The notes beneath the pieces were generated by a model. The model saw nothing but the letters and a program-made list of their open reading frames with translations. It was not told the origin of the DNA and did not search any database. A program made the translations under genes and the position numbers. Below are positions 1 to 60,443 of a stretch of DNA of 60,443 nucleotides, piece by piece (the first letter of the stretch is position 1; the number at the start of each line of letters is the position of its first letter). The DNA comes from an uncultured Deferribacteraceae bacterium. Lineage in GTDB: Bacteria; Chrysiogenota; Deferribacteres; CAMZNJ01. Where the stretch lies: positions 1 to 60,443 of the forward strand of contig CAMZNS010000009.1 in assembly GCA_947313855.1 (NCBI GenBank). Direction: 5' to 3'.

Positions 1-257
1 TTTGATTAGCTTGGCTGGTTAGTCAAAGCCCTGTGCCGTAGCTACTTGTAGCCCCTATTCGCAACACGTACTACCCATCCTAACGGCTAGGCGTTGCCGG
101 TGTGCTACTTTTACTATGTGTTTGCTCGGTAACCGCCCAAAGTGTGGGAAAAGCGATTGCAATATTTCGATTTGCTCTCCTGTGAATATTACAAAAACTA
201 AAGAAGTACAAAGACGATTGCTAGAAGTATATAAATTTATTAGAAAAGGAAACAGCT
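1..257. other. Noncoding region before rplD; no rplC
   Basis: All three forward frames are closed by early stops and nothing resembles the C-terminus of ribosomal protein L3, which normally lies directly upstream of rplD. A purine-rich AAAGGAAA just before position 258 serves as the ribosome binding site. The length would allow an operon leader or promoter, but I see no convincing -35/-10 pair. Confidence 0.6.
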
Positions 258-884
258 ATGGCTAAAGTAGATGTGGTTGATATGAGTATCAACAAAGTCG
301 CAAGTTTGGATCTGCCTGAAAGCATATTTTCTTGCGAAGTGAAACCTCATTTAATGCATGAGGTTGTTGTGATGCAGTTGGCATCGCGTAGAAGCGGGAC
401 GCACTCAGCCAAGACTCGCTCCGAAGTGAGCTTCTCTGGTGCGAAACCATGGCGTCAAAAAGGGACTGGCCGTGCAAGGGCAGGAACCAAAGCGTCACCC
501 CTATGGAGAACCGGTGGTGTGGCTTTCGGCCCCAAACCCCGCGACTACTCCTACAGCATACCCAAAAAGAAACGTCGCTCTGCACTACGTAGTGCCCTGA
601 GTGCCAAACACGCTGACGGTGCATTCAGATTCTTCGACAGCCTGTCGGTGCCAAGTGGCAAAACAAAAGATGCCGTCGCATTTTTACAGTCCCTTGGTGT
701 GGATAGAAAAGTTTTGCTTGTGCACGACTCCTCTGTCTCAGCAGAAACACTACGTGCAATGAAAAATATCCCCTTCGTTCGTCTCCTCCATGTTGACGGA
801 CTAAACGTGTACGATGTCATCAACGCAAGATGCATACTGATGCCCCGTACGGTTGTCGAAAGGGTAGAGGAGGTACTGGTTTAA
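258..884 (+). CDS. rplD: 50S ribosomal protein L4
   Basis: L4 binds 23S rRNA early in assembly and its long loop lines the peptide exit tunnel. The 208-aa length is normal, and the hallmark conserved segment KPWRQKGTGRARAG is present near residues 63-76, followed by GGVAFGPKPRDYS. In E. coli L4 also represses its own operon; nothing here shows whether that holds. It is the first gene of the cluster in this window, and its TAA stop overlaps the rplW start. Identification is secure. Confidence 0.97.
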   Translation: MAKVDVVDMSINKVASLDLPESIFSCEVKPHLMHEVVVMQLASRRSGTHSAKTRSEVSFSGAKPWRQKGTGRARAGTKASPLWRTGGVAFGPKPRDYSYSIPKKKRRSALRSALSAKHADGAFRFFDSLSVPSGKTKDAVAFLQSLGVDRKVLLVHDSSVSAETLRAMKNIPFVRLLHVDGLNVYDVINARCILMPRTVVERVEEVLV

Positions 885-1165
885 TGTTAACAGTTTACGA
901 TGTAATACGCTCGCCACACCTAACCGAAAAGAGTGTTGCCCTGTCTGAAGATGGGAAACAAGTTGTTTTCAAGGTTCATCCTAAGGCAAACAAATATCAG
1001 ATTCGCACCGCTGTTGAAGAGCTTTTTGATGTCAAGGTTGACAAAGTGCACACCATGCACTGTGCCGGCAAGAAGAAACGTTTCGGTCAGGTTGTCGGAA
1101 GACGACAAGACTACAAAAAAGCAGTGATATTTTTGAAGGAAGGCGAGAGCTTTGAGCTCCCTTAA
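884..1165 (+). CDS. rplW: 50S ribosomal protein L23
   Basis: L23 sits at the exit of the ribosomal tunnel and docks trigger factor and SRP. The ATG at 884 overlaps the rplD stop (TAATG) and follows a GAGGAGG ribosome binding site, so I prefer it to the longer frame opening at 830. The 93-aa product begins MLTVYDVIRSPHLTEKS, the typical L23 start, and ends with the rRNA-contacting GRRQDYKKAVIFL segment. Translation is probably coupled to rplD. Confidence 0.96.
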   Translation: MLTVYDVIRSPHLTEKSVALSEDGKQVVFKVHPKANKYQIRTAVEELFDVKVDKVHTMHCAGKKKRFGQVVGRRQDYKKAVIFLKEGESFELP

Positions 1166-1181
1166 GTAGAGAGGTTTTAGA

Positions 1182-2009
1182 ATGGGAATAAGAGTTTATA
1201 AACCAACATCGCCAGGGGTAAGATTCAGAACAAATCTTTCATTTCAAGAGATAACAACTGATACTCCAGAAAAATCTTTGTTGGCTCCGCTCCACAAGAA
1301 GGCAGGACGCAACTCCAATGGTAGGATTACCGTTCGCCATCAGGGTGGAGGACACAAACGCAAATATAGAATAATCGATTTCAAACGTAACAAAGAAGGG
1401 GTGCCCGCTGTTGTAAGTCAGGTGGAATACGATCCGAATCGCTCCGCTTTCATCGCACTACTCAACTACAAAGATGGTGAAAAACGCTACATCCTAGCAC
1501 CACTAAACCTAAATGTAGGCGACGAAGTAAGCAACGGTGCCGATGCAGACATTCGCCCCGGCAACTGCTTGCCCCTACATGCTATCCCTGTGGGTACCAT
1601 CGTTCACAATGTTGAACTGAAACCCGGCAAGGGTGGACAACTTGTTCGTGCCGCTGGCTCCTATGCTCAGCTACTATCGAAAGAGGGTCGCTACTGCTAC
1701 CTACGACTACCTAGTGGCGAGGTTCGCTTGATACTATCGCAATGTCGTGCAACCATCGGACAGGTTGGCAACTCCGACCACGGACTTGTCAAAATCGGTA
1801 AAGCAGGACGCAAACGCTGGATGGGTGTTCGCCCAACAGTTCGCGGTGTTGCCATGAACCCGATCGATCACCCACACGGTGGTGGTGAAGGTAAAACCTC
1901 CGGTGGACGTCACCCCGTTTCACCTTGGGGTGTGCCAACAAAAGGTTACAAAACACGTAAAAAGAATAAACCTTCCAGCAAGTACATCGTTACTGCTAGG
2001 AAAAGGTAG
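1182..2009 (+). CDS. rplB: 50S ribosomal protein L2
   Basis: L2 is needed for subunit joining and peptidyl transfer. The 275-aa protein has the usual N-terminal [22 protein letters not shown] segment (about residues 42-63) and the C-terminal signature [17 protein letters not shown] with the conserved histidine near residue 230. A short 16-nt spacer separates it from rplW. No oddities. Confidence 0.98.
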
Positions 2010-2020
2010 GGGAGGGAACT

Positions 2021-2305
2021 GTGCCTAGATCGTTAAAAAAAGGTCCTTTTATTGACAAACATTTGCAGAAAAAAGTAGAAGCAGCAACTGCATCTGGCGA
2101 TAGCAAAACTGTTATCAAAACATGGTCAAGACGTAGTACTGTTAGCCCTGATATGATAGGACTCACTTTTGCTGTCCACAACGGACACAAATTTATCCCT
2201 ATTTATATCAGCGAAAACATGGTGGGACACAAATTAGGGGAATTCTCCCTAACCCGTACCTATCGTGGACACAAAAAAGATGATAAGAAAATGAAGAGAA
2301 GGTAG
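2021..2305 (+). CDS. rpsS: 30S ribosomal protein S19
   Basis: S19 binds the head of the 30S subunit with S13. It starts at GTG after a GGGGAGGG ribosome binding site. The protein begins [15 protein letters not shown] and contains the family core [20 protein letters not shown] and [16 protein letters not shown]. Its 94-aa length is normal. It is followed after 2 nt by rplV. Confidence 0.97.
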
Positions 2306-2307
2306 GT

Positions 2308-2661
2308 ATGAAAATGGTAGCTAAAGCTGTTACAAAGTATCAAAGAGTCTCTCCTCGCAAGGCACGCCTCGTCGCTAACGCTGTTCGTGGCAAGGGTGTC
2401 GAAGATGCATTGGCCCTATTGAAATACACTCCGACCAAAGGTGCTGGAATTATCCTAAAAACAATTCACTCTGCCATTGCTAACGCAGAAGAGAATGTAA
2501 AATTTTATGATACAAACAGACTTTACATTAGCGAAATAACTGTGGACGCTGGACCACCGCTCAAAAGGTACATGCCTAGAGCTTACGGTAGGGCAAGTGC
2601 TATCCACAAACCTACTGCTCATGTAAGAGTCGTTCTTTCAGATAAAAGTGAGGTGCAATAG
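2308..2661 (+). CDS. rplV: 50S ribosomal protein L22
   Basis: L22 contacts all domains of 23S rRNA and its beta hairpin lines the exit tunnel. The 117-aa product has the conserved [17 protein letters not shown] start and the tip-of-hairpin region [16 protein letters not shown] second in-frame ATG six bases downstream (MVAKAV) is an equally good start. The TAG stop overlaps the rpsC GTG. Confidence 0.96.
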
Positions 2662-3359
2662 TGGGACGTAAAGTTAACCCTACAGCATTCCGTTTAGGCG
2701 TAAACAAAAATTGGAGCTCCAACTGGTACGTCTCCAACAAACGAACTTATGCCAAGAATGTTCTAGAAGATATCAGAATAAGAAAATTCCTCAAAGGTCA
2801 TCTCTTCTCAGCAGGTATTGCTGAGGTGGGTATCGAACGCATGGGGAACAGAATCCGTATTACCATTCACACTAGCCGACCCGGTCTTGTTATCGGGAAG
2901 AAAGGTGCCGAAATCGACATGCTCAAACGCATGGTCGGAAAATACACCAACCACGAGATCATTCTCGTAATCAAAGAGGTTAAACGCCCCGAAATTAACG
3001 CTATCCTCGTTGCAGAAAACATAGCACAACAACTCCAACGCCGTATCGCCTTTAGACGTGCAATGAAACGTACCGTTTTACAAGCACTCAAAAGTGGTGC
3101 ACAAGGTATTCGAGTATCGGTGTCAGGTCGCCTCGCCGGTGCAGACATTGCTCGTACCGAATGGTACATTCGTGGACGTGTGCCACTGCAAACACTACGT
3201 GCTGATGTTGATTACGGCGTTGCTGAATCCCTCACAACTTACGGCATCATCGGCATCAAAGTTTGGATTTTCAAAGGCGAAATCCTTGACAACAAAGAAA
3301 GGTTGCAGAAACAACACTCTGCCTCCCGAGGAGTAGCTAAAAATGTTGATGCCAAGTAG
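2661..3359 (+). CDS. rpsC: 30S ribosomal protein S3
   Basis: S3 lies at the mRNA entry channel and takes part in helicase activity of the ribosome. It opens with GTG overlapping the rplV stop. Protein start [13 protein letters not shown], the KH-type motif [14 protein letters not shown] (about residues 74-87) and [31 protein letters not shown] are all typical. The length of 232 aa is usual. It overlaps rplP by 17 nt. Confidence 0.97.
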
Positions 3360-3777
3360 AACAAAATATAGGAAGCAACACAAAGGCCGCATCAAAGGGA
3401 AAGCGACCAAAGGTAATACCCTTGTGTATGGAGACTACGGACTAATCTCCGACTCCAAAGCTAAGATTACAGGACGACAAATCGAAGCAGCACGTATTAC
3501 CATCAACAGATACCTAAAACGTGGCGGTAACCTAACCATCAGAATCTTCCCCCACAAACCTATCACCAAACGTCCTGCCGAAGTTCGCATGGGTAAAGGT
3601 AAAGGACCTGTTGAATGGTACGCAGCACCTGTAAAAGAGGGTATCGTTATTTACGAACTCGGCGGAGTTACAGAAGAACAAGCAAGGGAAGCCTTCAGAA
3701 GGGCATCTCACAAACTGCCTGTTAAAACAAAATTCATTAAGAAAGAGTCAGACGCTAGTTCGGCTCAAGTTTCTTAG
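3343..3777 (+). CDS. rplP: 50S ribosomal protein L16
   Basis: L16 organises the A-site side of the peptidyl transferase centre. The 144-aa protein begins [16 protein letters not shown], matching the usual L16 start, so I keep the ATG that lies inside the end of rpsC. The segment [18 protein letters not shown] (about residues 83-100) is the family signature. A short C-terminal extension rich in S and A follows the conserved core. Confidence 0.97.
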
Positions 3778-3796
3778 CCGAGGCTGAGGTATAATT

Positions 3797-3991
3797 ATGT
3801 CATTCGAAAAGTTTGAAAAAATGAGTATAGCAGATTTGAAAAAAGAGGAGCTCAAGTTGCGTAAAGATATCTTCGAAAATCGCATGAAAGCACACTCCGG
3901 CGAATTTGCTGACGTCTCTTTCTTTGGCAAAGCACGAAAAGATATTGCACGTATCAAAACTGCCATTAGTCAAAAAGAGCTTGAGGTATAG
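3797..3991 (+). CDS. rpmC: 50S ribosomal protein L29
   Basis: L29 is a small two-helix protein near the tunnel exit. The 64-aa sequence has the expected heptad-like helices with the conserved L-R-K/F-E-N-R-M pattern and ends in a second helix [16 protein letters not shown]. Its place between rplP and rpsQ matches the standard order. Confidence 0.95.
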
Positions 3992-3995
3992 TTTC

Positions 3996-4271
3996 ATGGA
4001 AAGAACGAATAGACGCAAAGTGCGTAAAGGCACTGTTGTTAGTGATAAGATGCAGAAAACAGTTGTTGTTCTTGTTGAAGACAAAAAACAACACCCGTTG
4101 TACAAAAAATATGTTCGCGTAAGCAAACGTTACAAAGTACATGACGAAAACTCTAAAGCTCGCTTAGGCGATACAGTGGAAATTGTGGAAACACGACCAC
4201 TAAGCAAAGACAAATGCTGGCGTTTGCTAAACATATTGTCACACTCTGCTGAAGCAGAAGCTACCAAATAG
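3996..4271 (+). CDS. rpsQ: 30S ribosomal protein S17
   Basis: S17 is a primary 16S rRNA binding protein with an OB fold. I place the start at the ATG 4 nt after the rpmC stop; the frame is open further upstream, but only from here does the product look like S17 ([19 protein letters not shown], then the [19 protein letters not shown] signature). The product is 91 aa and ends in a short acidic/alanine tail. Confidence 0.95.
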
Positions 4272-4319
4272 CTTAACGAGTTTTAGTAAATTTATTGTGT
4301 TTACTAGGAGTATTAGAAG

Positions 4320-4691
4320 ATGATTCAGGTTCAATCAAGGCTAAAGGTTGTGGATAACTCCGGAGCCAAAGAGATAATGTGCATCAAAGTGCTGGGTGGC
4401 TCAAAACGCCGCGTTGCCAGTATCGGCGATGTTATCGTATGTAGCGTAAAAAAGGTTTCCCCCGACTCAAATGTTCAGAAGGGTTCCGTTGTTAAGGCTA
4501 TTATAGTTCGCACTGTGAAGGAGTGCCGTCGTAGCGATGGGTCTTACGTTAAGTTTGACGATAACGCTGCGGTCATAGTAAACAAAACTACTTTAGAGCC
4601 TGTTGGGACTCGTGTTTTCGGTCCTGTTGCCCGCGAACTGCGTGCCTCTGGCTCTATGAAAATAGTTTCTATGGCTCCGGAAATCATATAA
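4320..4691 (+). CDS. rplN: 50S ribosomal protein L14
   Basis: L14 binds 23S rRNA at the subunit interface. The 123-aa protein starts [18 protein letters not shown] and includes [15 protein letters not shown] and the [13 protein letters not shown] signature near residues 96-108. A 48-nt gap precedes it, larger than most spacers in this part of the cluster, and contains an AGGAG ribosome binding site. Confidence 0.97.
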
Positions 4692-4713
4692 GATAAACGA
4701 GGTTTACGAAATT

Positions 4714-5034
4714 ATGGCTGTTAAGTATAAGTTCAAAAAAGACGATCCTGTTGTTGTCACAGCAGGGAAATACAAGGGTGTTGAAAGCAAAGTTATCCAC
4801 ATCTTCAAAGAACGTGGAAAAATTCTGCTCGAAGGGGTGAATGTTGTAAAACGTCACCAAAAACCCAACCAAATACACACTGAGGGCGGAATTATCGAAA
4901 AAACCCTCCCTGTGGACATATCCAACGCAATGTACTACTGCTCCAAATGCAGCAAAGGCGTTCGCTTGGGTATCAAAGAAGAAAAGGGGTCGAAGAAAAG
5001 GTTTTGTCGCTCTTGCGGAACTATAATCAAGTAA
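4714..5034 (+). CDS. rplX: 50S ribosomal protein L24, zinc-ribbon form
   Basis: L24 starts assembly of the large subunit. The N-terminal KOW motif is seen as KFKKDDPVVVTAGKYKGVESKV. The C-terminal part carries two CxxC pairs (CSKC and CRSC, about residues 76-102), which suggests a bound zinc; this cysteine-rich form occurs in several bacterial phyla. Length 106 aa. Confidence 0.96.
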   Translation: MAVKYKFKKDDPVVVTAGKYKGVESKVIHIFKERGKILLEGVNVVKRHQKPNQIHTEGGIIEKTLPVDISNAMYYCSKCSKGVRLGIKEEKGSKKRFCRSCGTIIK

Positions 5035-5067
5035 GCAAAGCGTCTTAATATTGGAGTGATTAAGGGT

Positions 5068-5616
5068 ATGAGCTTTTTAAAAGAAAAGTACAAAAAAGAA
5101 GTGGTCTCTCAACTAATGAAAGACTACTCCTACAAAAGCACTATGATGGTTCCCAAATTGGAAAAAATAGTGCTCAATACGGGAGTTGGTGAAGCTGTGC
5201 AAAATCGCAAAGCACTTGACGGTGCTGTGGGAGACATGACGCTCATTGCAGGACAAAAACCTGTTGTTACACTAGCAAAAAACTCCATCGCAGGATTCAA
5301 ACTCCGCGAAGGTATGCCCATCGGTTGCAAAACAACCCTGCGTGGCAATGCTATGTACGAATTCCTCGAACGTCTAATACACATCTCGCTACCTCGAGTA
5401 AGGGACTTTAGGGGCGTTAGCGATACCGCCTTCGACGGTCGTGGAAACTACACACTAGGTCTTAAGGAACAGATCATATTCCCTGAGATCGATTATGACA
5501 AAATAGACAAAGTTCGCGGTATGGATGTCGCAATCGTTACCTCTGCAAAAACAGACGAAGAGGCACGTTCGCTACTCACATACCTTGGGATGCCTTTTTC
5601 AAAGGCTGAAGATTAA
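5068..5616 (+). CDS. rplE: 50S ribosomal protein L5
   Basis: L5 binds 5S rRNA and forms the central protuberance. The frame opens at a GTG at 5056, but a GGAG lies at 5053-5056 and would serve the ATG at 5068, giving [12 protein letters not shown], the usual L5 start. The 182-aa product contains [23 protein letters not shown] and the [20 protein letters not shown] signature with PEIDYDKID. Confidence 0.96.
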
Positions 5617-5628
5617 TAGGAGGTTGTA

Positions 5629-5814
5629 GTGGCTACTAAAGCTAAGTATAATCATATTTTTAAGAAGAATAAGTTTAAGGTTCGCGATTATAATCGATGC
5701 CCCGTTTGTGGCAGACCGCGTGCCTTTCTAAGACGCTTTAACATGTGCCGTATCTGCTTCAGAACCTACGCATCCAAGGGCGAAATCCCTGGGGTTCGCA
5801 AAGGTAGCTGGTAG
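5629..5814 (+). CDS. rpsN: 30S ribosomal protein S14, zinc-binding type
   Basis: This is the short, zinc-binding (rpsZ-like) form of S14: 61 aa with two CxxC pairs in [20 protein letters not shown]. It starts at GTG after an AGGAGG ribosome binding site. S14 joins late in assembly of the 30S head. It is followed by an unusually long gap of 189 nt before rpsH. Confidence 0.96.
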
Positions 5815-6003
5815 ACTTTGCACTGCTGGTCAAGGGTTGTAGCGGTTTTAACCACTAAACAAAACTTGACGAAGGCTGGCAAAATACACAACATGGTGAA
5901 CGCAAACTTTCTGCATCGTAAGGTACAGAAAAAACACAGAAAGACGACGACAAACAGACGCGTGCTTACGCACGACTAACTAGAAAACGAGTAGGAGAGT
6001 AAA
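5815..6003 (+). other. 189-nt gap in the spc operon with a possible small basic ORF
   Basis: Neighbouring genes are separated by 0-48 nt, so this gap is unusual. It contains an ATG-started frame of 28 codons (5893-5979) rich in K, R, H and T, without a clear ribosome binding site, and a small hairpin CGTGC-TTAC-GCACG at its end. It may be a leader for rpsH or the scar of a deleted gene. I do not claim the small frame is translated. Confidence 0.3.
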
Positions 6004-6402
6004 ATGAGATTAACTGACCCTATTGCTGACATGCTCAGTCGTATCCGAAATGCTCACATGGCTAAGCATTTCGAAGTTAGAGTTCCTCACTCTAAGATGA
6101 AAGAGGGTATCGCTTCTATTTTTAGAGAGGAAGGTTACATAGATGATTTTAGAGTTATATCTACAGGTAGTTATAAAACTATTATCATCAGACTGAAGTA
6201 CTCCACCGAAGGAGCTCCAGTCATCAAGGGACTAAAACGCATCAGCCGACCTGGCTGTCGTATCTACTCCAACAAGGAATCCCTAAAACCAGTTTTGGGC
6301 GGACTTGGACACGGAATCATTTCCACTTCCAAAGGACTCAAAACTCTCAAAAATTGCATTAAAGAAAATATCGGTGGCGAATACGTTTGCCAGATATGGT
6401 AA
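6004..6402 (+). CDS. rpsH: 30S ribosomal protein S8
   Basis: S8 binds the central domain of 16S rRNA and in E. coli represses the spc operon. The 132-aa protein begins MRLTDPIADMLSRIRNA, a family hallmark. The C-terminal region GLGHGIISTSKG-L matches the usual G-x-GI-(I/V)-STS-G motif. A GTAGGAGAG ribosome binding site precedes the ATG. Confidence 0.97.
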   Translation: MRLTDPIADMLSRIRNAHMAKHFEVRVPHSKMKEGIASIFREEGYIDDFRVISTGSYKTIIIRLKYSTEGAPVIKGLKRISRPGCRIYSNKESLKPVLGGLGHGIISTSKGLKTLKNCIKENIGGEYVCQIW

Positions 6403-6418
6403 AGTGGGGGAATAATAT

Positions 6419-6958
6419 ATGTCTAGGATAGGCAAGATGCCCATCACCATACCGTCTGGTGTTCGGGTAAGTCACTCTGGTGGCGAAGTTGTTGTAGAAG
6501 GACCAAAAGGGAAACTTCAACAACGCGTTTCACCAGAAATTACGGTAAAAATTGAAGAAAACGAAGTTGTACTCACAAGAAAAGACGACAGCAAACCTGC
6601 CAAAAGCATGCACGGATTGTACAGAACACTTGTCGCAAACATGGTGCAAGGTGTCTCCAACGGATTCACCAAAGAACTCGAACTACGTGGTGTCGGCTAC
6701 AGAGCCACCCTAAAAGGGAAAGACCTCGACCTCGCACTAGGATTCTCGCACCCTGTACTATTCAAAGCACCCGAAGGGATACTCTTTACCCTAAACGGCA
6801 ACACCAAAGTTGCCATCTCTGGGATTGACAAAGCCTTGGTCGGTCAAGTTGCAGCGGATATTCGCTCCATTCGCCCACCTGAACCCTACTTGGGCAAAGG
6901 CGTACGTTATGCTGGCGAACATGTTCGCAGGAAAGCGGGTAAATCCGCAAAGAAATAA
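6419..6958 (+). CDS. rplF: 50S ribosomal protein L6
   Basis: L6 sits near the sarcin-ricin loop and factor-binding site. The 179-aa protein starts MSRIGKMPITIPSGV, has the two repeated alpha/beta domains, and ends with the signature PPEPYLGKGVRYAGEHVRRKAGK (about residues 153-175). Length and order are standard. Confidence 0.97.
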   Translation: MSRIGKMPITIPSGVRVSHSGGEVVVEGPKGKLQQRVSPEITVKIEENEVVLTRKDDSKPAKSMHGLYRTLVANMVQGVSNGFTKELELRGVGYRATLKGKDLDLALGFSHPVLFKAPEGILFTLNGNTKVAISGIDKALVGQVAADIRSIRPPEPYLGKGVRYAGEHVRRKAGKSAKK

Positions 6959-6980
6959 AAACTATTAGGAGTTAGGTGAT

Positions 6981-7349
6981 ATGGCTGTTAGCAAATCTTA
7001 CAAGCTAAGGCAGAGACGCAGGGTTCGCATACGTTCCAAAATAAGCGGAACACCCGAATGCCCCCGCTTAGCTGTCTTTAAAAGCAACTTGCACATTTAT
7101 GCTCAAATTATAGACGACTCTCGAGGCATCACACTCGCAAGTGCCTCATCCCTCGAAAAGGGGTTTCGCTCCGCCAAAGAGAACGCAAACCTCAACGTGG
7201 ACGTTTCTAAAAAAGTGGGAACAAATCTTGCAAAACGTGCCAAAGATAACGGCATTAGTCGAGTTGTTTTCGATAGGGGTGGAAACCTTTATCACGGTAA
7301 TATTAAAGTACTTGCGGACTCTGCTCGTGAAGCTGGACTACAGTTCTAA
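6981..7349 (+). CDS. rplR: 50S ribosomal protein L18
   Basis: L18 binds 5S rRNA with L5. The 122-aa product has the conserved core [18 protein letters not shown] and [26 protein letters not shown] at the C-terminus. An AGGAGTTAGG ribosome binding site lies upstream. Confidence 0.97.
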
Positions 7350-7370
7350 TGGCAGAAGGGATGGTTTAAC

Positions 7371-7862
7371 ATGATTGATAATCAACAAGAATTATACGAC
7401 AAGGTTGTCCATGTGGGCAGGGTCGTGAAGGTTGTAAAAGGTGGACGGATCTTCCGATTCACAGCTACCGTTGTCGTCGGCGACATGAACGGCAACGTAG
7501 GCGTTGGATACGGAAAAGCACGCGAAGTGCCCGATGCCATTCGCAAAGCCTTAGACAGTGCAAAAAGAAGCATGGTAGCAATACCACTAGTAAACGACAC
7601 TATCCCACACGAAATAATAGGGAAATTCGGCGCATCCGAAATCCTAATGAAACCTGCATCACCCGGTACAGGTATTATCGCTGGCGGATCTATTCGTCCC
7701 TTACTAGAACTTGCAGGAGTCAAAAATATCCTCACAAAGTCACTACGCAGCAGAAACTACTACAACTCGCTCTACGCTGCTATGGACGGCTTTGACAGGA
7801 TCTCCACACTGGACGAAGTTGCACACATTCGTGGCAAATCTGTTAAAGAAATAATAGGGTAA
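7371..7862 (+). CDS. rpsE: 30S ribosomal protein S5
   Basis: S5 takes part in decoding fidelity and mRNA entry. The 163-aa protein has the double-stranded-RNA-binding-like N-terminal domain (VVKVVKGGRIFRFTATVVVGD, then GNVGVGYGKAREVPDAIRKA) and a C-terminal domain with SPGTGIIAGGSIRPLLELAG. It is followed directly by rplO, so rpmD (L30) is absent from its usual place. Confidence 0.97.
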   Translation: MIDNQQELYDKVVHVGRVVKVVKGGRIFRFTATVVVGDMNGNVGVGYGKAREVPDAIRKALDSAKRSMVAIPLVNDTIPHEIIGKFGASEILMKPASPGTGIIAGGSIRPLLELAGVKNILTKSLRSRNYYNSLYAAMDGFDRISTLDEVAHIRGKSVKEIIG

Positions 7863-7886
7863 AAGGTATTTTAGAGGGCTATAATT

Positions 7887-8327
7887 ATGGAATTACACGA
7901 CTTAAGACCTGCCGCAGGCTCCAGAAAAGGGAAGAAGCGTGTCGGTCGTGGTACCGGTAGTGGTCTAGGTACCACATCCGGACGCGGGAACAAAGGGCAA
8001 AAATCACGCTCAGGACACAACATCCCCAAAGGATTCGAAGGCGGACAGATGCCACTACACAGGCGTTTGCCAAAATTTGGCTTCAACAACAAACGATTCG
8101 CCAAAGTTTACGCAGAAATTAATCTTACAATACTGAACGTCAAGTTCCAAGCTGGAGACGTAGTCAGCAAAGAAACGCTGATAGCTGTAGGACTAATACC
8201 CGCATCAACAAAACGCGTCAAAGTTCTCGGTAACGGCGAACTCGACAAAAAACTAACCATCTCTGTGGACAAGGTTAGTGCTGGTGCTAAGGCGAAAATC
8301 GAAGCTGCCGGCGGAACTGTGGGCTAA
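7887..8327 (+). CDS. rplO: 50S ribosomal protein L15
   Basis: L15 is a late-assembly protein of the large subunit. The 146-aa sequence starts [26 protein letters not shown] and includes the [24 protein letters not shown] signature near residues 50-73. It follows rpsE with 24 nt between. A 441-nt noncoding stretch containing a tandem array separates it from secY. Confidence 0.97.
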
Positions 8328-8396
8328 CTAATCAGACTATGCATAATATATGGTGCCAGAGGCTACAGTCTCAGGTGCCATGTATTGCAATGAACA

Positions 8397-8556
8397 GCAC
8401 ACGAAGCACACGGAACACACGGAGCACACGAGGCACACGGAACACACGAAACACACGAAGCACACGAAGCACATGGAGCACACGAAGCACACGGAGCACA
8501 CGAGGCACACGGGGCACACGGAACACACGAAGCACACGAAGCACACGAAATACACC
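8397..8556. repeat. 9-nt tandem array between rplO and secY
   Basis: About 17-18 imperfect copies of a 9-nt unit close to GCACACGAA/GCACACGGA follow each other without spacers. The plus strand is nearly free of T. Variation is at the two purine positions before the GCACACG core. Unit count is approximate because the edges are degenerate. Confidence 0.9.
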
Positions 8557-8674
8557 AACCACCAAACCGATACCGCGACCAAGTTAACCACTTACGCGGA
8601 TGGTGGAGACTACCGAATACTACTCCAAATGGCTGTTTTCTAAATAGTTGTAGTATTTATATGGATAAATGTTG

Positions 8675-8680
8675 TATAAT
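8675..8680 (+). promoter_or_regulatory. Possible -10 element before secY
   Basis: A perfect TATAAT lies about 90 nt before the secY start in AT-rich DNA. The best -35 candidate (TTGTAG at 8648) is spaced 21 nt away, which is too far for a typical sigma-70 promoter, so this is weak. A promoter here would let secY be transcribed independently of the ribosomal genes beyond the repeat array. Confidence 0.35.
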
Positions 8681-8768
8681 TATTGTTAGTTGAAAGACAA
8701 CATGAAAATACAACCTGTTTTACTAATTAAAATATAAAAATATAGTTATTAATCTGAAGAGGTGCGGG

Positions 8769-10082
8769 ATGCTAAAAACCGTTGAAAGTATATTTAAAAT
8801 ACCAGAGTTGCGTCGCAGGATCGCCTTTACACTGACACTCCTAATCGTATTCTCGTTTGGGCTACATATTCCAACACCCGGAGTAAACTCCGCTGCACTG
8901 TCAGCACTTTTCGAAAGTAATGGCGGAACACTATTCAACTTCTTCAACCTATTCACAGGTGGAGCCCTAAGCCAGTTGACCATCTTTGGACTCGGAGTAA
9001 TGCCCTACATCTCGGCATCCATCCTCATGGAACTCATGTCCGTTGTTATCCCTCGATTGGCCGAACTCAAAAAAACGGGCACAGAAGGGCGTGAAGTAAT
9101 CACCCGCTACACCCGCTACCTTGCAGTAGTTCTAGCGTTTAGCCAAGGGTTTGCTGTTGCCACAGGATTATCCAGCTTCGGTGCCTACAACGGTCAGTCC
9201 ATACTACTTTACGACGGACTATTCTTCACCCTCCTAATCGCCACCACACTTACCACAGGTACTATTTTCCTCATGTGGTTAGGTGAAAAAATCACCATCC
9301 ATGGTGTTGGTAACGGGATGTCCATGCTCATCCTTGCGGGTATCCTCTCACAGCTGCCCCGCGATATCATGAACACCTACAACATCGTAAACACAGGCGA
9401 ACTTGGCATTACCGTAATTCTCTTGGCCGTTGCTCTACTCCTGCTAGTTCTAACATTTGTTGTGTTCATTGAAAGCGGTCAACGTCGTGTACCTATTCAG
9501 TATGTGCGTGCTTCCGGTATGGCTTCCCGTGCAAACTCATCGTACCTCCCATTGAAAGTGAACATATCCGGCGTTATTGCCATTATTTTCTCCTCAGCAC
9601 TCCTTTCGTTCCCCATGACCGTTGCAACATTCTCCACCAACCCGACCATGCAGAAGCTTGCGGCGTACTTCAATGGCGACTCCCCCGTTTATTACATTGT
9701 TTTCGCTTCACTGATAGTATTCTTCAGCTTTGTTTACACGGCCATTATTTTCAATCCCGATGATCTTGCTGAGAACATTCAGAAATCTGGTGGTGTTGTT
9801 CCGGGGTATCGTCCTGGTGAGAGTACAGCCTTCTACCTTAACCACGTTATTACGCGTTTAACTTTTGTCGGTGCAATTTACACCGTTGCCATTGCCATCG
9901 TGCCACAGTTTTTGCTGAATCGCATGGGGCTACCCATTCACATGGGGGGCACAACAATACTCATCCTTGTGAGTGTATCCCTTGATACCCTCAGCAAAAT
10001 CGAATCCCACATGTTGAGCAACCACTACTCCGGCTTCCTCAAGAAGTCCTCCTCCCGTGGCTACAACACTGGTGGTAGGTAG
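8769..10082 (+). CDS. secY: Preprotein translocase channel SecY
   Basis: SecY is the ten-helix protein-conducting channel of the Sec system in the inner membrane. The 437-aa protein begins with the amphipathic MLKTVESIFKIPELRRRIAFTLTLL and has the conserved GLGVMPYISASILMELM plug region. ESGQRRVPIQY is the C4-C5 loop motif, and FNPDDLAENIQKSGG with IPGxRPG-like VPGYRPGES forms the C5 loop that binds SecA and the ribosome. SecG lies at 57.0 kb in the same window. The stop is 7 nt before adk. Confidence 0.97.
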   Translation: MLKTVESIFKIPELRRRIAFTLTLLIVFSFGLHIPTPGVNSAALSALFESNGGTLFNFFNLFTGGALSQLTIFGLGVMPYISASILMELMSVVIPRLAELKKTGTEGREVITRYTRYLAVVLAFSQGFAVATGLSSFGAYNGQSILLYDGLFFTLLIATTLTTGTIFLMWLGEKITIHGVGNGMSMLILAGILSQLPRDIMNTYNIVNTGELGITVILLAVALLLLVLTFVVFIESGQRRVPIQYVRASGMASRANSSYLPLKVNISGVIAIIFSSALLSFPMTVATFSTNPTMQKLAAYFNGDSPVYYIVFASLIVFFSFVYTAIIFNPDDLAENIQKSGGVVPGYRPGESTAFYLNHVITRLTFVGAIYTVAIAIVPQFLLNRMGLPIHMGGTTILILVSVSLDTLSKIESHMLSNHYSGFLKKSSSRGYNTGGR

Positions 10083-10089
10083 GTTTCTT

Positions 10090-10755
10090 GTGGACATAGT
10101 AATAATTCTTGGTGCCCCCGGATCTGGGAAAGGTACACAGTCTGCCATGATAATGCAAGACTACGACCTAAAACCCCTTGTTGTAGGAAATATTCTTCGC
10201 GAAGCCATTGCGAACGAAACCGAGGTTGGTCTCTTTGCCAAATCCTACATGGATAAAGGGGATCTTGTTCCCGACGAGGTGATTATCGGGCTCATTGGTG
10301 AAGCTCTCATCTCCGGCGAATTCTCTGGCGGTCGAGGTGTTTTGCTTGACGGATTCCCACGCAACACTGTTCAGGCGACAGCCTTTGATGCCATGTTGCA
10401 CACTAAGTTGAGCACCTCCCTGAGTTGCATAATCGCCTTGGATACCCCTGAGGAACTGCTTATGGAGCGTATGGTTGGCAGGCTTTACTGCACCGAGTGT
10501 GGGGCAACATACCACACCACTTACAAGAAGCCCAAACAGGGGAATACTTGCGACCTTGATGGCTCTAATCTTATCCAACGCGATGACGACAAACTAGAGG
10601 TTATCACCAAACGTCTCGAGGTTTACAAGCAACAAACTATGGTGCTGACGAGCTACTACTCTTCGGTGCCATGCTACAGAAATATCCCCGCAACGGGCAC
10701 CCCTGAAGAGGTGTACAAATCTATTAGACAGGCGTTGGACTCATGTCTAAGTTGA
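10090..10755 (+). CDS. adk: Adenylate kinase
   Basis: This enzyme interconverts ATP + AMP and 2 ADP in the cytosol. I choose the GTG at 10090, preceded by GGTAGGTAGG, giving (V)DIVIILGAPGSGKGTQ with the P-loop at residues 8-15; the open frame upstream lies inside secY. DGFPRN is the AMP-binding motif. The long LID holds a zinc site, CTEC then CDLD, as in Gram-positive and many deltaproteobacterial enzymes. Length 221 aa. The 3' end overlaps map by 13 nt. Confidence 0.96.
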   Translation: MDIVIILGAPGSGKGTQSAMIMQDYDLKPLVVGNILREAIANETEVGLFAKSYMDKGDLVPDEVIIGLIGEALISGEFSGGRGVLLDGFPRNTVQATAFDAMLHTKLSTSLSCIIALDTPEELLMERMVGRLYCTECGATYHTTYKKPKQGNTCDLDGSNLIQRDDDKLEVITKRLEVYKQQTMVLTSYYSSVPCYRNIPATGTPEEVYKSIRQALDSCLS

Positions 10756-11483
10756 GAACTGCTGCCGAAATAGAGAAACAGCGGGAAGCATGTCATATCG
10801 TACGGGAAGTTCACGATGCTTTACGTGAGAAAAGTGTTGCAGGTGTAACCCTTGCCGAGATAAACCGCATTGCCGAAGATATTATACGAAAACGTGGTGC
10901 TGTGGCGTCTTTTCGTGGTAAAGGGTTTCCGGGTGCTGTTTGTGCGTCTGTTAACGAAGTGGTCATTCACGGGCTCCCAACCGATTACAGCCTGAAGGAT
11001 GGCGATATTCTCAGCGTTGACGTTGGTGCCTACAAAAACGGTTTCCATGGTGATGCTGCTCGCACCCTCATGATTGGCGATGTTTCCCATAGTGTTCGCA
11101 AGTTGGTTGAAGTGACGGAGCAGTCCTACTTTGAGGGCATTAAGCAGTTTAAGCTTGGTGGTCGAGTTGGCGATATTTCGTCAGCTATTCAGCGTTATGT
11201 TGAGCCCCATGGTTTCGGTATTGTTAAGGCATACACAGGTCATGGCGTTGGTCGTGAGCTTCATGAGAGTCCCGAGGTGCCCAACTTCGGTGCCCCAAAT
11301 GCTGGTAAACGCCTGAAGCGAGGTATGGTTTTGGCGATTGAGCCCATGGTTAATATGGGTACGCACGCTGTGAAGGTTTTGGACGATGGCTGGACAGTTG
11401 TTACGGCTGATGGTCAGGTGTCTGCTCATTACGAGAACACGGCGGTTTTGACAGAAAATGGTGTGGATATTTTGACGTTATGA
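10743..11483 (+). CDS. map: Methionine aminopeptidase, type I
   Basis: It removes the initiator methionine from new proteins. The 246-aa protein is a type Ia (short) enzyme. Metal ligands are visible in order: D in LSVDVGAYKNGFHGDAART (two Asp), H in TGHGVGRELHESP, E in AIEPMVNMG, and E in ALTENT-like HYENTAVLTENG. The substrate-binding His is in VVIHGLP. It overlaps adk, so the two are probably translationally coupled. Confidence 0.96.
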   Translation: MSKLRTAAEIEKQREACHIVREVHDALREKSVAGVTLAEINRIAEDIIRKRGAVASFRGKGFPGAVCASVNEVVIHGLPTDYSLKDGDILSVDVGAYKNGFHGDAARTLMIGDVSHSVRKLVEVTEQSYFEGIKQFKLGGRVGDISSAIQRYVEPHGFGIVKAYTGHGVGRELHESPEVPNFGAPNAGKRLKRGMVLAIEPMVNMGTHAVKVLDDGWTVVTADGQVSAHYENTAVLTENGVDILTL

Positions 11484-11863
11484 GGTTATGATATGTTTTT
11501 CTACAACAGCTCCCCCTGATCGATTTGGTGGTTTTGATGGTGTTTTTTCACTGTTTTTAACGGTTTTGAAGTTGTTGAATAGGTGCAAACGACCGTAAAC
11601 ATTACTTTGAGTATTACAAGGTGTGGCATTGTAGATATAATTACTTATAAAGTTCTTGCAATTAGTTTCCGCATAGGTTAGTATTGGTGGTTACTGATTG
11701 AAACTAACCTGTATGGTTACTTGGCTAGGCTTAAATACTATTTTGGTAGTTGCTTGGTTGCTGGCTGATAAGCTAGTTAGTTGTGTCGGTTGTAGTCACC
11801 CTCATCGACCGCCTCTTTTGGGCGTGTTTTAGGGGCTGACTAGTAATTTTTGGAGTACATAAT
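11484..11863 (+). other. map-infA intergenic region
   Basis: These 380 nt contain no gene that I can support. They hold a good sigma-70-type promoter (11656-11684) and an untranslated leader of roughly 170 nt before infA. The region splits the ribosomal cluster into two transcription units. Confidence 0.6.
11656..11684 (+). promoter_or_regulatory. Predicted promoter of the infA-rplQ operon
   Basis: A -35 box TTGCAA (11656-11661) is separated by exactly 17 nt from a -10 box TAGTAT (11679-11684). The same -10 sequence occurs in the tRNA-Pro promoter in this window, which supports its use in this organism. The start point would be near 11691, leaving a long leader before infA. Confidence 0.6.
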
Positions 11864-12088
11864 ATGAGCGGTAAAACTGATGTTATTGAAGCTATGGGCG
11901 TGGTTTTAGAGTTGCTTCCTAGTGCCACATTTAAAGTTGAGCTTGATAATGGTCATATTATGACGGCACACCTATCGGGCAAGATGCGTATGAATTTCAT
12001 CAAAATCCTCGTCGGGGATAAAGTTAGCGTTGAAATATCACCATACGATCTGACAAAAGGACGTATCACTTACAGATACAAAAGCTAG
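11864..12088 (+). CDS. infA: Translation initiation factor IF-1
   Basis: IF-1 blocks the ribosomal A site during initiation. The 74-aa OB-fold protein has the family core [42 protein letters not shown] and ends [12 protein letters not shown], a classic IF-1 C-terminus. Two extra N-terminal residues relative to E. coli are unremarkable. Confidence 0.96.
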
Positions 12089-12102
12089 TTGCACAATGTA
12101 AT

Positions 12103-12150
12103 GCAAAGCAGACGCAACGCAAAGCAGACGCAACGCAAAGCAGACGCACC
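12103..12150. repeat. 16-nt tandem repeat between infA and rpmJ
   Basis: Three adjacent copies of GCAAAGCAGACGCAAC, the last with one change, lie in the 105-nt gap between infA and rpmJ. The unit is not a multiple of three and the array does not lie in a supported gene. Confidence 0.9.
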
Positions 12151-12193
12151 TAAATATTGAAGCTTATGCTAAAACGAAGTTGAGGTAGTTACG

Positions 12194-12307
12194 ATGAAAG
12201 TTAAATCAAGTGTGAAGAAACGATGCACCAAGTGCAAACTTGTCAAACGCAAAGGCATTCTTCGCGTAATATGCGAAAATCCTAGACACAAACAACGACA
12301 AGGTTAA
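12194..12307 (+). CDS. rpmJ: 50S ribosomal protein L36
   Basis: A 37-codon frame encodes L36: it begins [20 protein letters not shown] and continues with [13 protein letters not shown]. The zinc ligands Cys-x2-Cys ... Cys-x4-His are all present (the C+ form). L36 helps organise 23S rRNA domains. A GAGG lies upstream of the ATG. Confidence 0.95.
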
Positions 12308-12322
12308 GAAAGGAGGCTGAAT

Positions 12323-12691
12323 TTGGCTAGATTGGGTGGTGTTGATATCCCTAATAACAAAAAAGTCTGGGTGGGTCTAACGTACATTTTCGGCGTTGGT
12401 CGCTCGACATCCTACAAGATCCTTACCGCAACAGGAATAAACCCTGACAAGCGTGTGGGAGAAATGAACGAACAAGAGATCTCTACTATCAGTCAGTATA
12501 TCGACGATAACCTGATGGTGGAAGGTGATCTCAGAAAAGAACGTGGTCTTGCTATTAAACGTTTAATGGAAATAGGCTCATACCGTGGTTGGCGTCACAG
12601 GATGGGGTTGCCCTGTCGTGGACAAATTACCCGCAGCAACGCAAGAACAAGGCGTGGGCTAGCCGGTAAACGCGGTATCAAGAAGAAATAA
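12323..12691 (+). CDS. rpsM: 30S ribosomal protein S13
   Basis: S13 contacts the P-site tRNA and bridges to the large subunit. Translation starts at TTG after a strong AAAGGAGG, giving MARLGGVDIPNNKKV. The helix-two-turns-helix and the C-terminal GLPCRGQITRSNARTRRG tail are typical. Length 122 aa. It heads the alpha-operon part of the cluster. Confidence 0.96.
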   Translation: MARLGGVDIPNNKKVWVGLTYIFGVGRSTSYKILTATGINPDKRVGEMNEQEISTISQYIDDNLMVEGDLRKERGLAIKRLMEIGSYRGWRHRMGLPCRGQITRSNARTRRGLAGKRGIKKK

Positions 12692-12713
12692 AAACTAATT
12701 ATTCGGAGGAGTC

Positions 12714-13094
12714 ATGGCTGTCCGTAGTGGAAAACGTGAAAAAAGAAATGTCCCTAAGGCGATAATAAGCGTTAGGGCAACTTTCAACAACACTATCGTT
12801 AGCGTATCTGACCTGCAGGGTAATGTAATATGTTGGGCAAGTTGTGGCACCGAAGAGTTTAAAAACTCTAGGAAAGGAACGCCATTTGCTGCTCAGATAG
12901 CTGCAGAATCCGCTGCTCGTAAGGCCGTTAACAATGGAGTTCGCGAAGCTGAAATAAATATAAAAGGACCTGGATCGGGTAGAGAGGGTGCAATAAGAGC
13001 AATCGCTGCCGCTGGTATCAAAGTTACTTTGATAAAAGATATCACCCCTGTGCCACACAACGGTTGCAGACCACGTAAGAAGCGTAACCCTTAG
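12714..13094 (+). CDS. rpsK: 30S ribosomal protein S11
   Basis: S11 lies on the 30S platform near the E site. The 126-aa sequence includes [24 protein letters not shown] and the C-terminal signature [17 protein letters not shown]. The ribosome binding site is CGGAGG. Confidence 0.97.
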
Positions 13095-13119
13095 GGCTAC
13101 GTCTTCAAAGGAGGATCAC

Positions 13120-13746
13120 TTGGCACGTTACACAGATGCAGTTTGCAAATTATGCCGACGCGAAGGAACAAAGCTCTACCTAAAAGGGGAGCGTTGCTAC
13201 AAAGATAAGTGCGCTATGGAGAAAAAAGCCTACGCACCGGGACAACATGGGCAATCTCGCAAAAAACCTACCGATTACGGTATACAATTGAGAGAAAAAC
13301 AGAAAACTAAAAGAATCTATGGCATTCTCGAAAAACAATTTAGACTCTATTATAAAAAAGCCCACAATATGGACGGAATTGCTGGTGAAAACTTGCTGGT
13401 TCTGCTAGAAAGCCGACTAGACAACATGGTCTATCGTGCTGGCTTCGCCACAAGCAGAGCTCAAGCTCGTCAACTAGTGAACCACTCACACTTTATTGTG
13501 GATGGCAAAAAGGTGAATATCCCCTCATACCTAGTCAAAGCTGGGCAAGTTGTAGAAGTTAGAGAAAAAAGTCGCGGTAATGCCCAAATCAAAGCATCAC
13601 TCGAAACCTCTGACGGAAGAGGAACACCCGAATGGCTAGTTGTCGACAAAGGAACTCTCAAGGCGACCGTAAACAGGGAACCACAGAGATCCGACATCGG
13701 CTACGAAATATCCGAAAACTTGATAGTTGAGCTGTACTCAAGATAA
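13120..13746 (+). CDS. rpsD: 30S ribosomal protein S4, zinc-binding form
   Basis: S4 nucleates 16S rRNA folding. The start is TTG after AAAGGAGG. The N-terminus carries Cys residues (CKLC and RCYKDKC, residues about 7-31) typical of the zinc-binding form. The S4 RNA-binding domain is seen as ESRLDNMVYRAGFATSRAQARQLVNHSHFIVDGKKVNIPSY. Length 208 aa. S4 often autoregulates the alpha operon; this is not visible here. Confidence 0.96.
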   Translation: MARYTDAVCKLCRREGTKLYLKGERCYKDKCAMEKKAYAPGQHGQSRKKPTDYGIQLREKQKTKRIYGILEKQFRLYYKKAHNMDGIAGENLLVLLESRLDNMVYRAGFATSRAQARQLVNHSHFIVDGKKVNIPSYLVKAGQVVEVREKSRGNAQIKASLETSDGRGTPEWLVVDKGTLKATVNREPQRSDIGYEISENLIVELYSR

Positions 13747-13786
13747 TACAGGGTACAAGGGCTTATTGCTTCGGAGGAACTTTGCA

Positions 13787-14758
13787 ATGCTATTGATGAA
13801 ATTTAATGAGGTTATCAAACCTAAAAAAATAAAACGTATCGAATCGGAGACAAACTTTAGCAAATTCGCTATCGAACCCTACACAACAGGGTTTGCTCTG
13901 ACCGTTGGTAATGCGTTGCGACGTGTTCTCCTCTCCTCTATCGAAGGAACAGCCGTTGTTGCCATCAAAATCGATGGCGTAACCAACGAATTTTCAGCTC
14001 TCGATGGCGTTCTAGAAGATGTGGTCGATATTGTCCTAAATGTGAAGCAGTTGAAGCTGAACCTAGATAACCATGAACCTGCAAGGGTTTACATTCACAA
14101 GAAGGGTGCAGGTGACATTGTTGCAGGGGATATTCAAGGTGACGTAAATGTTGTTGCACTCGACCCAACTCAGCATATCATGACCGTTACCGATCCCAAC
14201 AAAGAGATCCGTATGGAGCTAATTGTTGAACGCAGTATCGGGTATGTTCCCAGTGAGGAGATGCAGGATCGATTGAGTGACGAAGTGGGCACCATTGTTG
14301 TTGACGCCTCCTTCTCGCCCATTATCCGTGTTGCCTACGATGTGGAAAGTGCTAGGGTGGATCAATCTACCGACTACGAAAAGTTAGTAATATCCATTAC
14401 CACAGACGGATCCATAAAACCTGAGGACGCTATGGGGTTTGCGGCTAAAGTTGTCAAAGATCACTTCGAGCTTTTCGTAAACTTTAAAGAGCCGAAGGAA
14501 GAACTTGATGCACCTGAGGCATCCGACACGACAAGTGGTATTAGCTCTGATATTCTAAACAAAAGTATTGAAGAGCTGGACCTTTCAGTTCGTGCAAACA
14601 ACTGCTTGCAGTATGCTGAGATCAAAACTATCGGTGCATTGGTGGAGTTGTCTGAGCCTGAGATGCTAAAGATTAAGAACTTTGGCAAGAAGTCCTTAGA
14701 CGAAATTAAAGAGATTTTGACTGAGCTAAACTTGACACTCAAGGATCCCAAGGTTTAG
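13787..14758 (+). CDS. rpoA: RNA polymerase alpha subunit
   Basis: The alpha subunit dimerises to start RNA polymerase assembly and its C-terminal domain binds UP elements and activators. I choose the ATG at 13787, 10 nt after CGGAGG, giving MLLMKFNEVIKP; the frame is open upstream but overlaps rpsD. The N-terminal domain has TGFALTVGNALRRVLLSSIEG, and the C-terminal domain has SIEELDLSVRANNCLQ and LKIKNFGKKSLDEIKE. Length 323 aa. Confidence 0.96.
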   Translation: MLLMKFNEVIKPKKIKRIESETNFSKFAIEPYTTGFALTVGNALRRVLLSSIEGTAVVAIKIDGVTNEFSALDGVLEDVVDIVLNVKQLKLNLDNHEPARVYIHKKGAGDIVAGDIQGDVNVVALDPTQHIMTVTDPNKEIRMELIVERSIGYVPSEEMQDRLSDEVGTIVVDASFSPIIRVAYDVESARVDQSTDYEKLVISITTDGSIKPEDAMGFAAKVVKDHFELFVNFKEPKEELDAPEASDTTSGISSDILNKSIEELDLSVRANNCLQYAEIKTIGALVELSEPEMLKIKNFGKKSLDEIKEILTELNLTLKDPKV

Positions 14759-14835
14759 TCGGAGTCCCGTAAAATTAGCCCTTAAAAGCATGTTTTTGTT
14801 GGGGCGTTAAAACTTTTCAGGAGTATTATTTTAGA

Positions 14836-17396
<2,561 letters not shown>

Positions 17397-17431
17397 ACAC
17401 ACTAACATGCTTTCTTAAAGGACACTACCCT

Positions 17432-18787
17432 ATGCGATACACAAAATACTTTACCACAACACTGAGGGACGCACCAAAAGATGCCGACACACGCGGTCAT
17501 GCCCTTATGACTCGTGCTGGTTTCCTGAAACAGTCAACCTCAGGGATATACTCCTACCTACCCCTTGGTCTTCGATCTATCCGCAAAATAGAGGGGATTA
17601 TCCGCAAATATATGGATGAAGCAGGCTCTGTTGAGGTACTTCTCCCCATGGTTCAGTCCTCAGATGTGTGGATTCGAAGCGGTCGTTGGGAGGTGTACGG
17701 CAAAGAGATGCTCCGCTTCCAAGACAGATCTGGGCGGGACTACTGCCTTGCACCCACCCACGAAGACCTCCTTGCAGATATGTTGCGTACTCTGGTAAAC
17801 TCCTACAGTCAGCTACCGTTTAACCTGTATCAGATACAAACAAAATTTCGCGATGAAGTCCGACCCCGTTTCGGACTAATCCGTGGGCGTGAATTTATCA
17901 TGAAGGACGCCTACTCATTCGACATGGATGAAGAGGCGTCGCTGGCATCTTACGAAGTAATGCGTCAGGCGTATATTAAACTATTCCATCATATGGGGCT
18001 TGACGTTCGCGAGATAGAGGCAGATTCTGGCGAGATCGGTGGTTCGTTGTCGCAGGAGTTTGTTGTGCTCTCCGATATAGGCGAAGATATTGCTGTGAGT
18101 TGCGTCGATTGCGGATACACTAGCAATGCCGAAGTTGCTTCAGAAGCGTTCAACCTGGATGCTGAGACCCTAGATGTGGAAGCACTTTCAGAGGCACTCA
18201 AAGGTACGAACTGTACTCGCTGCAAAACAGGTATTAACGACGTTTGGCGTGTGTTAGAGCTTGGCCATATCTTCAACATCGGCACCAAGTATTCGGTTGC
18301 AGCAAACCTGACCTACAAAGGGCAGGATGGTAAGGATAGACCGGTGCATATGGGATCTTACGGTATCGGTGTTGGTCGAATTCTGGCCGTCGCAGCACAA
18401 ATATACAGCGATGACGCCGGCTTGCAACTCCCCATTAATATTGCACCGTTTGAGGTGTGTATCGTCTCCGCCACAACGAGGGATGACGAAGTTGTAAGTA
18501 CAGCCGACAAGCTTTACCAACAGTGCCTTGACGCTGGCATCGACGCTATTTACGACGATCGAGATGTGCGTGCTGGTGTGAAATTTGCCGATGGCGAACT
18601 TGTTGGTTATCCGTTTGTAGTTGTTGTTGGCAAGCGTGGTCTTGCCTCTGGTACTGTGGAGGTCAAGGCACGTAACGGAACCAAAAACGGAACCGACACT
18701 GCCACCGACACTATCGCTGTGCCCATTTCAGATTTCCCTGCTGAGATGAAAAAGATACTAGATAGGGCACGCCCTTCGGTTAATTAA
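17432..18787 (+). CDS. proS: Prolyl-tRNA synthetase without editing insertion
   Basis: This class II enzyme charges tRNA-Pro. Motif 1 region, motif 2 (FRDEVRPRFGLIRGREFIMKDAYSFD) and motif 3 (GSYGIGVGRILA) are present, with the anticodon-binding domain at the C-terminus. The product is 451 aa, against about 570 for the usual bacterial type. Between SDIGEDIAV (about residue 212) and ELGHIFNIGTKYS (about 277) only some 55 residues remain, with two Cys pairs, where the roughly 180-residue Ala-editing INS domain normally lies. This resembles the short alphaproteobacterial and mitochondrial form. A tRNA-Pro lies at 51.2 kb. Confidence 0.95.
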   Translation: MRYTKYFTTTLRDAPKDADTRGHALMTRAGFLKQSTSGIYSYLPLGLRSIRKIEGIIRKYMDEAGSVEVLLPMVQSSDVWIRSGRWEVYGKEMLRFQDRSGRDYCLAPTHEDLLADMLRTLVNSYSQLPFNLYQIQTKFRDEVRPRFGLIRGREFIMKDAYSFDMDEEASLASYEVMRQAYIKLFHHMGLDVREIEADSGEIGGSLSQEFVVLSDIGEDIAVSCVDCGYTSNAEVASEAFNLDAETLDVEALSEALKGTNCTRCKTGINDVWRVLELGHIFNIGTKYSVAANLTYKGQDGKDRPVHMGSYGIGVGRILAVAAQIYSDDAGLQLPINIAPFEVCIVSATTRDDEVVSTADKLYQQCLDAGIDAIYDDRDVRAGVKFADGELVGYPFVVVVGKRGLASGTVEVKARNGTKNGTDTATDTIAVPISDFPAEMKKILDRARPSVN

Positions 18788-18803
18788 AGGATAGTTACTG
18801 CTT

Positions 18804-19745
18804 ATGAAATTTCGCACACAAAATAAAGAGCGACGTAAATATACATTGATGATATTTGAGAACTCCGAGATCGGCAGGGTCTACAATATTACCCTGTCAC
18901 TACGCTTTATCAATATTATCATCTTCTCCCTTGTTCTCCTTGTTACACTTGTTTTGCTAGGTGTGGCATTCTTCTTCATGTTCAACTCAACAGTACGCAC
19001 AGCGTATGCCTACAAAGAGGAGAACAGCAGACTATTGACGCAACTCAAAGACTACGACAGAAAATTGAGCACCATCGAAGTTGAACTAGATAGTATCAAG
19101 GGGCTAGAAGCAGATGTTCGTAAAGCTCTTAACATCGTACCACCTGCATCCGACGCCCTCCTTATCCCCGAAGATGCCTTGCACCGATCTAACCAATCAC
19201 TCTCACTTTTAGGCGACGTTACCGCTGAGATGCTCATAGGCGATGTTAACTCCAAAATAGACAATATTACAAGTGCACTATCATTCTCCGAATCCTACGT
19301 GAACGGTGTTTACGACGATACACTCTCACTCAAACTACTCGTCGCCTCCACACCAACCCTCTACCCTGCTAGGGGATGGCTAACATCAAGGTTCGGATAC
19401 CGCATAACCTCCTTCAGCACAAGACGCACATTCCATGAAGGTATCGACATCGGATCACCATACGGTAGCGGCGTCTACTCAACAGCCGATGGGATTATCA
19501 TCTATGCCGGATACCGCGTTGGGTATGGAAACCTAGTGGTTGTCGATCACGGTTACGGCTACACAACACGATACGGACACAACAGTAAACTCACAGTGGC
19601 TGAAGGGGATTTCGTCAAAAAAGGGGATGTTATTGCCCTCATCGGTTCCTCAGGACGAAGCACAGGGCCACATACCCACTACGAAGTACTAATTAACGGC
19701 ATGCCTGTTGATCCTGAGCCGTTCTTAATCTCAAAATCATTCTAA
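18804..19745 (+). CDS. M23 family metallopeptidase, membrane-anchored
   Basis: A single N-terminal membrane helix (about residues 29-56) is followed by a coiled-coil-like region (residues 70-110) and a C-terminal LytM/M23 domain. Zinc and catalytic residues are intact: HEGIDI (His, Asp), TRYGHNS and HTHYE. Such proteins cleave peptidoglycan cross-links or activate amidases in the periplasm. It lies 16 nt after proS and 60 nt before glmU; no specific partner is evident. Confidence 0.92.
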   Translation: MKFRTQNKERRKYTLMIFENSEIGRVYNITLSLRFINIIIFSLVLLVTLVLLGVAFFFMFNSTVRTAYAYKEENSRLLTQLKDYDRKLSTIEVELDSIKGLEADVRKALNIVPPASDALLIPEDALHRSNQSLSLLGDVTAEMLIGDVNSKIDNITSALSFSESYVNGVYDDTLSLKLLVASTPTLYPARGWLTSRFGYRITSFSTRRTFHEGIDIGSPYGSGVYSTADGIIIYAGYRVGYGNLVVVDHGYGYTTRYGHNSKLTVAEGDFVKKGDVIALIGSSGRSTGPHTHYEVLINGMPVDPEPFLISKSF

Positions 19746-19805
19746 AAATAACAAAAACATGGGGCAAGGAATAAGGGGTAAAATAAAGGAAAGACGGAGC
19801 CGGGT

Positions 19806-21281
19806 ATGCCAAAACAAGACACAATCGGGATTATTATTGCCGCTGGAAACAGCACTCGAATGAACTCAAACTACTACAAACAGGAATACATGCTCGGATC
19901 CAAAATACTGGTGCAACACGCCGTAGACGCACTAAAACACGCTGGAATACAATGGATCATTGTTGTCCTAAACAAAAAACTCGAACACATAGAAAACTAC
20001 CTCACACAAGACGACGGTGTCCATGTTGCATACCAAACCGCAATGAAAGGTACGGCAGGAGCAGTTGTCGCAGGAATAAACTTCCTCAACAATGGCAACC
20101 ACAAAATTAACCACTCCAACACAACACCCATACTAATCACCTGTGGCGACATGCCACTCATCAACAGCAATACCTACACCAAAACTCTAGACTTCTACAC
20201 AAACAAAGGGGTAGACGTAGTGCTAGCCTCCACAGAGCTAACCAACCCATTCGGATACGGAAGAGTAGTCAGAAACCTGAGCGGTAGTGTGGACAAAATA
20301 GTGGAACACAAAGACGCCTCCGCAAACGAACTCAAAATCACCGAAGTCAACACAGGGGTATACGTCGCAAATATACAAACACTCAGCAAACTACTAGGCA
20401 AAATAGGCACAGCAAACAGTAGCAACGAATACTACCTAACCGATATTGTCACACCGGGAAGCAAAGCCCTGACATTCGACGATGCAGAACAATTTACAGG
20501 CGTAAACACCAAAGAAGACTTCGCCCTTGCACTCAAAATATACTACAAACGCAATGCCATTATGTTCATACGAAACTTCGGGGCAATTGTGATGGATATA
20601 GACAACGTCTACATCGATCACGATGTTCAAGGAGCAAAAGACGTAACCGTATACCCCAATGTTACCCTGCAAGGAACAACAAGCATCGGCGAAGGAACAA
20701 CTATTCACTCCGGAAGCAGGGTGCAAAACTCCACCATCGACAAAAACGTAACCCTTTTAGACGGATCAATAATCATCGATAGCACCCTAGGGGAGGGCAC
20801 AACAATAGGACCATACGCCTACCTCAGACCGGGTAACTCACTCGGAACAAACTCCAAAGTGGGAACATTCGTCGAAATGAAAAAATCAAGCCTAGGGAAC
20901 AACACCAAGGTGCCACACCTAGCCTACATAGGCGATACCATCGTGGGGAGCAACACCAACATCGGATGCGGAACAATAACAGCCAACTACGACGGACTCA
21001 ACAAACACACCACCAAAATCGGAAGCAATAGCTTTGTCGGCAGTGGCGTCACCCTTATTGCACCCGTAGACGTTAGCGATAACTCGATGATCGCAGCCGG
21101 AACTGTTGTCACCCAAGATATCCCCTCGGATGCCCTCGGTATCTCCCGAACGCCACAACGTAATATCGACAGCTTTGTAGAGAGGTATCGCAAGGCGAAA
21201 GCGTCGCAAAAAGCATCGCAAAAAGCATCACAAGGCGAAAGCATCACACGAAAAAAAGCTCCCCGCAAGGTTCATAAGTAG
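19806..21281 (+). CDS. glmU: Bifunctional GlmU (UDP-GlcNAc synthesis)
   Basis: GlmU acetylates glucosamine-1-P and then makes UDP-GlcNAc, needed for peptidoglycan and lipid A. The N-terminal uridylyltransferase shows IIAAGNSTRM (the usual G-x-G-TRM with N-S replacing G-x-G positions), KGTAGAV, GDMPL and EVNTGVY. The C-terminal left-handed beta-helix has many hexapeptides and the acetyltransferase core GPYAYLRPG, FVEMKKS, IGCGTITANYDGLNKH. The C-terminus ends in Lys-Ala-Ser-Gln repeats from a 12-nt unit. Length 491 aa, about 30 more than usual. Confidence 0.93.
   Translation: MPKQDTIGIIIAAGNSTRMNSNYYKQEYMLGSKILVQHAVDALKHAGIQWIIVVLNKKLEHIENYLTQDDGVHVAYQTAMKGTAGAVVAGINFLNNGNHKINHSNTTPILITCGDMPLINSNTYTKTLDFYTNKGVDVVLASTELTNPFGYGRVVRNLSGSVDKIVEHKDASANELKITEVNTGVYVANIQTLSKLLGKIGTANSSNEYYLTDIVTPGSKALTFDDAEQFTGVNTKEDFALALKIYYKRNAIMFIRNFGAIVMDIDNVYIDHDVQGAKDVTVYPNVTLQGTTSIGEGTTIHSGSRVQNSTIDKNVTLLDGSIIIDSTLGEGTTIGPYAYLRPGNSLGTNSKVGTFVEMKKSSLGNNTKVPHLAYIGDTIVGSNTNIGCGTITANYDGLNKHTTKIGSNSFVGSGVTLIAPVDVSDNSMIAAGTVVTQDIPSDALGISRTPQRNIDSFVERYRKAKASQKASQKASQGESITRKKAPRKVHK
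21196..21243. repeat. 12-nt repeat at the glmU 3' end
   Basis: Three to four imperfect copies of a 12-nt unit near GCATCGCAAAAA encode KASQ repeats at the extreme C-terminus of GlmU. They keep the reading frame. Confidence 0.8.
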
Positions 21282-21550
21282 AACCTGCTGACCGCTTGCT
21301 GGTCACTTGCGAAACGCAAAGCTCGACGGATTTACGACTTTTACCGCCCCAAGAAAAACAACAAAGAACCTGCAAACGTACTTGCAGAACGCGACGATTA
21401 CGCCATATTAACATGGTATATCTGAGTGACCGAAGGGATAACCCCCGCCCAAAAAATGTGCAATAAATTTTTTAAATAAAGAGAGAAAAAACTTTATATT
21501 TTGAGAGTTTTAGTGAATAATAAAGGGGAGGGTGTTCTGGGGTCTGTGGT

Positions 21551-22099
21551 GTGTGTAATCCTATGAAAGACTATATTTTATCCGGAATGGAAGAGTGTGC
21601 CGCGGGGTCGCAACATAGGCAGGCTGGACAGAAACCTAAACAACGTGAGCAAACCGAACAACACGGACAACTCACAACCCTACGTGGGTCGCAACATAGG
21701 CAGGCTGGACAGAAACCTAAACAACGAGACTACTACCGCAAATACATGCGAATAACTGCTCTCTTTGCCATGATTGTTCTCGCTACAACCATGATTAACC
21801 CCCATGCATACGCACTAAGAGGTATGTCCGATACCGTAAACTACGTCAACAGTCGGATATGCGTCCCCGACGACTACGAACTACCACCCGCTATTACAAG
21901 CAATATCATACGGTACGTTAACGAAAACCTCATAGGATACTCCGTTGGCGACTACACAGCCTTGGAATACAGAGGGGAAATATTCTACCGATACGAAACT
22001 TTTGATGGCGTTGGCAATAAGTTTTATATTATCTCCGACGCCTGTCAGCAAGTTGTCGGACCCTACTTCCACACCGTTAGATTAGACTTTTTCGACTAA
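21551..22099 (+). CDS. Hypothetical small exported protein
   Basis: I do not recognise a family. The frame is open from a GTG at 21551, but an ATG at 21746 would give a product that begins with a good signal peptide (MRITALFAMIVLATTMINPHAYA) and a mature part of about 95 residues with two Cys. The upstream part encodes a 15-residue motif twice (GSQHRQAGQKPKQR), from a 41-bp exact direct repeat, and is hydrophilic; it may be untranslated. No strong ribosome binding site marks either start. Confidence 0.5.
   Translation: MCNPMKDYILSGMEECAAGSQHRQAGQKPKQREQTEQHGQLTTLRGSQHRQAGQKPKQRDYYRKYMRITALFAMIVLATTMINPHAYALRGMSDTVNYVNSRICVPDDYELPPAITSNIIRYVNENLIGYSVGDYTALEYRGEIFYRYETFDGVGNKFYIISDACQQVVGPYFHTVRLDFFD
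21605..21726. repeat. 41-bp exact direct repeat, 81-nt period
   Basis: Copies at 21605-21645 and 21686-21726 are identical over 41 bp, beginning GGGTCGCAACATAGG and ending CCTAAACAACG. The 81-nt period is 27 codons, so the duplication does not change frame in the ORF that spans it. Confidence 0.92.
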
Positions 22100-22157
22100 A
22101 ACACAACAATACCAATTATCAGCATATTGTTTTATATAAGCAGTAAGGAGTATTATT

Positions 22158-23771
22158 ATGAAAAGAGCGGAGATGCTTGAGCGTCTAAAAAATGAAGAAT
22201 TCGACGTATTAGTAATCGGTGGGGGAGCAACAGGAGCTTACACCACACTAGACTTTGCCAGCAGAGGCGTAAAGGTTGCCTGTGTCGACAAAATGGACTT
22301 CGCCGAGGGCACATCAGGCAAAAGCACAAAACTCATTCACGGCGGGGTGAGGTACTTGGAAAAAGTCTTCACAAAACTCGACTTCGCACAATTCAAAGTT
22401 GTGAAAGATGCACTATTCGAAAGACACTTCCTTATCAAAAATGCTGAACACATTAGCGAACCCAAAGCAACAATCATACCCACTTACTCGCGATTCCAAA
22501 CCATATACTTCGGATTCGGGATGCTTGTATACGAAAAAGTCTCGGGGAAACGGAGCGTGGGCAAAAGCCGTATCCTATCAAAAGCAAAAACACTACAAGA
22601 ATGCTCATTCCTTAGCCCCGAAGGATTGCGTGCCGGTGTGAGATACTACGATGGACAGTTTATCGACACTCGAATGAATATCGACATCGTGCGTACTGCC
22701 TCCAAATACAACGCTACCATCGCAAACTACGTGGAAGTTGTAGGGTTTGACAAAGAAAATAACAAAATTGTCGCCGCTCAACTAGAAGACAAACTCACTG
22801 GAGAGATATTTACCGTGCGTGCAAAGGCTTTCGTCAATGCTGGCGGGGTGTTCATCGACAAAATACGACACCTAGACTATCAACAAGCAGAAGCACTAAT
22901 GGAACCAAGCTCCGGTATACACCTTATCCTCGACAAATCCTTCGAACCACCACAAAGCGGCTTCCTCATTCCCAAAACCGACGACGGACGCGTTATATTC
23001 GTACTGCCTTGGCTCGGACAAACAATGGTCGGTACAACCGACGAAATGGTGGACGAAGTAACAGACAGACCCGTCGTAAGCGAAAAAGATATGGAATACC
23101 TCCTCTCATACTACAACCGATACTCATCAAAACACGCAACTCTAAATGATGTGAAATCGTACTGGAGTGGACTCAGACCGCTCATAGCATCCAAATCCGA
23201 AACCACAGCAGAACTTGTCAGAGACCACACAATCTACACCTCCCCCGCTGGACTCATTACCATGGCTGGAGGAAAATGGACAGCCGTAAGACGAATGGCG
23301 TACGACCTAGTCAACTTTACCCTAGAACACGCAAATATCATACAACGACACGATTGCGTAACCGAATCTGTCAAACTCTACGAAGGTGGCAAGTTCGATC
23401 CCGCTGGATACATCACCTTGCAAAATAACTACAAACTAGACGAAGACGTAGCCAAACACCTCAACAGCTTCTACGCCGGAAACGCACACCTAGTATGCGA
23501 CATCATAAAAGAGATGGGACTAGGGAACAGACTGGCAGAAGGGTATCCGTATGTGGAAGCGGAAGTAGTGTATGCAGCTCGCTACGAACTGGCTCTGCAT
23601 GGTAACGACACCATCGTAAGGCGTATACCGCTGGCACTGCAAGACCTTGACGCCGCAAAAGAGGTACTACCAAAAGTTGTGAAACTCATGGGGGAAGAGC
23701 TCGGCTGGACTGCAAAAATGGCTAAAAGCGAGCTCGAATACGCATCTAATATTCTGAACACAGCGTTGTAG
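22158..23771 (+). CDS. glpD: FAD-dependent glycerol-3-phosphate dehydrogenase
   Basis: This inner-membrane-associated flavoenzyme oxidises glycerol-3-P to dihydroxyacetone-P and feeds electrons to quinone. The N-terminal FAD motif VLVIGGGATGAYTTLDFASRG (residues 18-38) and GTSGKSTKLIHGGVRYLE are typical of GlpD. The C-terminal domain has GLITMAGGKWTAVRRMA. Length 537 aa. Its product is a substrate of TpiA, encoded at 56 kb. A strong AAGGAG precedes the ATG. Confidence 0.93.
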   Translation: MKRAEMLERLKNEEFDVLVIGGGATGAYTTLDFASRGVKVACVDKMDFAEGTSGKSTKLIHGGVRYLEKVFTKLDFAQFKVVKDALFERHFLIKNAEHISEPKATIIPTYSRFQTIYFGFGMLVYEKVSGKRSVGKSRILSKAKTLQECSFLSPEGLRAGVRYYDGQFIDTRMNIDIVRTASKYNATIANYVEVVGFDKENNKIVAAQLEDKLTGEIFTVRAKAFVNAGGVFIDKIRHLDYQQAEALMEPSSGIHLILDKSFEPPQSGFLIPKTDDGRVIFVLPWLGQTMVGTTDEMVDEVTDRPVVSEKDMEYLLSYYNRYSSKHATLNDVKSYWSGLRPLIASKSETTAELVRDHTIYTSPAGLITMAGGKWTAVRRMAYDLVNFTLEHANIIQRHDCVTESVKLYEGGKFDPAGYITLQNNYKLDEDVAKHLNSFYAGNAHLVCDIIKEMGLGNRLAEGYPYVEAEVVYAARYELALHGNDTIVRRIPLALQDLDAAKEVLPKVVKLMGEELGWTAKMAKSELEYASNILNTAL

Positions 23772-24091
23772 ATCGCTGTTCACCTGTGTACCGCCTACTG
23801 TGGTAGGAATGTTGCGGTAGGCGGTACGGTGCGGTACGGTGCGGTACGGTGCGGTGCGGTGTGGTACGGTGCGGTGCGGTGCGGTGCGGTGTGGTACGGT
23901 ACTGCGGTACGGTGCGGTGCGATGCGGTGCGGTGCTGCGGTGCGGTGCGGTGCTGCGGTGCGGTGCGATGTGGTACGGTACTGCGGTACGGTGCGGTGCG
24001 GTGCGGTGCTGCGGTGTAGCCAAGACTCAAGAGTCGTGGTGCGTGGGTTGTCCCCCGCGAGGGGGCTATCCCCCTTCTCAGCATTTCGCGG
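23772..24091. other. glpD to phage-cluster intergenic region
   Basis: Holds an inverted repeat (TACCGCCTAC at 23789-23798 and GTAGGCGGTA at 23817-23826) whose right arm runs into a 5-nt tandem array up to about 24015. GC-rich short hairpins (CCCCGCGAGGGG and similar) follow near 24050-24075. No gene is supported; long frames across the array are composed only of repeats. Confidence 0.6.
23821..24013. repeat. 5-nt tandem array after glpD
   Basis: About 38 units of GCGGT/ACGGT with occasional GTGGT, GCGAT and GCT-interrupted copies. Since 5 is not a multiple of three, all frames read through mixed dipeptides. The array begins at the right arm of a 10-bp inverted repeat. Confidence 0.92.
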
Positions 24092-24553
24092 CTATGTTGC
24101 GGCTATCTCGAGTATTGCTGCCCCCGTATCTTTGTCTTCAGAGAGCTGTCCGGCACGTAGTGCGTCCGCCCTAGTTTTTATCCCCGAAGAGTTCGATGTT
24201 CCGCTGAGTATTACGTCTGGTGTGTACATGTTGTTGTCCTCTTCGGGTGCATAGTTGGCGACCTTGCTGTTCAGGTTTCCGTATGGAGCGTTGGTGTTTG
24301 GGAGACCGCTTCCCCTTGCTTGTAGAATCAGTTTCCAGCCTTCGATGCAGTCTAGTGAGGCTGACAGTCTTGGGTTACGTTCTTTGATACGTTTGAGTTC
24401 GCTATCGATGATCGTTCTTTCATCTGTTGTGAGAACGAAGTCGCCGTCTTTTCGTCCCTCTTTCACTAGGATATTTTCTTTAGCGGCTATGGTTTTTTTC
24501 AGTTCGATTATTTCTTTGTTGAGTTTGTTTTTGTTTTTTTTGAAATCAAACAT
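24092..24553 (-). CDS. Hypothetical protein in phage head cluster (153 aa)
   Basis: I do not recognise a family. The N-terminal 35 residues are Lys/Glu-rich and look like a coiled coil; the rest is mixed polar sequence. Its start overlaps the stop of the preceding 165-aa gene by 8 nt, and it is the last gene of the minus-strand phage-type cluster. Position after the portal gene suggests a virion or assembly role, which is inference only. Confidence 0.6.
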   Translation of the reverse strand: MFDFKKNKNKLNKEIIELKKTIAAKENILVKEGRKDGDFVLTTDERTIIDSELKRIKERNPRLSASLDCIEGWKLILQARGSGLPNTNAPYGNLNSKVANYAPEEDNNMYTPDVILSGTSNSSGIKTRADALRAGQLSEDKDTGAAILEIAAT

Positions 24554-25043
24554 TATTGTGTTCTCCGTCGTTAGTTTTCAAGTTTAGTTCGGTATTGGCG
24601 ATGAGTTGAGCGTCGATATTTTTTGCCATATTTTTTATCTGTTCGTCGTTGTTAATGTTTGTGGCATTTTTGAGTTGTAGGTTTAGTGCTTCGCTGTATT
24701 GGTTTGCGAGGTTTTTTTGTAGGTTATTGAACAGAGTTTCTTCAGAGTTGTTGTCGTTGTTTTCGGTATCATAGTCGTTGTTTTCGGTATCATAGTTATC
24801 GTTTTGTTCTTGGATAATATGTTTTGGTAGGTTGAGGATATAATCCAGCCATCCGATCTGTCCGAGTCGTTCTGTTCTTTCGGTGGGCGACAGTTTTTCT
24901 GATTTGCCGTTGAAGATGGCGACACCGTGTAGTGCTTCTTGGTAGAGAGCGAGTCTGCTTTCGTTTATTATGTTTGACAGGACTTCCCACCCTTGTGCGT
25001 TGATCATTAGTTCTAGTGCGTCTTTCTGTTCTTTGGTAAACAT
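24546..25043 (-). CDS. Hypothetical protein in phage head cluster (165 aa)
   Basis: No family recognised. The protein is Asn/Gln/Glu-rich and helical in character, with a 7-residue tandem duplication (NDYDTEN) encoded by a 21-nt unit in its middle. It lies 58 nt after the portal gene with an AGGAGG-type ribosome binding site, and overlaps the next gene by 8 nt. A small virion or scaffolding-like protein is possible but unproven. Confidence 0.6.
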   Translation of the reverse strand: MFTKEQKDALELMINAQGWEVLSNIINESRLALYQEALHGVAIFNGKSEKLSPTERTERLGQIGWLDYILNLPKHIIQEQNDNYDTENNDYDTENNDNNSEETLFNNLQKNLANQYSEALNLQLKNATNINNDEQIKNMAKNIDAQLIANTELNLKTNDGEHNNV

Positions 25044-25101
25044 CCCTTCCTCCTCATCGTTTGAAATTACGTCTTGCTTTGTTTATTGTTGTTGTTTGTT
25101 T

Positions 25102-26613
25102 CTAGTTGTTTGTTTCTAGTTGGTCGTTACTTTCCACAGATTTTATGCCCATGGTGTGCACGAGTGTTTTGAGCATCTGTTGTGCACCATCTTTGTCGTC
25201 CGAGTCGAGGTACATTTTGAATGCTCTTTCCATGAGAGCGGCTTGTACGTTGACGTTGGCACCACTTAGCCCAGAGGATATGATAGTTGAGAATCGGAAA
25301 ACGTCTTCTTTGAGCATCTGTTTTAGGGCATCGTGTTTGCTGTGTATGTAAATTAGTCTTGTTGCGTGTCCTAGCATCTCTTCGAAGAATGTTTCGTTGT
25401 ATGATCGAATCATGCTTTGTAGCCTTGTTGCGGCTTCAGAGGCTAGTATTGATAGTCCTTGTGCTGTTTGGTATTTCCCGTCAGATTTTTGCAAGCTTAT
25501 GAGTGGGTCTATTCCGAGAGCTTCGTCGATATCTTTTTTGAGTTCGTCGATTTGGTTTTCGGTAATCCCCACTGATGGTGCTTTCATAACTTGTATTGCG
25601 TTTAGGGCGTTAACTCGAATGATGCTTCCGGGTCCACGTTTTATGTCCATGGGGTTGATGCCTGATCCTATTGCTGCGATCATTTTTGGGTTTAGTGCTT
25701 CAGCGATGCTGTCTATCTGCTGATTTTTCTTGATGTTAATCTCAGTTTGTATTGGTATGAGTCCGGCGATTGGTGAGTCGCCGTAACAAGCAACGGCGTC
25801 TGTTTCGTATGATGGAGTTATTTGTGGTAGTAGTGTGCCTGAGAAGATTGGTAGTCCGTCTTTTAGTGGCACAAACGATCGGAGCACATATTTTCCTCCC
25901 ATGATGGTGGATATGTACCACATGTCGCCACTAGTGCTGCTTGTGTTTTTGAGGCTGTATCGTGTGTAGACGTCCATGAGTTCGACCTTGTTGCTTAGTC
26001 GTTTGTCCGCCTTATTTTTTCTGTTATCGTCATTTGCCATGTCCCTGAGAGCTTTTTGGAACTCTTTAGTGGCAAAGATTTTGTTTCGTCCCAGCTCTTT
26101 AAACTTCATTTCAGACAGATACACTCGGTTGACTACGTATGTTGAGTCTTGGAATGTTTTGGCGTTCGGATCGAAGTAGATATCCTCCAAAGGGATATGC
26201 TCGATGACTATTCCGTTGTCCCAAAAGCATTTGGCGGCAACAGTACCGTAGAGAATCCCCTGGTAGAATGTTGGTGTGAGCCTCGTGAGCAGGGCACTAC
26301 GCTGTAGGTGAGTGTTTAGTACCCGTTCGAGTGTTTTCGCTTTTTGTGCGTCCTGCGGGTTTTCGGGTGCGATAAGTGCTAGTGATTCAAGGTTGAAGTA
26401 TGTTGCTTGGAATGCTGCTGCAATACGCTTGACCTTTGTGTTGATGATGGGGAAGAAGATATGCGACTTGCCACGCTCGTGCATGTTTCGACGTGATTCC
26501 TTGTCAAAGCGACCGATATAGTTGTCAGTAATTTTGTCGAAAGTGGGCTTATATTTGGCATAACCACGTTGTGCGTCCTCGATGATTCCGAGTAGATCGT
26601 TTAGGTTGTTCAT
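25102..26613 (-). CDS. Phage portal protein, podovirus-like
   Basis: The 503-aa protein resembles head-tail connector (portal) proteins of podovirus-like phages: an N-terminal region with IINTKVKRIAAAFQATYF, then VIEHIPLEDIYFDPNA, a central region with YGDSPIAGLIPIQTEINIKKNQQIDSIAEALNPK, and a long C-terminal helical part (ALGIDPLISLQKSD...QTAQGLSILASEA). Portals form the dodecameric ring through which DNA is packaged by terminase. The reading frame is intact. It follows the Mor-like gene by 11 nt. Assignment rests on pattern recognition, not a search. Confidence 0.8.
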   Translation of the reverse strand: MNNLNDLLGIIEDAQRGYAKYKPTFDKITDNYIGRFDKESRRNMHERGKSHIFFPIINTKVKRIAAAFQATYFNLESLALIAPENPQDAQKAKTLERVLNTHLQRSALLTRLTPTFYQGILYGTVAAKCFWDNGIVIEHIPLEDIYFDPNAKTFQDSTYVVNRVYLSEMKFKELGRNKIFATKEFQKALRDMANDDNRKNKADKRLSNKVELMDVYTRYSLKNTSSTSGDMWYISTIMGGKYVLRSFVPLKDGLPIFSGTLLPQITPSYETDAVACYGDSPIAGLIPIQTEINIKKNQQIDSIAEALNPKMIAAIGSGINPMDIKRGPGSIIRVNALNAIQVMKAPSVGITENQIDELKKDIDEALGIDPLISLQKSDGKYQTAQGLSILASEAATRLQSMIRSYNETFFEEMLGHATRLIYIHSKHDALKQMLKEDVFRFSTIISSGLSGANVNVQAALMERAFKMYLDSDDKDGAQQMLKTLVHTMGIKSVESNDQLETNN

Positions 26614-26624
26614 TATGATGTCCT

Positions 26625-26999
26625 TTAGTTTGAAGTAGTTGATTGTTTGTTTAGGTGCGAAGGGGCAGCCGTGGCTCGACGTACCATCTTGGTGGAGTCG
26701 TAGTCGTCAATGTAATCCAAGTCTTCACGACACTCTTCGCGATAGGATCGAGCAAGGTTGTAGTAGCTAGCACGGCTAATGCCAGTACTTTCTCGCACGT
26801 CATTTTGGCTGCAATCTATTTCAATTAGTACGCGTGCAAGCTTCATGCGGTGCATTTTGGATGGTATTCGTATTACCAAGCCGCTCAAGTACTCGCATAG
26901 CCGAAACGCTGCCAAGAAATCTCCGTCCAACGCCTCCACAAGGGTATCAAATGTATTGGATTCATCGTGGAACTGTGTAGCATTACTTTGTTTTGTCAT
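26625..26999 (-). CDS. Mor-like HTH transcription activator
   Basis: A 124-aa protein whose centre, LCEYLSGLVIRIPSKMHR, then a helix-turn-helix DVRESTGISRASYYNLARSY (about residues 71-90), resembles the Mor/C activator family of Mu-like phages. I start it at the ATG (26999) that has GGAGGG five nt upstream; the ATG 12 nt earlier would overlap that site. It heads the unit containing the portal gene and lies behind a near-consensus promoter with a leader of about 260 nt. It is a good candidate for the regulator of the phage-type genes. A small terminase subunit is a less likely alternative. Confidence 0.6.
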   Translation of the reverse strand: MTKQSNATQFHDESNTFDTLVEALDGDFLAAFRLCEYLSGLVIRIPSKMHRMKLARVLIEIDCSQNDVRESTGISRASYYNLARSYREECREDLDYIDDYDSTKMVRRATAAPSHLNKQSTTSN

Positions 27000-27415
27000 A
27001 TATCCCTCCAAGTGTAGTTAAAATACAAAAGTTTTATTTTGTAAAACTATTAAAAGTATACAAATCGTTAATACTGGACTAATGTAACAGTAAGCACACT
27101 GAGAGCATTGTTGTTCTTGCGATATAGTGCTTTTTGGTGCACAATTTGAGTATGCAAGTAGCAACGGTAGAGTAATAATCAAAAGCGTTGCAACCACTAT
27201 GGTTGATGGTTTTCGGGTGTATTAGTTTTCCTATGGAGCCATATTGCTTAAATATGAACTTCTATTAAGAATATAGCAATAAGTTTACCAATTGTCAACT
27301 TTCCGCAATAAATAGAAAATTAATTCGCTATATGAAGAGTCGAACTACTACCCCGTCCCCCTCCTAACCCTATTGTTGCCCGTATGGATGTACTTTTAGT
27401 CGTTGCCTGATACCC
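27000..27415 (-). other. Regulatory gap inside the phage head cluster
   Basis: These 416 nt contain no supported gene. On the minus strand they hold a near-consensus promoter (27270-27298) and a long leader with a perfect hairpin CAACCA-TAG-TGGTTG near 27190-27204. The gap splits the cluster into a capsid unit upstream and a regulator-portal unit downstream. Confidence 0.65.
27270..27298 (-). promoter_or_regulatory. Near-consensus promoter before Mor-like gene
   Basis: On the minus strand, a perfect -35 box TTGACA (27293-27298) is followed after exactly 17 nt by TATATT (27270-27275). Transcription would start near 27262 and read into the Mor-like regulator and portal genes. It is among the strongest promoter matches seen in the window. 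Confidence 0.75.
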
Positions 27416-27973
27416 CTACACCGGTATGTTGTTTGTCATACCTGTTACTGTGTATCTAGCGTTCCAGTCGGTACTGCTTCGATACATCCGCCCTTGCGAA
27501 TAGTACTTCTTCCCAGCTTTAGCCATAAGGTCGTAGCACTGCTCTATGGTTGCACTGCTTACGGAGATAAAGCTCTGCTGTGAGGCAACAAATCTGTCGG
27601 CAGTTATGGAGTAGGTGTTAACTTTCGTGGCTGCAGATATGTAGCTCGTCAGCACGCTTGCATTAGTTTTGGCCACCTCGTTTAGTGTTTGGATGGCGAG
27701 TTTGGCATCATGTTGTTCGTTGTCGATGGCTATCTTCATGAGTGCAAGGGCGGCGTCATGGGCTAGGCGTTGCATGTCGGAGAAGTATTTCCCGGCGAAG
27801 CGAAAAAGAGCCTCCATTCGTTTTTCGGGTTCCATGTCGTTGAGTCCCATGTTACCGGCTTGCCTTTCAGCGATGACGAAGAAGTAGTCTGATGATTGCA
27901 GGTATGTGTTGATTGTTCGGGCGTAGTCCACGTATCTCATGGCGTACCCGTTTCTGGGTGTGTAAGGTTGCAT
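27416..27973 (-). CDS. Hypothetical virion-associated protein (185 aa)
   Basis: No family recognised. The sequence is mostly helical and polar, rich in Ala, with a conserved-looking Tyr-rich N-terminus (MQPYTPRNGYAMRYVDYA). It follows the 233-aa gene with 34 nt between and belongs to the unit led by the major capsid gene. A head-completion or minor virion protein is a reasonable guess from position. Confidence 0.6.
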   Translation of the reverse strand: MQPYTPRNGYAMRYVDYARTINTYLQSSDYFFVIAERQAGNMGLNDMEPEKRMEALFRFAGKYFSDMQRLAHDAALALMKIAIDNEQHDAKLAIQTLNEVAKTNASVLTSYISAATKVNTYSITADRFVASQQSFISVSSATIEQCYDLMAKAGKKYYSQGRMYRSSTDWNARYTVTGMTNNIPV

Positions 27974-28007
27974 GTTTACTCCTATCTGTTTCTTCAGTGG
28001 GTTGCTG

Positions 28008-28709
28008 CTAGATTGAGGATTGTAGCAGTAGCTCGTCCTGATTCATTGGCAGGTTGTTGTCCTGTTTGTTTACAAAGTTGAGTGTGTACGTTTTATATTC
28101 GAAAGGTATTTCGATTGTTCGATCTTCTAGGTATCTTCTGAGGAAGTTAAGGTATTTGGGTGCAAACACTTTGACAACGCCGTTGAAGTTTGCTTCAAAA
28201 ACGGCGGGGTTATTTTCAAATTCGATTCTTGCACGAATGAGGGCGTCTTTGCTGTCGTAATCGGTAAACCCTTGCTCTTCGAGGTAGTTGTAGAACTCCC
28301 AGTTGCGATTTTCGATGACACCACTCATCTCCTCCCTTAGGTATCGCCTGCTTTTTTCTGTTTGGGTCATCTCCATGGCAACAAAATAGAGGAAGATGTC
28401 CAGTGTGTAGTCGTCCATCAGTAGTGTGGTATCTTTTTGAGTCATGTATGAGAGTCGTCGAGTAAAAGGTTCGTATGTTAGGAAAAATGTATTGGTGAGA
28501 GTTTTGTATTTCACATTGTTTATGGGATCGGTGCGTACGAATCGTGCTGGTGTGATGCTAACGCACATATCGTGGAAAGCGTTTAGGGCACGGGGGAAGA
28601 ATATGAATGGTCGTTCACCGATCTCGATTTTGTTTGGTAGGATAGCGTCGAGTCGACCGCGTAGCATTAGCATGTCGAAGTGGTCGAATTCCTCCGAGTA
28701 GTTTTGCAT
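28008..28709 (-). CDS. Hypothetical virion-associated protein (233 aa)
   Basis: I do not recognise the family. The protein is rich in aromatic residues and charged pairs and lacks a signal peptide or membrane segment. It lies directly downstream of the major capsid gene, the usual place for head-tail connector or adaptor proteins. Function is inferred from position only. Confidence 0.6.
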   Translation of the reverse strand: MQNYSEEFDHFDMLMLRGRLDAILPNKIEIGERPFIFFPRALNAFHDMCVSITPARFVRTDPINNVKYKTLTNTFFLTYEPFTRRLSYMTQKDTTLLMDDYTLDIFLYFVAMEMTQTEKSRRYLREEMSGVIENRNWEFYNYLEEQGFTDYDSKDALIRARIEFENNPAVFEANFNGVVKVFAPKYLNFLRRYLEDRTIEIPFEYKTYTLNFVNKQDNNLPMNQDELLLQSSI

Positions 28710-28808
28710 TGTTAACTCCTAAATTTAGTTCCTGCGTTAGGGTTGCCCCCCCTTGGTGCTACTTGTGTGGTATTTTGTTGCGGGGGGGCTGATTGTTGTT
28801 TCTGATGC

Positions 28809-29789
28809 TTATTTCAGACCAACGCCTATGGAGAATGCATCAGCGTTTCGTAGTTCTAGTGTTGCTTCGGTGTAGTATCTTTTCGCGACGCCAGTTTTGT
28901 CGGTGTGCACTTCGGCGAGTTCTGTTGGGTAGAGTAGTCCTACTTTGGCGTAGTCGAAGTTACCAGCGATGATTGTGTCGTCTAGTGCGTTTTCTTGGTT
29001 CATGAATCTTGATAGGTGTATGTTTACTGTTCCGAAGTCGGTTTCGAGTGCGACTAGTCTTCCGACGTAAGTTGTTTGGTCGCTGTAGTTTCTGTTGACG
29101 AAGGAGTTTATTCTTGCTTTGAGTGTTGTTCCGACGAAAACGTCTTTTACGGTTTCACCGGCGTTGTATGTTTGTTGTAGAATTGTGTTGAATTTGTTCC
29201 AGTCCATGGTGGATTTGGTACCGGTCCAGTCTTTGGAGCTGTCGTAGGCGGTGATGTTCCCTTTTTTGCCGTTAGTGAAAGTGGTTTCGTCTTTTGCGAC
29301 GAAGTAGAACATACCGGCGGCTTCTCCGGGTTGGTTTTCGCTTCTGTGTATGGGTTCTTTGAGTAGTGATATTTTTGGATCGTTGTCTCTGTTTAGTCCT
29401 AGAATCATCTGTTCGAGTAGTTTTTTGTGTTCTTTGGCTTTTTTAGCGACTTCGTGTTCGAGTTCGTTACCGCCGTAGGCTTTGATTTGCGTCATTGTTT
29501 TTGATACGAATAGTTCGGTTTTGAATATTTCCACAGCATTGCTGTTATTTTGTTTGTGATTGACTTGTGTTGTGTTGAGGGAAGAGATTTCGTTTTCGGG
29601 AGTACGTTCGGGGTCACCGATTTTGTCGATTACCCATGAGTGCGAAGTATTTGTTACTGCAGATGTTCCCATTGCTTTGAGCATTGGTGTTTCGTCGCTT
29701 CCCACGAGGATAATTCCTTCGTAAACGGAAGGTTTTGTTCCTGTTGATGGTAGGTTTGCCTGTGGGTATGATGTGCTAGTTATCGCCAT
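28809..29789 (-). CDS. Phage major capsid protein, DUF5309/SU10-like
   Basis: The 326-aa protein resembles the SU10-type major capsid family: an N-terminal VYEGIILVGSDETPMLKAMG followed by THSWVID-type HSWVIDKIGDPE, then a long helix with ELEHEVAKKAKEHKKLLEQMILGLN, and a C-terminal segment VNIHLSRFMNQE...DYAKVGLLYPTELAEVHTDK. In such proteins an HK97-like fold forms the head shell. The gene has an AAGGAG site 9 nt before the ATG and is transcribed away from msbA. The frame is intact. Identification is by sequence pattern. Confidence 0.75.
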   Translation of the reverse strand: MAITSTSYPQANLPSTGTKPSVYEGIILVGSDETPMLKAMGTSAVTNTSHSWVIDKIGDPERTPENEISSLNTTQVNHKQNNSNAVEIFKTELFVSKTMTQIKAYGGNELEHEVAKKAKEHKKLLEQMILGLNRDNDPKISLLKEPIHRSENQPGEAAGMFYFVAKDETTFTNGKKGNITAYDSSKDWTGTKSTMDWNKFNTILQQTYNAGETVKDVFVGTTLKARINSFVNRNYSDQTTYVGRLVALETDFGTVNIHLSRFMNQENALDDTIIAGNFDYAKVGLLYPTELAEVHTDKTGVAKRYYTEATLELRNADAFSIGVGLK

Positions 29790-29879
29790 AATTTAAGTCT
29801 CCTTGTTATTGGTGGTGTGAGAGCATGTTACAGTTGTTGGTGTCCAGAGTTGTCATCAGGCATGGACAGGAAAGTTTTT

Positions 29880-29908
29880 TTGCAAAAATTATGTGATAGT
29901 GGTATAAT
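29880..29908 (+). promoter_or_regulatory. Predicted promoter of msbA
   Basis: A -35 box TTGCAA (29880-29885) and a perfect -10 box TATAAT (29903-29908) are separated by 17 nt. Transcription would start near 29915, about 80 nt before the msbA ATG. The region is divergent with the capsid gene. Confidence 0.75.
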
Positions 29909-29994
29909 TCGGTATTTGAAAATCGGGCTATGATCGGTTGAGTTGGCTTAGTTGTCATGGTTGGTCTAGTCGTTTTATTGAAGTGGAGGTGCGG

Positions 29995-31731
29995 ATGTCG
30001 CCCCAGAAATTAACCCTTAGAAGTTATATTATAAAATACAAGTACTACCTAATCATTGCGATGGTTGCGGCGATGTTTGCTTCTGCCATCGATGGTGCAA
30101 CGGTGTATGGGATAAAGGCTTTGACCGACACGGCTATTTCGGAAGACAATACCAAGGCATTGATACTTATTGCTGCTGCTATTGTTCTTGCGAATTTCAT
30201 CAAGCTACTCGTCAAGTTTGGTCAGACTATTCTCATGCGTTATGTTGCGTTCCAGTATGTGATGGAGCTTCGCAACATACTTTTGGGCAAACTTGTGCGT
30301 CTGTCCATGGGCTACCTGTCCAACCATTCCACAGGTGAGCTGTTGAGTCGTGTTACTTACGACACAGGCATTATGGCTGATGCACTCAATGTTGTTACCG
30401 ACATATTTTCCCATGCAACTCGAGTATTGGTCATGGTATCGCTCCTATTTTACTTCGACTACCAGTTGGCTCTGATGACGTTCATTCTTTACCCTTTTGT
30501 TATTTGGTTTGTGGTCAAAATCGGCAAAATTATTCGTGGTTACAGCGATGAAGGTCAAAAGCGTATGGGTATTCTGACCAATACCCTTCAAGAGATATTT
30601 GCAGGTGTAACGGTTGTGAAGGCGTTTACCCGCGAGCAGTACGAGGAGGAACGCTTCAAGGATGCCAACAAACGCCTCACAAAAATAGGGTTACGACAAA
30701 CGTGGGTAGCCGAGCTAAACGGTCCATTCCTTGAGTTTGTTGGTGTGTTGGGTATGGCTGTGCTCCTTTACTTCGGTGGTGTGCGAGTGATGCAGGGGGA
30801 TATCTCCTACGGTTCACTGTTGGCGTATGTTTTGGCGTTGATAAACATCCTCCCCTCCGTACGTGTTCTAGGTGCTGCCAATGCACGCATACAAATATCG
30901 TTTGCGGCTGTTGATCGCATCAACGACATTCTTTCCCAAGCCGAGGAATCACACCTGTCTCTTGGGGACAAAACTCTGGATGCCACCAACAAAGGGATAG
31001 AGTTCCGCAACGTGGACTTCTCCTACGACGGTGCGGTGCCTGTGCTCAAAAATCTCAATATGAAGATAAATCATGGCGAAACCGTTGCCCTTGTGGGTCC
31101 ATCCGGTGGGGGGAAGACTACCATCGGCAATCTCCTTGGTATGTTTTACCGTCCGAACTCAGGGGATATTCTGATTGGTGGCGAAAGCATACTTGATTGT
31201 AGCGTACACTCCTTGCGTCGTAATGTTGGTTACGTATCCCAAGACAACTTTCTGTTCAACACTACCATCGCCAAAAATATCGCCTACTCAGTTGGAGAGG
31301 CAAATATGGACATGGATAAAGTTATGGATGTTGCTAAAAAGGCGTACGCCCACGATTTTATCATGGAGTTCCCCGACGGTTATGAAACTGTCATCGGCGA
31401 ACGTGGTCTTCGTGTTAGCGGTGGTCAACGCCAACGCCTAACCATTGCTCGTGCCATGTATTCCGATTTCCCCATACTGGTGCTGGACGAAGCAACATCC
31501 GCACTAGACCAAGAATCTGAGCGAGTGGTGCAACAAGCCATCGACAACCTCATGGGGAACAGAACAACGATAGTTATTGCCCACAGGCTCTCCACCATTA
31601 TCAACGCTAGCAAAATATTTGTCATCAGCAACAACCATGTTGAAGCATCGGGGGTGCATAGCGAATTGCTGAAGTCGTGTAGTTTGTACAGAAACCTGTA
31701 TGAGTCCACGGCTAGCAAAGAGGGTGCCTAG
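29995..31731 (+). CDS. msbA: MsbA-type lipid A exporter ABC transporter
   Basis: A half-transporter of 578 aa with six membrane helices (residues about 15-310) and a C-terminal ATPase domain. Walker A VGPSGGGKTTIG (about 366), signature VSGGQRQRL (about 474), Walker B ILVLDEATSALD (about 495) and the H-loop IVIAHRLSTI are intact. MsbA flips core-lipid A across the inner membrane; the next genes (two LPS glycosyltransferases and lpxK) support that role. The start follows GGAGG at the ATG 29995; the open frame upstream lies in the leader. A peptide or drug exporter is the alternative. Confidence 0.85.
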   Translation: MSPQKLTLRSYIIKYKYYLIIAMVAAMFASAIDGATVYGIKALTDTAISEDNTKALILIAAAIVLANFIKLLVKFGQTILMRYVAFQYVMELRNILLGKLVRLSMGYLSNHSTGELLSRVTYDTGIMADALNVVTDIFSHATRVLVMVSLLFYFDYQLALMTFILYPFVIWFVVKIGKIIRGYSDEGQKRMGILTNTLQEIFAGVTVVKAFTREQYEEERFKDANKRLTKIGLRQTWVAELNGPFLEFVGVLGMAVLLYFGGVRVMQGDISYGSLLAYVLALINILPSVRVLGAANARIQISFAAVDRINDILSQAEESHLSLGDKTLDATNKGIEFRNVDFSYDGAVPVLKNLNMKINHGETVALVGPSGGGKTTIGNLLGMFYRPNSGDILIGGESILDCSVHSLRRNVGYVSQDNFLFNTTIAKNIAYSVGEANMDMDKVMDVAKKAYAHDFIMEFPDGYETVIGERGLRVSGGQRQRLTIARAMYSDFPILVLDEATSALDQESERVVQQAIDNLMGNRTTIVIAHRLSTIINASKIFVISNNHVEASGVHSELLKSCSLYRNLYESTASKEGA

Positions 31732-31762
31732 ATGCTAGACGCTAGCAAAGAGGGTGCCTAGA
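31711..31762. repeat. 22-bp direct repeat duplicating the msbA end
   Basis: GCTAGCAAAGAGGGTGCCTA is present at 31711 and again at 31741, each followed by GA, a 30-nt period. The first copy encodes the last residues and stop codon of msbA; the second lies just after it. Confidence 0.92.
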
Positions 31763-31818
31763 CACAGGCTTGCAAAATACTGCTACCCGAACTTTTTATT
31801 AAAGGAGCTACTATTATT

Positions 31819-34251
31819 ATGTTGCCGTTAAGCGTTGCCATTATTACCCACAACGAGGGTTTACGTTTGGAGCGAACCCTCTTCACCGTTGCATCCATCG
31901 CCTCAGATATTGTTGTTGTGGATAGTGGTTCCACCGACAATACCATTGCCATTGCTGAGGAGTTTGGTGCTAGGGTGATACGGAAAAGCTTTACAACGTA
32001 CAGCGAGCAACGCAACTACGCCTTGGGGCAGTGTTCTCAGCCGTGGGTGCTGTACCTCAACGCTGGGGATGCCATTAGCGTTGACTTACGTATTCACCTG
32101 CAGCGTATTATTGTTGCAAGTATGGACGTGGCTGGCATTGCAGGCGTTACTCGCGTTACCGATTCTGGCACCGATGCAGGCGTTACTCGCGTTGCCGATT
32201 CTGGCACCGATAGTGTTGCGGATGTTGCTATTTCGTCCCCCATTCCCATTGCGTACAAGGTTCGCGTTGAGTCCACCATCCTTCGTCGGAAGGTTCGCCA
32301 CGGTATTTGGCGTCCTAAGTATGAGTACCGTTTTTTCAGTTCTGGTTCGGTTGGTTTTGATTCGGACAAGTTCGACTCACCACCTAGGATTATCTCCACA
32401 TCCACCACAGTTGCGGGTGGGAAGATTACCGATCCTGTTCTTCGCCACTTTGCACCCACTGTTGACTCCTATGTTGATCGCATGAATCGTCATAGCGATG
32501 TTGTTGCGGAGTATTATCATGCCCAAGGGATGTATGCCCTTAGGGGTGTGCAGACTAGTTGGCGGCATTTTTTTCAGGGTCTTCGTTACTTAAAGTACGG
32601 TTTTATGTTTGTGGTATTGTTTCTGTACCACTATGTTATTCAGGGTGCGTTTTTAAATTCGAGAAGTTTAGTGTCGTTGTGTTTTAGTTATGCACTTGTT
32701 TCGGTGATTACTAGGGTGAAGACCGACAGGCTTTACACCGATTATGCTAGCATGTACGATGTAGAAGGGTTTAGTGTGCCGGATGATACGCCTAGCGATC
32801 GTGTTTACGATGAAGTTAGTGGCAGACTTGTGATACGTCGTATCCTTGTTGCTCGCACAGACAAGCTTGGTGATATGATTGTTTGTATCCCAGCCATTAG
32901 GATGTTGCGTAATATGTACCCTGACGCACAAATAGACGTGTTAGCGTCGCCATACAACAGCGATATTCCTCAGAACCTGCCCTACGTGGATGCTGTTTAT
33001 ACGCGTGGTTCCCTCGGTTCGGAGCTTCCGGGTAAGGCGGCGGTACGTGATGCTGATCTTCTGAAAACCTTGAACGCGAATAAATACGATGTGATAATCA
33101 TGACCATGACGTCCCCTGATGTTACCAAGTTTGCGTCCAATCTTGTGGCACCGTACAAGGTATCGGGTAAGCATCTGAGTGTTTATCGTCACGGGTTTCG
33201 CATACGCAAAACGGAGCAACACCGCCATCAGCACGAATCCGAGTACGCTCTTCACCTTGTACGTCATACGAACCCTCGTCGCTATGATGAAGTCTTCCAG
33301 TTGGATAGGGCGATACACTACTCTGATGCCGATAAGTCTGCTGTTGCGGATTTTTTGTCTGAGAGTGGTTTGCAACCGTGCTACACCCGTCCGAAGTCTA
33401 GTCAGTTCCCTATTGTTAGTGATTTTGCGGTGGGTATGTTGCAGGGTGGTAGCCCTTTGGGTGGTACGTTGGGTACGTTGGGTACGTTGGGTGTTTCGGA
33501 CACCGTTCCCGAAACTGACCTTCCCGCCGAGTCAAGTACTCGTGGTCGATTTTCCATTGGTAGCACCCTTTCGGAGATACTGGGCATATCCTCCATAACG
33601 GGTATCCCTGTTTCCGCTGGTGGTGCTATCGGTGCTCCAACAGCCATACCTTCAGCCATGGTTTCCGGTTCTCGTGTTGGTAGTGTTGGTAGTGTTGGTA
33701 GTGTTGGTAGTGTTGATGGTGTTGATGGTGTTGATGGTGTTGGTAGTGATGAGTCTACCCCCGCTGGTGGTTATGTTGTCATCAATATCTATCATGCGGG
33801 CTCGTCCAATAATGCGTCGTTGTTGACTTATCGTAAAATAGTATCTGGCTTGGTTGCAGGTGGTCATCAGGTGGTAATCATTGCTGTACCCTACGAGCCC
33901 CGCATTTACAACGCTCGTATTGCTAATATCTATTTTGGTGGAATGGATGGTGTTCACATATTTAGTGATGCTACAAACATACTTCGTACGGTTGCGATTA
34001 TTGATGCTGCAAAGCTTTATGTTGGTTCGTCCACAGGTCCTACACATATGGCTAGTGCCTTGGATGTTCCGTCGGTCATCGTGTTTCGCAATAATCCTAC
34101 TGAGATGCGTACATGGAGTAGTAAATACACCTACAACTACCATGTTCTTATCCCCAACAAGGAGCGGGCGACACCCTATATTTCCCATGTGAATTATCTA
34201 ACCAGTACTGTTGTGTCGTACTGTGAAAGGGTCTTGAAGGAGTTGTATTAA
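31819..34251 (+). CDS. Fused GT2-GT9 LPS core glycosyltransferase, copy 1
   Basis: An 810-aa fusion. Residues 1 to about 290 resemble WaaE/KdtX-type GT2 enzymes that extend the LPS core: LSVAIITHNEG, VVVDSGSTDNT, EQRNYAL; the acidic motif reads LYLNAGD, with Asn in place of the usual first Asp of LDADE. From about residue 338, RRILVARTDKLGDMIVCIPAIRMLR begins a GT9 (heptosyltransferase) domain ending with YVGSSTGPTHMASALDVPSV. Three low-complexity inserts come from 36-nt and 9-nt repeats (near residues 110-135, 545-560 and 615-645). Copy 2 follows with a TAATG overlap. The sugars transferred are unknown. Confidence 0.85.
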   Translation: MLPLSVAIITHNEGLRLERTLFTVASIASDIVVVDSGSTDNTIAIAEEFGARVIRKSFTTYSEQRNYALGQCSQPWVLYLNAGDAISVDLRIHLQRIIVASMDVAGIAGVTRVTDSGTDAGVTRVADSGTDSVADVAISSPIPIAYKVRVESTILRRKVRHGIWRPKYEYRFFSSGSVGFDSDKFDSPPRIISTSTTVAGGKITDPVLRHFAPTVDSYVDRMNRHSDVVAEYYHAQGMYALRGVQTSWRHFFQGLRYLKYGFMFVVLFLYHYVIQGAFLNSRSLVSLCFSYALVSVITRVKTDRLYTDYASMYDVEGFSVPDDTPSDRVYDEVSGRLVIRRILVARTDKLGDMIVCIPAIRMLRNMYPDAQIDVLASPYNSDIPQNLPYVDAVYTRGSLGSELPGKAAVRDADLLKTLNANKYDVIIMTMTSPDVTKFASNLVAPYKVSGKHLSVYRHGFRIRKTEQHRHQHESEYALHLVRHTNPRRYDEVFQLDRAIHYSDADKSAVADFLSESGLQPCYTRPKSSQFPIVSDFAVGMLQGGSPLGGTLGTLGTLGVSDTVPETDLPAESSTRGRFSIGSTLSEILGISSITGIPVSAGGAIGAPTAIPSAMVSGSRVGSVGSVGSVGSVDGVDGVDGVGSDESTPAGGYVVINIYHAGSSNNASLLTYRKIVSGLVAGGHQVVIIAVPYEPRIYNARIANIYFGGMDGVHIFSDATNILRTVAIIDAAKLYVGSSTGPTHMASALDVPSVIVFRNNPTEMRTWSSKYTYNYHVLIPNKERATPYISHVNYLTSTVVSYCERVLKELY
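33677..33752. repeat. 9-nt tandem repeats in GT2-GT9 copy 1
   Basis: About four to five GGTAGTGTT units followed by three GATGGTGTT units encode GSV and DGV triplets in the linker of the GT9 domain. A smaller GGTACGTTG x3 array lies at about 33462-33489 in the same gene. Confidence 0.88.
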
Positions 34252-36350
34252 TGTTACCATTGAGCGTTGCTATTATTGCCCACAATGAAAGTGCTAGGTT
34301 GGGACAAACGTTGTCATCAGTTGTGTTGTTGGCTAGTGAGGTTATCGTCGTAGATAGCGGTTCGACGGATGCCACCGTTGCCATTGCTGAGGAGTTTGGT
34401 GCTCGGGTAATCCGCAAGGAGTTCGCCACCTACACCGAGCAACGCAACTATGCCCTAAGTCAGTGTACTCAGGGTTGGGTTCTGTACCTCAATGGGGGGG
34501 ACATCCTTAGTTCGGAGTTGCGAGTTCGGTTGCAGGGGATTATTTCTGGTCATGATTACGACTACTTTGGTCACCCTGTTACGAGCACTTCAGGGGGGGG
34601 GAGCTCAGCCTACAGCATTCGCGTAGAGTCTTTGTGGTTCGGTCGTGTGGTTCGTTTTGGCGAGCATGGTGTTCGCGAGGAGTATCGCTTGTTCCATGGG
34701 GATGCTGGCGAGTTTGGTGTTGGCGGTGCTGGCGTTGCTGGCGGTGTTGGTGCTGTCGAGTTTGATGGCAAGTTTACCGTACGGGATACCGCATCGGTGC
34801 ACAAGATTGTTCAGCCTATCCGCAACCATATGTCGTCCACTATGTCGGGCTACATTAGTCGTATCAATCGTCATACCCATGTTAAGGCGTCTTACTTGTA
34901 TGGTCAGGGTTGTCATAAGCCGAGCTCTAGTACCAAGAAATGGGTTATCGCATTTTGGGAGGCTATTCGTCAGCTGACAATTATTCCTCAGTTTGTTTAT
35001 CAGTTTGTGTTGTCATATTTTATTCGCGGAGGTTTTCTTAACCTATCATCGGGTTTGCCCTTGGGGATAGCGAGTGCAACAGCCCATGTTATGACTCGTT
35101 TGAAGGTTTATCGTCTTCACATCGACAATGAGAGCATGTACGACTACCCTGCGTTTGAGGTGAGTAGTGATTCCGCTGACGATAGGGCGTACGACGATGA
35201 TGGCAAGTTAGTTGTTCGTCGCCTTCTTTATGCACGTGTCGATAAGCTTGGTGATATGATGATTACCCTTCCAGCCTTAAGGAAGCTTCGTAGCATGTAT
35301 CCCGATGCCCGTTTGGATATTTTGTGTTCCTCGACCAACAAAGCTATCGTTGATGAGTTGCCATTTATTGATAATGTTTACAATATTATCAGTAACGCAA
35401 ACTCTGAGTCTGAGAAAGACAAGTATCGTTCGGATCTTATCAGTATTCTGCAAGGGAATAAGTACGATGTTTTGATTAATGGTCAAAGGGACAACTCTAT
35501 TATAGAAGTGTTGGATATCCCTTATAAAGTCAACAACAAGCAGGATCCCGTCTACCCACAGGGGATAAGCTATAGGCATCAGTTTAAGTACAGCAACCTT
35601 CACGAGATAGATTACGCACTGTTGCTGGCACGACATACCAATCCTAAGCTTTACAGTAGCACTGGAACAGCTGAGTATGAAATGACCTATCCGGATAGTC
35701 ACAGGGTGGCTGCTGAGGCGTTCCTATCCTCTTGCGGATTGGAGCCATGCCATCGTAGTTGTAGACCCTTCCTCTATCAGCCACAGCATGGTAGTGGCTT
35801 TGCAAGGCATGAGCCTGCTTTGGATGGGGGCGATACACACTCTTGTCCCCCCCGTAAAAACGGCTACATCGCCATTAATATATTTGCGGGGCACTCCTCC
35901 GCCAACCTGTCTTTATTGATGTACCGAAACATAGCTGTGAAGCTAACGGATATGGGCTACAACGTTGTGGTGATAGCCATTCCATACGGTGTTCATAAGC
36001 ACAATCATACCATTGCAGAGCGGTATTTCGCGGGTATTGCAGGGGTGCACATATACACAGATGCAACAAGTATTCTCCGCATGACAGCAATCGTTGACGG
36101 TGCCATGGTCTACATCGGCTCCTCCACAGGCACAACACATATTGCAAATGCCTGCAGTGTTCCTGTTGTTGGGGCATGGCGGAACAACACCATGGAGGTG
36201 CAGAACTGGTTGCCTGTAAGGGTGCATGCTTTTGCGTTACTGTTCTCCGACAAAAATCAGAATATTCCTCGCTCCCCTGAGCTTGTCGATGTTTTTGTCA
36301 ACGAGATATCTGCCTACACCCACGTGTTAATGCGGGGGCTGTATGCTTGA
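34251..36350 (+). CDS. Fused GT2-GT9 LPS core glycosyltransferase, copy 2
   Basis: A 699-aa paralogue of the preceding gene with the same two domains. The GT2 part shows LSVAIIAHNES, VVDSGSTDAT, EQRNYAL and LYLNGGD (again Asn at the first DxD position). The GT9 part starts near residue 320 (VVRRLLYARVDKLGDMMITLPALRKLR) and ends with YIGSSTGTTHIANACSVPVV. A Gly/Val/Ala-rich insert lies near residues 150-170. It overlaps copy 1 by one base and lpxK by 8 nt, so the three are probably cotranslated. Likely acts on the inner face of the inner membrane in LPS core assembly. Confidence 0.85.
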   Translation: MLPLSVAIIAHNESARLGQTLSSVVLLASEVIVVDSGSTDATVAIAEEFGARVIRKEFATYTEQRNYALSQCTQGWVLYLNGGDILSSELRVRLQGIISGHDYDYFGHPVTSTSGGGSSAYSIRVESLWFGRVVRFGEHGVREEYRLFHGDAGEFGVGGAGVAGGVGAVEFDGKFTVRDTASVHKIVQPIRNHMSSTMSGYISRINRHTHVKASYLYGQGCHKPSSSTKKWVIAFWEAIRQLTIIPQFVYQFVLSYFIRGGFLNLSSGLPLGIASATAHVMTRLKVYRLHIDNESMYDYPAFEVSSDSADDRAYDDDGKLVVRRLLYARVDKLGDMMITLPALRKLRSMYPDARLDILCSSTNKAIVDELPFIDNVYNIISNANSESEKDKYRSDLISILQGNKYDVLINGQRDNSIIEVLDIPYKVNNKQDPVYPQGISYRHQFKYSNLHEIDYALLLARHTNPKLYSSTGTAEYEMTYPDSHRVAAEAFLSSCGLEPCHRSCRPFLYQPQHGSGFARHEPALDGGDTHSCPPRKNGYIAINIFAGHSSANLSLLMYRNIAVKLTDMGYNVVVIAIPYGVHKHNHTIAERYFAGIAGVHIYTDATSILRMTAIVDGAMVYIGSSTGTTHIANACSVPVVGAWRNNTMEVQNWLPVRVHAFALLFSDKNQNIPRSPELVDVFVNEISAYTHVLMRGLYA

Positions 36351-37527
36351 GCACGCATCCGCACTGTCAAAACTGCCCAAAATAATATCCGTGGGGAACA
36401 TCACCATGGGGGGGACGGGTAAAACTCCACTCACCATCACACTTGCACGCCACTACATTTCGCAGGGGAAGAGGGTGTGTATCCTGTCTCGCGGTTACCG
36501 TGGGAAGCTGGGGTACGACACACACGTTATCGCCGATGGGAGCAAGCTCCACCACACACCACCACACGCTGCGGATGAGCCTTTTATGATGGCAACGGAG
36601 GTGCCCGACCTCATGGTTGTGACGGGTAAAAACCGTCGAGCGTCGTACACCCTTGCCATGGCTAGGTTTGCCCCCGATGTTTTCATCCTAGACGATGGCT
36701 TTCAGCACCGCCGTATGCCTCGCGACTACAATATTGTAATCTTGTCGTATGATCGTCCTTTTGCTAATGGTCGTGTATTCCCTTTGGGTACGTTGCGTCA
36801 GTCCCCCAAGTCGTTGCGTAATGCTGATGCTATCGTTGTTACAGGCGTTCCCCGCTTAGATATTCTTGCCCCCAGTAGCTCCATCGACCCTACCATTGCC
36901 CGTATTCGCGAGTATGTTACCGATGGTCAGCCCATATTTGTGGCTCGCTACGGTGTTGTAGGTATCTATCGTGCTTCGGATACGTCCGATCTTAGGAGCC
37001 CTGCTGTTGCGATTGGTAGCAGTGGTGTTGCAGATGGTGTTGCAGATGGTGTTGCAGATGGTGTTGCTGATGGTGTTGCAGATGGTGTTGCAGATGGTGT
37101 TGCAGATGGTGTTGCAGATGGTGTTGCAGATGGTGTTGCAGATGGTGTTGCGTTACATGATCGTCGTGTTATTTTGGTGAGTGCCATTGCGGGCAATGAT
37201 AGGTTTTCCCGTACAGTTGAGGGGTTGGGGTACGATATTGTTGCTCGGTTCCCTTTTCGTGATCACCATCCGTATAAACTGTCCGATATTCAGCGTATTC
37301 AGGGTGTTGCTGACGGTTATGCAGGTAATGGCGGTGATGGCAGTAATGGCGGTGATGGTGCTGTTATTTTCACTACGCAAAAGGATTATGTCAAGCTTGC
37401 CCCATGGTTCGGTTCACAGCTGTACTACGTTAAGGTAGATTTGGAGTTCGACAATTTGCCGGGGTTTCTGAGCCACTTGGACACAACGTTGGCAGGTTCG
37501 TCGGTGGCATCGGCGTTGTCTGGGTAG
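36343..37527 (+). CDS. lpxK: Tetraacyldisaccharide 4'-kinase LpxK
   Basis: LpxK phosphorylates the lipid A precursor at the 4' position. The P-loop ISVGNITMGGTGKTPLT (about residues 15-31), LSRGYRGK, ILDDGFQHRR (with the conserved acidic pair), PLGTLRQ, RDHHPYKLSDI and FTTQKDYVKL are all present. The usual 40 or so N-terminal residues with a membrane helix are missing. Residues about 228-268 are ten tandem GVAD units from a 12-nt repeat, inserted between conserved blocks. A second small repeat (GNGGDG) lies near residue 330. Expected to be functional, since all core motifs remain. Confidence 0.92.
   Translation: MLEHASALSKLPKIISVGNITMGGTGKTPLTITLARHYISQGKRVCILSRGYRGKLGYDTHVIADGSKLHHTPPHAADEPFMMATEVPDLMVVTGKNRRASYTLAMARFAPDVFILDDGFQHRRMPRDYNIVILSYDRPFANGRVFPLGTLRQSPKSLRNADAIVVTGVPRLDILAPSSSIDPTIARIREYVTDGQPIFVARYGVVGIYRASDTSDLRSPAVAIGSSGVADGVADGVADGVADGVADGVADGVADGVADGVADGVADGVALHDRRVILVSAIAGNDRFSRTVEGLGYDIVARFPFRDHHPYKLSDIQRIQGVADGYAGNGGDGSNGGDGAVIFTTQKDYVKLAPWFGSQLYYVKVDLEFDNLPGFLSHLDTTLAGSSVASALSG
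37026..37145. repeat. 12-nt tandem array inside lpxK
   Basis: Ten head-to-tail copies of GTTGCAGATGGT, nine exact and one with GCT for GCA, encode GVAD repeats. The near identity of the units shows recent expansion or ongoing homogenisation. Confidence 0.95.
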
Positions 37528-37569
37528 TGAAAAATAGTGTTCGTGTAGGCTATGCAAGGGGTGATTTAG

Positions 37570-40500
37570 ATGTGTGCTTCAAGGGTTAACGGCGGTTTTG
37601 CAGCAAGTGGCAACGGTAGCGACAGTGGTAACGGCAACGGTAATTCGCCTTTGCAGGTTTATAGGGTGCATGCGGGTGAATCCATCCCTAGGCTCCACCA
37701 ATTCCTTCAGGGTTTCCCAAATAATTCTGCTGGCGTCTTGGTACTGTTTACGTCGAAAGCCCATATGCAACGGTACTACTCCTACAACATGCGTCGCGGT
37801 TCCTTTGCTAACGCTCGTCAATGTGCAGCCACGTCGCTGGTTAGTACGTTTATGGACTTTGTCCGCAAGGATACATTTTCAACACCCACCTTGCCCCCCT
37901 TTCTACGTGTAATTCTTCTTCATAAAAGTGCCTCGAGTATCCCTGAGTCTGATCTTGTCCATCTTTTTGCCCATGTTGATGAGTACGCCACGGATGCCAC
38001 GGATACCACGGATACCACGGACGCCACTGGAGCTAATTTAGCCCTGCTGGAGTCTGAATCCCTTGGCGAGCTGTCTTCGTGGTGGCATCGTTATGCGAGC
38101 ATTATTCGTTTGTTTGACGATCTCTTGCTGGGCGGTTCTAGCTTTGATGCCCTTTTGCGAGAGGTGATCCATGGTGAGATTGAGCCCATGCTTTTGTCGG
38201 CGAAGAGGTTGTATGATGGTTATCTTCAGCAGGTTCACGCCTACGGCTACCATGATAAAACTGAGGAGTATGCTGGTGTTTCCGTTGGTGTTTCGTCCAA
38301 GGGTTCCATGGATGCGAACCTGTTGCAGGACTACCCTCATATTGTTGTGTACCATGGTGGTCAGTTGGAGTACGCCCACATGGCGATGTACAATCTCATG
38401 GCGGAATCGGCTTTGGGGCATACAAGTGTACACCTCCTACTTGCCTACACCGATCATGCAACAGGGGGTATTGTTCGTCGTGTGAGCGGTCTGGAGGTTC
38501 ATGATCTTGCTGGGGGGCTGAGTTCTGGTTCTGGTTCAACGTCAGCGTCAACGTCAACGTCAACGTCAACGTCTCAGGTTGTTGTTCATCAGGTACCGAC
38601 TCCGGGTGAGGAGTTTCACCTCATGTTGCGTCGAGTTGCGTCTTTGAAGCGTCGTTATGGTGCGAACAGGGTTGCTGTAGTGGCGTTAAGTTCTGCTTCT
38701 TACAATTGGTTTTTCAATTTTGACAAGGGTGGCAATTTTCGTCTTTATTCTGGTGAGCCCCTTTCATCGACCCCCCTTTATCAGCTTTTGTACACTCTGA
38801 CAGTTCCTGTTCGTCAATTGTTGAAGGTTGGGTGTTCGGGTATCCCCCTTCAGTCCCCTTTGTTTGTGCAGATGGGTAGCGAGTTGTATATTCGTTTTTT
38901 GTCGAACCCACTATTTGCTCACAGTGTTGACGCTCACAGTGTTGACGCTCACAGTTTTGATGTACACAGCGTTGTTTCTGGCGTAATTAACAATCGCACT
39001 CAGCGAGTTGATCTCCTTGAGGAGTTGCGTAAGTATTCGGTTCAGTCCCCGTTATTCGGTGGTATTGCCACATTTTTGGAGGGCATGGTTGCGGGTGTGC
39101 AAGGTGTTGATCCTTCGTCAAGTATTGGTCAGTACATTGCGGGTATGCGTGAGTTGGTTTTGAGTCTTCTTGGGGGCGATTTCCCCCTTGATGAGCGGAG
39201 TGCCTACTTGGGGAGCAGGGTGTTGTACCGTTTGGCTGCTGTGGAGTTGATTTATAACAACAACAAGGTTCTGTTTGAGGATGGTGGTAGCGACTACTTT
39301 CTGGACATTTTTTGGAACTCACTTCGCCAAGACGTATGGTCGCCAGAGGTATCGCGAGCCGTGTCATCTAGTCGTGTTGTTGTTGCTCCGTTGGAGGTTT
39401 TGAGTGGTGGTGATTTTAAGGCGATTGTAGTACCATTTATGAATGATGATGTTTTTCCGCCAAAAAAGTCTGCCGACGTATTTTTGAACATATCTTTGCG
39501 TCAGAAGTTGGATCTTCCCACCTATCCGCGATATGTTGACTATTTGAAGAGTCAGCTTCGCACCCTTATTAACTCCACTCAGGAGTGCCATCTCAGCTAT
39601 TCGGATAATGCCCATCGTCGTCGTTCCACCTTTATTGACGAGCTTATTTTGGAGGGTGCCAACGTTGATATTCAGCGAGTATTGGGATCAGAGTCCCTGA
39701 CTTTTGCACCACTTCGCGGTGGCGTTGATGCTCAGTTGTCATACCTTCAGGGGGTGGAGACGGTGAGTAAGACGGCGGATATTTTGGCAAAAACAAAGGG
39801 GATGCGGTATTCGCCATCGAGTATCAACACCTACAATACTTGTCCCATGAAGTTTTACTACCAGTATGTTTTGGGTATTCGCAAGATGAATGGGGAGGTT
39901 GCTGATGGTCTTGAGCCCCATGAAGTAGGTACAGCACTGCACGCCCTCATGGAGACCATCACCGTGGAGAAGGTTGCGGGGATGAGTGATGACGATCTTG
40001 CTAAGCTGTTTGATCCCCAAGCACTAAATCTACCCATAAAAAATATGCAACCGTGGGATAAACTGAAGATTGAGGCGGACACCTACACCCTTGGCTACGA
40101 TGTGCACAGCATCATGACCAAAAGGTATGAGGCGGGGTTCCGCACTGTGGGCAGCGAGCTCGAACTTACAGCTCCGTTCCATGGCTACACCCTGCGAGGG
40201 TACGTGGATAGGGTTGAGGGCACACCGAAACAGGTGGATATCATCGACTTTAAGTTTAAGAAGAAGAGTAGCATTACTAATATTTCAAATCGAGCAATAT
40301 CTAGGGCATTCGAAAAAATGGAGTTTGACGGTATCAAGGACTACCAACACTGCATTTATGCGATACTGGTGCGGAACTACCTTACGGAGAAGGGGGATAA
40401 TCGCTTGGTGGAGGGGTTGTACTTCATGATCATCAGGGAGCGTGCTCAACTTGTGCCCTACCTGCCGAACCGCCCCAAAGGGGACGACTTAGAAGAAGGT

Positions 40501-40650
40501 GAAGCAATATCGCTAGTGGAGATGGGGCTGAAAGCTCTGTTGGACGAGATAAATGACCCGGAAGTTCCGTTCGCCAAGACAGACAAAACTACCACATGCC
40601 AGTTGTACTGCCCCTTTCAGTTGGTGTGTGGCAGGGGTGTGCCAAGCTAG
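37570..40650 (+). CDS. addB: AddB-type nuclease subunit, PD-(D/E)XK
   Basis: A 1026-aa protein of the AddB/RexB type, partner of AddA in end resection at double-strand breaks. The N-terminal helicase-like part lacks a Walker A. The C-terminal nuclease shows YSPSSINTYNTCPMKFYYQY, GTALHALME, GYVDRVEG with IIDFKFKK (the catalytic D...D-x-K), and a final CQLYCPFQLVC. The latter with the earlier Cys could hold the 4Fe-4S cluster known in AddB. Several repeat inserts occur: TDTTD (9 nt), STSTST (6 nt) and AHSVD x3 (15 nt). The helicase partner follows after 83 nt. Confidence 0.85.
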   Translation: MCASRVNGGFAASGNGSDSGNGNGNSPLQVYRVHAGESIPRLHQFLQGFPNNSAGVLVLFTSKAHMQRYYSYNMRRGSFANARQCAATSLVSTFMDFVRKDTFSTPTLPPFLRVILLHKSASSIPESDLVHLFAHVDEYATDATDTTDTTDATGANLALLESESLGELSSWWHRYASIIRLFDDLLLGGSSFDALLREVIHGEIEPMLLSAKRLYDGYLQQVHAYGYHDKTEEYAGVSVGVSSKGSMDANLLQDYPHIVVYHGGQLEYAHMAMYNLMAESALGHTSVHLLLAYTDHATGGIVRRVSGLEVHDLAGGLSSGSGSTSASTSTSTSTSQVVVHQVPTPGEEFHLMLRRVASLKRRYGANRVAVVALSSASYNWFFNFDKGGNFRLYSGEPLSSTPLYQLLYTLTVPVRQLLKVGCSGIPLQSPLFVQMGSELYIRFLSNPLFAHSVDAHSVDAHSFDVHSVVSGVINNRTQRVDLLEELRKYSVQSPLFGGIATFLEGMVAGVQGVDPSSSIGQYIAGMRELVLSLLGGDFPLDERSAYLGSRVLYRLAAVELIYNNNKVLFEDGGSDYFLDIFWNSLRQDVWSPEVSRAVSSSRVVVAPLEVLSGGDFKAIVVPFMNDDVFPPKKSADVFLNISLRQKLDLPTYPRYVDYLKSQLRTLINSTQECHLSYSDNAHRRRSTFIDELILEGANVDIQRVLGSESLTFAPLRGGVDAQLSYLQGVETVSKTADILAKTKGMRYSPSSINTYNTCPMKFYYQYVLGIRKMNGEVADGLEPHEVGTALHALMETITVEKVAGMSDDDLAKLFDPQALNLPIKNMQPWDKLKIEADTYTLGYDVHSIMTKRYEAGFRTVGSELELTAPFHGYTLRGYVDRVEGTPKQVDIIDFKFKKKSSITNISNRAISRAFEKMEFDGIKDYQHCIYAILVRNYLTEKGDNRLVEGLYFMIIRERAQLVPYLPNRPKGDDLEEGEAISLVEMGLKALLDEINDPEVPFAKTDKTTTCQLYCPFQLVCGRGVPS

Positions 40651-40691
40651 CTACAGGTAGCTAGCTACAGGTAGTTAGCTACAGGTAGTTG
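40650..40691. repeat. 14-nt tandem repeat between addB and addA
   Basis: Three copies of GCTACAGGTAGCTA (second and third with one or two changes) begin at the last base of the addB stop codon and fill half of the 83-nt gap before addA. Confidence 0.9.
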
Positions 40692-40733
40692 TGGGGGTTT
40701 GGGCAACAGTGATGGTCAACGGTATGGGGGGGG

Positions 40734-43700
40734 ATGAGTATGGGTAACGATATTAGGGCGGGGGGAGAACACATGGACAACGTGGACAACGTGGGCAACG
40801 TGGGCAACGTGGGCAACACAGACAACGTGGGCAACACAAGTGCTGTTGGTGCTGACAACGATGATCTTCCTACAAAAATATTCTCCCCTACAACCCATGT
40901 ACGCCTAGAAGCGTCAGCTGGTAGTGGTAAAACAACCTCCCTAGTGCTTCGTTTGCTCGTGATGCTCATGGACAAGGATCTTCCCAAGGGGGTACTGTGT
41001 GTTACCTACACGAATGAGGCTGTTAAGAGTATTGTTCATCGTCTTAACGATGTTCTTGTGAATTTTGCACAGGGTAATTTCCGTACTGAGTCTGGTGGTT
41101 ACCGCATCGAGTTTTTGGAGCTTGAGCGTTATTTTGCTACTACGGATACGTCCATGCCTGAAGGTGCTGAGGTATTTTTTCAGGAGCGTGCTCAGCGTGC
41201 GTTTTCGTTTGTGGTGAATCAGCCCCATCGTTTGCGTGTGAATACCGTGCACTCGTTTTTTGCGTCGATAATTAAGTTGTTCCCTTACCATGTTGGTATC
41301 GGTCAGGGTAGTCGTTTGGTTAAGGATAGTGCCACGGAGTTGCAGATTATTAATCAGGCGATGAATGTTGCCCTTTCGAGTGTTTTGTTCCGTGTTGGTG
41401 CTGGTGATGACGATTATGTTTTGCGTTTTATGGACACATTGAGTGTCAACCATTATTCGTTGATTAATTATCTTGAGCATTTGCAGAAGTTGAGTTTGCC
41501 CCTTCATCGTTATGCGCCGTCTGAGGATGTATTTCCCCTTTTGGATCGTACTTTGTTGGAGGCGGAGGATGTTTTCGAGGGTATTTTTGCGGATTTGCGA
41601 ACTTTTATTTCTGCTATCGATATGACCTACTTGGGTAACCGGGAGTCGGTTCAGGTTGATAAGCTTGTTGGTGTGGTTGAAACTGAGGATTGGCCGTTGC
41701 TTCTGGGTTTGCCTTTGATAGCTAATCGCAATATGCATCATGGTCATATGAAGAATGTAGAGTTTTTGTCTGATAGTCGTGAGAGTTTTGATTCGGCACT
41801 TCAGGGTATTCGTCGTTATGTTGAGTTGCGTCAGGTAGGTTTGGAGCTTTTCGGCAGGGTATTTTCTTACTACTACAACCGCGGTTTTTACGGGATTAAG
41901 CGTAGGAACGGAGTATATTTTTACAGCGATATTGTTGAGGAGGCACACAAGCTTCTTGTTGGCAATCGGTACATTTCTGAGGGTGGTGAGGGTGGTGAGG
42001 GTTTGGCTGGTGTGACCACTAGCGAGCCGTTGTACTTCAAGTTGGATGCAACAATTAACCATATCCTCATGGATGAGTTTCAGGATACGTCTCTCAAGCA
42101 GGTTGAGGTATTTATTCCGCTGATGAACGAAGCTCTGTCGGGTATGGGTCAGTGGGATTCTCCCGGTTCTCTGTTTTTCGTTGGTGATACCAAGCAGCTT
42201 TTGTATCGGTTTCAGGGTGCTGAGCCGGGATTGTTCGACCATACGGTGAAGCTACTGTCCATGGAGCGTCAGGGTGTGGACGAGATAATTTATCGCGGGA
42301 TGCTCAATACAAACTACCGTAGCAGTCGTAGCGTTGTTGAGTTTGTGAACAATATTTTCATGTACCTCAACAGTGTGGAGATTGATGGGGTGCCCTACAC
42401 ATTAGACTATGCCCCGCAGGGCGTCCATTCGTCTATGGAGGGGTACGTTAGCTATCAAGTTGTGGAGAAAAAGAGGGTGAGCGAGGTAGATTTTATTGTG
42501 GATTGTGTCAAGCAGTGCCTTGCTAAGGGGTTTGGGTATGGTCAGATAACTATTCTGCACAAAACAAACAACAACGCACGAACAAATGGGGATGCTTTGG
42601 CGGCATTAGGTTACCCTGTGCGGAAGAGTTTGGCGGTGAAGCTGCTTAATACGGAGCTGTTCCACACATTTTTGGCGTTGATGCGGTATGTTGTGTTCCG
42701 TAACCCGTATTTTTTGTTGCAGTATGTGTGCCAGCCCAGCACGATTATTGCCCATACAGGTGTTGACACAGGTGTTGACACAGGTACTGACGTTCACGAG
42801 GCGATTATTGCGACCATGTCGACTGTGGGTGCGGAGATTGTCAGGACCATGGCGGACGCCCCCAACATTACGTCGGGGTTGTTGACCCTGTTGGAGAGTC
42901 ACGGCTTCTACCACCGTTACCCGTCCAAGGCGGACTACAACAAGCTTGTTTCCCTCATGGGTAACGCCCCCGATACGGGGAACATGTTTGAGTATATGAA
43001 GGCAATGGTTGAGATGGCGGATTCGGAGAGTTCGTCCACCTCTGATGCCGACGCTATTACGTTTATGACTATCCATAATGCCAAAGGGTTGGAGTTCCCT
43101 GTGGTGATTATTCCATCGGTGGACTTTGAAATGGATCTGAACGGAGCAAAAACACCGAGCATTAATTATCAGGGTCGCGGAGTGCCCGTTTTGAGCAAAA
43201 AGGAGCTGACACACCTGAAGGTACTGAAGGAACGTGATGACGATAGTGTTACTGTTGGGGAGGATAGCGATCGCTTGGAGCCGTACAAAAGCGAAGCGGC
43301 ACGAATACGCAACGACTCCCTGTTTCGCCTTTACGTAGCCCTGACTCGTGCGAAGTATGCACTGTTTGTTCGACAGGTGGACGATAGCAATGCCAAGGGG
43401 GGCACCTATGAGAAGGGTATCCTGTCTCATTTCCTCACAAGCATTACCATGGGTTGCCTCGAGAATCCTGACCCCCGCGAGGATGTTGCTCACGAGGATG
43501 TTCCCCACGAGGATGTTGCCCACGAGGGTGTTGCCCACGAGGATGTTGCCCACGAGGATGTTGCCCACGAGGATGTTGCCCACGAGGATGTTGCCCACGA
43601 GGGTGTTGCCCGCGAAGATGTTGCCCGCGAAGACGCTGACCCTGTTGCTGACCATAGCTACACCACTGTGGACTACCAAAACGATCTGTTCTCTTACTAC

Positions 43701-44393
43701 CTTGCGACGTGTATTATCCATGCTGATTACTCCCACTTCAGGGGTGCGATGGGGGGCGGCAACACCGACAGCAACACCGACAGCAGCACCGACAGCAACA
43801 CCGACAGCAACACCGACAGCGATAACGTTAGCGTTGATGTTCAGTATTTGCGTAAGTCGTTCGATACCGTTGCGATGAAACACCTCCACCGCCTTGCCCC
43901 CGATCTGACTTCCGATCACGGAACGTCTGTAACGTCGATTCTGCACGATTTGGCGAATAATCCACTGTTTCTCACCCTTGTGCATGGTTATGCCCATGTT
44001 TTCCGTTTGTCCCTGTTCCCCAATTACATGAGCTACCACCGTGCTGCACTGTACTTCATGAAGCCTGTGGGCGGTTATTCGTCAAGTAGTAGTACAGGTT
44101 TGGGTTCGCAGTTTGATATCTCTGTGTTGGTTTTCCGTAGGGGGGGGCGGGTGCGGGAGAGTCTTGCGGGGGTATGCTTGGGTGGCACGGGTGATGTTGG
44201 CACAGGTGTGACCCTGTCCGCGGATGCTGGCACGGGTGCTGGCACGGGTGCTGGCACGGGTGATGTTGGCACAGATGCTACTCCACCGTATGCTTACGTG
44301 AGCATGTTGCGGAAGCAGTACGGCGACGCTTGCAAGACCATGCATGTATTCGAGTACGACTTGGAGGCTAGGACGATAACAGCCATCGAGTAG
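40734..44393 (+). CDS. addA: AddA-type UvrD/Rep helicase, nuclease motif not seen
   Basis: A 1219-aa superfamily 1 helicase: Walker A SAGSGKTT (residues 61-68), motif II LMDEFQDTS, motif III VGDTKQLLYRFQGA, motif IV TNYRSSRS, motif V MTIHNAKGLEFPVVIIP and motif VI YVALTRAK. Adjacent addB makes AddA the best call. After motif VI I find repeats (HEDVA x10-11, NTDS x5, GTGA) and about 250 further residues, but no D-x-K nuclease motif like that at the end of typical AddA. The N-terminal 40 residues are also repeats (DNVGNV). Start could be either of two nearby ATGs. Confidence 0.82.
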   Translation: MSMGNDIRAGGEHMDNVDNVGNVGNVGNTDNVGNTSAVGADNDDLPTKIFSPTTHVRLEASAGSGKTTSLVLRLLVMLMDKDLPKGVLCVTYTNEAVKSIVHRLNDVLVNFAQGNFRTESGGYRIEFLELERYFATTDTSMPEGAEVFFQERAQRAFSFVVNQPHRLRVNTVHSFFASIIKLFPYHVGIGQGSRLVKDSATELQIINQAMNVALSSVLFRVGAGDDDYVLRFMDTLSVNHYSLINYLEHLQKLSLPLHRYAPSEDVFPLLDRTLLEAEDVFEGIFADLRTFISAIDMTYLGNRESVQVDKLVGVVETEDWPLLLGLPLIANRNMHHGHMKNVEFLSDSRESFDSALQGIRRYVELRQVGLELFGRVFSYYYNRGFYGIKRRNGVYFYSDIVEEAHKLLVGNRYISEGGEGGEGLAGVTTSEPLYFKLDATINHILMDEFQDTSLKQVEVFIPLMNEALSGMGQWDSPGSLFFVGDTKQLLYRFQGAEPGLFDHTVKLLSMERQGVDEIIYRGMLNTNYRSSRSVVEFVNNIFMYLNSVEIDGVPYTLDYAPQGVHSSMEGYVSYQVVEKKRVSEVDFIVDCVKQCLAKGFGYGQITILHKTNNNARTNGDALAALGYPVRKSLAVKLLNTELFHTFLALMRYVVFRNPYFLLQYVCQPSTIIAHTGVDTGVDTGTDVHEAIIATMSTVGAEIVRTMADAPNITSGLLTLLESHGFYHRYPSKADYNKLVSLMGNAPDTGNMFEYMKAMVEMADSESSSTSDADAITFMTIHNAKGLEFPVVIIPSVDFEMDLNGAKTPSINYQGRGVPVLSKKELTHLKVLKERDDDSVTVGEDSDRLEPYKSEAARIRNDSLFRLYVALTRAKYALFVRQVDDSNAKGGTYEKGILSHFLTSITMGCLENPDPREDVAHEDVPHEDVAHEGVAHEDVAHEDVAHEDVAHEDVAHEGVAREDVAREDADPVADHSYTTVDYQNDLFSYYLATCIIHADYSHFRGAMGGGNTDSNTDSSTDSNTDSNTDSDNVSVDVQYLRKSFDTVAMKHLHRLAPDLTSDHGTSVTSILHDLANNPLFLTLVHGYAHVFRLSLFPNYMSYHRAALYFMKPVGGYSSSSSTGLGSQFDISVLVFRRGGRVRESLAGVCLGGTGDVGTGVTLSADAGTGAGTGAGTGDVGTDATPPYAYVSMLRKQYGDACKTMHVFEYDLEARTITAIE
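43477..43640. repeat. 15-nt tandem array inside addA
   Basis: About 11 copies of CACGAGGATGTTGCC with small changes (GGTGTT, CGCGAA) encode HEDVA-like pentapeptides. It lies after the last helicase motif. Two further in-frame arrays follow: AACACCGACAGC at about 43759-43821 and GCTGGCACGGGT at about 44226-44265. Confidence 0.93.
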
Positions 44394-44438
44394 TGTGGGG
44401 GTGTGCGTGTAGTGCGTGTAGTGCGTGTAGTGCTAGGT

Positions 44439-45269
44439 CTAGTGTTTGCGTGTCATCTTCATCTTGGCGAATAGCTTTTCTGCTTGTTCAAGATCTTCGG
44501 GGGTGTCGATGGAAATGGAAATGGAAATGGACGTGGACGTGGACGTGGACGTGGACGTTTCGAGGACTTTGATTTTGTGTCCATGTTCGAGTAGTCTGAG
44601 TTGTTCCAGTGATTCGGCGATTTCCAGCGGTGTGCGTGTCATTTTGGTGAATTTCATGAGGAAGTCCCTATGGAAGCCGTATATTCCTAGGTGTTTGTAG
44701 AGGTTGTGTTTTTCGTTATTGTTTGTGTTGGGTTTGTTCCTTACGAAAGGTACGACGCTTCGCGAGAAGTATAGGGCGTAGTTGTTCATATCTTTGACGA
44801 CTTTGACCGTTGAGTTGGATTGCAGTTCGGTGGTAAGATCGTTCTCTGTTTGCGTTGTGTTGTTGAGTGCTTCGCATGCTGTGTTAACGTAGTGTGTGTG
44901 TTTGTTGTTGTCGAACTGTTTTTGGAAGTCGTCCACCAGCATGTTGATTATTTTGGGGTCGAGGAATGGTTCATCCCCCTGCACGTTGATTATGACGTCA
45001 AACTCTGTTGCCACTGTGTTGGCAACGTATGCTACTCGATCGCTCCCTGTTGCGAGGTTTGTTGGTGTGAGAACGGGTGTAACGTTGAGGTGTTTGACAG
45101 CTTGTGCAATGAGTTGGCTATCGGTGGCGACAAACACCTTGTGCACGTTGCTTTCGAGGCATCGTTCAGCGGTATGAGCGATGATTGGTATTGCACCGAT
45201 TGTTTGTAGCATTTTTTGGTGCAGTCGCGATGATTCTAGTCTTGCGGGGATAATTACGGCACTTTTCAT
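44439..45269 (-). CDS. kdsB: CMP-KDO synthetase (3-deoxy-manno-octulosonate cytidylyltransferase)
   Basis: KdsB activates KDO with CTP for lipid A-core synthesis in the cytosol. The 276-aa protein begins SAVIIPARLESSRLHQKML (nucleotide-binding loop), has VFVATDSQ, LATGSDRVAY, INVQGDEPFLDP and ends with the conserved DTPEDLEQAEKLF. Just before that end, a Thr-Ser/Ile-Ser run from a 6-nt array replaces the usual short loop. It is convergent with addA and followed upstream by kdsD on the same strand. Confidence 0.95.
   Translation of the reverse strand: MKSAVIIPARLESSRLHQKMLQTIGAIPIIAHTAERCLESNVHKVFVATDSQLIAQAVKHLNVTPVLTPTNLATGSDRVAYVANTVATEFDVIINVQGDEPFLDPKIINMLVDDFQKQFDNNKHTHYVNTACEALNNTTQTENDLTTELQSNSTVKVVKDMNNYALYFSRSVVPFVRNKPNTNNNEKHNLYKHLGIYGFHRDFLMKFTKMTRTPLEIAESLEQLRLLEHGHKIKVLETSTSTSTSTSISISISIDTPEDLEQAEKLFAKMKMTRKH
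44509..44559. repeat. 6-nt tandem array inside kdsB
   Basis: Eight to nine hexamers, GGAAAT then GGACGT read on the plus strand, encode alternating Ile/Thr-Ser on the minus strand. They lie directly before the conserved C-terminal motif of KdsB. Confidence 0.9.
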
Positions 45270-45287
45270 GTATTACGCCTCTTTCGT

Positions 45288-45339
45288 GTTGTGTTATGTT
45301 GTGTTATGTTGTGTTAGTTGTGTTATGTTGTGTTAGTTG
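45288..45339. repeat. 10-nt repeats between kdsB and kdsD
   Basis: About five imperfect copies of GTGTTATGTT lie in the 70-nt gap between the two KDO genes. The plus strand is free of C over most of the array. Confidence 0.85.
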
Positions 45340-46320
45340 TTATTTGCCGAAGTCGTAGTATTCGACAATGCCTAGTAGTTTGTTGTTTTGTGCAACAATG
45401 AGGGTTGTTATCTTGTATTTTGTCATAATATTTTCCATTGTTGCGACGGGTGTGTTTGGAGTGATGGTTTTTGGATTTGTGGTCATGATGTTTTGAGCTG
45501 TTTGGTCGAATATGGAACCTTTTGTGTTGCTACTTGCTAACGCTCTTCTTAGGTCGCCGTCGGTGATTATTCCTACTAGTTTTCCTGTTTTGTTGTCTAC
45601 AACAACAGTTGCCCCAATACGTCCGTAGCTGATTGCGTTGATGATGTCTTCCATGGTGCTGCTTGGGTTGACTGTTGGCAGGTTGTCTTTACGCATAACG
45701 TCTTGTGCTTTTGTGAGTAGTCGTCGTCCTAGTGATCCCCCAGGGTGGAATAGGGCGAAGTCTGAGGCGTTAAAGTTGTTGAGGTTCATGAGTGTTACGG
45801 CGATAGCGTCCCCCATGGCCATTGTTGCTGTTGTTGAGGCTGTTGGTGCGAGTTCTAGCGGGCAAGCTTCCCGCTGTACAGGTATGTGTATATTGTGGCA
45901 GGCGTTTCGAGCTATTGTTGAGTTGTTGTTGCCTGAGATGCTGATGATTGTGTTGCCGTTTTTTTTGAAGAACGGAATGAGTCGTAGCAGTTCGTCAGTT
46001 TCGCCTGAGTGTGAGAGCATTAGAACGAGGTCGTTTTTGCCTACCATTCCGAGGTCACCGTGGTATGCTTCTGTTGGGTGCATGAAGAATGATGGTGTGC
46101 CGGTGCTTGCGAAAGTTGCGGCTATTTTTCGTGCAACGATGCCGGATTTTCCGAGTCCGCACACAACGACTTTGCCTTTGCATTGTTGTATTGTTGTTAC
46201 GGCTTTTGCGAAAGTTTCGTCCAGATTTTGTTTTGTAGAGTTGAGGCAGTCGATTTCGATTTGGAGTACTTGTGCTGCATGTTGTATGATATTGTTGTTG
46301 ATGTTATTTGGTGTGCTCAT
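45340..46320 (-). CDS. kdsD: Arabinose-5-phosphate isomerase (KpsF/GutQ family)
   Basis: It converts ribulose-5-P to arabinose-5-P, the first step of KDO synthesis. The 326-aa protein has a SIS domain (VVVCGLGKSGIVARKIAATFASTGTPSFFMHPTEAYHGDLGM, LSHSGETDELL, and ELAPTASTTATMAMGDA) followed by FHPGGSLGRRLL and a pair of CBS domains (residues about 205-326; ATVVVDNKTGKLVGIITDGDLRR). Same strand as kdsB, 70 nt apart, so the two probably form a KDO operon. Confidence 0.95.
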   Translation of the reverse strand: MSTPNNINNNIIQHAAQVLQIEIDCLNSTKQNLDETFAKAVTTIQQCKGKVVVCGLGKSGIVARKIAATFASTGTPSFFMHPTEAYHGDLGMVGKNDLVLMLSHSGETDELLRLIPFFKKNGNTIISISGNNNSTIARNACHNIHIPVQREACPLELAPTASTTATMAMGDAIAVTLMNLNNFNASDFALFHPGGSLGRRLLTKAQDVMRKDNLPTVNPSSTMEDIINAISYGRIGATVVVDNKTGKLVGIITDGDLRRALASSNTKGSIFDQTAQNIMTTNPKTITPNTPVATMENIMTKYKITTLIVAQNNKLLGIVEYYDFGK

Positions 46321-46532
46321 ATTTTTGTACCCCTTTGGACTTTTTGTGTTGTTGAGAGTTCGGTTTTCGCCCTACAGGTATTATGCCACAACAGTCCATT
46401 TATATCAAGTTTGCAGAGTGTATGTTTGCATTGAAAGTGCGTTGTTGTTACGATTACTGTAGAATAATTTTATTAAATTGTGGTACAGTATTTTGAGTGC
46501 AAAGATAATGTTAGTATTATGTGAGGTTTGTT

Positions 46533-47381
46533 ATGGGGTTGGTGAAAGCGGGTACACAGCCTGCAGAGACGATGAGTTTGACAAGACAGCACGGGTTGGT
46601 TTTCATCCCTTTCGATGGTGCCCTTGTGGAGGGTCGTGCGTGCATCTTGACCGATTATTCCCACAGGATTATGGATCTCTGTGACGCCAATAACAGCACC
46701 TTAATATTCACAACACACCGTTCTAGGGCTGAGGTGGATGTTATCACGAGCGGTTACCCTAAGCATTTCCGCAACTCGACTGCGTTTATTTCCGAACACG
46801 GTTCAGAGCTGATTATCCCTACACAGATGGGGGTTACTCCCCCTAAAGGGGTGCGTAGTACCGGTTCACATCATGTTATACCGTTGTGGGATAGGGGTGT
46901 GTCCCTCAAGGGGATCAACAATGTTTACCTACAGCTCAAACGCTACTACTCCATAGTAAGCCTCCTCGATGTTGCCAGCGAAACCCTTGCACGCAAAACA
47001 AATTCGTCTGTGTTGCTGATTGATGCGTTAAAGTTGCGTCGCTGCTCCATCCCTATCGTTATGAAGAACCATACCAACGACGCCTTGCCGCTCAAACAAC
47101 GCCTAGAGAAATACAACCTTACCCTTGTGGGGGAGGGTAGTCTGCGATACATTATGCACCCGTCGTGCGAGAAAAGCATTGCCATGGGTGTGGCTGAGGT
47201 ACTTTTTGCAGAGAGTAGACAATCGGTACATTTTAGTGTTGGCATGGGTATTGACAAAACAGACGAGAAACTGCTTCTAAGGTGCGACAATCCCATAAGC
47301 ATTAGCACAACCGAGGCGCCCTCAACTGAGTATGCGTTCAACGAGTTGGCTACTTTTTTCAGCAAAAGAAAGGGTTTGTAA
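46533..47381 (+). CDS. Degenerate HAD-superfamily protein (MPGP-like)
   Basis: A 282-aa protein with the layout of HAD class IIB phosphatases such as mannosyl-3-phosphoglycerate phosphatase: motif II TTHRSRAEVDVI and the cap-start FISEHGSELIIP are clear. But motif I reads FIPFDGAL where D-x-D-G-T is expected, so the nucleophilic Asp is Pro, and motif IV reads VGMGIDKTDEKLL where G-D-S-x-N-D is expected. Catalysis by the usual mechanism is unlikely. I start it at the ATG with GAGG six nt upstream. Role unknown. Confidence 0.7.
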   Translation: MGLVKAGTQPAETMSLTRQHGLVFIPFDGALVEGRACILTDYSHRIMDLCDANNSTLIFTTHRSRAEVDVITSGYPKHFRNSTAFISEHGSELIIPTQMGVTPPKGVRSTGSHHVIPLWDRGVSLKGINNVYLQLKRYYSIVSLLDVASETLARKTNSSVLLIDALKLRRCSIPIVMKNHTNDALPLKQRLEKYNLTLVGEGSLRYIMHPSCEKSIAMGVAEVLFAESRQSVHFSVGMGIDKTDEKLLLRCDNPISISTTEAPSTEYAFNELATFFSKRKGL

Positions 47382-47445
47382 TCGGTGAAAAAAGGTGTAA
47401 ACTATCCATGTCGGTTTGTAAAAATTATGTTTTAGGAGGTGGATT

Positions 47446-47640
47446 ATGCCCATTGTAACAGTACATATGGCGGCGGAAAATAATACTGAAGAGCAGAAGA
47501 GGAAGCTTATCCACGATATTACGGAGGCTTTTGTCAAAAACCTTGGGAAACCAGCAGACGCAGTAACGATTATGCTCAATGAAGTCCCCTTGGAGAATAT
47601 TGGCAAAGGGTACAAAACACTGAAAGATATACGCGGATAA
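47446..47640 (+). CDS. 4-oxalocrotonate tautomerase family protein
   Basis: A 64-aa protein starting MPIVTVHMA; after Met removal the catalytic Pro-1 is exposed. The rest (EEQKRKLIHDITEAFVKNLGKPADAVTIMLNEVPLENIGKG) follows the family, with the usual place for the second catalytic Arg occupied by a Lys-rich helix. Tautomerases of this size act as hexamers on diverse keto-enol substrates. A strong AGGAGG precedes it, and an alcohol dehydrogenase gene follows after 48 nt. Confidence 0.88.
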   Translation: MPIVTVHMAAENNTEEQKRKLIHDITEAFVKNLGKPADAVTIMLNEVPLENIGKGYKTLKDIRG

Positions 47641-47688
47641 GAATTTTCACGCAATTAAACAGATCAAATTTAAAGAGGTTACAAACAC

Positions 47689-48849
47689 ATGTTGAATTTT
47701 AGATACAGAAACCCTGTGGAGATGGTATTCGGAGCGGACGCTATCACCAAACACCTGAAAGACCTTGTTGCACCATACAAATCGGTACTACTACTTTACG
47801 GTGGCGGTTCCATCAAGAAAAACGGCGTTTACGATGACGTGGTAAGCATCCTCGGCAAGCTGGACTGCAAAGTAACCGAATTCCCCGGCATCGAACCGAA
47901 CCCCCATTACGAAACATGCATGAAAGCTATGGAAGCGGTGCGAAACAACAACGTCGACCTGATTTTGGCAGTTGGTGGCGGCTCCGTGGTGGACGCATCC
48001 AAATTTATCGCCGCTGGGGCACACTACAAAGGGGCAGACCCATGGGACTTCGTCCTATCAGGCGAACCACAATCCAAAGGGGTGCACATCGGTGCTATAC
48101 TCACACTGCCAGCCACAGGATCGGAAATGAACGCAGGCTGTGTTATCAGTCGTGGTGAGCAAAAACTCGCCTACTTCTCACCAACGGGCTTCCCACAGTT
48201 CTCCATACTCGACCCCAAAACAACCTACACTCTACCCGAAAGACAGCTCCGTAACGGGCTGATGGACTCCTACATACACGTTTTAGAGCAGTACGCAACC
48301 ACGGTCAACCCTGCCGCAAAGGTGCACGACAGGAAAGCTGAGGGACTACTCCTAGTACTTCGCGAAATCGCCGACGACGTAATGAACAAAGGGAACGACT
48401 ACGACACAAGGGTAAACCTAATGTGGGCAGCAACAAACGCACTCGACGGCTCACTAATGACAGGAGTTGCACCCGACTGGGCAACACACCTTATCGGGCA
48501 CACAATCACTGCTATCTACGGACTCGACCACGCAATAACACTCGCAATCATACTGCCAGGGGTGTGGGAACATCAGCTCGAAAGCAAAAAAGAGAAGCTG
48601 AGCCAGTACCTCATCAGAGTGTTCCAAGAAGATACGGGCGATACCATGGAAAACGCAAAACTCGCCATCAAACGCACAGAGGAGTTTTTCCACTCACTAG
48701 GCGTAAAAACACGATTGGGCGATTACGGTATCGACGCAAGTATTTGCGACAAGATGGCACCACACTACGCCACTACGGGCACAGGACTAGGGGAGCATGG
48801 CAACATCATGGCAGACGACGTTGTTGCTATCCTCAAGAGCAGGCTGTAG
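47689..48849 (+). CDS. Iron-containing alcohol dehydrogenase, YqhD/BDH-like
   Basis: A 386-aa group III dehydrogenase that likely reduces aldehydes with NAD(P)H. The cofactor motif ILAVGGGSVVDASKFIA (about residues 91-107), the ATGSEMN motif, and metal ligands in HVLEQY-type and HLIGHTITAIYGLDHA segments are all visible. The start MLNFRYRNPVEMVFG matches butanol dehydrogenases. It may share a transcript with the tautomerase. A terminator follows at 48900. Confidence 0.9.
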   Translation: MLNFRYRNPVEMVFGADAITKHLKDLVAPYKSVLLLYGGGSIKKNGVYDDVVSILGKLDCKVTEFPGIEPNPHYETCMKAMEAVRNNNVDLILAVGGGSVVDASKFIAAGAHYKGADPWDFVLSGEPQSKGVHIGAILTLPATGSEMNAGCVISRGEQKLAYFSPTGFPQFSILDPKTTYTLPERQLRNGLMDSYIHVLEQYATTVNPAAKVHDRKAEGLLLVLREIADDVMNKGNDYDTRVNLMWAATNALDGSLMTGVAPDWATHLIGHTITAIYGLDHAITLAIILPGVWEHQLESKKEKLSQYLIRVFQEDTGDTMENAKLAIKRTEEFFHSLGVKTRLGDYGIDASICDKMAPHYATTGTGLGEHGNIMADDVVAILKSRL

Positions 48850-48899
48850 CACAATCGATTATTGTTGCACAGTAGGTTGCAGCAGGTTGCCGTAAGTTA

Positions 48900-48943
48900 G
48901 GGTAGGTGTCGCCTAGATTGGAAGGGTTGCACCTACCCTTTTT
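48900..48943 (+). terminator. Rho-independent terminator after alcohol dehydrogenase
   Basis: A perfect 9-bp stem GGGTAGGTG (48900-48908) and CACCTACCC (48930-48938), with a 21-nt loop, is followed directly by TTTTT. It lies 51 nt after the dehydrogenase stop. Confidence 0.85.
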
Positions 48944-48945
48944 GT

Positions 48946-49041
48946 GTGGTCATGGCTGTGCGTGGTCATGGCTGTGCGTGGTCATGGCTGTGCGTGGTCA
49001 TGGTCGTGCGTGGTCATGGTCGTGCGTGGTCATGGTCGTGC
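48946..49041. repeat. 16-nt tandem array before the terL stop
   Basis: Six exact-length copies of GTGGTCATGGCTGTGC, the last three with TCGTGC for CTGTGC, fill the space between the terminator and the end of terL. The unit is not a multiple of three and the array is outside any gene. Confidence 0.94.
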
Positions 49042-49046
49042 ACCAG

Positions 49047-50501
49047 CTACCAGCTACCGTCAGTATCGATGGGGGCAGAGCCGTTGCTCCAGCCTGCAGA
49101 CACCTCTTCATCCCCCCATTCATCCCACTGAGGCACATGTGAGAGTCCCATCTCCAGTGCGTACGCCAGTGCGTCTAAAATATCGTCGCCATTGTTTTTG
49201 CTAGTGGGATCAAACCGCAATGCCTCTTCTAGGACTAGTTTCGGCACCTGTTCGTAGAACAATAGGCGTCCCTCCTCCAACGCCTTCAGCAGGAACAGTT
49301 CAATCCGCAGGTTTTTGCCTCGTCCTGATGGTGTTAGCTCTACCAGTGGCACAAACACGGCACTGTTTAGCATGAGGTTTCGGAACATGTCGTAATAATG
49401 CCACGATGCTGTTGTGCGTTCGATACCGACCTGTATCGGTTTGTGGTTACGAATCATCTCCAGCAGTATGTTTTGTGATTGTGTTGCACTGTAGTGTCCC
49501 GCGGAGACGTCTAGCATGTGAGCGGTGTTCCCTTTGTCCACGCCTATGACTACGATGGCTGTCCGGTCGTTTTTGGCGGCACTAGCACCATCTTTGAGAG
49601 CGATATCCACGGCGATATATTTGGTGAGTTCGTCAAGTTGTACCCCTTTGCTAATTTTAAACATGTCCACGGCAAAGAGTGTTCCGTCGGGTATGCTCCA
49701 GTCTCCGTTTAGCATTGCGTTACGCACCTTGAGGGGTAGTTTTTCCAAGTTGCGAACATACTCTTCGATGTTGATGTGTGGGTTGTCGTAGACCATGGAC
49801 GGTATGTATAATTTGTCTGTGTGGCTTGTGGTGTTAGTGTTAGTGTTAGTGTTAGTGTGAGTGTTAGTGTGAGTGTGCACGGCTAGTTTTTTCAGTTGTT
49901 CCAGGGTTAGGATTTTTGCAACACCGTGCCCGTTGTTGTCGTTGTTGTCATGTTCGTCGGTGCTTGTGATAAACCTGTCTTTTACCCATGCTTTGTACGG
50001 TACGGGGTTTGCAGTTGCTCTCATTAGGTTTGGGTATCCGGTGGTGTTCCTCAGTCGTGAGAATAGGAAGAGGTATTCGTCTTCGTAGAAGTGTGTGAGT
50101 TCGTCGAAAGCGACGTACGAGAATTCTGCTCCTTGGTATCGATAGACATGGTTTGCGTTCCCTAGGTATCCGAGGTGTATGACGGTTTTGTTGGTTAGTG
50201 TAACTTGTCCTTGAGTTTTGTTGTAGTTGTAGAGTGTGTTTGGGTAGAACTGCAATATTTTTCGTGTGATAGAGCTTTCGAGTTCCCCTTTAGTTCGTCT
50301 AACTAGTAGCATGTTTGCGTGTGGGTATTGTAGTCCGTATTTGAGTGCGTCCATGACCAACGCCATGGATTTTCCACCACCGGCGGCTCCACCGTAGAGT
50401 ACTTCTGGAACGACGAGTTCTTGTGTGTGGTGGAAGATTGCTTGTTTTTGTGTTGGTGTATAAAATTCCGATGAGTATAGCTGTAAATCGTTAGTTTTCA
50501 T
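49047..50501 (-). CDS. Phage terminase large subunit
   Basis: The DNA-packaging motor of tailed phages, 484 aa. ATPase domain: Walker A GGAAGGGKS (residues 37-45), Walker B YVAFDE (129-134) and coupling motif RATANP (about 155). Nuclease domain: YIAVDIALKDG near residue 295 and DDILDALAYALEMG near 447. All parts needed for packaging look intact. Residues about 208-224 are Asn-Thr/His-Thr repeats from a 6-nt array between the two domains. It lies 43 nt after a probable small subunit and 19 kb from the capsid cluster. Confidence 0.92.
   Translation of the reverse strand: MKTNDLQLYSSEFYTPTQKQAIFHHTQELVVPEVLYGGAAGGGKSMALVMDALKYGLQYPHANMLLVRRTKGELESSITRKILQFYPNTLYNYNKTQGQVTLTNKTVIHLGYLGNANHVYRYQGAEFSYVAFDELTHFYEDEYLFLFSRLRNTTGYPNLMRATANPVPYKAWVKDRFITSTDEHDNNDNNGHGVAKILTLEQLKKLAVHTHTNTHTNTNTNTNTTSHTDKLYIPSMVYDNPHINIEEYVRNLEKLPLKVRNAMLNGDWSIPDGTLFAVDMFKISKGVQLDELTKYIAVDIALKDGASAAKNDRTAIVVIGVDKGNTAHMLDVSAGHYSATQSQNILLEMIRNHKPIQVGIERTTASWHYYDMFRNLMLNSAVFVPLVELTPSGRGKNLRIELFLLKALEEGRLLFYEQVPKLVLEEALRFDPTSKNNGDDILDALAYALEMGLSHVPQWDEWGDEEVSAGWSNGSAPIDTDGSW
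49831..49877. repeat. 6-nt tandem array inside terL
   Basis: Seven to eight hexamers of GTGTTA/GTGTGA encode Asn-Thr and His-Thr pairs on the minus strand, at the linker between the ATPase and nuclease domains. Confidence 0.9.
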
Positions 50502-50544
50502 TGTTATCCATATATTTCTAGTAAGGGTGTTGCGTGTTTGCGTT

Positions 50545-50868
50545 TTAGTATTCTAAGTGTACTACAACAGCAGAGTTTTCGTTGTTTCCCTTTTTGGTGG
50601 TGTAGTATCGGTTTAGTATAAATTCGCCCACACTTTTGGGAATTTTGCCTTTGGTCATGAAGCTGATGATTTTGGCTTCGTCCATGGCTTTTATCTCTGC
50701 AATACGTGGTTGGAGTTCGGGGTATTTGTTTTCGATGTCGTCAAGAGTTGATTTTGCGAGTCCTCTAGTTAGTAGGTATTGCGGTATGAAGATGTCTTCC
50801 CCTTTGAGTATCCAAGTTTTGGTATCGTTTATTAGGGCTGATGCTTTTGTGTAAGTGATAGGTTTCAT
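50545..50868 (-). CDS. Probable terminase small subunit
   Basis: A 107-aa protein directly upstream of terL. Its middle, DIENKYPELQPRIAEIKAMDEAKIISFMTKGKIPKSVGEFILNRYY, has the spacing of small terminase subunits where a helical oligomerisation region is followed by an F-x-L-x-NR stretch. The small subunit recognises viral DNA and presents it to TerL. No HTH is obvious in the N-terminus, so this rests on context plus weak pattern. Confidence 0.6.
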   Translation of the reverse strand: MKPITYTKASALINDTKTWILKGEDIFIPQYLLTRGLAKSTLDDIENKYPELQPRIAEIKAMDEAKIISFMTKGKIPKSVGEFILNRYYTTKKGNNENSAVVVHLEY

Positions 50869-50898
50869 AGTGTATCTCCCCGTGTGTTTGTTTGTGTT

Positions 50899-51084
50899 TT
50901 AGGAGCACTGCTCTAGGGCGATTAGTAGTTGACGTGGGTCGACGTCACAGCTATCGGCAACGTACCTTAGTTTTGTGAAAAAGTCGATTGCGTCTTCCGT
51001 CATCATTTCGATACCTTGGTTTATCAGCCCTTCGTTTGTTAGAGTATCGTCGTAGGATTCGGTATGTTTGTGGTATGTTTGCAT
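50899..51084 (-). CDS. Hypothetical small protein upstream of terminase (61 aa)
   Basis: A short acidic frame with an AAAGGAGG ribosome binding site and only 30 nt to the next gene. No family recognised. Its first position in the terminase unit suggests cotranscription. Direct repeats of an 11-nt unit (CATGAGTTTGT, about 51118-51150) lie upstream. Confidence 0.5.
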   Translation of the reverse strand: MQTYHKHTESYDDTLTNEGLINQGIEMMTEDAIDFFTKLRYVADSCDVDPRQLLIALEQCS

Positions 51085-51196
51085 AGTTGTCCTCCTTTTG
51101 GGTTAGTTTTGAGTTTGCCATGAGTTTGTCATGAGTTTGTCATGAGTTTGCAAAAGGTGTGTGAGTAGGTTTTCTGTTTATCGAGTAATTAAACTC

Positions 51197-51225
51197 TTGA
51201 CATCTGTTCTAGTCTAGCGTAGTAT
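51197..51225 (+). promoter_or_regulatory. Promoter of tRNA-Pro
   Basis: A perfect -35 TTGACA (51197-51202) and -10 TAGTAT (51220-51225) are separated by 17 nt, placing the start about three to five nt before the tRNA. Confidence 0.8.
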
Positions 51226-51234
51226 TGTTTTCTG

Positions 51235-51308
51235 CGGGGAGTAGCGCAGCTTGGTAGCGCACCTGTTTTGGGAACAGGTGGTCGCAGGTTCAAATCCTGT
51301 CTCCCCGA
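51235..51308 (+). tRNA. tRNA-Pro (anticodon TGG)
   Basis: A complete cloverleaf: acceptor stem CGGGGAG/CTCCCCG, D arm with GCGC...GCGC, anticodon stem CCTGT/ACAGG with loop TTTGGGA (anticodon TGG), and T arm with GGTTCAAATCC. The discriminator base is A and CCA is not encoded. It stands alone next to the phage terminase genes. Confidence 0.95.
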
Positions 51309-51523
51309 TAGTTTTCCCCCCTCCACGACTATCCCCCCGATAGTTTCCCCCCCGCCACGATTATCATCCTGCCACGATTATCCCCCTGCCACGACATGTC
51401 GGCATGTCTAGTATCTATTTTGCCGTCCCCGTTCCAGCCCGTATCAATACCTTTTGCAGTTACTTCTTTGGCAGTGGCGATTATACTCATAGTGGCGTCC
51501 AGATCTAGCTACAGTTATGACCA

Positions 51524-51562
51524 CCGTTACCCCGTTACCCCGTTACCCCGTTACCCCGTTAT
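51524..51562. repeat. 8-nt CCCCGTTA tandem repeat
   Basis: About four and a half copies of CCGTTACC in direct tandem, telomere-like in look but internal and far too short for such a role. Confidence 0.88.
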
Positions 51563-51576
51563 TTTATCTCGAACGC

Positions 51577-51612
51577 AAAAAAGCCCCCAAGGTGTTCTTG
51601 AGGGCTTTGTTA
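51577..51612 (-). terminator. Rho-independent terminator of nagB
   Basis: Read on the minus strand, AAAGCCCTCAAG pairs with CTTGGGGGCTTT across a 5-nt loop (12 bp with one G-U pair) and is followed by a T run. It lies about 30 nt after the nagB stop. Confidence 0.88.
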
Positions 51613-51640
51613 GGTGTTAAAGACTTGTGTTTGCTGTATT

Positions 51641-52378
51641 TTAGAGTTTTGCGTTTGCTTCCTGATCTAGGAATAGTTCACAGTTGTCATGTTTTTGCAG
51701 TACTGTTGCGGGGATTGTGTTTGTTGGTTTGGTGTTTACAACGTGGGCAACGATGTCTGCTTTCCCCGATCCGAATGCGGCACAGATAATGAGTTTGCTT
51801 TTGAGTATTTGTTGTATAGTCATGGTGATAGCCTTTGCGGGCACGTCTTCCATGGATTTGTACCATCCTTGTGAGAATTGTTGTTCTTTGGTAACGTTGT
51901 CTAGTTCAACGACCATGTATGCTTCGGTTGTGTTGAAGTCTGCTGGTGGTTCGTTAAATCCTAGGTGTCCGTTGTTACCTATGCCTGCGAATGTGAGGTC
52001 GATTGTTTTGTTTTGTATAAGTTTTCCGAGTCGTTCCACTTCGTCTTCGGGGTTGTTTAGTCCCTCCACATAGTGGAATGCTTTTAGGTTGGTTACTTTG
52101 TTTGCGAAGTATTCTTTGAGGTATCGTTTGAAGCTTCCTTTGTTTGATTCGTCGATGCCGACGTATTCGTCAAGGTGGAAGCAAGTTACTTTGTCCCATT
52201 GGATGTTATTTTGTGGTTGAGCTAGTTTGTCGAGTATATCGATGTAGGTCATTCCTGTTGCTAGTACGACAGTTGCTTCTCCCCGTTGTTTGATAGCGTG
52301 TTTGATGGTTTGTGTTGCTTTGTTGACGATACTGTCCATGCTTTGTTCTTTTGTTTTGCTGATATTGAGTTTTATCAT
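51641..52378 (-). CDS. nagB: Glucosamine-6-phosphate deaminase
   Basis: NagB converts GlcN-6-P to Fru-6-P and ammonia. The 245-aa protein shows ATGMTYIDI (phosphate loop), FHLDEYVGI with the catalytic Asp, and GIGNNGHLGFNEP with the catalytic His. Length is normal. It is a single gene with its own terminator. It could balance GlcN supply for GlmU (19.8 kb) or use imported amino sugars; an EIIC-like membrane protein is at 57.5 kb. Confidence 0.93.
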   Translation of the reverse strand: MIKLNISKTKEQSMDSIVNKATQTIKHAIKQRGEATVVLATGMTYIDILDKLAQPQNNIQWDKVTCFHLDEYVGIDESNKGSFKRYLKEYFANKVTNLKAFHYVEGLNNPEDEVERLGKLIQNKTIDLTFAGIGNNGHLGFNEPPADFNTTEAYMVVELDNVTKEQQFSQGWYKSMEDVPAKAITMTIQQILKSKLIICAAFGSGKADIVAHVVNTKPTNTIPATVLQKHDNCELFLDQEANAKL

Positions 52379-52603
52379 TAAGGTTTATCTCCTTTGTTTT
52401 TGTTGGCAGGTGTGTCTTTTGATTGTATAACTTCTTGGTGTAGAAGTAAACTATTAAACTGTTTCGTGGTGTTCTTCGGATTTTTTGTTTGTATTTTTTG
52501 CTCTGTTTTACGTTCTTTCCACGGCATGTTTTTTGCTTAGAGATGCATTAGTAATAACAGTAGTGCTGACGTTGTTGTTGGTATTCGGAGTTGGGTATAG
52601 TTT

Positions 52604-53041
52604 ATGAAAGAGGTGAAGATTTTTCGAAACAGGTTGGGTGCAGAGCGGTCTCGCAACACGTTAATGCGTCACAATATCCCTTGCACCATCCTGCAGTTAA
52701 AGAGCCTTCGTGTTAGCGGTTCGTCTGATAGCTTTCGTGGTGGTGAATTTAGTGAGACGGTGACAGTTACCCGCTACTCTTTGAACGTTCCCGACGATCT
52801 TTATGAAGAGAGTGTGTGGGTGATTCGTGATGTGGGTACGTCGTTGCCTTTGGTTGAGTATATGTTCCCCATGGTTAAACGGATTCGCCGTAGTCGTTAC
52901 CTTCGTAGTCACGAGAAGAGTATTCCGTTGGATAATCACCATGAGCATGAGAGTTTTGTGGAGGGTGGATTGGGCGTTCAGCCGTCAGATAGTCCGTTAG
53001 CGGAGTCCATGGGTGGCACGGAGCTCCGTATTGGTGAGTAG
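52604..53041 (+). CDS. Hypothetical protein, possible DUF2007-like domain
   Basis: The first 70 residues (KIFRNRLGAERSRNTLMRHNIPCTILQ, then a Tyr-x-LNVPDDLYEESVWVI end) look like the small ferredoxin-like DUF2007 fold seen in putative signal-transducing proteins. The C-terminal 50 residues are low complexity. No membrane segment. No operon partner. The ribosome binding site is not clear. Confidence 0.5.
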   Translation: MKEVKIFRNRLGAERSRNTLMRHNIPCTILQLKSLRVSGSSDSFRGGEFSETVTVTRYSLNVPDDLYEESVWVIRDVGTSLPLVEYMFPMVKRIRRSRYLRSHEKSIPLDNHHEHESFVEGGLGVQPSDSPLAESMGGTELRIGE

Positions 53042-53127
53042 TTATCGTCTGTTGCCGAATTGCGTCGAAGGGTTTCCGAGCCGGCATCGCTGAGTTGCGT
53101 CGAAGAGTCACTATGTTTTTACGTTGT

Positions 53128-53179
53128 GTCATGGTGTTGCGTCATGGTGTTGTGTCATGGTGTTGCGTCATGGTGTTGT
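53128..53179. repeat. 13-nt tandem repeat (26-nt dimer)
   Basis: Four exact units of GTCATGGTGTTGC/T, alternating C and T at the last base, so that the true repeat is a 26-nt dimer. Confidence 0.92.
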
Positions 53180-53302
53180 GGGTGCCTTATTTGCGTTAAA
53201 AATAGGTGTCACTATGGAAAAAACTTTAAAATGATTGAAAAACCTTATTAATAGTGTTAAAATTAGTGGTATTTGTTGTACGCTAGCAGTGTGTACGGTT
53301 GT

Positions 53303-53432
53303 GAGCCATGTACGGCAAGCGGCACACGTGGAGCCATGTACGGCAAGCGGCACACGTCGAGCCATGTACGTCAAGCGGCACACGTGGAGCCATGTACGGC
53401 AAGCGGCACACGTGGAGCCATGTACGTCAAGC
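53303..53432. repeat. 28-nt tandem array before parA
   Basis: About 4.6 copies of a 28-nt unit starting GAGCCATGTACGGCAAGCGG with very few changes. Units are contiguous, with no spacers. Confidence 0.93.
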
Positions 53433-53509
53433 CGTTCATCGCGGGGACGGCTGCCCCACAGAGTTAAGCACAATAGTATTATATTTATCGAGTGAAGGTA
53501 TTTGTTTTT

Positions 53510-54280
53510 ATGAGTAAAATTATATCCATTGTAAACCAGAAGGGTGGTGTGGGCAAAACCACCACCGCCATTAATCTAAGTTATTCGCTAGCTAAGTTGG
53601 GGAAGAAGGTTCTCTTGGTGGATCTAGATCCGCAGAGCAATGCCAGTAGCGGTTTGGGGTTTGATGGCTCCGACGATACTAGGGATACGATCTACGACGT
53701 TATTGCCAGCGGTGTTTCTGCTGAAGATGTTCGTGTTCCTTTGGTTCATGGCGGTCATACTGTTGATCTGCTCCCATCGAGCACGAACCTTTCAGCTGCT
53801 GAGGTGGAGATAGTGAATGAGGAGGATCGTTCCCGTCGCCTCAAAAACGCTTTAAGTGCAGTGGAGTCTGATTACGATGTTGTTCTTATCGATTGTCCCC
53901 CCTCCTTGGGTTTGCTCACTGTTAATGCTCTGACCGCATCCCATTCGGTTCTTATTCCGCTTCAGTGTGAGTATTTTGCATTAGAGGGTTTGGGTCAACT
54001 TCTTCGTACCGTCCAGTATATTCGTCAAGATCTCAATCCCGATCTTGCCCTTGAGGGTATTTTACTGACTATGTACGACAAGCGTAATCGCATTTGCAAC
54101 GAGGTGAAGGATCAGGTTCTTGGTCATTTTGGCGATGATGTCTTCAAGACGATAATCAAGCGTAACGTACGTCTTGCAGAGGCTCCGAGTCACAGTATCC
54201 CCATCGACGTTTACGATCCGGGTTCCCATGGTGCCAACGATTACCGTTCCCTTGCCAGCGAGTTTGCCACTCGAATATAA
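53510..54280 (+). CDS. parA: Chromosome partitioning ATPase ParA (Soj)
   Basis: The 256-aa protein starts MSKIISIVNQKGGVGKTTTAINLS with the deviant Walker A (KGGVGKTT) and has VLLVDLDPQSNASSGLG and VVLIDCPPSLGLLTVNALTAS. It drives segregation of the ParB-parS complex over the nucleoid. I choose the ATG at 53510 over the GTG 18 nt upstream because GAAGG lies between them. ParB follows after 75 nt. Confidence 0.95.
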   Translation: MSKIISIVNQKGGVGKTTTAINLSYSLAKLGKKVLLVDLDPQSNASSGLGFDGSDDTRDTIYDVIASGVSAEDVRVPLVHGGHTVDLLPSSTNLSAAEVEIVNEEDRSRRLKNALSAVESDYDVVLIDCPPSLGLLTVNALTASHSVLIPLQCEYFALEGLGQLLRTVQYIRQDLNPDLALEGILLTMYDKRNRICNEVKDQVLGHFGDDVFKTIIKRNVRLAEAPSHSIPIDVYDPGSHGANDYRSLASEFATRI

Positions 54281-54355
54281 CTTGACTAAAGTTGTTTGTG
54301 GGTTTATTTGTTTATGAGTTTAGATATTTTAAAATGGTGTAATTAGGTTGAGAGT

Positions 54356-55519
54356 ATGAAAAAGCAGTCTTTAGGGCGAGGTTTGGATTCCCTTATTCCG
54401 GGAGCCTCTGGTGTAAATACTAATATTAAGTCTTCCTCGTCTACGTCCCCTGCTAGTGTTGATGGGTTGGTATTGCAGAGCCTGCCCATCAGGAATATCA
54501 GACCTAATTCCGATCAGCCACGCAAGATTTTCAGTACTGAGTCTATCGAGGAGCTTGCGGATTCCATTAGTTCACGCGGATTGCTTCAGCCCATTGTTGT
54601 TACCCCCGATTCGTCTCGTAGGGGTCGATACATAATAATTGCTGGCGAGCGTCGTTACCGTGCTTGTAAGCACCTTGGCAAAACCGATATTCATGCCATC
54701 GTCAAGGATGGTGTTAGCGAGAGTGATCACCTTGAGCTCGCACTAATCGAGAACATCCAACGCAACGATCTTACCCCCCTCGAGGTGGCGTCTGCTTATG
54801 CTAACCTCATGGAGAAGTTTTCCTACACCCAAGCTGAGGTTGCGACTATTGTTGGCAAGAACCGCTCCTCCGTTGCCAACACTTTACGGTTACTAAACCT
54901 TCCTGCTTCCGTTCAATCCGCCCTTTCCGCGGGCAAAATTACGACAGGTCATGCACGATGTATTCTGTCCATGGAGAGCGATGGGGACAAGGAAGCGATT
55001 TTGAAGATAATCCTCGAAGATGGTTCGTCTGTTCGGGCTACTGAGAGTCTTGTGGCTCAGATGAAGAGTGGTGCCCTCAACTTGGGCAAAACGAAAACTG
55101 TTGCTAGTGTTGCCAACGCCATTAGAACCATATCCGACAGCATCATCCACCACAAGGATGGCGGTACGTTGGGTGACACCTCTTCGCCTCAAAGTAGCGG
55201 TGGCGGTGGTGTTGGTGTTGGCGATGGCGGTGGCGGTGGCGGTGGCGGTAGGTTGGGTGACACCTCTTCGCCTCAAAGTAGCGTTAGCGGTGGCGGTGGT
55301 GTTGGCGATGGCGATGGTGGTGGCGGTACGTTGGGCAACACCTCTTCGCCTCAAAGTAGCGTTAGCGTTAGCGACTACGATAGCGTCATACGCGATATTG
55401 AGGTGCGTATGGGGTGCAAGGCGAGTATTATTTCACGCAAGAAGGGTGGTGTTGTTCAGCTGAAATATCTGGACAATGACGACCTTGTCCGTATTATCGA
55501 CAAACTAACAGATAAGTAA
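54356..55519 (+). CDS. parB: Chromosome partitioning protein ParB (Spo0J)
   Basis: ParB is a CTPase clamp that loads at parS. The N-terminal domain shows IRPNSDQPRKIF, IAGERRYRACKHLG (CTP-binding GERRxRA region) and LIENIQRNDLTPLEVASAY; an HTH follows (YTQAEVATIVGKNRSSVANTLRLLNLP). Between it and the C-terminal dimerisation domain (IRDIEVRMGCKASI...) is a 65-residue Gly/Val/Ser/Asp-rich insert from repeats. The product is 387 aa versus about 290 normally. Confidence 0.94.
   Translation: MKKQSLGRGLDSLIPGASGVNTNIKSSSSTSPASVDGLVLQSLPIRNIRPNSDQPRKIFSTESIEELADSISSRGLLQPIVVTPDSSRRGRYIIIAGERRYRACKHLGKTDIHAIVKDGVSESDHLELALIENIQRNDLTPLEVASAYANLMEKFSYTQAEVATIVGKNRSSVANTLRLLNLPASVQSALSAGKITTGHARCILSMESDGDKEAILKIILEDGSSVRATESLVAQMKSGALNLGKTKTVASVANAIRTISDSIIHHKDGGTLGDTSSPQSSGGGGVGVGDGGGGGGGGRLGDTSSPQSSVSGGGGVGDGDGGGGTLGNTSSPQSSVSVSDYDSVIRDIEVRMGCKASIISRKKGGVVQLKYLDNDDLVRIIDKLTDK
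55160..55371. repeat. In-frame repeat cluster inside parB
   Basis: Three copies of a 29-nt block starting GGGTGACACCTCTTCGCC lie at 55171, 55255 and 55333, separated by GGCGGT/GGTGGC-type 6- and 9-nt repeats. The periods are 84 and 78 nt, both multiples of three. Confidence 0.9.
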
Positions 55520-55574
55520 AACAGATGTATAATTTTCGGTGGCAGGTCTGCTGGATGTATTTAGGAGTCTAGAA

Positions 55575-56030
55575 ATGTTGAAAACTAGCAAAGATATTAG
55601 CGAAGAAATCTCCAAAGGGGCAGTTAACGCCTTCCTTGGCGAAGGGGTTCTGTTTGACGGGAACCTTGTGTTCGACGGCATAGTGCGTATCGACGGCACT
55701 TTCCGCGGGAGCATCAAGTCGAGTGACACCCTGATTATTGCAGACACAGGCAACGTTGAAGCAACAATAGAGGTTGCTACAGCCAAAATATCGGGCACAT
55801 TTAATGGGGATCTCTACGCCTCCAAAAAAGTGGAGCTCTACAGTGCGGCCAATATTAGTGGCACGATTCGCTCTGATATATTAAAGGTGGAAGAGGGTGT
55901 AACCCTGAACGGTACCATAGAAATGGGGAAGGGTGGTCTTGTTATCGATAACCCTCAGGACGCCCTCGGCAACAACGACAAATCCAAACTGAACGTACCG
56001 CAACGTAATTCTAAGCAGAAAAAGCGTTAA
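55575..56030 (+). CDS. Bactofilin (cytoskeletal polymer)
   Basis: The bactofilin beta-helix core is clear: FLGEGVLFDGNLVFDGIVRIDGTFRGSI, then repeated SGTFNGDLYA and SGTIRSDILKVEEGVTLNGTIEM. Bactofilins form stable filaments at the inner membrane and shape cells or localise proteins. I start it at the ATG with AGGAG eight nt upstream (151 aa). It follows parB, a pairing seen in several phyla. Confidence 0.92.
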   Translation: MLKTSKDISEEISKGAVNAFLGEGVLFDGNLVFDGIVRIDGTFRGSIKSSDTLIIADTGNVEATIEVATAKISGTFNGDLYASKKVELYSAANISGTIRSDILKVEEGVTLNGTIEMGKGGLVIDNPQDALGNNDKSKLNVPQRNSKQKKR

Positions 56031-56126
56031 CAAGTACCATTAGCCTAATGGACGACCACTATCCGTATTGCAATGAGCAGTGCTGGTATGGGTGTTGAAT
56101 TTTTATAAATACGGAGAACTACTGTT

Positions 56127-56957
56127 ATGAGAAAACCTGTAATAGCTGGCAACTGGAAGATGAATCTTGACATCGAGGCTGGTGCACTACTCGCACACAC
56201 CATCGCCTCCACCCCTGTGGACTACTCCACCCGTGAGGTAATTATATGTCCCGACTTTGTTAGCGTTGGTGCCATCAAGGTAATGTGCGAGTCCCTTGCC
56301 GACGAGGGTGCTGTTGTTGGTGATGTTGGTGCTAGTGATGGTAGTCCGGCTTCAGGCGGTGTAATTGTTGCGTCTCAGGATATATCTCAGCACATGCAGG
56401 GGGCATACACAGGTGAGGTATCGTTGCCCATGCTTTCTGCGGCGGGGATAACCCACACCCTCATCGGTCACTCCGAGCGTCGCATGTACCACCACGAAAC
56501 CGACACCATTCTCAACGCCAAACTGCTACGTGCCATCGGTGATGCCCCCGACTCAGACAGCAAGTACGCCCCCCTCACAGCAATCCTGTGTGTTGGCGAA
56601 ACCCTCGATGATCGTGAAAGTGGTAAGGCTAACGACGTTGTATTGGGTCAGCTGAAGGGTGCCCTTGCAGGCGTTAAGTCTTACAACAAAATCATTATTG
56701 CTTACGAGCCTGTTTGGGCGATAGGCACGGGTAAAACAGCAACCTCAGCCGATGCACAGTCGATGCACTCTGCCATACGCACTTTTCTTGCAGAATTTGC
56801 GGGCAATGGTGTTGCAGAATCCATGCGAATCCTGTATGGTGGTAGTGTGAAGCCTGAGAACATATCCGAGTTGATGTCACAGTCAGACGTTGATGGAGTT
56901 CTTGTGGGCGGTGCGTCTCTAGATGCGGATTCATTTATAAAGATAATCAATTATTAA
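56127..56957 (+). CDS. tpiA: Triose-phosphate isomerase
   Basis: It interconverts DHAP and glyceraldehyde-3-P. The 276-aa protein has AGNWKMN, the catalytic His in GHSERR, the catalytic Glu in AYEPVWAIGTGKTA, and ILYGGSVKPEN and VDGVLVGGASL. It is about 25 residues longer than usual, mainly through a Gly/Asp/Ser-rich insert near residues 60-75. GlpD (22.2 kb) supplies its substrate. Confidence 0.95.
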   Translation: MRKPVIAGNWKMNLDIEAGALLAHTIASTPVDYSTREVIICPDFVSVGAIKVMCESLADEGAVVGDVGASDGSPASGGVIVASQDISQHMQGAYTGEVSLPMLSAAGITHTLIGHSERRMYHHETDTILNAKLLRAIGDAPDSDSKYAPLTAILCVGETLDDRESGKANDVVLGQLKGALAGVKSYNKIIIAYEPVWAIGTGKTATSADAQSMHSAIRTFLAEFAGNGVAESMRILYGGSVKPENISELMSQSDVDGVLVGGASLDADSFIKIINY

Positions 56958-56984
56958 GGTAACAGATTAGAGGAACTACTTTTT

Positions 56985-57386
56985 ATGTATATTTTAGGAC
57001 TAGTAATATTTGTTTTGGTATCGTTGCTCCTTGTGGGCGTGATACTCATGCAGAACCCTAAGGGTGCTGGTGTTGGTTCGGTTTTTGGTGGCGGATCTTC
57101 AGATGTTTTCGCTCCGGGAGCAACCACATCATTTTTCACCAAGTTGACCATTGTTTTGGCGGGACTATTTATTATTATGGCTTTGTTGCTGTCTTATTGG
57201 GCACGCACAGGGGCAATATCCCTCGGCACTTCTACTACAAATGTTGGTGCTGTTGGTGTTGCGAGCGATTTGGATTCACGCTCCAACGGCAGTATTTTGG
57301 ACTCCCTTGGTCGAGGCAACACGAGTCCGTCACCGTCGGCACTTCCGTTGTTAGACAGCACTGGCAACGGTTCCGAGGGTCAGTAG
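56985..57386 (+). CDS. secG: Preprotein translocase subunit SecG
   Basis: A small two-helix subunit of the Sec channel: helix one (MYILGLVIFVLVSLLLVGVILMQ), the conserved QNPKGAGVGSVFGGGSSDVFAPGATTSFF loop, and helix two (LTIVLAGLFIIMALLLSYW). A 55-residue polar tail follows. tpiA-secG order is common. The partner secY is at 8.8 kb. Confidence 0.94.
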   Translation: MYILGLVIFVLVSLLLVGVILMQNPKGAGVGSVFGGGSSDVFAPGATTSFFTKLTIVLAGLFIIMALLLSYWARTGAISLGTSTTNVGAVGVASDLDSRSNGSILDSLGRGNTSPSPSALPLLDSTGNGSEGQ

Positions 57387-57406
57387 CAATACGCCGCAGT
57401 TAGCAG

Positions 57407-57480
57407 TGTTCGTGCATGGGGGTTGCCTGTGCAATGTTCGTGCATGGGGGTTGCCTGTGCAGTGTTCGTGCATGGTGTTA
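57407..57480. repeat. 28-nt tandem repeat after secG
   Basis: Nearly three copies of a 28-nt unit starting TGTTCGTGCATGGGGGTTGC at 57407, 57435 and 57463. It shares its unit length, but not its sequence, with the array before parA. Confidence 0.9.
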
Positions 57481-57540
57481 CCTACATGACGTCTTAGTCT
57501 CGTTCGTGCACGGTTCCAGCATTGCAGGTGGGGAGGGGTT

Positions 57541-58599
57541 ATGATAAATTTACCGATCAAGTTAGTTTTTCCCATGGTCTTTTTCATGACCAGTGTAAAC
57601 GTTCTTATTTGGTTGACAGTTAATTTGTACGACAGTTACCCTTTAATGAACTACAGTGTTGCGTCCATCTACTCCCATTTAGATATTGCCATCGCGGTAT
57701 TTTTGTCATTGGCTTATTCACGTCTTCGCGATCCTTTTGCGGGTGTGATAGGACTTATTTCGTACCTTATTATTTTTGATGTATCATCTGGTTCGTTGAG
57801 TTTGGCTAATGTTGGCACCATTTTGAATAATGGTGATGTTTACAGTCTTAACCTTATGCTACCTATCCTTGCTGGTGTGATAGTTGGTGTAACGTTCAAT
57901 TTTGCGTCTCGCATAGGTGGTGTTTGGAGTAGTAGTTTAGCTTCTGTTATAAGTATTATTGTGTCGATGGCAGCTGGTTTCATTCTTTACGAGGTTTATC
58001 CATTGTTGAGTATGGCTATTGCCACTGGAACTCCTATCCTTGGTTCGGCTCTGTCTTTTTTGGGTACCATGTTGGAGCATCCACTTGTTTCTGTGCCTTA
58101 TTTGTATCTTCATCGCGATTTCATGGATTCTGTTTCGGGGATATCCATGTCCACTTTTTCTCATTCCAATAGTGTGTCGTATATTATGGTTTTGGGTTTT
58201 ACGTCGGGGGTTCTTTTGACGGCTACGGTTGTTAATGCTGTACGCGGCAGGGTATCGTTGTCTATTGCTACTGGTTACATGTTATTTGCTGGTCTTCTTA
58301 CGGGTATTAATGATGCGTTTGAGTTAATACTTCTTGTTAGTGCTCCGTTGATATACGGTGTATTTGTTGCTGTTGGCGTACTGTTTCTGTTTTTGGTACG
58401 ACTTTTCGACATCGAGTCGGTGATAGTTTTTGCACCTGATGCTGTTCATTACATAGCATTACGTAACATCTTTGTTAATGAGGTTATGCTTTTGGTGTTG
58501 ATGGGTGCGAGTGCAGTGCTTGGTGCTGCTATCTATTTCGTATTATTGACCCTTACACGGTACCGTTTTTTGGGTACTGCGGGCAGTAGTTGGTCTTAG
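57541..58599 (+). CDS. PTS EIIC-like integral membrane protein
   Basis: A 352-aa protein with about ten predicted membrane helices. The segment ATGYMLFAGLLTGINDAFELILLVSAPLIYGVFVAVG sits where sugar-PTS EIIC proteins of the glucose/GlcNAc family have G-I-T-E-P-I-E-F-x-F-L-F-x-x-P, but the key ITEPIEF reads INDAFEL. No EIIB or EIIA domain and no PTS genes are nearby. It may be a diverged, non-PTS transporter. AGGGGT just before the ATG is a usable ribosome binding site. Confidence 0.5.
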   Translation: MINLPIKLVFPMVFFMTSVNVLIWLTVNLYDSYPLMNYSVASIYSHLDIAIAVFLSLAYSRLRDPFAGVIGLISYLIIFDVSSGSLSLANVGTILNNGDVYSLNLMLPILAGVIVGVTFNFASRIGGVWSSSLASVISIIVSMAAGFILYEVYPLLSMAIATGTPILGSALSFLGTMLEHPLVSVPYLYLHRDFMDSVSGISMSTFSHSNSVSYIMVLGFTSGVLLTATVVNAVRGRVSLSIATGYMLFAGLLTGINDAFELILLVSAPLIYGVFVAVGVLFLFLVRLFDIESVIVFAPDAVHYIALRNIFVNEVMLLVLMGASAVLGAAIYFVLLTLTRYRFLGTAGSSWS

Positions 58600-59009
58600 T
58601 TTTGGGTCAGGTATTTGCGTCTATTTTGCTACATTTGGTAAGAGTTTTGCAAGGAAAGGTGAACTTTCAATCGTGACTTTTCATCGAGATAGAGGCAGTG
58701 TTTGCATTACTTGTTTTTTGAGGGGTGTGTTTTCGTATGATAACGCCTCTTGAGGTGGCCATGTTTGTGGTGCTATTAATTTCATTGTTATTATTATTTT
58801 TTGTTAAAACGCTAGCATTTAGGATTTTGCTGTGCTAGTATACTAGTGCATGGGTGTGGTGACTCTTGGTTGGCATGCTTTGTACTAGTATTTGTGTTGG
58901 TGGCTGTTAAGCTGTTATACTATGCTCCAACAACAACTTGCTTACTAGTTTAGATACATATATATTACAAGTACGAATTACATTTACACACAATACGGAG
59001 GTTACGATT
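58600..59009 (+). other. Intergenic region before the lipoprotein gene
   Basis: No gene supported. It includes a perfect 12-bp palindrome CTAGTATACTAG (58835-58846), a candidate -10 TATACT (58916-58921) with a weak -35 TTGTGT 18 nt upstream, and several ACTAGTAT copies that could bind a regulator. A GGAGG ribosome binding site (58997-59001) serves the next gene. Confidence 0.5.
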
Positions 59010-60443
59010 ATGAGAATAGGAATGAAACTTATACTGCTATTGGCTCTTTCAGCAGTGCTGTTTACGGCATGCTCTAAGAAGACCGATAATGGCGGTAACG
59101 CTGGCGATGGCGGCGGGTGTAAGTACACCGACGCTGTAAAGACTAACACTATCCCAACCGGTGTTCTTGGTTTTGGAGTTGAATCTGGCGATGTGAATAA
59201 TCAATCTGCCAAGGCTTCTTGGACAGGTCCATCCAACAAAGTTATTTTGCTTCGCATCAAAGCGGGTGCAGATGGTGAGGAAGTTTTCAGGGAGATTAAA
59301 GGCTCCAACAGCATCATCCTTACTAAAATTGATGGGCTAAACCTTCGAGGCGTACGTAACACAATCGATGCGTATGTTTACGACAGCGTAGCCTGCATTA
59401 CGTCTAATGCTGAAACTAAGCAGCTCGCGCTTCTTGACTACATCCGTACTGCACCATCCCTCACAGTCAAAGTACAGACCGTTTTGGCTGACAAAGATGG
59501 CGGTGGCGTAACCGACACCGATCAAACCGACTTCGCTGTTGGTGTTGCTCTGTCTTACACAGACGGCTCCCCAGCTGGTACCAACAAGAACTACACAATA
59601 ACCATATCCACATCCCCAACGGTAGGTGGGATTAAGTTCAGTAAAGATAAAGATGGAAAAGTTGAGTCAGACCCTAATGTTCTTCCGAACCTAGCAGAAT
59701 CTCCTGCTGATTCCATCCTTCTCCCTAGGGCTGGTAGTGGTGCCAACGTGGTGCTCTACGATGCACGTAGTGTTGCGGACGCTGATAAGTACAACACCGA
59801 AGGGGCAGGTTCGAAAGTTGGTAACGCATCTGAGACAACCTACTACCTCACTGGTAACCCAAAGACAGAGGCAGAGGCAGTAGATCAAGTTCTGTACATC
59901 TATACAGAGGTTCGTGCTGATCAACCTGGTGGCGATGTAGATACGTTCTACACCGGTATTACTGAAAACACCCCCGAGGGTTCCCCCATTAGGTTTAGGT
60001 TTGGTGTGACTCCTGCTCAGGTGTTTGTTGAGGCTGTGAAAGAATTTTCGGTAGCTGATGACACCAAGAGTGAGTCTTCCGACTTTGTGTTCACCGCTCT
60101 TACACCTAACTACAACAGCGACTTGAAAGATGCTGTGCAGTTGTTGCAACAAAGTGCTGATGCGTCTGTTTCTTATGCTGTGTTGCAGTTGAAGAAGGCG
60201 AAAAGTGGCAAGCTTTATGTTTACAGTAACGAAGAGGGTCAGATGGAGTCCACATGTGGCTTCCTCACTGACGACAAGAAGTTTGTTGACTTCAGCAAAA
60301 TCGATGATGAAGCTAATGAAACTGCCTTCGAGCTATGCGAGTTTACTCGCCAGCTAAACCTTCAGGGCAATACAATTGCTTTGTCCCCATCTAGCTTGGA
60401 AGACTTCGTTCGTGAGAACATCGGCAGGGGTCTAACCCTGTCA
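59010..60443 (+). CDS. Secreted lipoprotein, 3' end beyond window
   Basis: An open frame of 478 codons runs off the window end. It starts MRIGMKLILLLALSAVLFTAC, a lipoprotein signal with lipobox LFTAC, then a Gly/Asn-rich linker and a second Cys (about residue 37). The rest is beta-rich and polar, with repeated DG/NG turns and two more Cys near the end (CGFLT and CEFTR). The signal peptide and GGAGG site eight nt upstream make the start secure. No family recognised. Likely anchored in the outer membrane or inner membrane outer leaflet. Confidence 0.85.
   Translation, partial: MRIGMKLILLLALSAVLFTACSKKTDNGGNAGDGGGCKYTDAVKTNTIPTGVLGFGVESGDVNNQSAKASWTGPSNKVILLRIKAGADGEEVFREIKGSNSIILTKIDGLNLRGVRNTIDAYVYDSVACITSNAETKQLALLDYIRTAPSLTVKVQTVLADKDGGGVTDTDQTDFAVGVALSYTDGSPAGTNKNYTITISTSPTVGGIKFSKDKDGKVESDPNVLPNLAESPADSILLPRAGSGANVVLYDARSVADADKYNTEGAGSKVGNASETTYYLTGNPKTEAEAVDQVLYIYTEVRADQPGGDVDTFYTGITENTPEGSPIRFRFGVTPAQVFVEAVKEFSVADDTKSESSDFVFTALTPNYNSDLKDAVQLLQQSADASVSYAVLQLKKAKSGKLYVYSNEEGQMESTCGFLTDDKKFVDFSKIDDEANETAFELCEFTRQLNLQGNTIALSPSSLEDFVRENIGRGLTLS

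Follow-up and report, generated by a model that had tools for sequence, protein, structure and literature searches.

Introduction

The gene transfer agents RcGTA, BaGTA and BhGTA (VSH-1), which are placed in viriform families, derive from Caudoviricetes and evolve with their hosts, and the genes of RcGTA and probably those of BhGTA are dispersed over several loci (PMC9662315). The FpGTA of Faecalibacterium is encoded in two operons, FpGTA I and II, which in one strain lie about 125 kb from each other; it is described as conserved through the genus and probably short-tailed, with particles that hold about 9 kb of DNA (PMC12946183). Here we analyse one entire contig of 60,443 bases, hereafter the window, from a genome of 1.34 Mb (assembly completeness 91%) that matches 'Candidatus Rimicarispirillum atlantis', a member of the Deferribacterota from the midgut of vent shrimp. 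A reading of the window from its sequence only had proposed that it may encode a GTA-like or otherwise domesticated phage particle.

Results

The phage-derived genes of the window form two clusters, at 24-30 kb and 49-51 kb, both on the minus strand and with open frames confirmed. The coordinates, strand and integrity that the sequence-only reading gave for the portal, capsid and TerL genes are borne out by the frames and by family matches. So is the separation of the clusters by some 19 kb of host LPS, repair and metabolic genes: from the capsid start (29789) to the TerL stop (49047) the gap measures 19.3 kb, and NCBIfam matches place in it MsbA, two heptosyltransferase-type proteins, LpxK, an AddB-like and an AddA/RecB-like protein, KdsB, a KdsD-type protein, an HAD-phosphatase-type protein and an Fe-alcohol-dehydrogenase. 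The ORFs scanned at 1-21 kb, with a small number from elsewhere, matched ribosomal proteins, SecY, RpoA, a GGDEF protein and similar genes. Within the contig, which abounds in tandem repeats, TerL is flanked by host genes on either side. Codon usage is uninformative, since the phage genes (r 0.40-0.65) fall in the low part of the host range (0.39-0.91). The tRNA-Pro gene beside the TerL group was rejected as an attachment site, none of its 15-mers recurring in the window. The features are as follows.

24092..24553, minus: probable scaffold protein, 153 aa (phmmer E 2e-5 to a Helicobacter pullorum prophage gene)
24546..25043, minus: 165-aa gene between portal and scaffold, conserved in the sister species
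25102..26613, minus: portal protein, 503 aa (SU10_portal PF23899 E 8.6e-21; phrog_332 E 3.3e-45)
26625..27011, minus: small protein, HTH-type by our reading (phrog_6425 E 5.9e-7; likely start ATG near 26999)
27270..27298, minus: promoter-like site upstream of the HTH-portal group (TTGACA, 17, TATATT, with TG ahead of the -10)
27416..27973, minus: 185-aa gene, conserved in the sister species
28008..28709, minus: head-tail adaptor homologue, 233 aa (profile comparison and position after the capsid gene)
28809..29789, minus: SU10-type major capsid protein, 326 aa, the cluster's first gene (SU10_MCP PF17236 E 7.9e-51)
29938..48849, both strands: host genes separating the clusters (context; NCBIfam matches)
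49047..50501, minus: terminase large subunit (TerL), 484 aa (phrog_979 E 1.6e-61)
50545..50868, minus: 107-aa gene before TerL, TerS by position only
50899..51084, minus: small ORF, 61 aa, first of the TerL group (read from the sequence, AGGAGG upstream)
51235..51308, plus: tRNA-Pro beside the TerL group (context; ARAGORN)

The capsid gene also matches phrog_1328 (E 2.8e-58) and, among solved structures, 9ny2 (capsid and scaffold protein; E 8.4e-7) and 7z45 (major head protein; E 1.6e-4), the latter of which we take to be SU10. Of two further genes proposed to belong to the virion, one holds its place. The gene at 28008-28709 lies directly after the capsid gene, as phage adaptors do, and a profile joining it to the adaptors of termite-gut relatives matches phage adaptors with 95% probability (E 3e-8); a profile built from the window and its sister species only reaches E 0.018 with phages and 0.016 with the termite relatives, both values better than the best of 60 shuffles. 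The other, at 27416-27973, is left without assignment: its membership of a conserved phage gene family is not established, as 7 of 60 shuffles score equally high, and against the termite relatives alone one in 60 does. AlphaFold models of the 233-aa and 185-aa proteins (pLDDT 37.5 and 45.8) were too poor and were not used.

The supposed Mor-like regulator at 26625-27011 matches nothing in Pfam at E<=0.1, and its homologues are small proteins located between TerL and portal in phages. The promoter-like site upstream has 11 of 12 consensus bases, in a stretch identical in the sister species, and is one of 16 such sites in the region, against a mean of 8.4 in shuffles. A small Rz1-like ORF, 27018-27197, which resembles a phage ORF with E 0.0023, was discarded, its frame being lost in the sister species. 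Beyond the portal gene, searches with 24546-25043 gave no significant phage match; 24092-24553 clusters with the family of post-portal genes, and the H. pullorum gene that it matches is itself the gene after the portal, a position from which we presume a scaffold function.

TerL matches Terminase_6N (E 9.5e-12) and Terminase_6C (E 8.6e-7) and carries a T/H/N-rich insert between its two domains. When aligned with TerL of the IMG/VR phages L101 and L103, it shares with these homologues a Walker A motif GGAAGGGKS, a Walker B motif VAFDE and the acidic residues D299, E361 and D443, which we take to be the ATPase and nuclease motifs. The gene called a probable TerS (50545-50868) has no significant family match; its best hint is an hhalign alignment of 27 residues only to an L101 gene (E 0.016). 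For 50899-51084 PHROG gave nothing at E<=0.01. With the single TerL sequence as query, scans of the collections of genomes and of viruses turned up no relative, and the TerL region is missing from the sister-species assembly.

Neither integrase nor tail, lysis or replication genes, none of which the sequence-only reading had seen either, were matched among the 50 window ORFs scanned in family libraries, a set of ORFs from about 80 aa upwards, except some small ones of the ribosomal operon. Targeted searches of this genome, 25% of it read directly, found no ejection, fibre or lysis genes, and a search for a small M15 endolysin or holin in the genome was likewise negative. When 318 related phage and lysis-locus proteins were compared by phmmer with 337 kb (25%) of the genome, 11 ORFs matched: five are the window's phage genes and six are non-virion by our reading. 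Two matches were rejected as endolysins. The M15 match is a 318-aa protein with a signal-like N-terminus that adjoins an HtpX-like peptidase (both names by our reading), and the GH19 match is a 1047-aa secreted lipoprotein-type protein, probably a chitinase.

In the sister species G001 (M_SnakePit_MAG_00002) the seven genes of the head cluster are intact, in identical order and between identical flanks (msbA and glpD). This independent assembly excludes an assembly join at the 24-30 kb cluster. Between the two species dN/dS is 0.024 for the capsid, 0.054 for the adaptor homologue, 0.066 for the portal, 0.072 for the scaffold, 0.136 for 27416-27973 and 0.176 for 24546-25043. The seven cluster genes span 0.024-0.176, compared with 0.033-0.238 in six host neighbours and 0.043 and 0.068 in the genes flanking the cluster, so that capsid and portal are under host-like purifying selection. 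Values of dS match as well (0.34-0.70 in cluster genes, 0.37-0.74 in host neighbours), which argues for vertical inheritance. Neutral simulation gave a mean of 32 stops across the seven genes, and none of 1000 runs was free of stops. The same locus, intact frames and purifying selection indicate that the 24-30 kb cluster was inherited and kept, and is not decaying.

Relatives of these genes, with capsid identities of 38-55%, are found in Campylobacter and Helicobacter prophages and phages (PP935708, PV052265, BK070136) and in the IMG/VR phages L067, L101 and L103. They share the capsid, portal, HTH-type gene and the scaffold and adaptor families with the window, and L101 and L103 have a homologous TerL as well. 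An integrase is annotated in PV052265 and BK070136, and L101 has holin and endolysin matches. The phages are contiguous, in the order TerL-HTH-portal-scaffold-further genes-capsid-adaptor, whereas the window is split and permuted. The position of the portal downstream of the capsid, described earlier as contrary to the usual order, is real: the portal lies upstream, at a distance of 4.9-9.5 kb, in 69 of the 69 related loci where both genes were visible among 95 examined, many of them near-identical Campylobacter ones. Some phages carry TerL-HTH-portal-scaffold-capsid-adaptor in a single block and have a TerL that is the sister of the window's (100/99, 10-row tree), hence both clusters can stem from one phage type. 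Yet the TerL fragment on the contig of L067, the nearest capsid, groups with the Campylobacter type, so the window's TerL may come from a second phage.

Other gut relatives also carry such genes. In the termite-gut genome G041 an intact portal lies among his, cinA, rlpA and iscS-type genes, the capsid gene occurs on a further two contigs, in one of them downstream of an RND-efflux-type gene, and an intact solitary TerL is on yet another contig. G042, also from termite gut, has an intact solitary TerL, and its capsid cluster follows a probable restriction-modification pair; a search of it for a portal found none, and another termite relative has a portal pseudogene only. The termite-relative TerL is of the Mucispirillum type (48-52% identity), another type than the window's. 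Support for the portal clade with the termite-relative genes is 75/74 and the capsid AU p is 0.069, so a single origin with these genes is not established. Mucispirillum has a compact TerS-TerL-portal-scaffold-capsid cluster at a shared locus and, more than 1.1 Mb away, an isolated lysis cassette that is syntenic in two species (G021 and G035). A holin of the cassette family occurs in 7 of 7 Mucispirillum-genus genomes at least 90% complete, by a profile built with two of these seven included. dN/dS in Mucispirillum is 0.060 for TerL, 0.066 for the capsid and 0.062 for the holin. In G027 the portal frame is broken by a frame shift, possibly a sequencing error; this and the termite portal pseudogene show that the system can decay. 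G035 has a second prophage region, in which a TerL-like ORF is open.

Discussion

Those genes for which the sister species allowed a check show the conservation of ordinary genes. This suggests that a bacterium living in the gut of deep-sea vent shrimp has tamed an old virus, perhaps as a means of passing its own DNA from cell to cell. By a modest balance of probability, we regard both clusters as domesticated, GTA-like genes, for head and packaging, that come from an ancient phage and have been kept by the bacterium. The ancestor would be a phage of the Campylobacter/Helicobacter/L101 type, probably short-tailed. For the 24-30 kb cluster, synteny, dN/dS and the neutral simulations support domestication well, and this part of the sequence-only proposal stands; the GTA-like label is supported by analogy and by the scattered or split loci of the relatives. 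As in gene transfer agents, the head and packaging genes of a tailed phage are intact, lie in more than one locus and are unaccompanied, among the scanned ORFs of the window, by replication or integration genes of their own. Fixed-locus vertical inheritance under purifying selection was found for the 24-30 kb cluster only.

Capsid, scaffold, portal and adaptor would assemble a small head, into which TerL would pump DNA. This DNA would for the most part come from the host chromosome, like that of gene transfer agents, given that capsid and portal are unlinked from TerL and that no replication or excision gene is seen in the window. Ejection, fibre and lysis functions would then have to lie elsewhere in the genome or in its unassembled 9%, or be supplied otherwise. 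One might speculate that the long polyploid cells use such particles for DNA exchange or repair.

Other histories deserve consideration. Head proteins might have been co-opted without any gene transfer, to interfere with infecting phages or to form closed shells that deliver no DNA. Purifying selection in a genome where the searches turned up no gene for ejection, fibre or lysis fits this idea, which we consider unlikely: TerL is kept with intact ATPase and nuclease motifs, interference requires neither TerL nor a portal-scaffold-adaptor set, and Mucispirillum retains a lysis cassette too. An intact or inducible prophage would be a contiguous phage genome that carries integrase, regulator, tail and lysis genes, and here host genes lie between and beside the clusters. 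A remnant broken by rearrangement, its decay still to come, would account for the incomplete gene set, the order permuted relative to phages and the damaged portal genes of two relatives. But the seven cluster genes stay open in two species at the synonymous divergence given above, which none of the 1000 neutral runs achieved, and their dN/dS values are 0.024-0.176; we consider this history rather improbable overall, and for the 24-30 kb cluster it is strongly disfavoured.

Capsid-forming PICI-type satellites make their own heads and borrow tails, and are compact islands with an integrase and head genes. A fixed remnant of such an element would explain head and packaging genes without tail genes, yet no scanned window ORF matches an integrase, the position is fixed in two species and TerL lies apart from the head genes, which makes it very improbable. 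That the TerL piece was misjoined to the contig seems barely credible: the contig was assembled from a metagenome, tandem repeats are frequent in it and the sister assembly lacks the region, but the head cluster is confirmed independently and host genes lie on both sides of TerL.

A broader scenario may be put forward, tentatively and with more doubt than belief. Gut Deferribacterota, symbionts of shrimp, termites and rodents, might run a gene-transfer system from interchangeable phage parts: a Mucispirillum-type TerL with a shrimp-type capsid (in one case also the portal) at separate loci in termites, that head type paired with another TerL in shrimp, and, in Mucispirillum, a compact cluster with the lysis cassette far from it. 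On this view a single phylum would have domesticated GTA-like machinery, dismantled it and re-mixed its parts, and the machinery would have persisted even in a symbiont genome of 1.3 Mb. If Deferribacterota maintain head and packaging genes, these would bring in a further phylum, probably with an origin of its own, and in a reduced, polyploid, filament-forming symbiont they bear on DNA exchange and repair in host-bound bacteria. The idea is directly testable, as M. schaedleri is a cultured mouse commensal. Among the open papers searched for Mucispirillum or Deferribacter together with gene transfer agents we found none naming this system. The passages found give no hint of Mucispirillum DNA in particles, and a transductomics paper makes no mention of the genus (PMC7667829).

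Dispersed loci are common to the window, RcGTA and probably BhGTA; the phylum and, going by the descriptions of those agents, the SU10-type capsid set the window apart from RcGTA, BaGTA and BhGTA. FpGTA particles have been observed, whereas the window's system is known from its genes alone and is likened to FpGTA by gene layout. In FpGTA, a head and packaging operon (possible TerS, TerL, portal, scaffold and capsid) stands apart from a second operon; in the window it is TerL that stands apart from capsid and portal, and the searches turned up no further operon for tail or lysis. The closest likeness to FpGTA in layout is offered by Mucispirillum, with its head cluster and distant lysis cassette.

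Phage genes of the window

Family matches bear out the sequence-only reading in placing phage head and packaging genes in two separate clusters, 19.3 kb apart, in the window (the entire contig C9 of symbiont genome G000, which has 1,343,155 bases in 49 contigs and is 90.7% complete):

29789 to 24092, minus strand: head cluster, in the order capsid, adaptor homologue, unassigned 185-aa gene, HTH-type gene, portal, unassigned 165-aa gene, probable scaffold
51084 to 49047, minus strand: TerL group, in the order small ORF, 107-aa gene, TerL

Fifty window ORFs were scanned in family libraries. Outside the two clusters, those with a match are host genes, for ribosomal proteins, SecY, RpoA, a GGDEF protein and LPS, repair and metabolic functions; an integrase or a phage replication gene did not turn up among the 50, as had been noticed from the sequence. 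In TerL, Walker A, Walker B and acidic residues are intact and shared, in the alignment, with two phage homologues, both of which lack the T/H/N-rich insert found between the TerL domains in the window. A promoter-like site, near-consensus (11/12) and identical in the sister species G001, precedes the HTH-portal group. Just upstream of the TerL group, an 11-base unit (TGAGTTTGCCA) recurs in about four near-copies at 51110-51151 and might form a regulator site. Short tandem repeats are abundant in the window, some in frame within genes, the TerL insert (49831-49876) among them. They amount to 43 bases per kb there; a 246-kb genome sample has 47 and G001 has 50, compared with 13-32 in stretches of Mucispirillum and 0-2 in those of termite-gut relatives (family f8). 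Long AGD and HT runs occur elsewhere, in DnaG- and sensor-like genes.

Gene order was compared with 95 related phage and prophage loci, a set that excludes Deferribacterota loci and holds many near-identical Campylobacter prophages and IMG/VR contigs with unverified hosts. Portal and capsid are both visible in 69 of these, and in 69/69 the portal lies upstream on the same strand, 4.9-9.5 kb away; its position downstream of the capsid in the window is indeed unusual, as first suspected. An adaptor was found in 89 loci, directly 3' of the capsid in 82. In two IMG/VR phage contigs, L101 and L103, a single block holds a TerS-position gene, TerL, HTH, portal, a small gene, the scaffold family, three more genes, capsid and adaptor. 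One of the three genes between scaffold and capsid in L101 matches a DNA ejection family, and beyond its adaptor come an appendage-type gene and then holin and endolysin matches.

The head cluster recurs in G001, all seven genes in identical order between identical flanking host genes. Nei-Gojobori dN/dS between the window and G001 is 0.024 for capsid, 0.054 for adaptor, 0.066 for portal, 0.072 for scaffold, 0.136 for the 185-aa gene, 0.163 for HTH and 0.176 for the 165-aa gene. The capsid and portal values indicate strong constraint, of the order seen in six host neighbours (0.033-0.238; msbA 0.043, glpD 0.068), and dS is 0.34-0.70 in the seven phage genes versus 0.37-0.74 in the host neighbours. 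In neutral simulations with 0.2 substitutions per site, under a model without transition or composition bias, the seven genes acquired 32 stops on average, and 0/1000 runs were stop-free. This evidence of purifying selection and inheritance covers the 24-30 kb cluster alone. A 7.8-kb query spanning the TerL region gave nothing beyond short matches in G001, and the region is thus missing from that assembly.

Elsewhere in G000, the TerL family phrog_979 has one match, the window TerL. The one phrog_2 match (E 7.8e-4) is probably a host PhoH-like ATPase. Targeted searches of G000 found no match to the fibre gene of the termite-gut genome G041 or to a holin profile, and no small M15 endolysin. The sole GH19 match was rejected as an endolysin: it is a large, 1047-aa secreted lipoprotein-type protein (L226:2902-6045, G000 C21), also found in G001, which agrees with the chitin degradation reported for the symbiont. 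When 318 related phage and lysis-locus proteins were searched against 337 kb of G000, 11 ORFs matched, of which five are the window capsid, portal, TerL, HTH and scaffold genes. By reading, the other six are not virion genes; they include the window GGDEF protein and a 59-aa frame, set aside as a phage gene because the frame is lost in G001.

Distribution among relatives

The capsid family PF17236 (SU10_MCP) was sought in 51 genomes (the symbiont's own, G001, 45 of the class, three of the phylum and one outside it) and matched in 13: 2/2 in the symbionts' family f1, 9/10 in g11, a genus of f7 read as Mucispirillum, and 2/4 in f8. It had no match in the rest of f7 (0/5), in f2-f6, f9 and f10 (0/29) or outside the phylum (0/1). 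The tenth g11 genome, G040, has a portal match.

Among the nine g11 genomes with a capsid gene, the TerS-to-capsid cluster is visible in five fetched stretches (G021, G022, G027, G029, G035). Its order is TerS-TerL-portal-scaffold-capsid; in most, a small gene precedes the scaffold and a 62-aa gene follows the capsid. The cluster ends in a long protein that is variable and, in those scanned, has Ig-like repeats. Flanking genes are common to G035, G027, G030 and G022 on the Ig side, where G032 has other genes, and to G035, G027 and G021 on the other side. In G021 the head block, along with an FGE-sulfatase-domain gene, has the opposite orientation to that in G035 and G027 (L055/L056 in G021, L057/L058 in G035). 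A frame change breaks the portal gene of G027 within an otherwise open cluster (L059/L060, G027 C13, about 29.7-31.5 kb), either a true loss or a sequencing error. G035 has an additional prophage-like region with its own TerL, separate from the head cluster.

An isolated Rz/Rz1-like pair, holin-like gene and M15 endolysin lie about 1.12 Mb from the head cluster along the single 2,347,083-base contig of G021. This cassette is syntenic in G021 and G035, the two genomes compared, which represent two species, some kilobases upstream of mraZ-mraW-type division genes:

L207:7983-9451 (G021 C1, about 2.174 Mb): Rz/Rz1-holin-M15 lysis cassette
L210:6555-8268 (G035 C3): Rz/Rz1-holin-M15 lysis cassette

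A holin profile built from G021, G035, G042 and G025 matched all seven g11 genomes at least 90% complete, plus G020, G025 and G042; the other 41 of the 51 genomes, three less complete g11 genomes among them, gave no match. Between G021 and G035, dN/dS is 0.060 for TerL, 0.088 for portal, 0.066 for capsid, 0.147 for TerS and 0.381 for scaffold; 0.062 for holin, 0.177 for M15, 0.199 for Rz1-like and 0.342 for Rz-like genes; and 0.024-0.165 for neighbour genes.

The capsid and portal of f8 are of the window's type. In G041, the capsid gene is split across two contig ends. It is followed by the adaptor, a 280-aa gene and a fibre-like one, and upstream lie a HicAB-like pair and a gene of RND-efflux type (names by reading). 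The intact portal of G041, together with one small ORF, is surrounded by a toxin-antitoxin-like pair and by histidine-synthesis, cinA, rlpA and cysteine-desulfurase-type genes. The TerL of G041 has an acyl-CoA-synthetase-type gene and a small HTH gene on one side and a carboxylase-type gene on the other. In G042, a probable restriction-modification pair precedes the capsid, the adaptor and the genes after them, and TerL is solitary; no portal was found in this 78% complete genome. The solitary TerLs of G041 and G042 are 48-52% identical to that of Mucispirillum. G037, another termite-gut relative, has only a pseudogene of the portal, its frames broken and interrupted by stops (L178:9654-10635, G037 C24), flanked by HD-GYP-type and rpsO/pnp-type genes. 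In G025, TerL and lysis genes form a block that belongs to another phage type.

Discussion

The split clusters had been read as a domesticated particle or, alternatively, as a decaying prophage. For the 24-30 kb cluster, seven frames open in G001, low dN/dS and the failure of every neutral run to stay stop-free rule out simple decay, and domestication is well supported by the order and flanks in G001, by dN/dS and by the simulation. The simplest origin of both clusters would be one L101/L103-like phage, cut and re-ordered: the window TerL is sister to that of L101 (support 100/99, 10-sequence tree) and has a match in L103 too (E 1.4e-72). TerL may also come from a second source, because the contig with the nearest capsid, L067 (55% identity, clade support 100/97), has a TerL fragment that groups with the Campylobacter type. 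Common descent of the f1 and f8 phage genes is neither shown nor rejected by the trees (portal clade support 75/74; capsid AU p 0.069, with long branches).

Genes for head, portal and adaptor are maintained and the packaging motor gene is intact. Heads would then be assembled and filled with DNA, and, capsid and TerL being unlinked, no element could favour its own packaging and movement, which is the logic of gene transfer agents (GTAs). A GTA-like role is proposed as the best reading of these phage genes.

Known GTAs offer parallels. FpGTA, of Faecalibacterium, is described as having two operons, which in one strain lie about 125 kb apart: the first has TerL, portal, scaffold, capsid and a possible TerS, the other tail and lysis genes. 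Its particles measure 40 nm and hold about 9 kb of DNA (PMC12946183). The BhGTA genome is likely dispersed, as that of RcGTA is, according to PMC9662315. The broad plan of FpGTA is alike; its particles have been seen, and those proposed here are a prediction from genes. If GTA-like, the present system would be set apart from known GTAs by its phylum and its SU10-type head, and further by the separation of TerL from the head genes and the mixed TerL/head pairings among relatives.

Follow-up and report, generated by a model that had tools for sequence, protein, structure and literature searches.

The window, by which we mean the whole stretch of 60,443 nucleotides analysed here, comes from Candidatus Rimicarispirillum, which lives as a symbiont in the gut of deep-sea vent shrimp. 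The species is most likely R. atlantis, sister of R. nautilei, a name that we infer from the GC content. The genome is reduced (1.34 Mb, 91% complete) and the GC content of the window is 46.7%, while the genomes described in the literature span 1.25-1.36 Mb with a GC content of 46.7-47.6% (PMC9636832). The window genome (G000) was compared with the sole same-genus genome included, G001 (contig CAMZNJ010000020, isolate M_SnakePit_MAG_00002), an isolate named Candidatus Rimicarispirillum nautilei, the midgut symbiont of Rimicaris exoculata (PMC9636832). The literature on these symbionts mentions phage only in the context of CRISPR, and no head-gene cluster (PMC9636832, PMC12887300).

The window contains a cluster of seven genes, all on the minus strand, which is flanked by glpD and an ABC transporter gene, both on the plus strand. 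In the order of the genes, the cluster reads:

28809-29789, minus strand: major capsid protein (SU10_MCP, 7.9e-51), 98% identical in G001
28008-28709, minus strand: conserved protein whose gene immediately follows that of the capsid, an adaptor by position only; intact in G001
27416-27973, minus strand: conserved capsid-operon protein of unassigned function, syntenic and intact in G001, with a similar place in G041 and G042
26625-26999, minus strand: HTH gene (124 aa), phrog_6425-like and likely a remote relative of Mor/C
25102-26613, minus strand: portal (SU10_portal, 8.6e-21; phrog_332, 3.3e-45), 93% identical in G001
24546-25043, minus strand: small protein behind the portal, matching (blastp 1.2e-4) a 101-aa protein at the same place in G041
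24092-24553, minus strand: scaffold-like protein, by position only (after the portal and the small protein), intact in G001

The scaffold-like protein matches no family in Pfam or PHROGs, and the predicted structure of the protein following the capsid (pLDDT 49) is too poor to be used. Early phage genes are missing from the window, as the preliminary description had stated, and no tail, lysis or replication genes are seen in it. Between glpD and the scaffold-like gene lies a long simple repeat of the CCGCAC/CCGTAC type (23780-24090), most of which is missing in G001; short repeats resembling it are also present within other host genes of the window.

The same seven genes occupy the same place in R. 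nautilei, between glpD and the ABC transporter gene, and contain no stops. The synonymous distance between the two species is about 0.4-0.6, and omega is 0.01-0.02 for the capsid gene, 0.06 for the portal gene, 0.16-0.19 for the HTH gene and 0.01-0.19 over the seven genes, compared with 0.04-0.19 for the neighbouring named host genes. Most of the cluster genes have a host-like GC content. Judged by these sequence comparisons, the head cluster is kept by descent under purifying selection in the two species. Related pieces are found further afield. The termite symbiont G041 (TD116_bin76) carries a portal, small protein and scaffold-like gene among host genes (L019, 5834-8011) and, on another contig (L012), a capsid gene, a second and a third gene and a tail-fibre-like gene; no HTH gene of the window family was detected in this genome, which keeps capsid and portal genes and is 87% complete. 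Genome G037 has a degenerate portal fragment (L020, about 7247-7636) near ribosomal-protein-S15-like and polynucleotide-phosphorylase-like genes.

The HTH gene starts at the ATG at 26999 and not at the listed TTG at 27011, since a GGAGGG Shine-Dalgarno sequence precedes the ATG and the TTG falls inside it. Its stop lies 11 nt upstream of the portal start, in agreement with the earlier view that the portal gene follows at once. The protein carries the motif CEYLSGLVIRIPSK, followed by the HTH, and differs little from its G001 homologue in the core (94 of 96 residues identical) and more in the tail (12 of 26). Its match in PHROGs is phrog_6425, of unassigned function (5.9e-7); no Pfam family is above threshold in hmmscan, and none of the small-terminase models of Pfam and PHROGs matches it. 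Sequence matches in the PDB are HTH-only or repeat proteins. A match to a Moraxella phage protein was weak, belonged to a different phrog and was set aside.

Upstream of the HTH gene, the following features are predicted:

27298-27270, minus strand: sigma-70 promoter TTGACA-17-TATATT, 11 of 12 consensus bases, extended -10
27264-27301, minus strand: invariant block of -35, spacer and -10, 38 nt identical in G001, with a possible operator in the spacer
27000-27263, minus strand: leader, about 264 nt between the predicted transcription start near 27263 and the ATG at 26999

The -35 hexamer is at 27298-27293 and the -10 hexamer at 27275-27270, with a spacer of 17 and a TG before the -10. TTGACA-N15..19-TATATT occurs only once in the 60-kb window, compared with 0.04 occurrences expected from shuffles, and a genome search found no second copy of the 38-nt block at up to 3 mismatches. 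Both the near-consensus promoter and the leader of about 260 nt given in the preliminary description are thus present. A promoter this close to consensus, with its extended -10, may allow expression of the HTH gene with no activator. The 416-nt gap that holds the promoter is 84% identical to that of G001 overall, and the last 42 nt of the leader, up to the ATG, are identical; this run is unusually long, though not extreme in a run-length shuffle test of the gap, where it was reached in 27 of 5000 shuffles. An Rfam search of the leader brought no family close to threshold, and its minus strand contains no convincing terminator.

The HTH protein had been described as resembling the Mor/C activators of Mu-like phages. 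For the single protein this does not hold: PF08765 (Mor) gives no hit up to E 1 in hmmscan, nor in a search of its own genome; controls and 12 relatives do match the model. The protein, being below the Pfam cut-off, is not a member of PF08765 as defined. The resemblance appears at the level of family profiles. Comparison of a profile of 15 family members with one of 15 Mor/C proteins (Mu Mor, Mu C and Deferribacterota members) gives an hhalign probability of 92%, in an alignment that takes in the HTH and also the motif ahead of it, A..LC...G..iyIP. Small terminases, too, score 95% against Mor, by way of nothing but the HTH, and the hhalign probability was rejected as sole evidence. Since similarity confined to the HTH is unspecific in this way, the pre-HTH half was examined separately. 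Against Mor/C it scores 23.8, whereas 200 column shuffles average 7.9 with an sd of 1.8 and never exceed 15.0. When it was searched blindly against 3834 ORFs, the first seven matches after its own family were all Mor proteins, Mu Mor included, each with an E value of merely 0.3-0.9; the full family profile finds Mu Mor at E 0.005. The reverse search with the Mor half places two members of the HTH family, L048 (E 0.019) and the Helicobacter pullorum protein (0.8), directly after Mor itself, while the window protein ranks far down. Iterating the Mor profile pulled in small terminases, and the drifted profile was set aside. With the AlphaFold model of the HTH protein (mean pLDDT 73.7) as query, Mu C ranks fourth in the PDB (E 0.62), and a viral library yields Mor proteins in places 9 and 43 (E 0.23 and 0.82); no match is significant. 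Taken together, a remote common ancestry of the HTH protein and Mor/C is likely. Several Deferribacterota genomes of insect- or rodent-gut type (L061-L071, L075-L077) encode genuine PF08765 Mor proteins, which are about 95 aa long.

The neighbourhood was compared across 27 viral and 8 genome loci gathered with an alignment of the portal, and a small HTH gene is found upstream of almost all of these related portals. The family profile reaches the window protein at E 1.3e-23 and links it with proteins of Helicobacter pullorum, Campylobacter concisus and metagenomic phages. The usual gene order in the phage relatives is small terminase, TerL, HTH, portal. The HTH gene stands exactly between TerL and portal in about 20 loci from phages and prophages, and in most relatives it starts inside the last bases of TerL and stops inside the portal start. 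By profile and gene order, the HTH protein belongs to a family, so far uncharacterised, whose members occupy the TerL-HTH-portal slot of podovirus-type phages and prophages. The possibility that it is itself the small terminase was considered. Several relatives carry separate Pfam small terminases upstream of TerL in the same genomes (GP3_package, 5.3e-19 and 1.4e-16; Terminase_2, 4.3e-10), which rules out this identity in those phages; in other relatives the gene upstream encodes another kind of HTH protein. A second set of phages (L034, L035, L037, L038, L044, L049) has 155-aa proteins in the slot between TerL and portal, which resemble two HTH halves.

The terminase genes of the window are found elsewhere, TerL, to which the preliminary description gave no position, being 19 kb beyond the capsid gene with host genes between. 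These genes, and a candidate control element ahead of the capsid gene, are as follows:

49047-50501, minus strand: terminase large subunit, TerL (Terminase_6N, 9.5e-12; phrog_979, 1.6e-61)
50545-50868, minus strand: small terminase by position only, directly upstream of TerL, with weak profile support (hhalign 2%)
50899-51084, minus strand: 61-aa ORF that opens the terminase operon
29841-29868, minus strand: candidate dyad TGTCCA-N16-TGGACA, its arms kept and its interior diverged between the two species

The assignment of the 107-aa gene upstream of TerL as small terminase is positional, and it was not accepted as proven. In the G001 assembly the terminase region is missing along with its host genes, and for this reason the absence of TerL there says nothing about the terminase. 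The terminase operon (49047-51084) adjoins tRNA-Pro(TGG) at 51235-51308 on the plus strand, possibly an old integration site. A promoter scan found no minus-strand promoter of at least 10/12 ahead of the capsid or terminase operons, and the best minus-strand promoter of the region in the consensus scan, ranked by score and not by function, is that of the HTH-portal operon. This distribution fits a regulator that is constitutive or controlled by a repressor and that activates both of the other operons. No motif or operator common to the three operon gaps was found. From its sequence, the dyad before the capsid gene could be an operator; it may serve the ABC transporter instead, as it is placed between divergent genes.

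The reading that we put forward, as a tentative one with a real chance of being right, is that the HTH protein may be the retained regulator of a dispersed remnant similar to a gene transfer agent (GTA), acting as a dimeric switch on the particle genes. It is an HTH DNA-binding protein of phage origin, probably a distant relative of Mor/C, from the family in the TerL-portal slot. The phage has been broken up into at least two groups of operons among host genes, one with the capsid and HTH-portal operons and the other with the terminase, and the HTH gene is now the first of the portal operon, with a conserved sigma-70 promoter to itself. This private promoter is probably a lineage-specific feature, given that the HTH start lies within the TerL end in most relatives, and it most likely arose when TerL and the portal group parted in the Rimicarispirillum lineage. 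As a dimer, the HTH protein could tune its own operon and activate those of the capsid and the terminase, for which no promoter of similar quality was found. A particle of GTA type, dimerisation of the HTH protein, its DNA targets and activation by it are each plausible. Several results speak against this reading: PF08765 fails to match, the fold comparison is insignificant, no operator common to the three operons was found, and G041 retains capsid and portal genes with no HTH gene detected, although that genome is incomplete. The idea of a host-kept switch is sustained in its first part, since a protein with the remote Mor/C signature is intact together with the head genes in two species; the switch itself would follow from the mechanism proposed here.

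A role in packaging is a serious rival, even if a somewhat unlikely one. The HTH protein would then be an accessory that binds DNA at the portal or terminase, either as a second small-terminase-like protein or as a recogniser of the packaging site, and would have no part in transcription. In the roughly 20 loci its gene fits precisely between TerL and portal and in most cases overlaps the two, as expected of a part of the motor, and a position within the late operon of the phages suits a packaging part equally well; moreover, the gene stayed beside the portal when TerL moved off, and the 155-aa versions seem to have a second HTH-like half. Against this, the same phages have separate small terminases, and the pre-HTH motif is of the Mor/C type, while two groups of small terminases give 29% (HTH only) and 0.2% in hhalign.

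Two further explanations have less to commend them. That the cluster is the debris of a defective prophage, still intact by chance and of no benefit to the host, is improbable. The scattering of the phage genes, the window's want of tail, lysis and replication genes, the single tail-fibre query, which had no match in the genome, and the degenerate portal fragment that is all G037 retains would be in keeping with it; seven intact genes in two species at such a synonymous distance, with omega as in the host neighbours, are not, nor are the host-like GC, the invariant promoter block and a genome reduced to 1.34 Mb. Very improbable is the view that the HTH protein works like the loader or anti-terminator proteins Q and GafZ, with RNA polymerase at the HTH promoter and the long leader as its targets. 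The invariance of the entire -35/spacer/-10 block, which extends beyond the hexamers, and the length of the leader invite this comparison with the gene transfer agent CcGTA, where a GafZ element lies between -35 and -10 and the untranslated region has 229 nt (PMC11150451), but the leader here has no convincing terminator on the minus strand, and no link in sequence to Q, AlpA or GafZ was seen.

Returning to the HTH protein as a retained regulator, the retention of head and terminase genes in a reduced genome for the age of the two species suggests that the particle, or a part of it, pays. The parts found are head and terminase, in a genome that is 91% complete. It is rather doubtful that Rimicarispirillum makes a GTA-like particle from dispersed genes of SU10/podovirus type under the control of a domesticated, remotely Mor-like protein with its own promoter. 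If it does, this would be, to the extent of the literature searched, the first case in Deferribacterota and in its reduced-genome animal symbionts, and a Mor-like regulator would offer a handle on when and why the particle genes are used; no report of a GTA with a Mor activator was found in that literature. What is new and best supported is that a TerL-HTH-portal family exists, that it is remotely linked to Mor/C, that its members are not the small terminase in the relatives, and that a vent-shrimp symbiont keeps an intact, dispersed set of phage genes under selection. As the family is common in prophages of Campylobacterota, its function, once known, would annotate many phages.

The closest known relatives are the TerL-HTH-portal phages of the H. 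pullorum and C. concisus type and phrog_6425, with which the window shares the family and the portal neighbour. There the HTH gene usually abuts or overlaps TerL within a complete late operon, whereas in the window TerL lies elsewhere and a private promoter precedes the HTH gene. Mor and C of Mu resemble the HTH protein in the motif A..LC...GG..iYIPk followed by a C-terminal HTH, in their phage origin and in size (129 and 140 aa, compared with 124 aa). They sit upstream of the operons that they activate, while the HTH gene of the phage relatives lies inside the packaging operon. In Mu, the Mor-dependent promoter Pm has neither a -35 nor an extended -10, and the Mor dimer binds there to a dyad whose centre is at -43.5 (PMC4287176); the HTH gene, by contrast, has a strong promoter of its own. 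RcGTA and CcGTA, with GafA and GafYZ, are like the window in having host-kept, vertically inherited and partly dispersed head and packaging genes together with a DNA-binding regulator. The window differs from them in its head genes of SU10/podovirus type and its host in Deferribacterota, and its set is known from genes alone. Its HTH regulator is unrelated to GafA and GafYZ by any comparison made and, if the proposed role is correct, would represent a type of GTA control unlinked to either.
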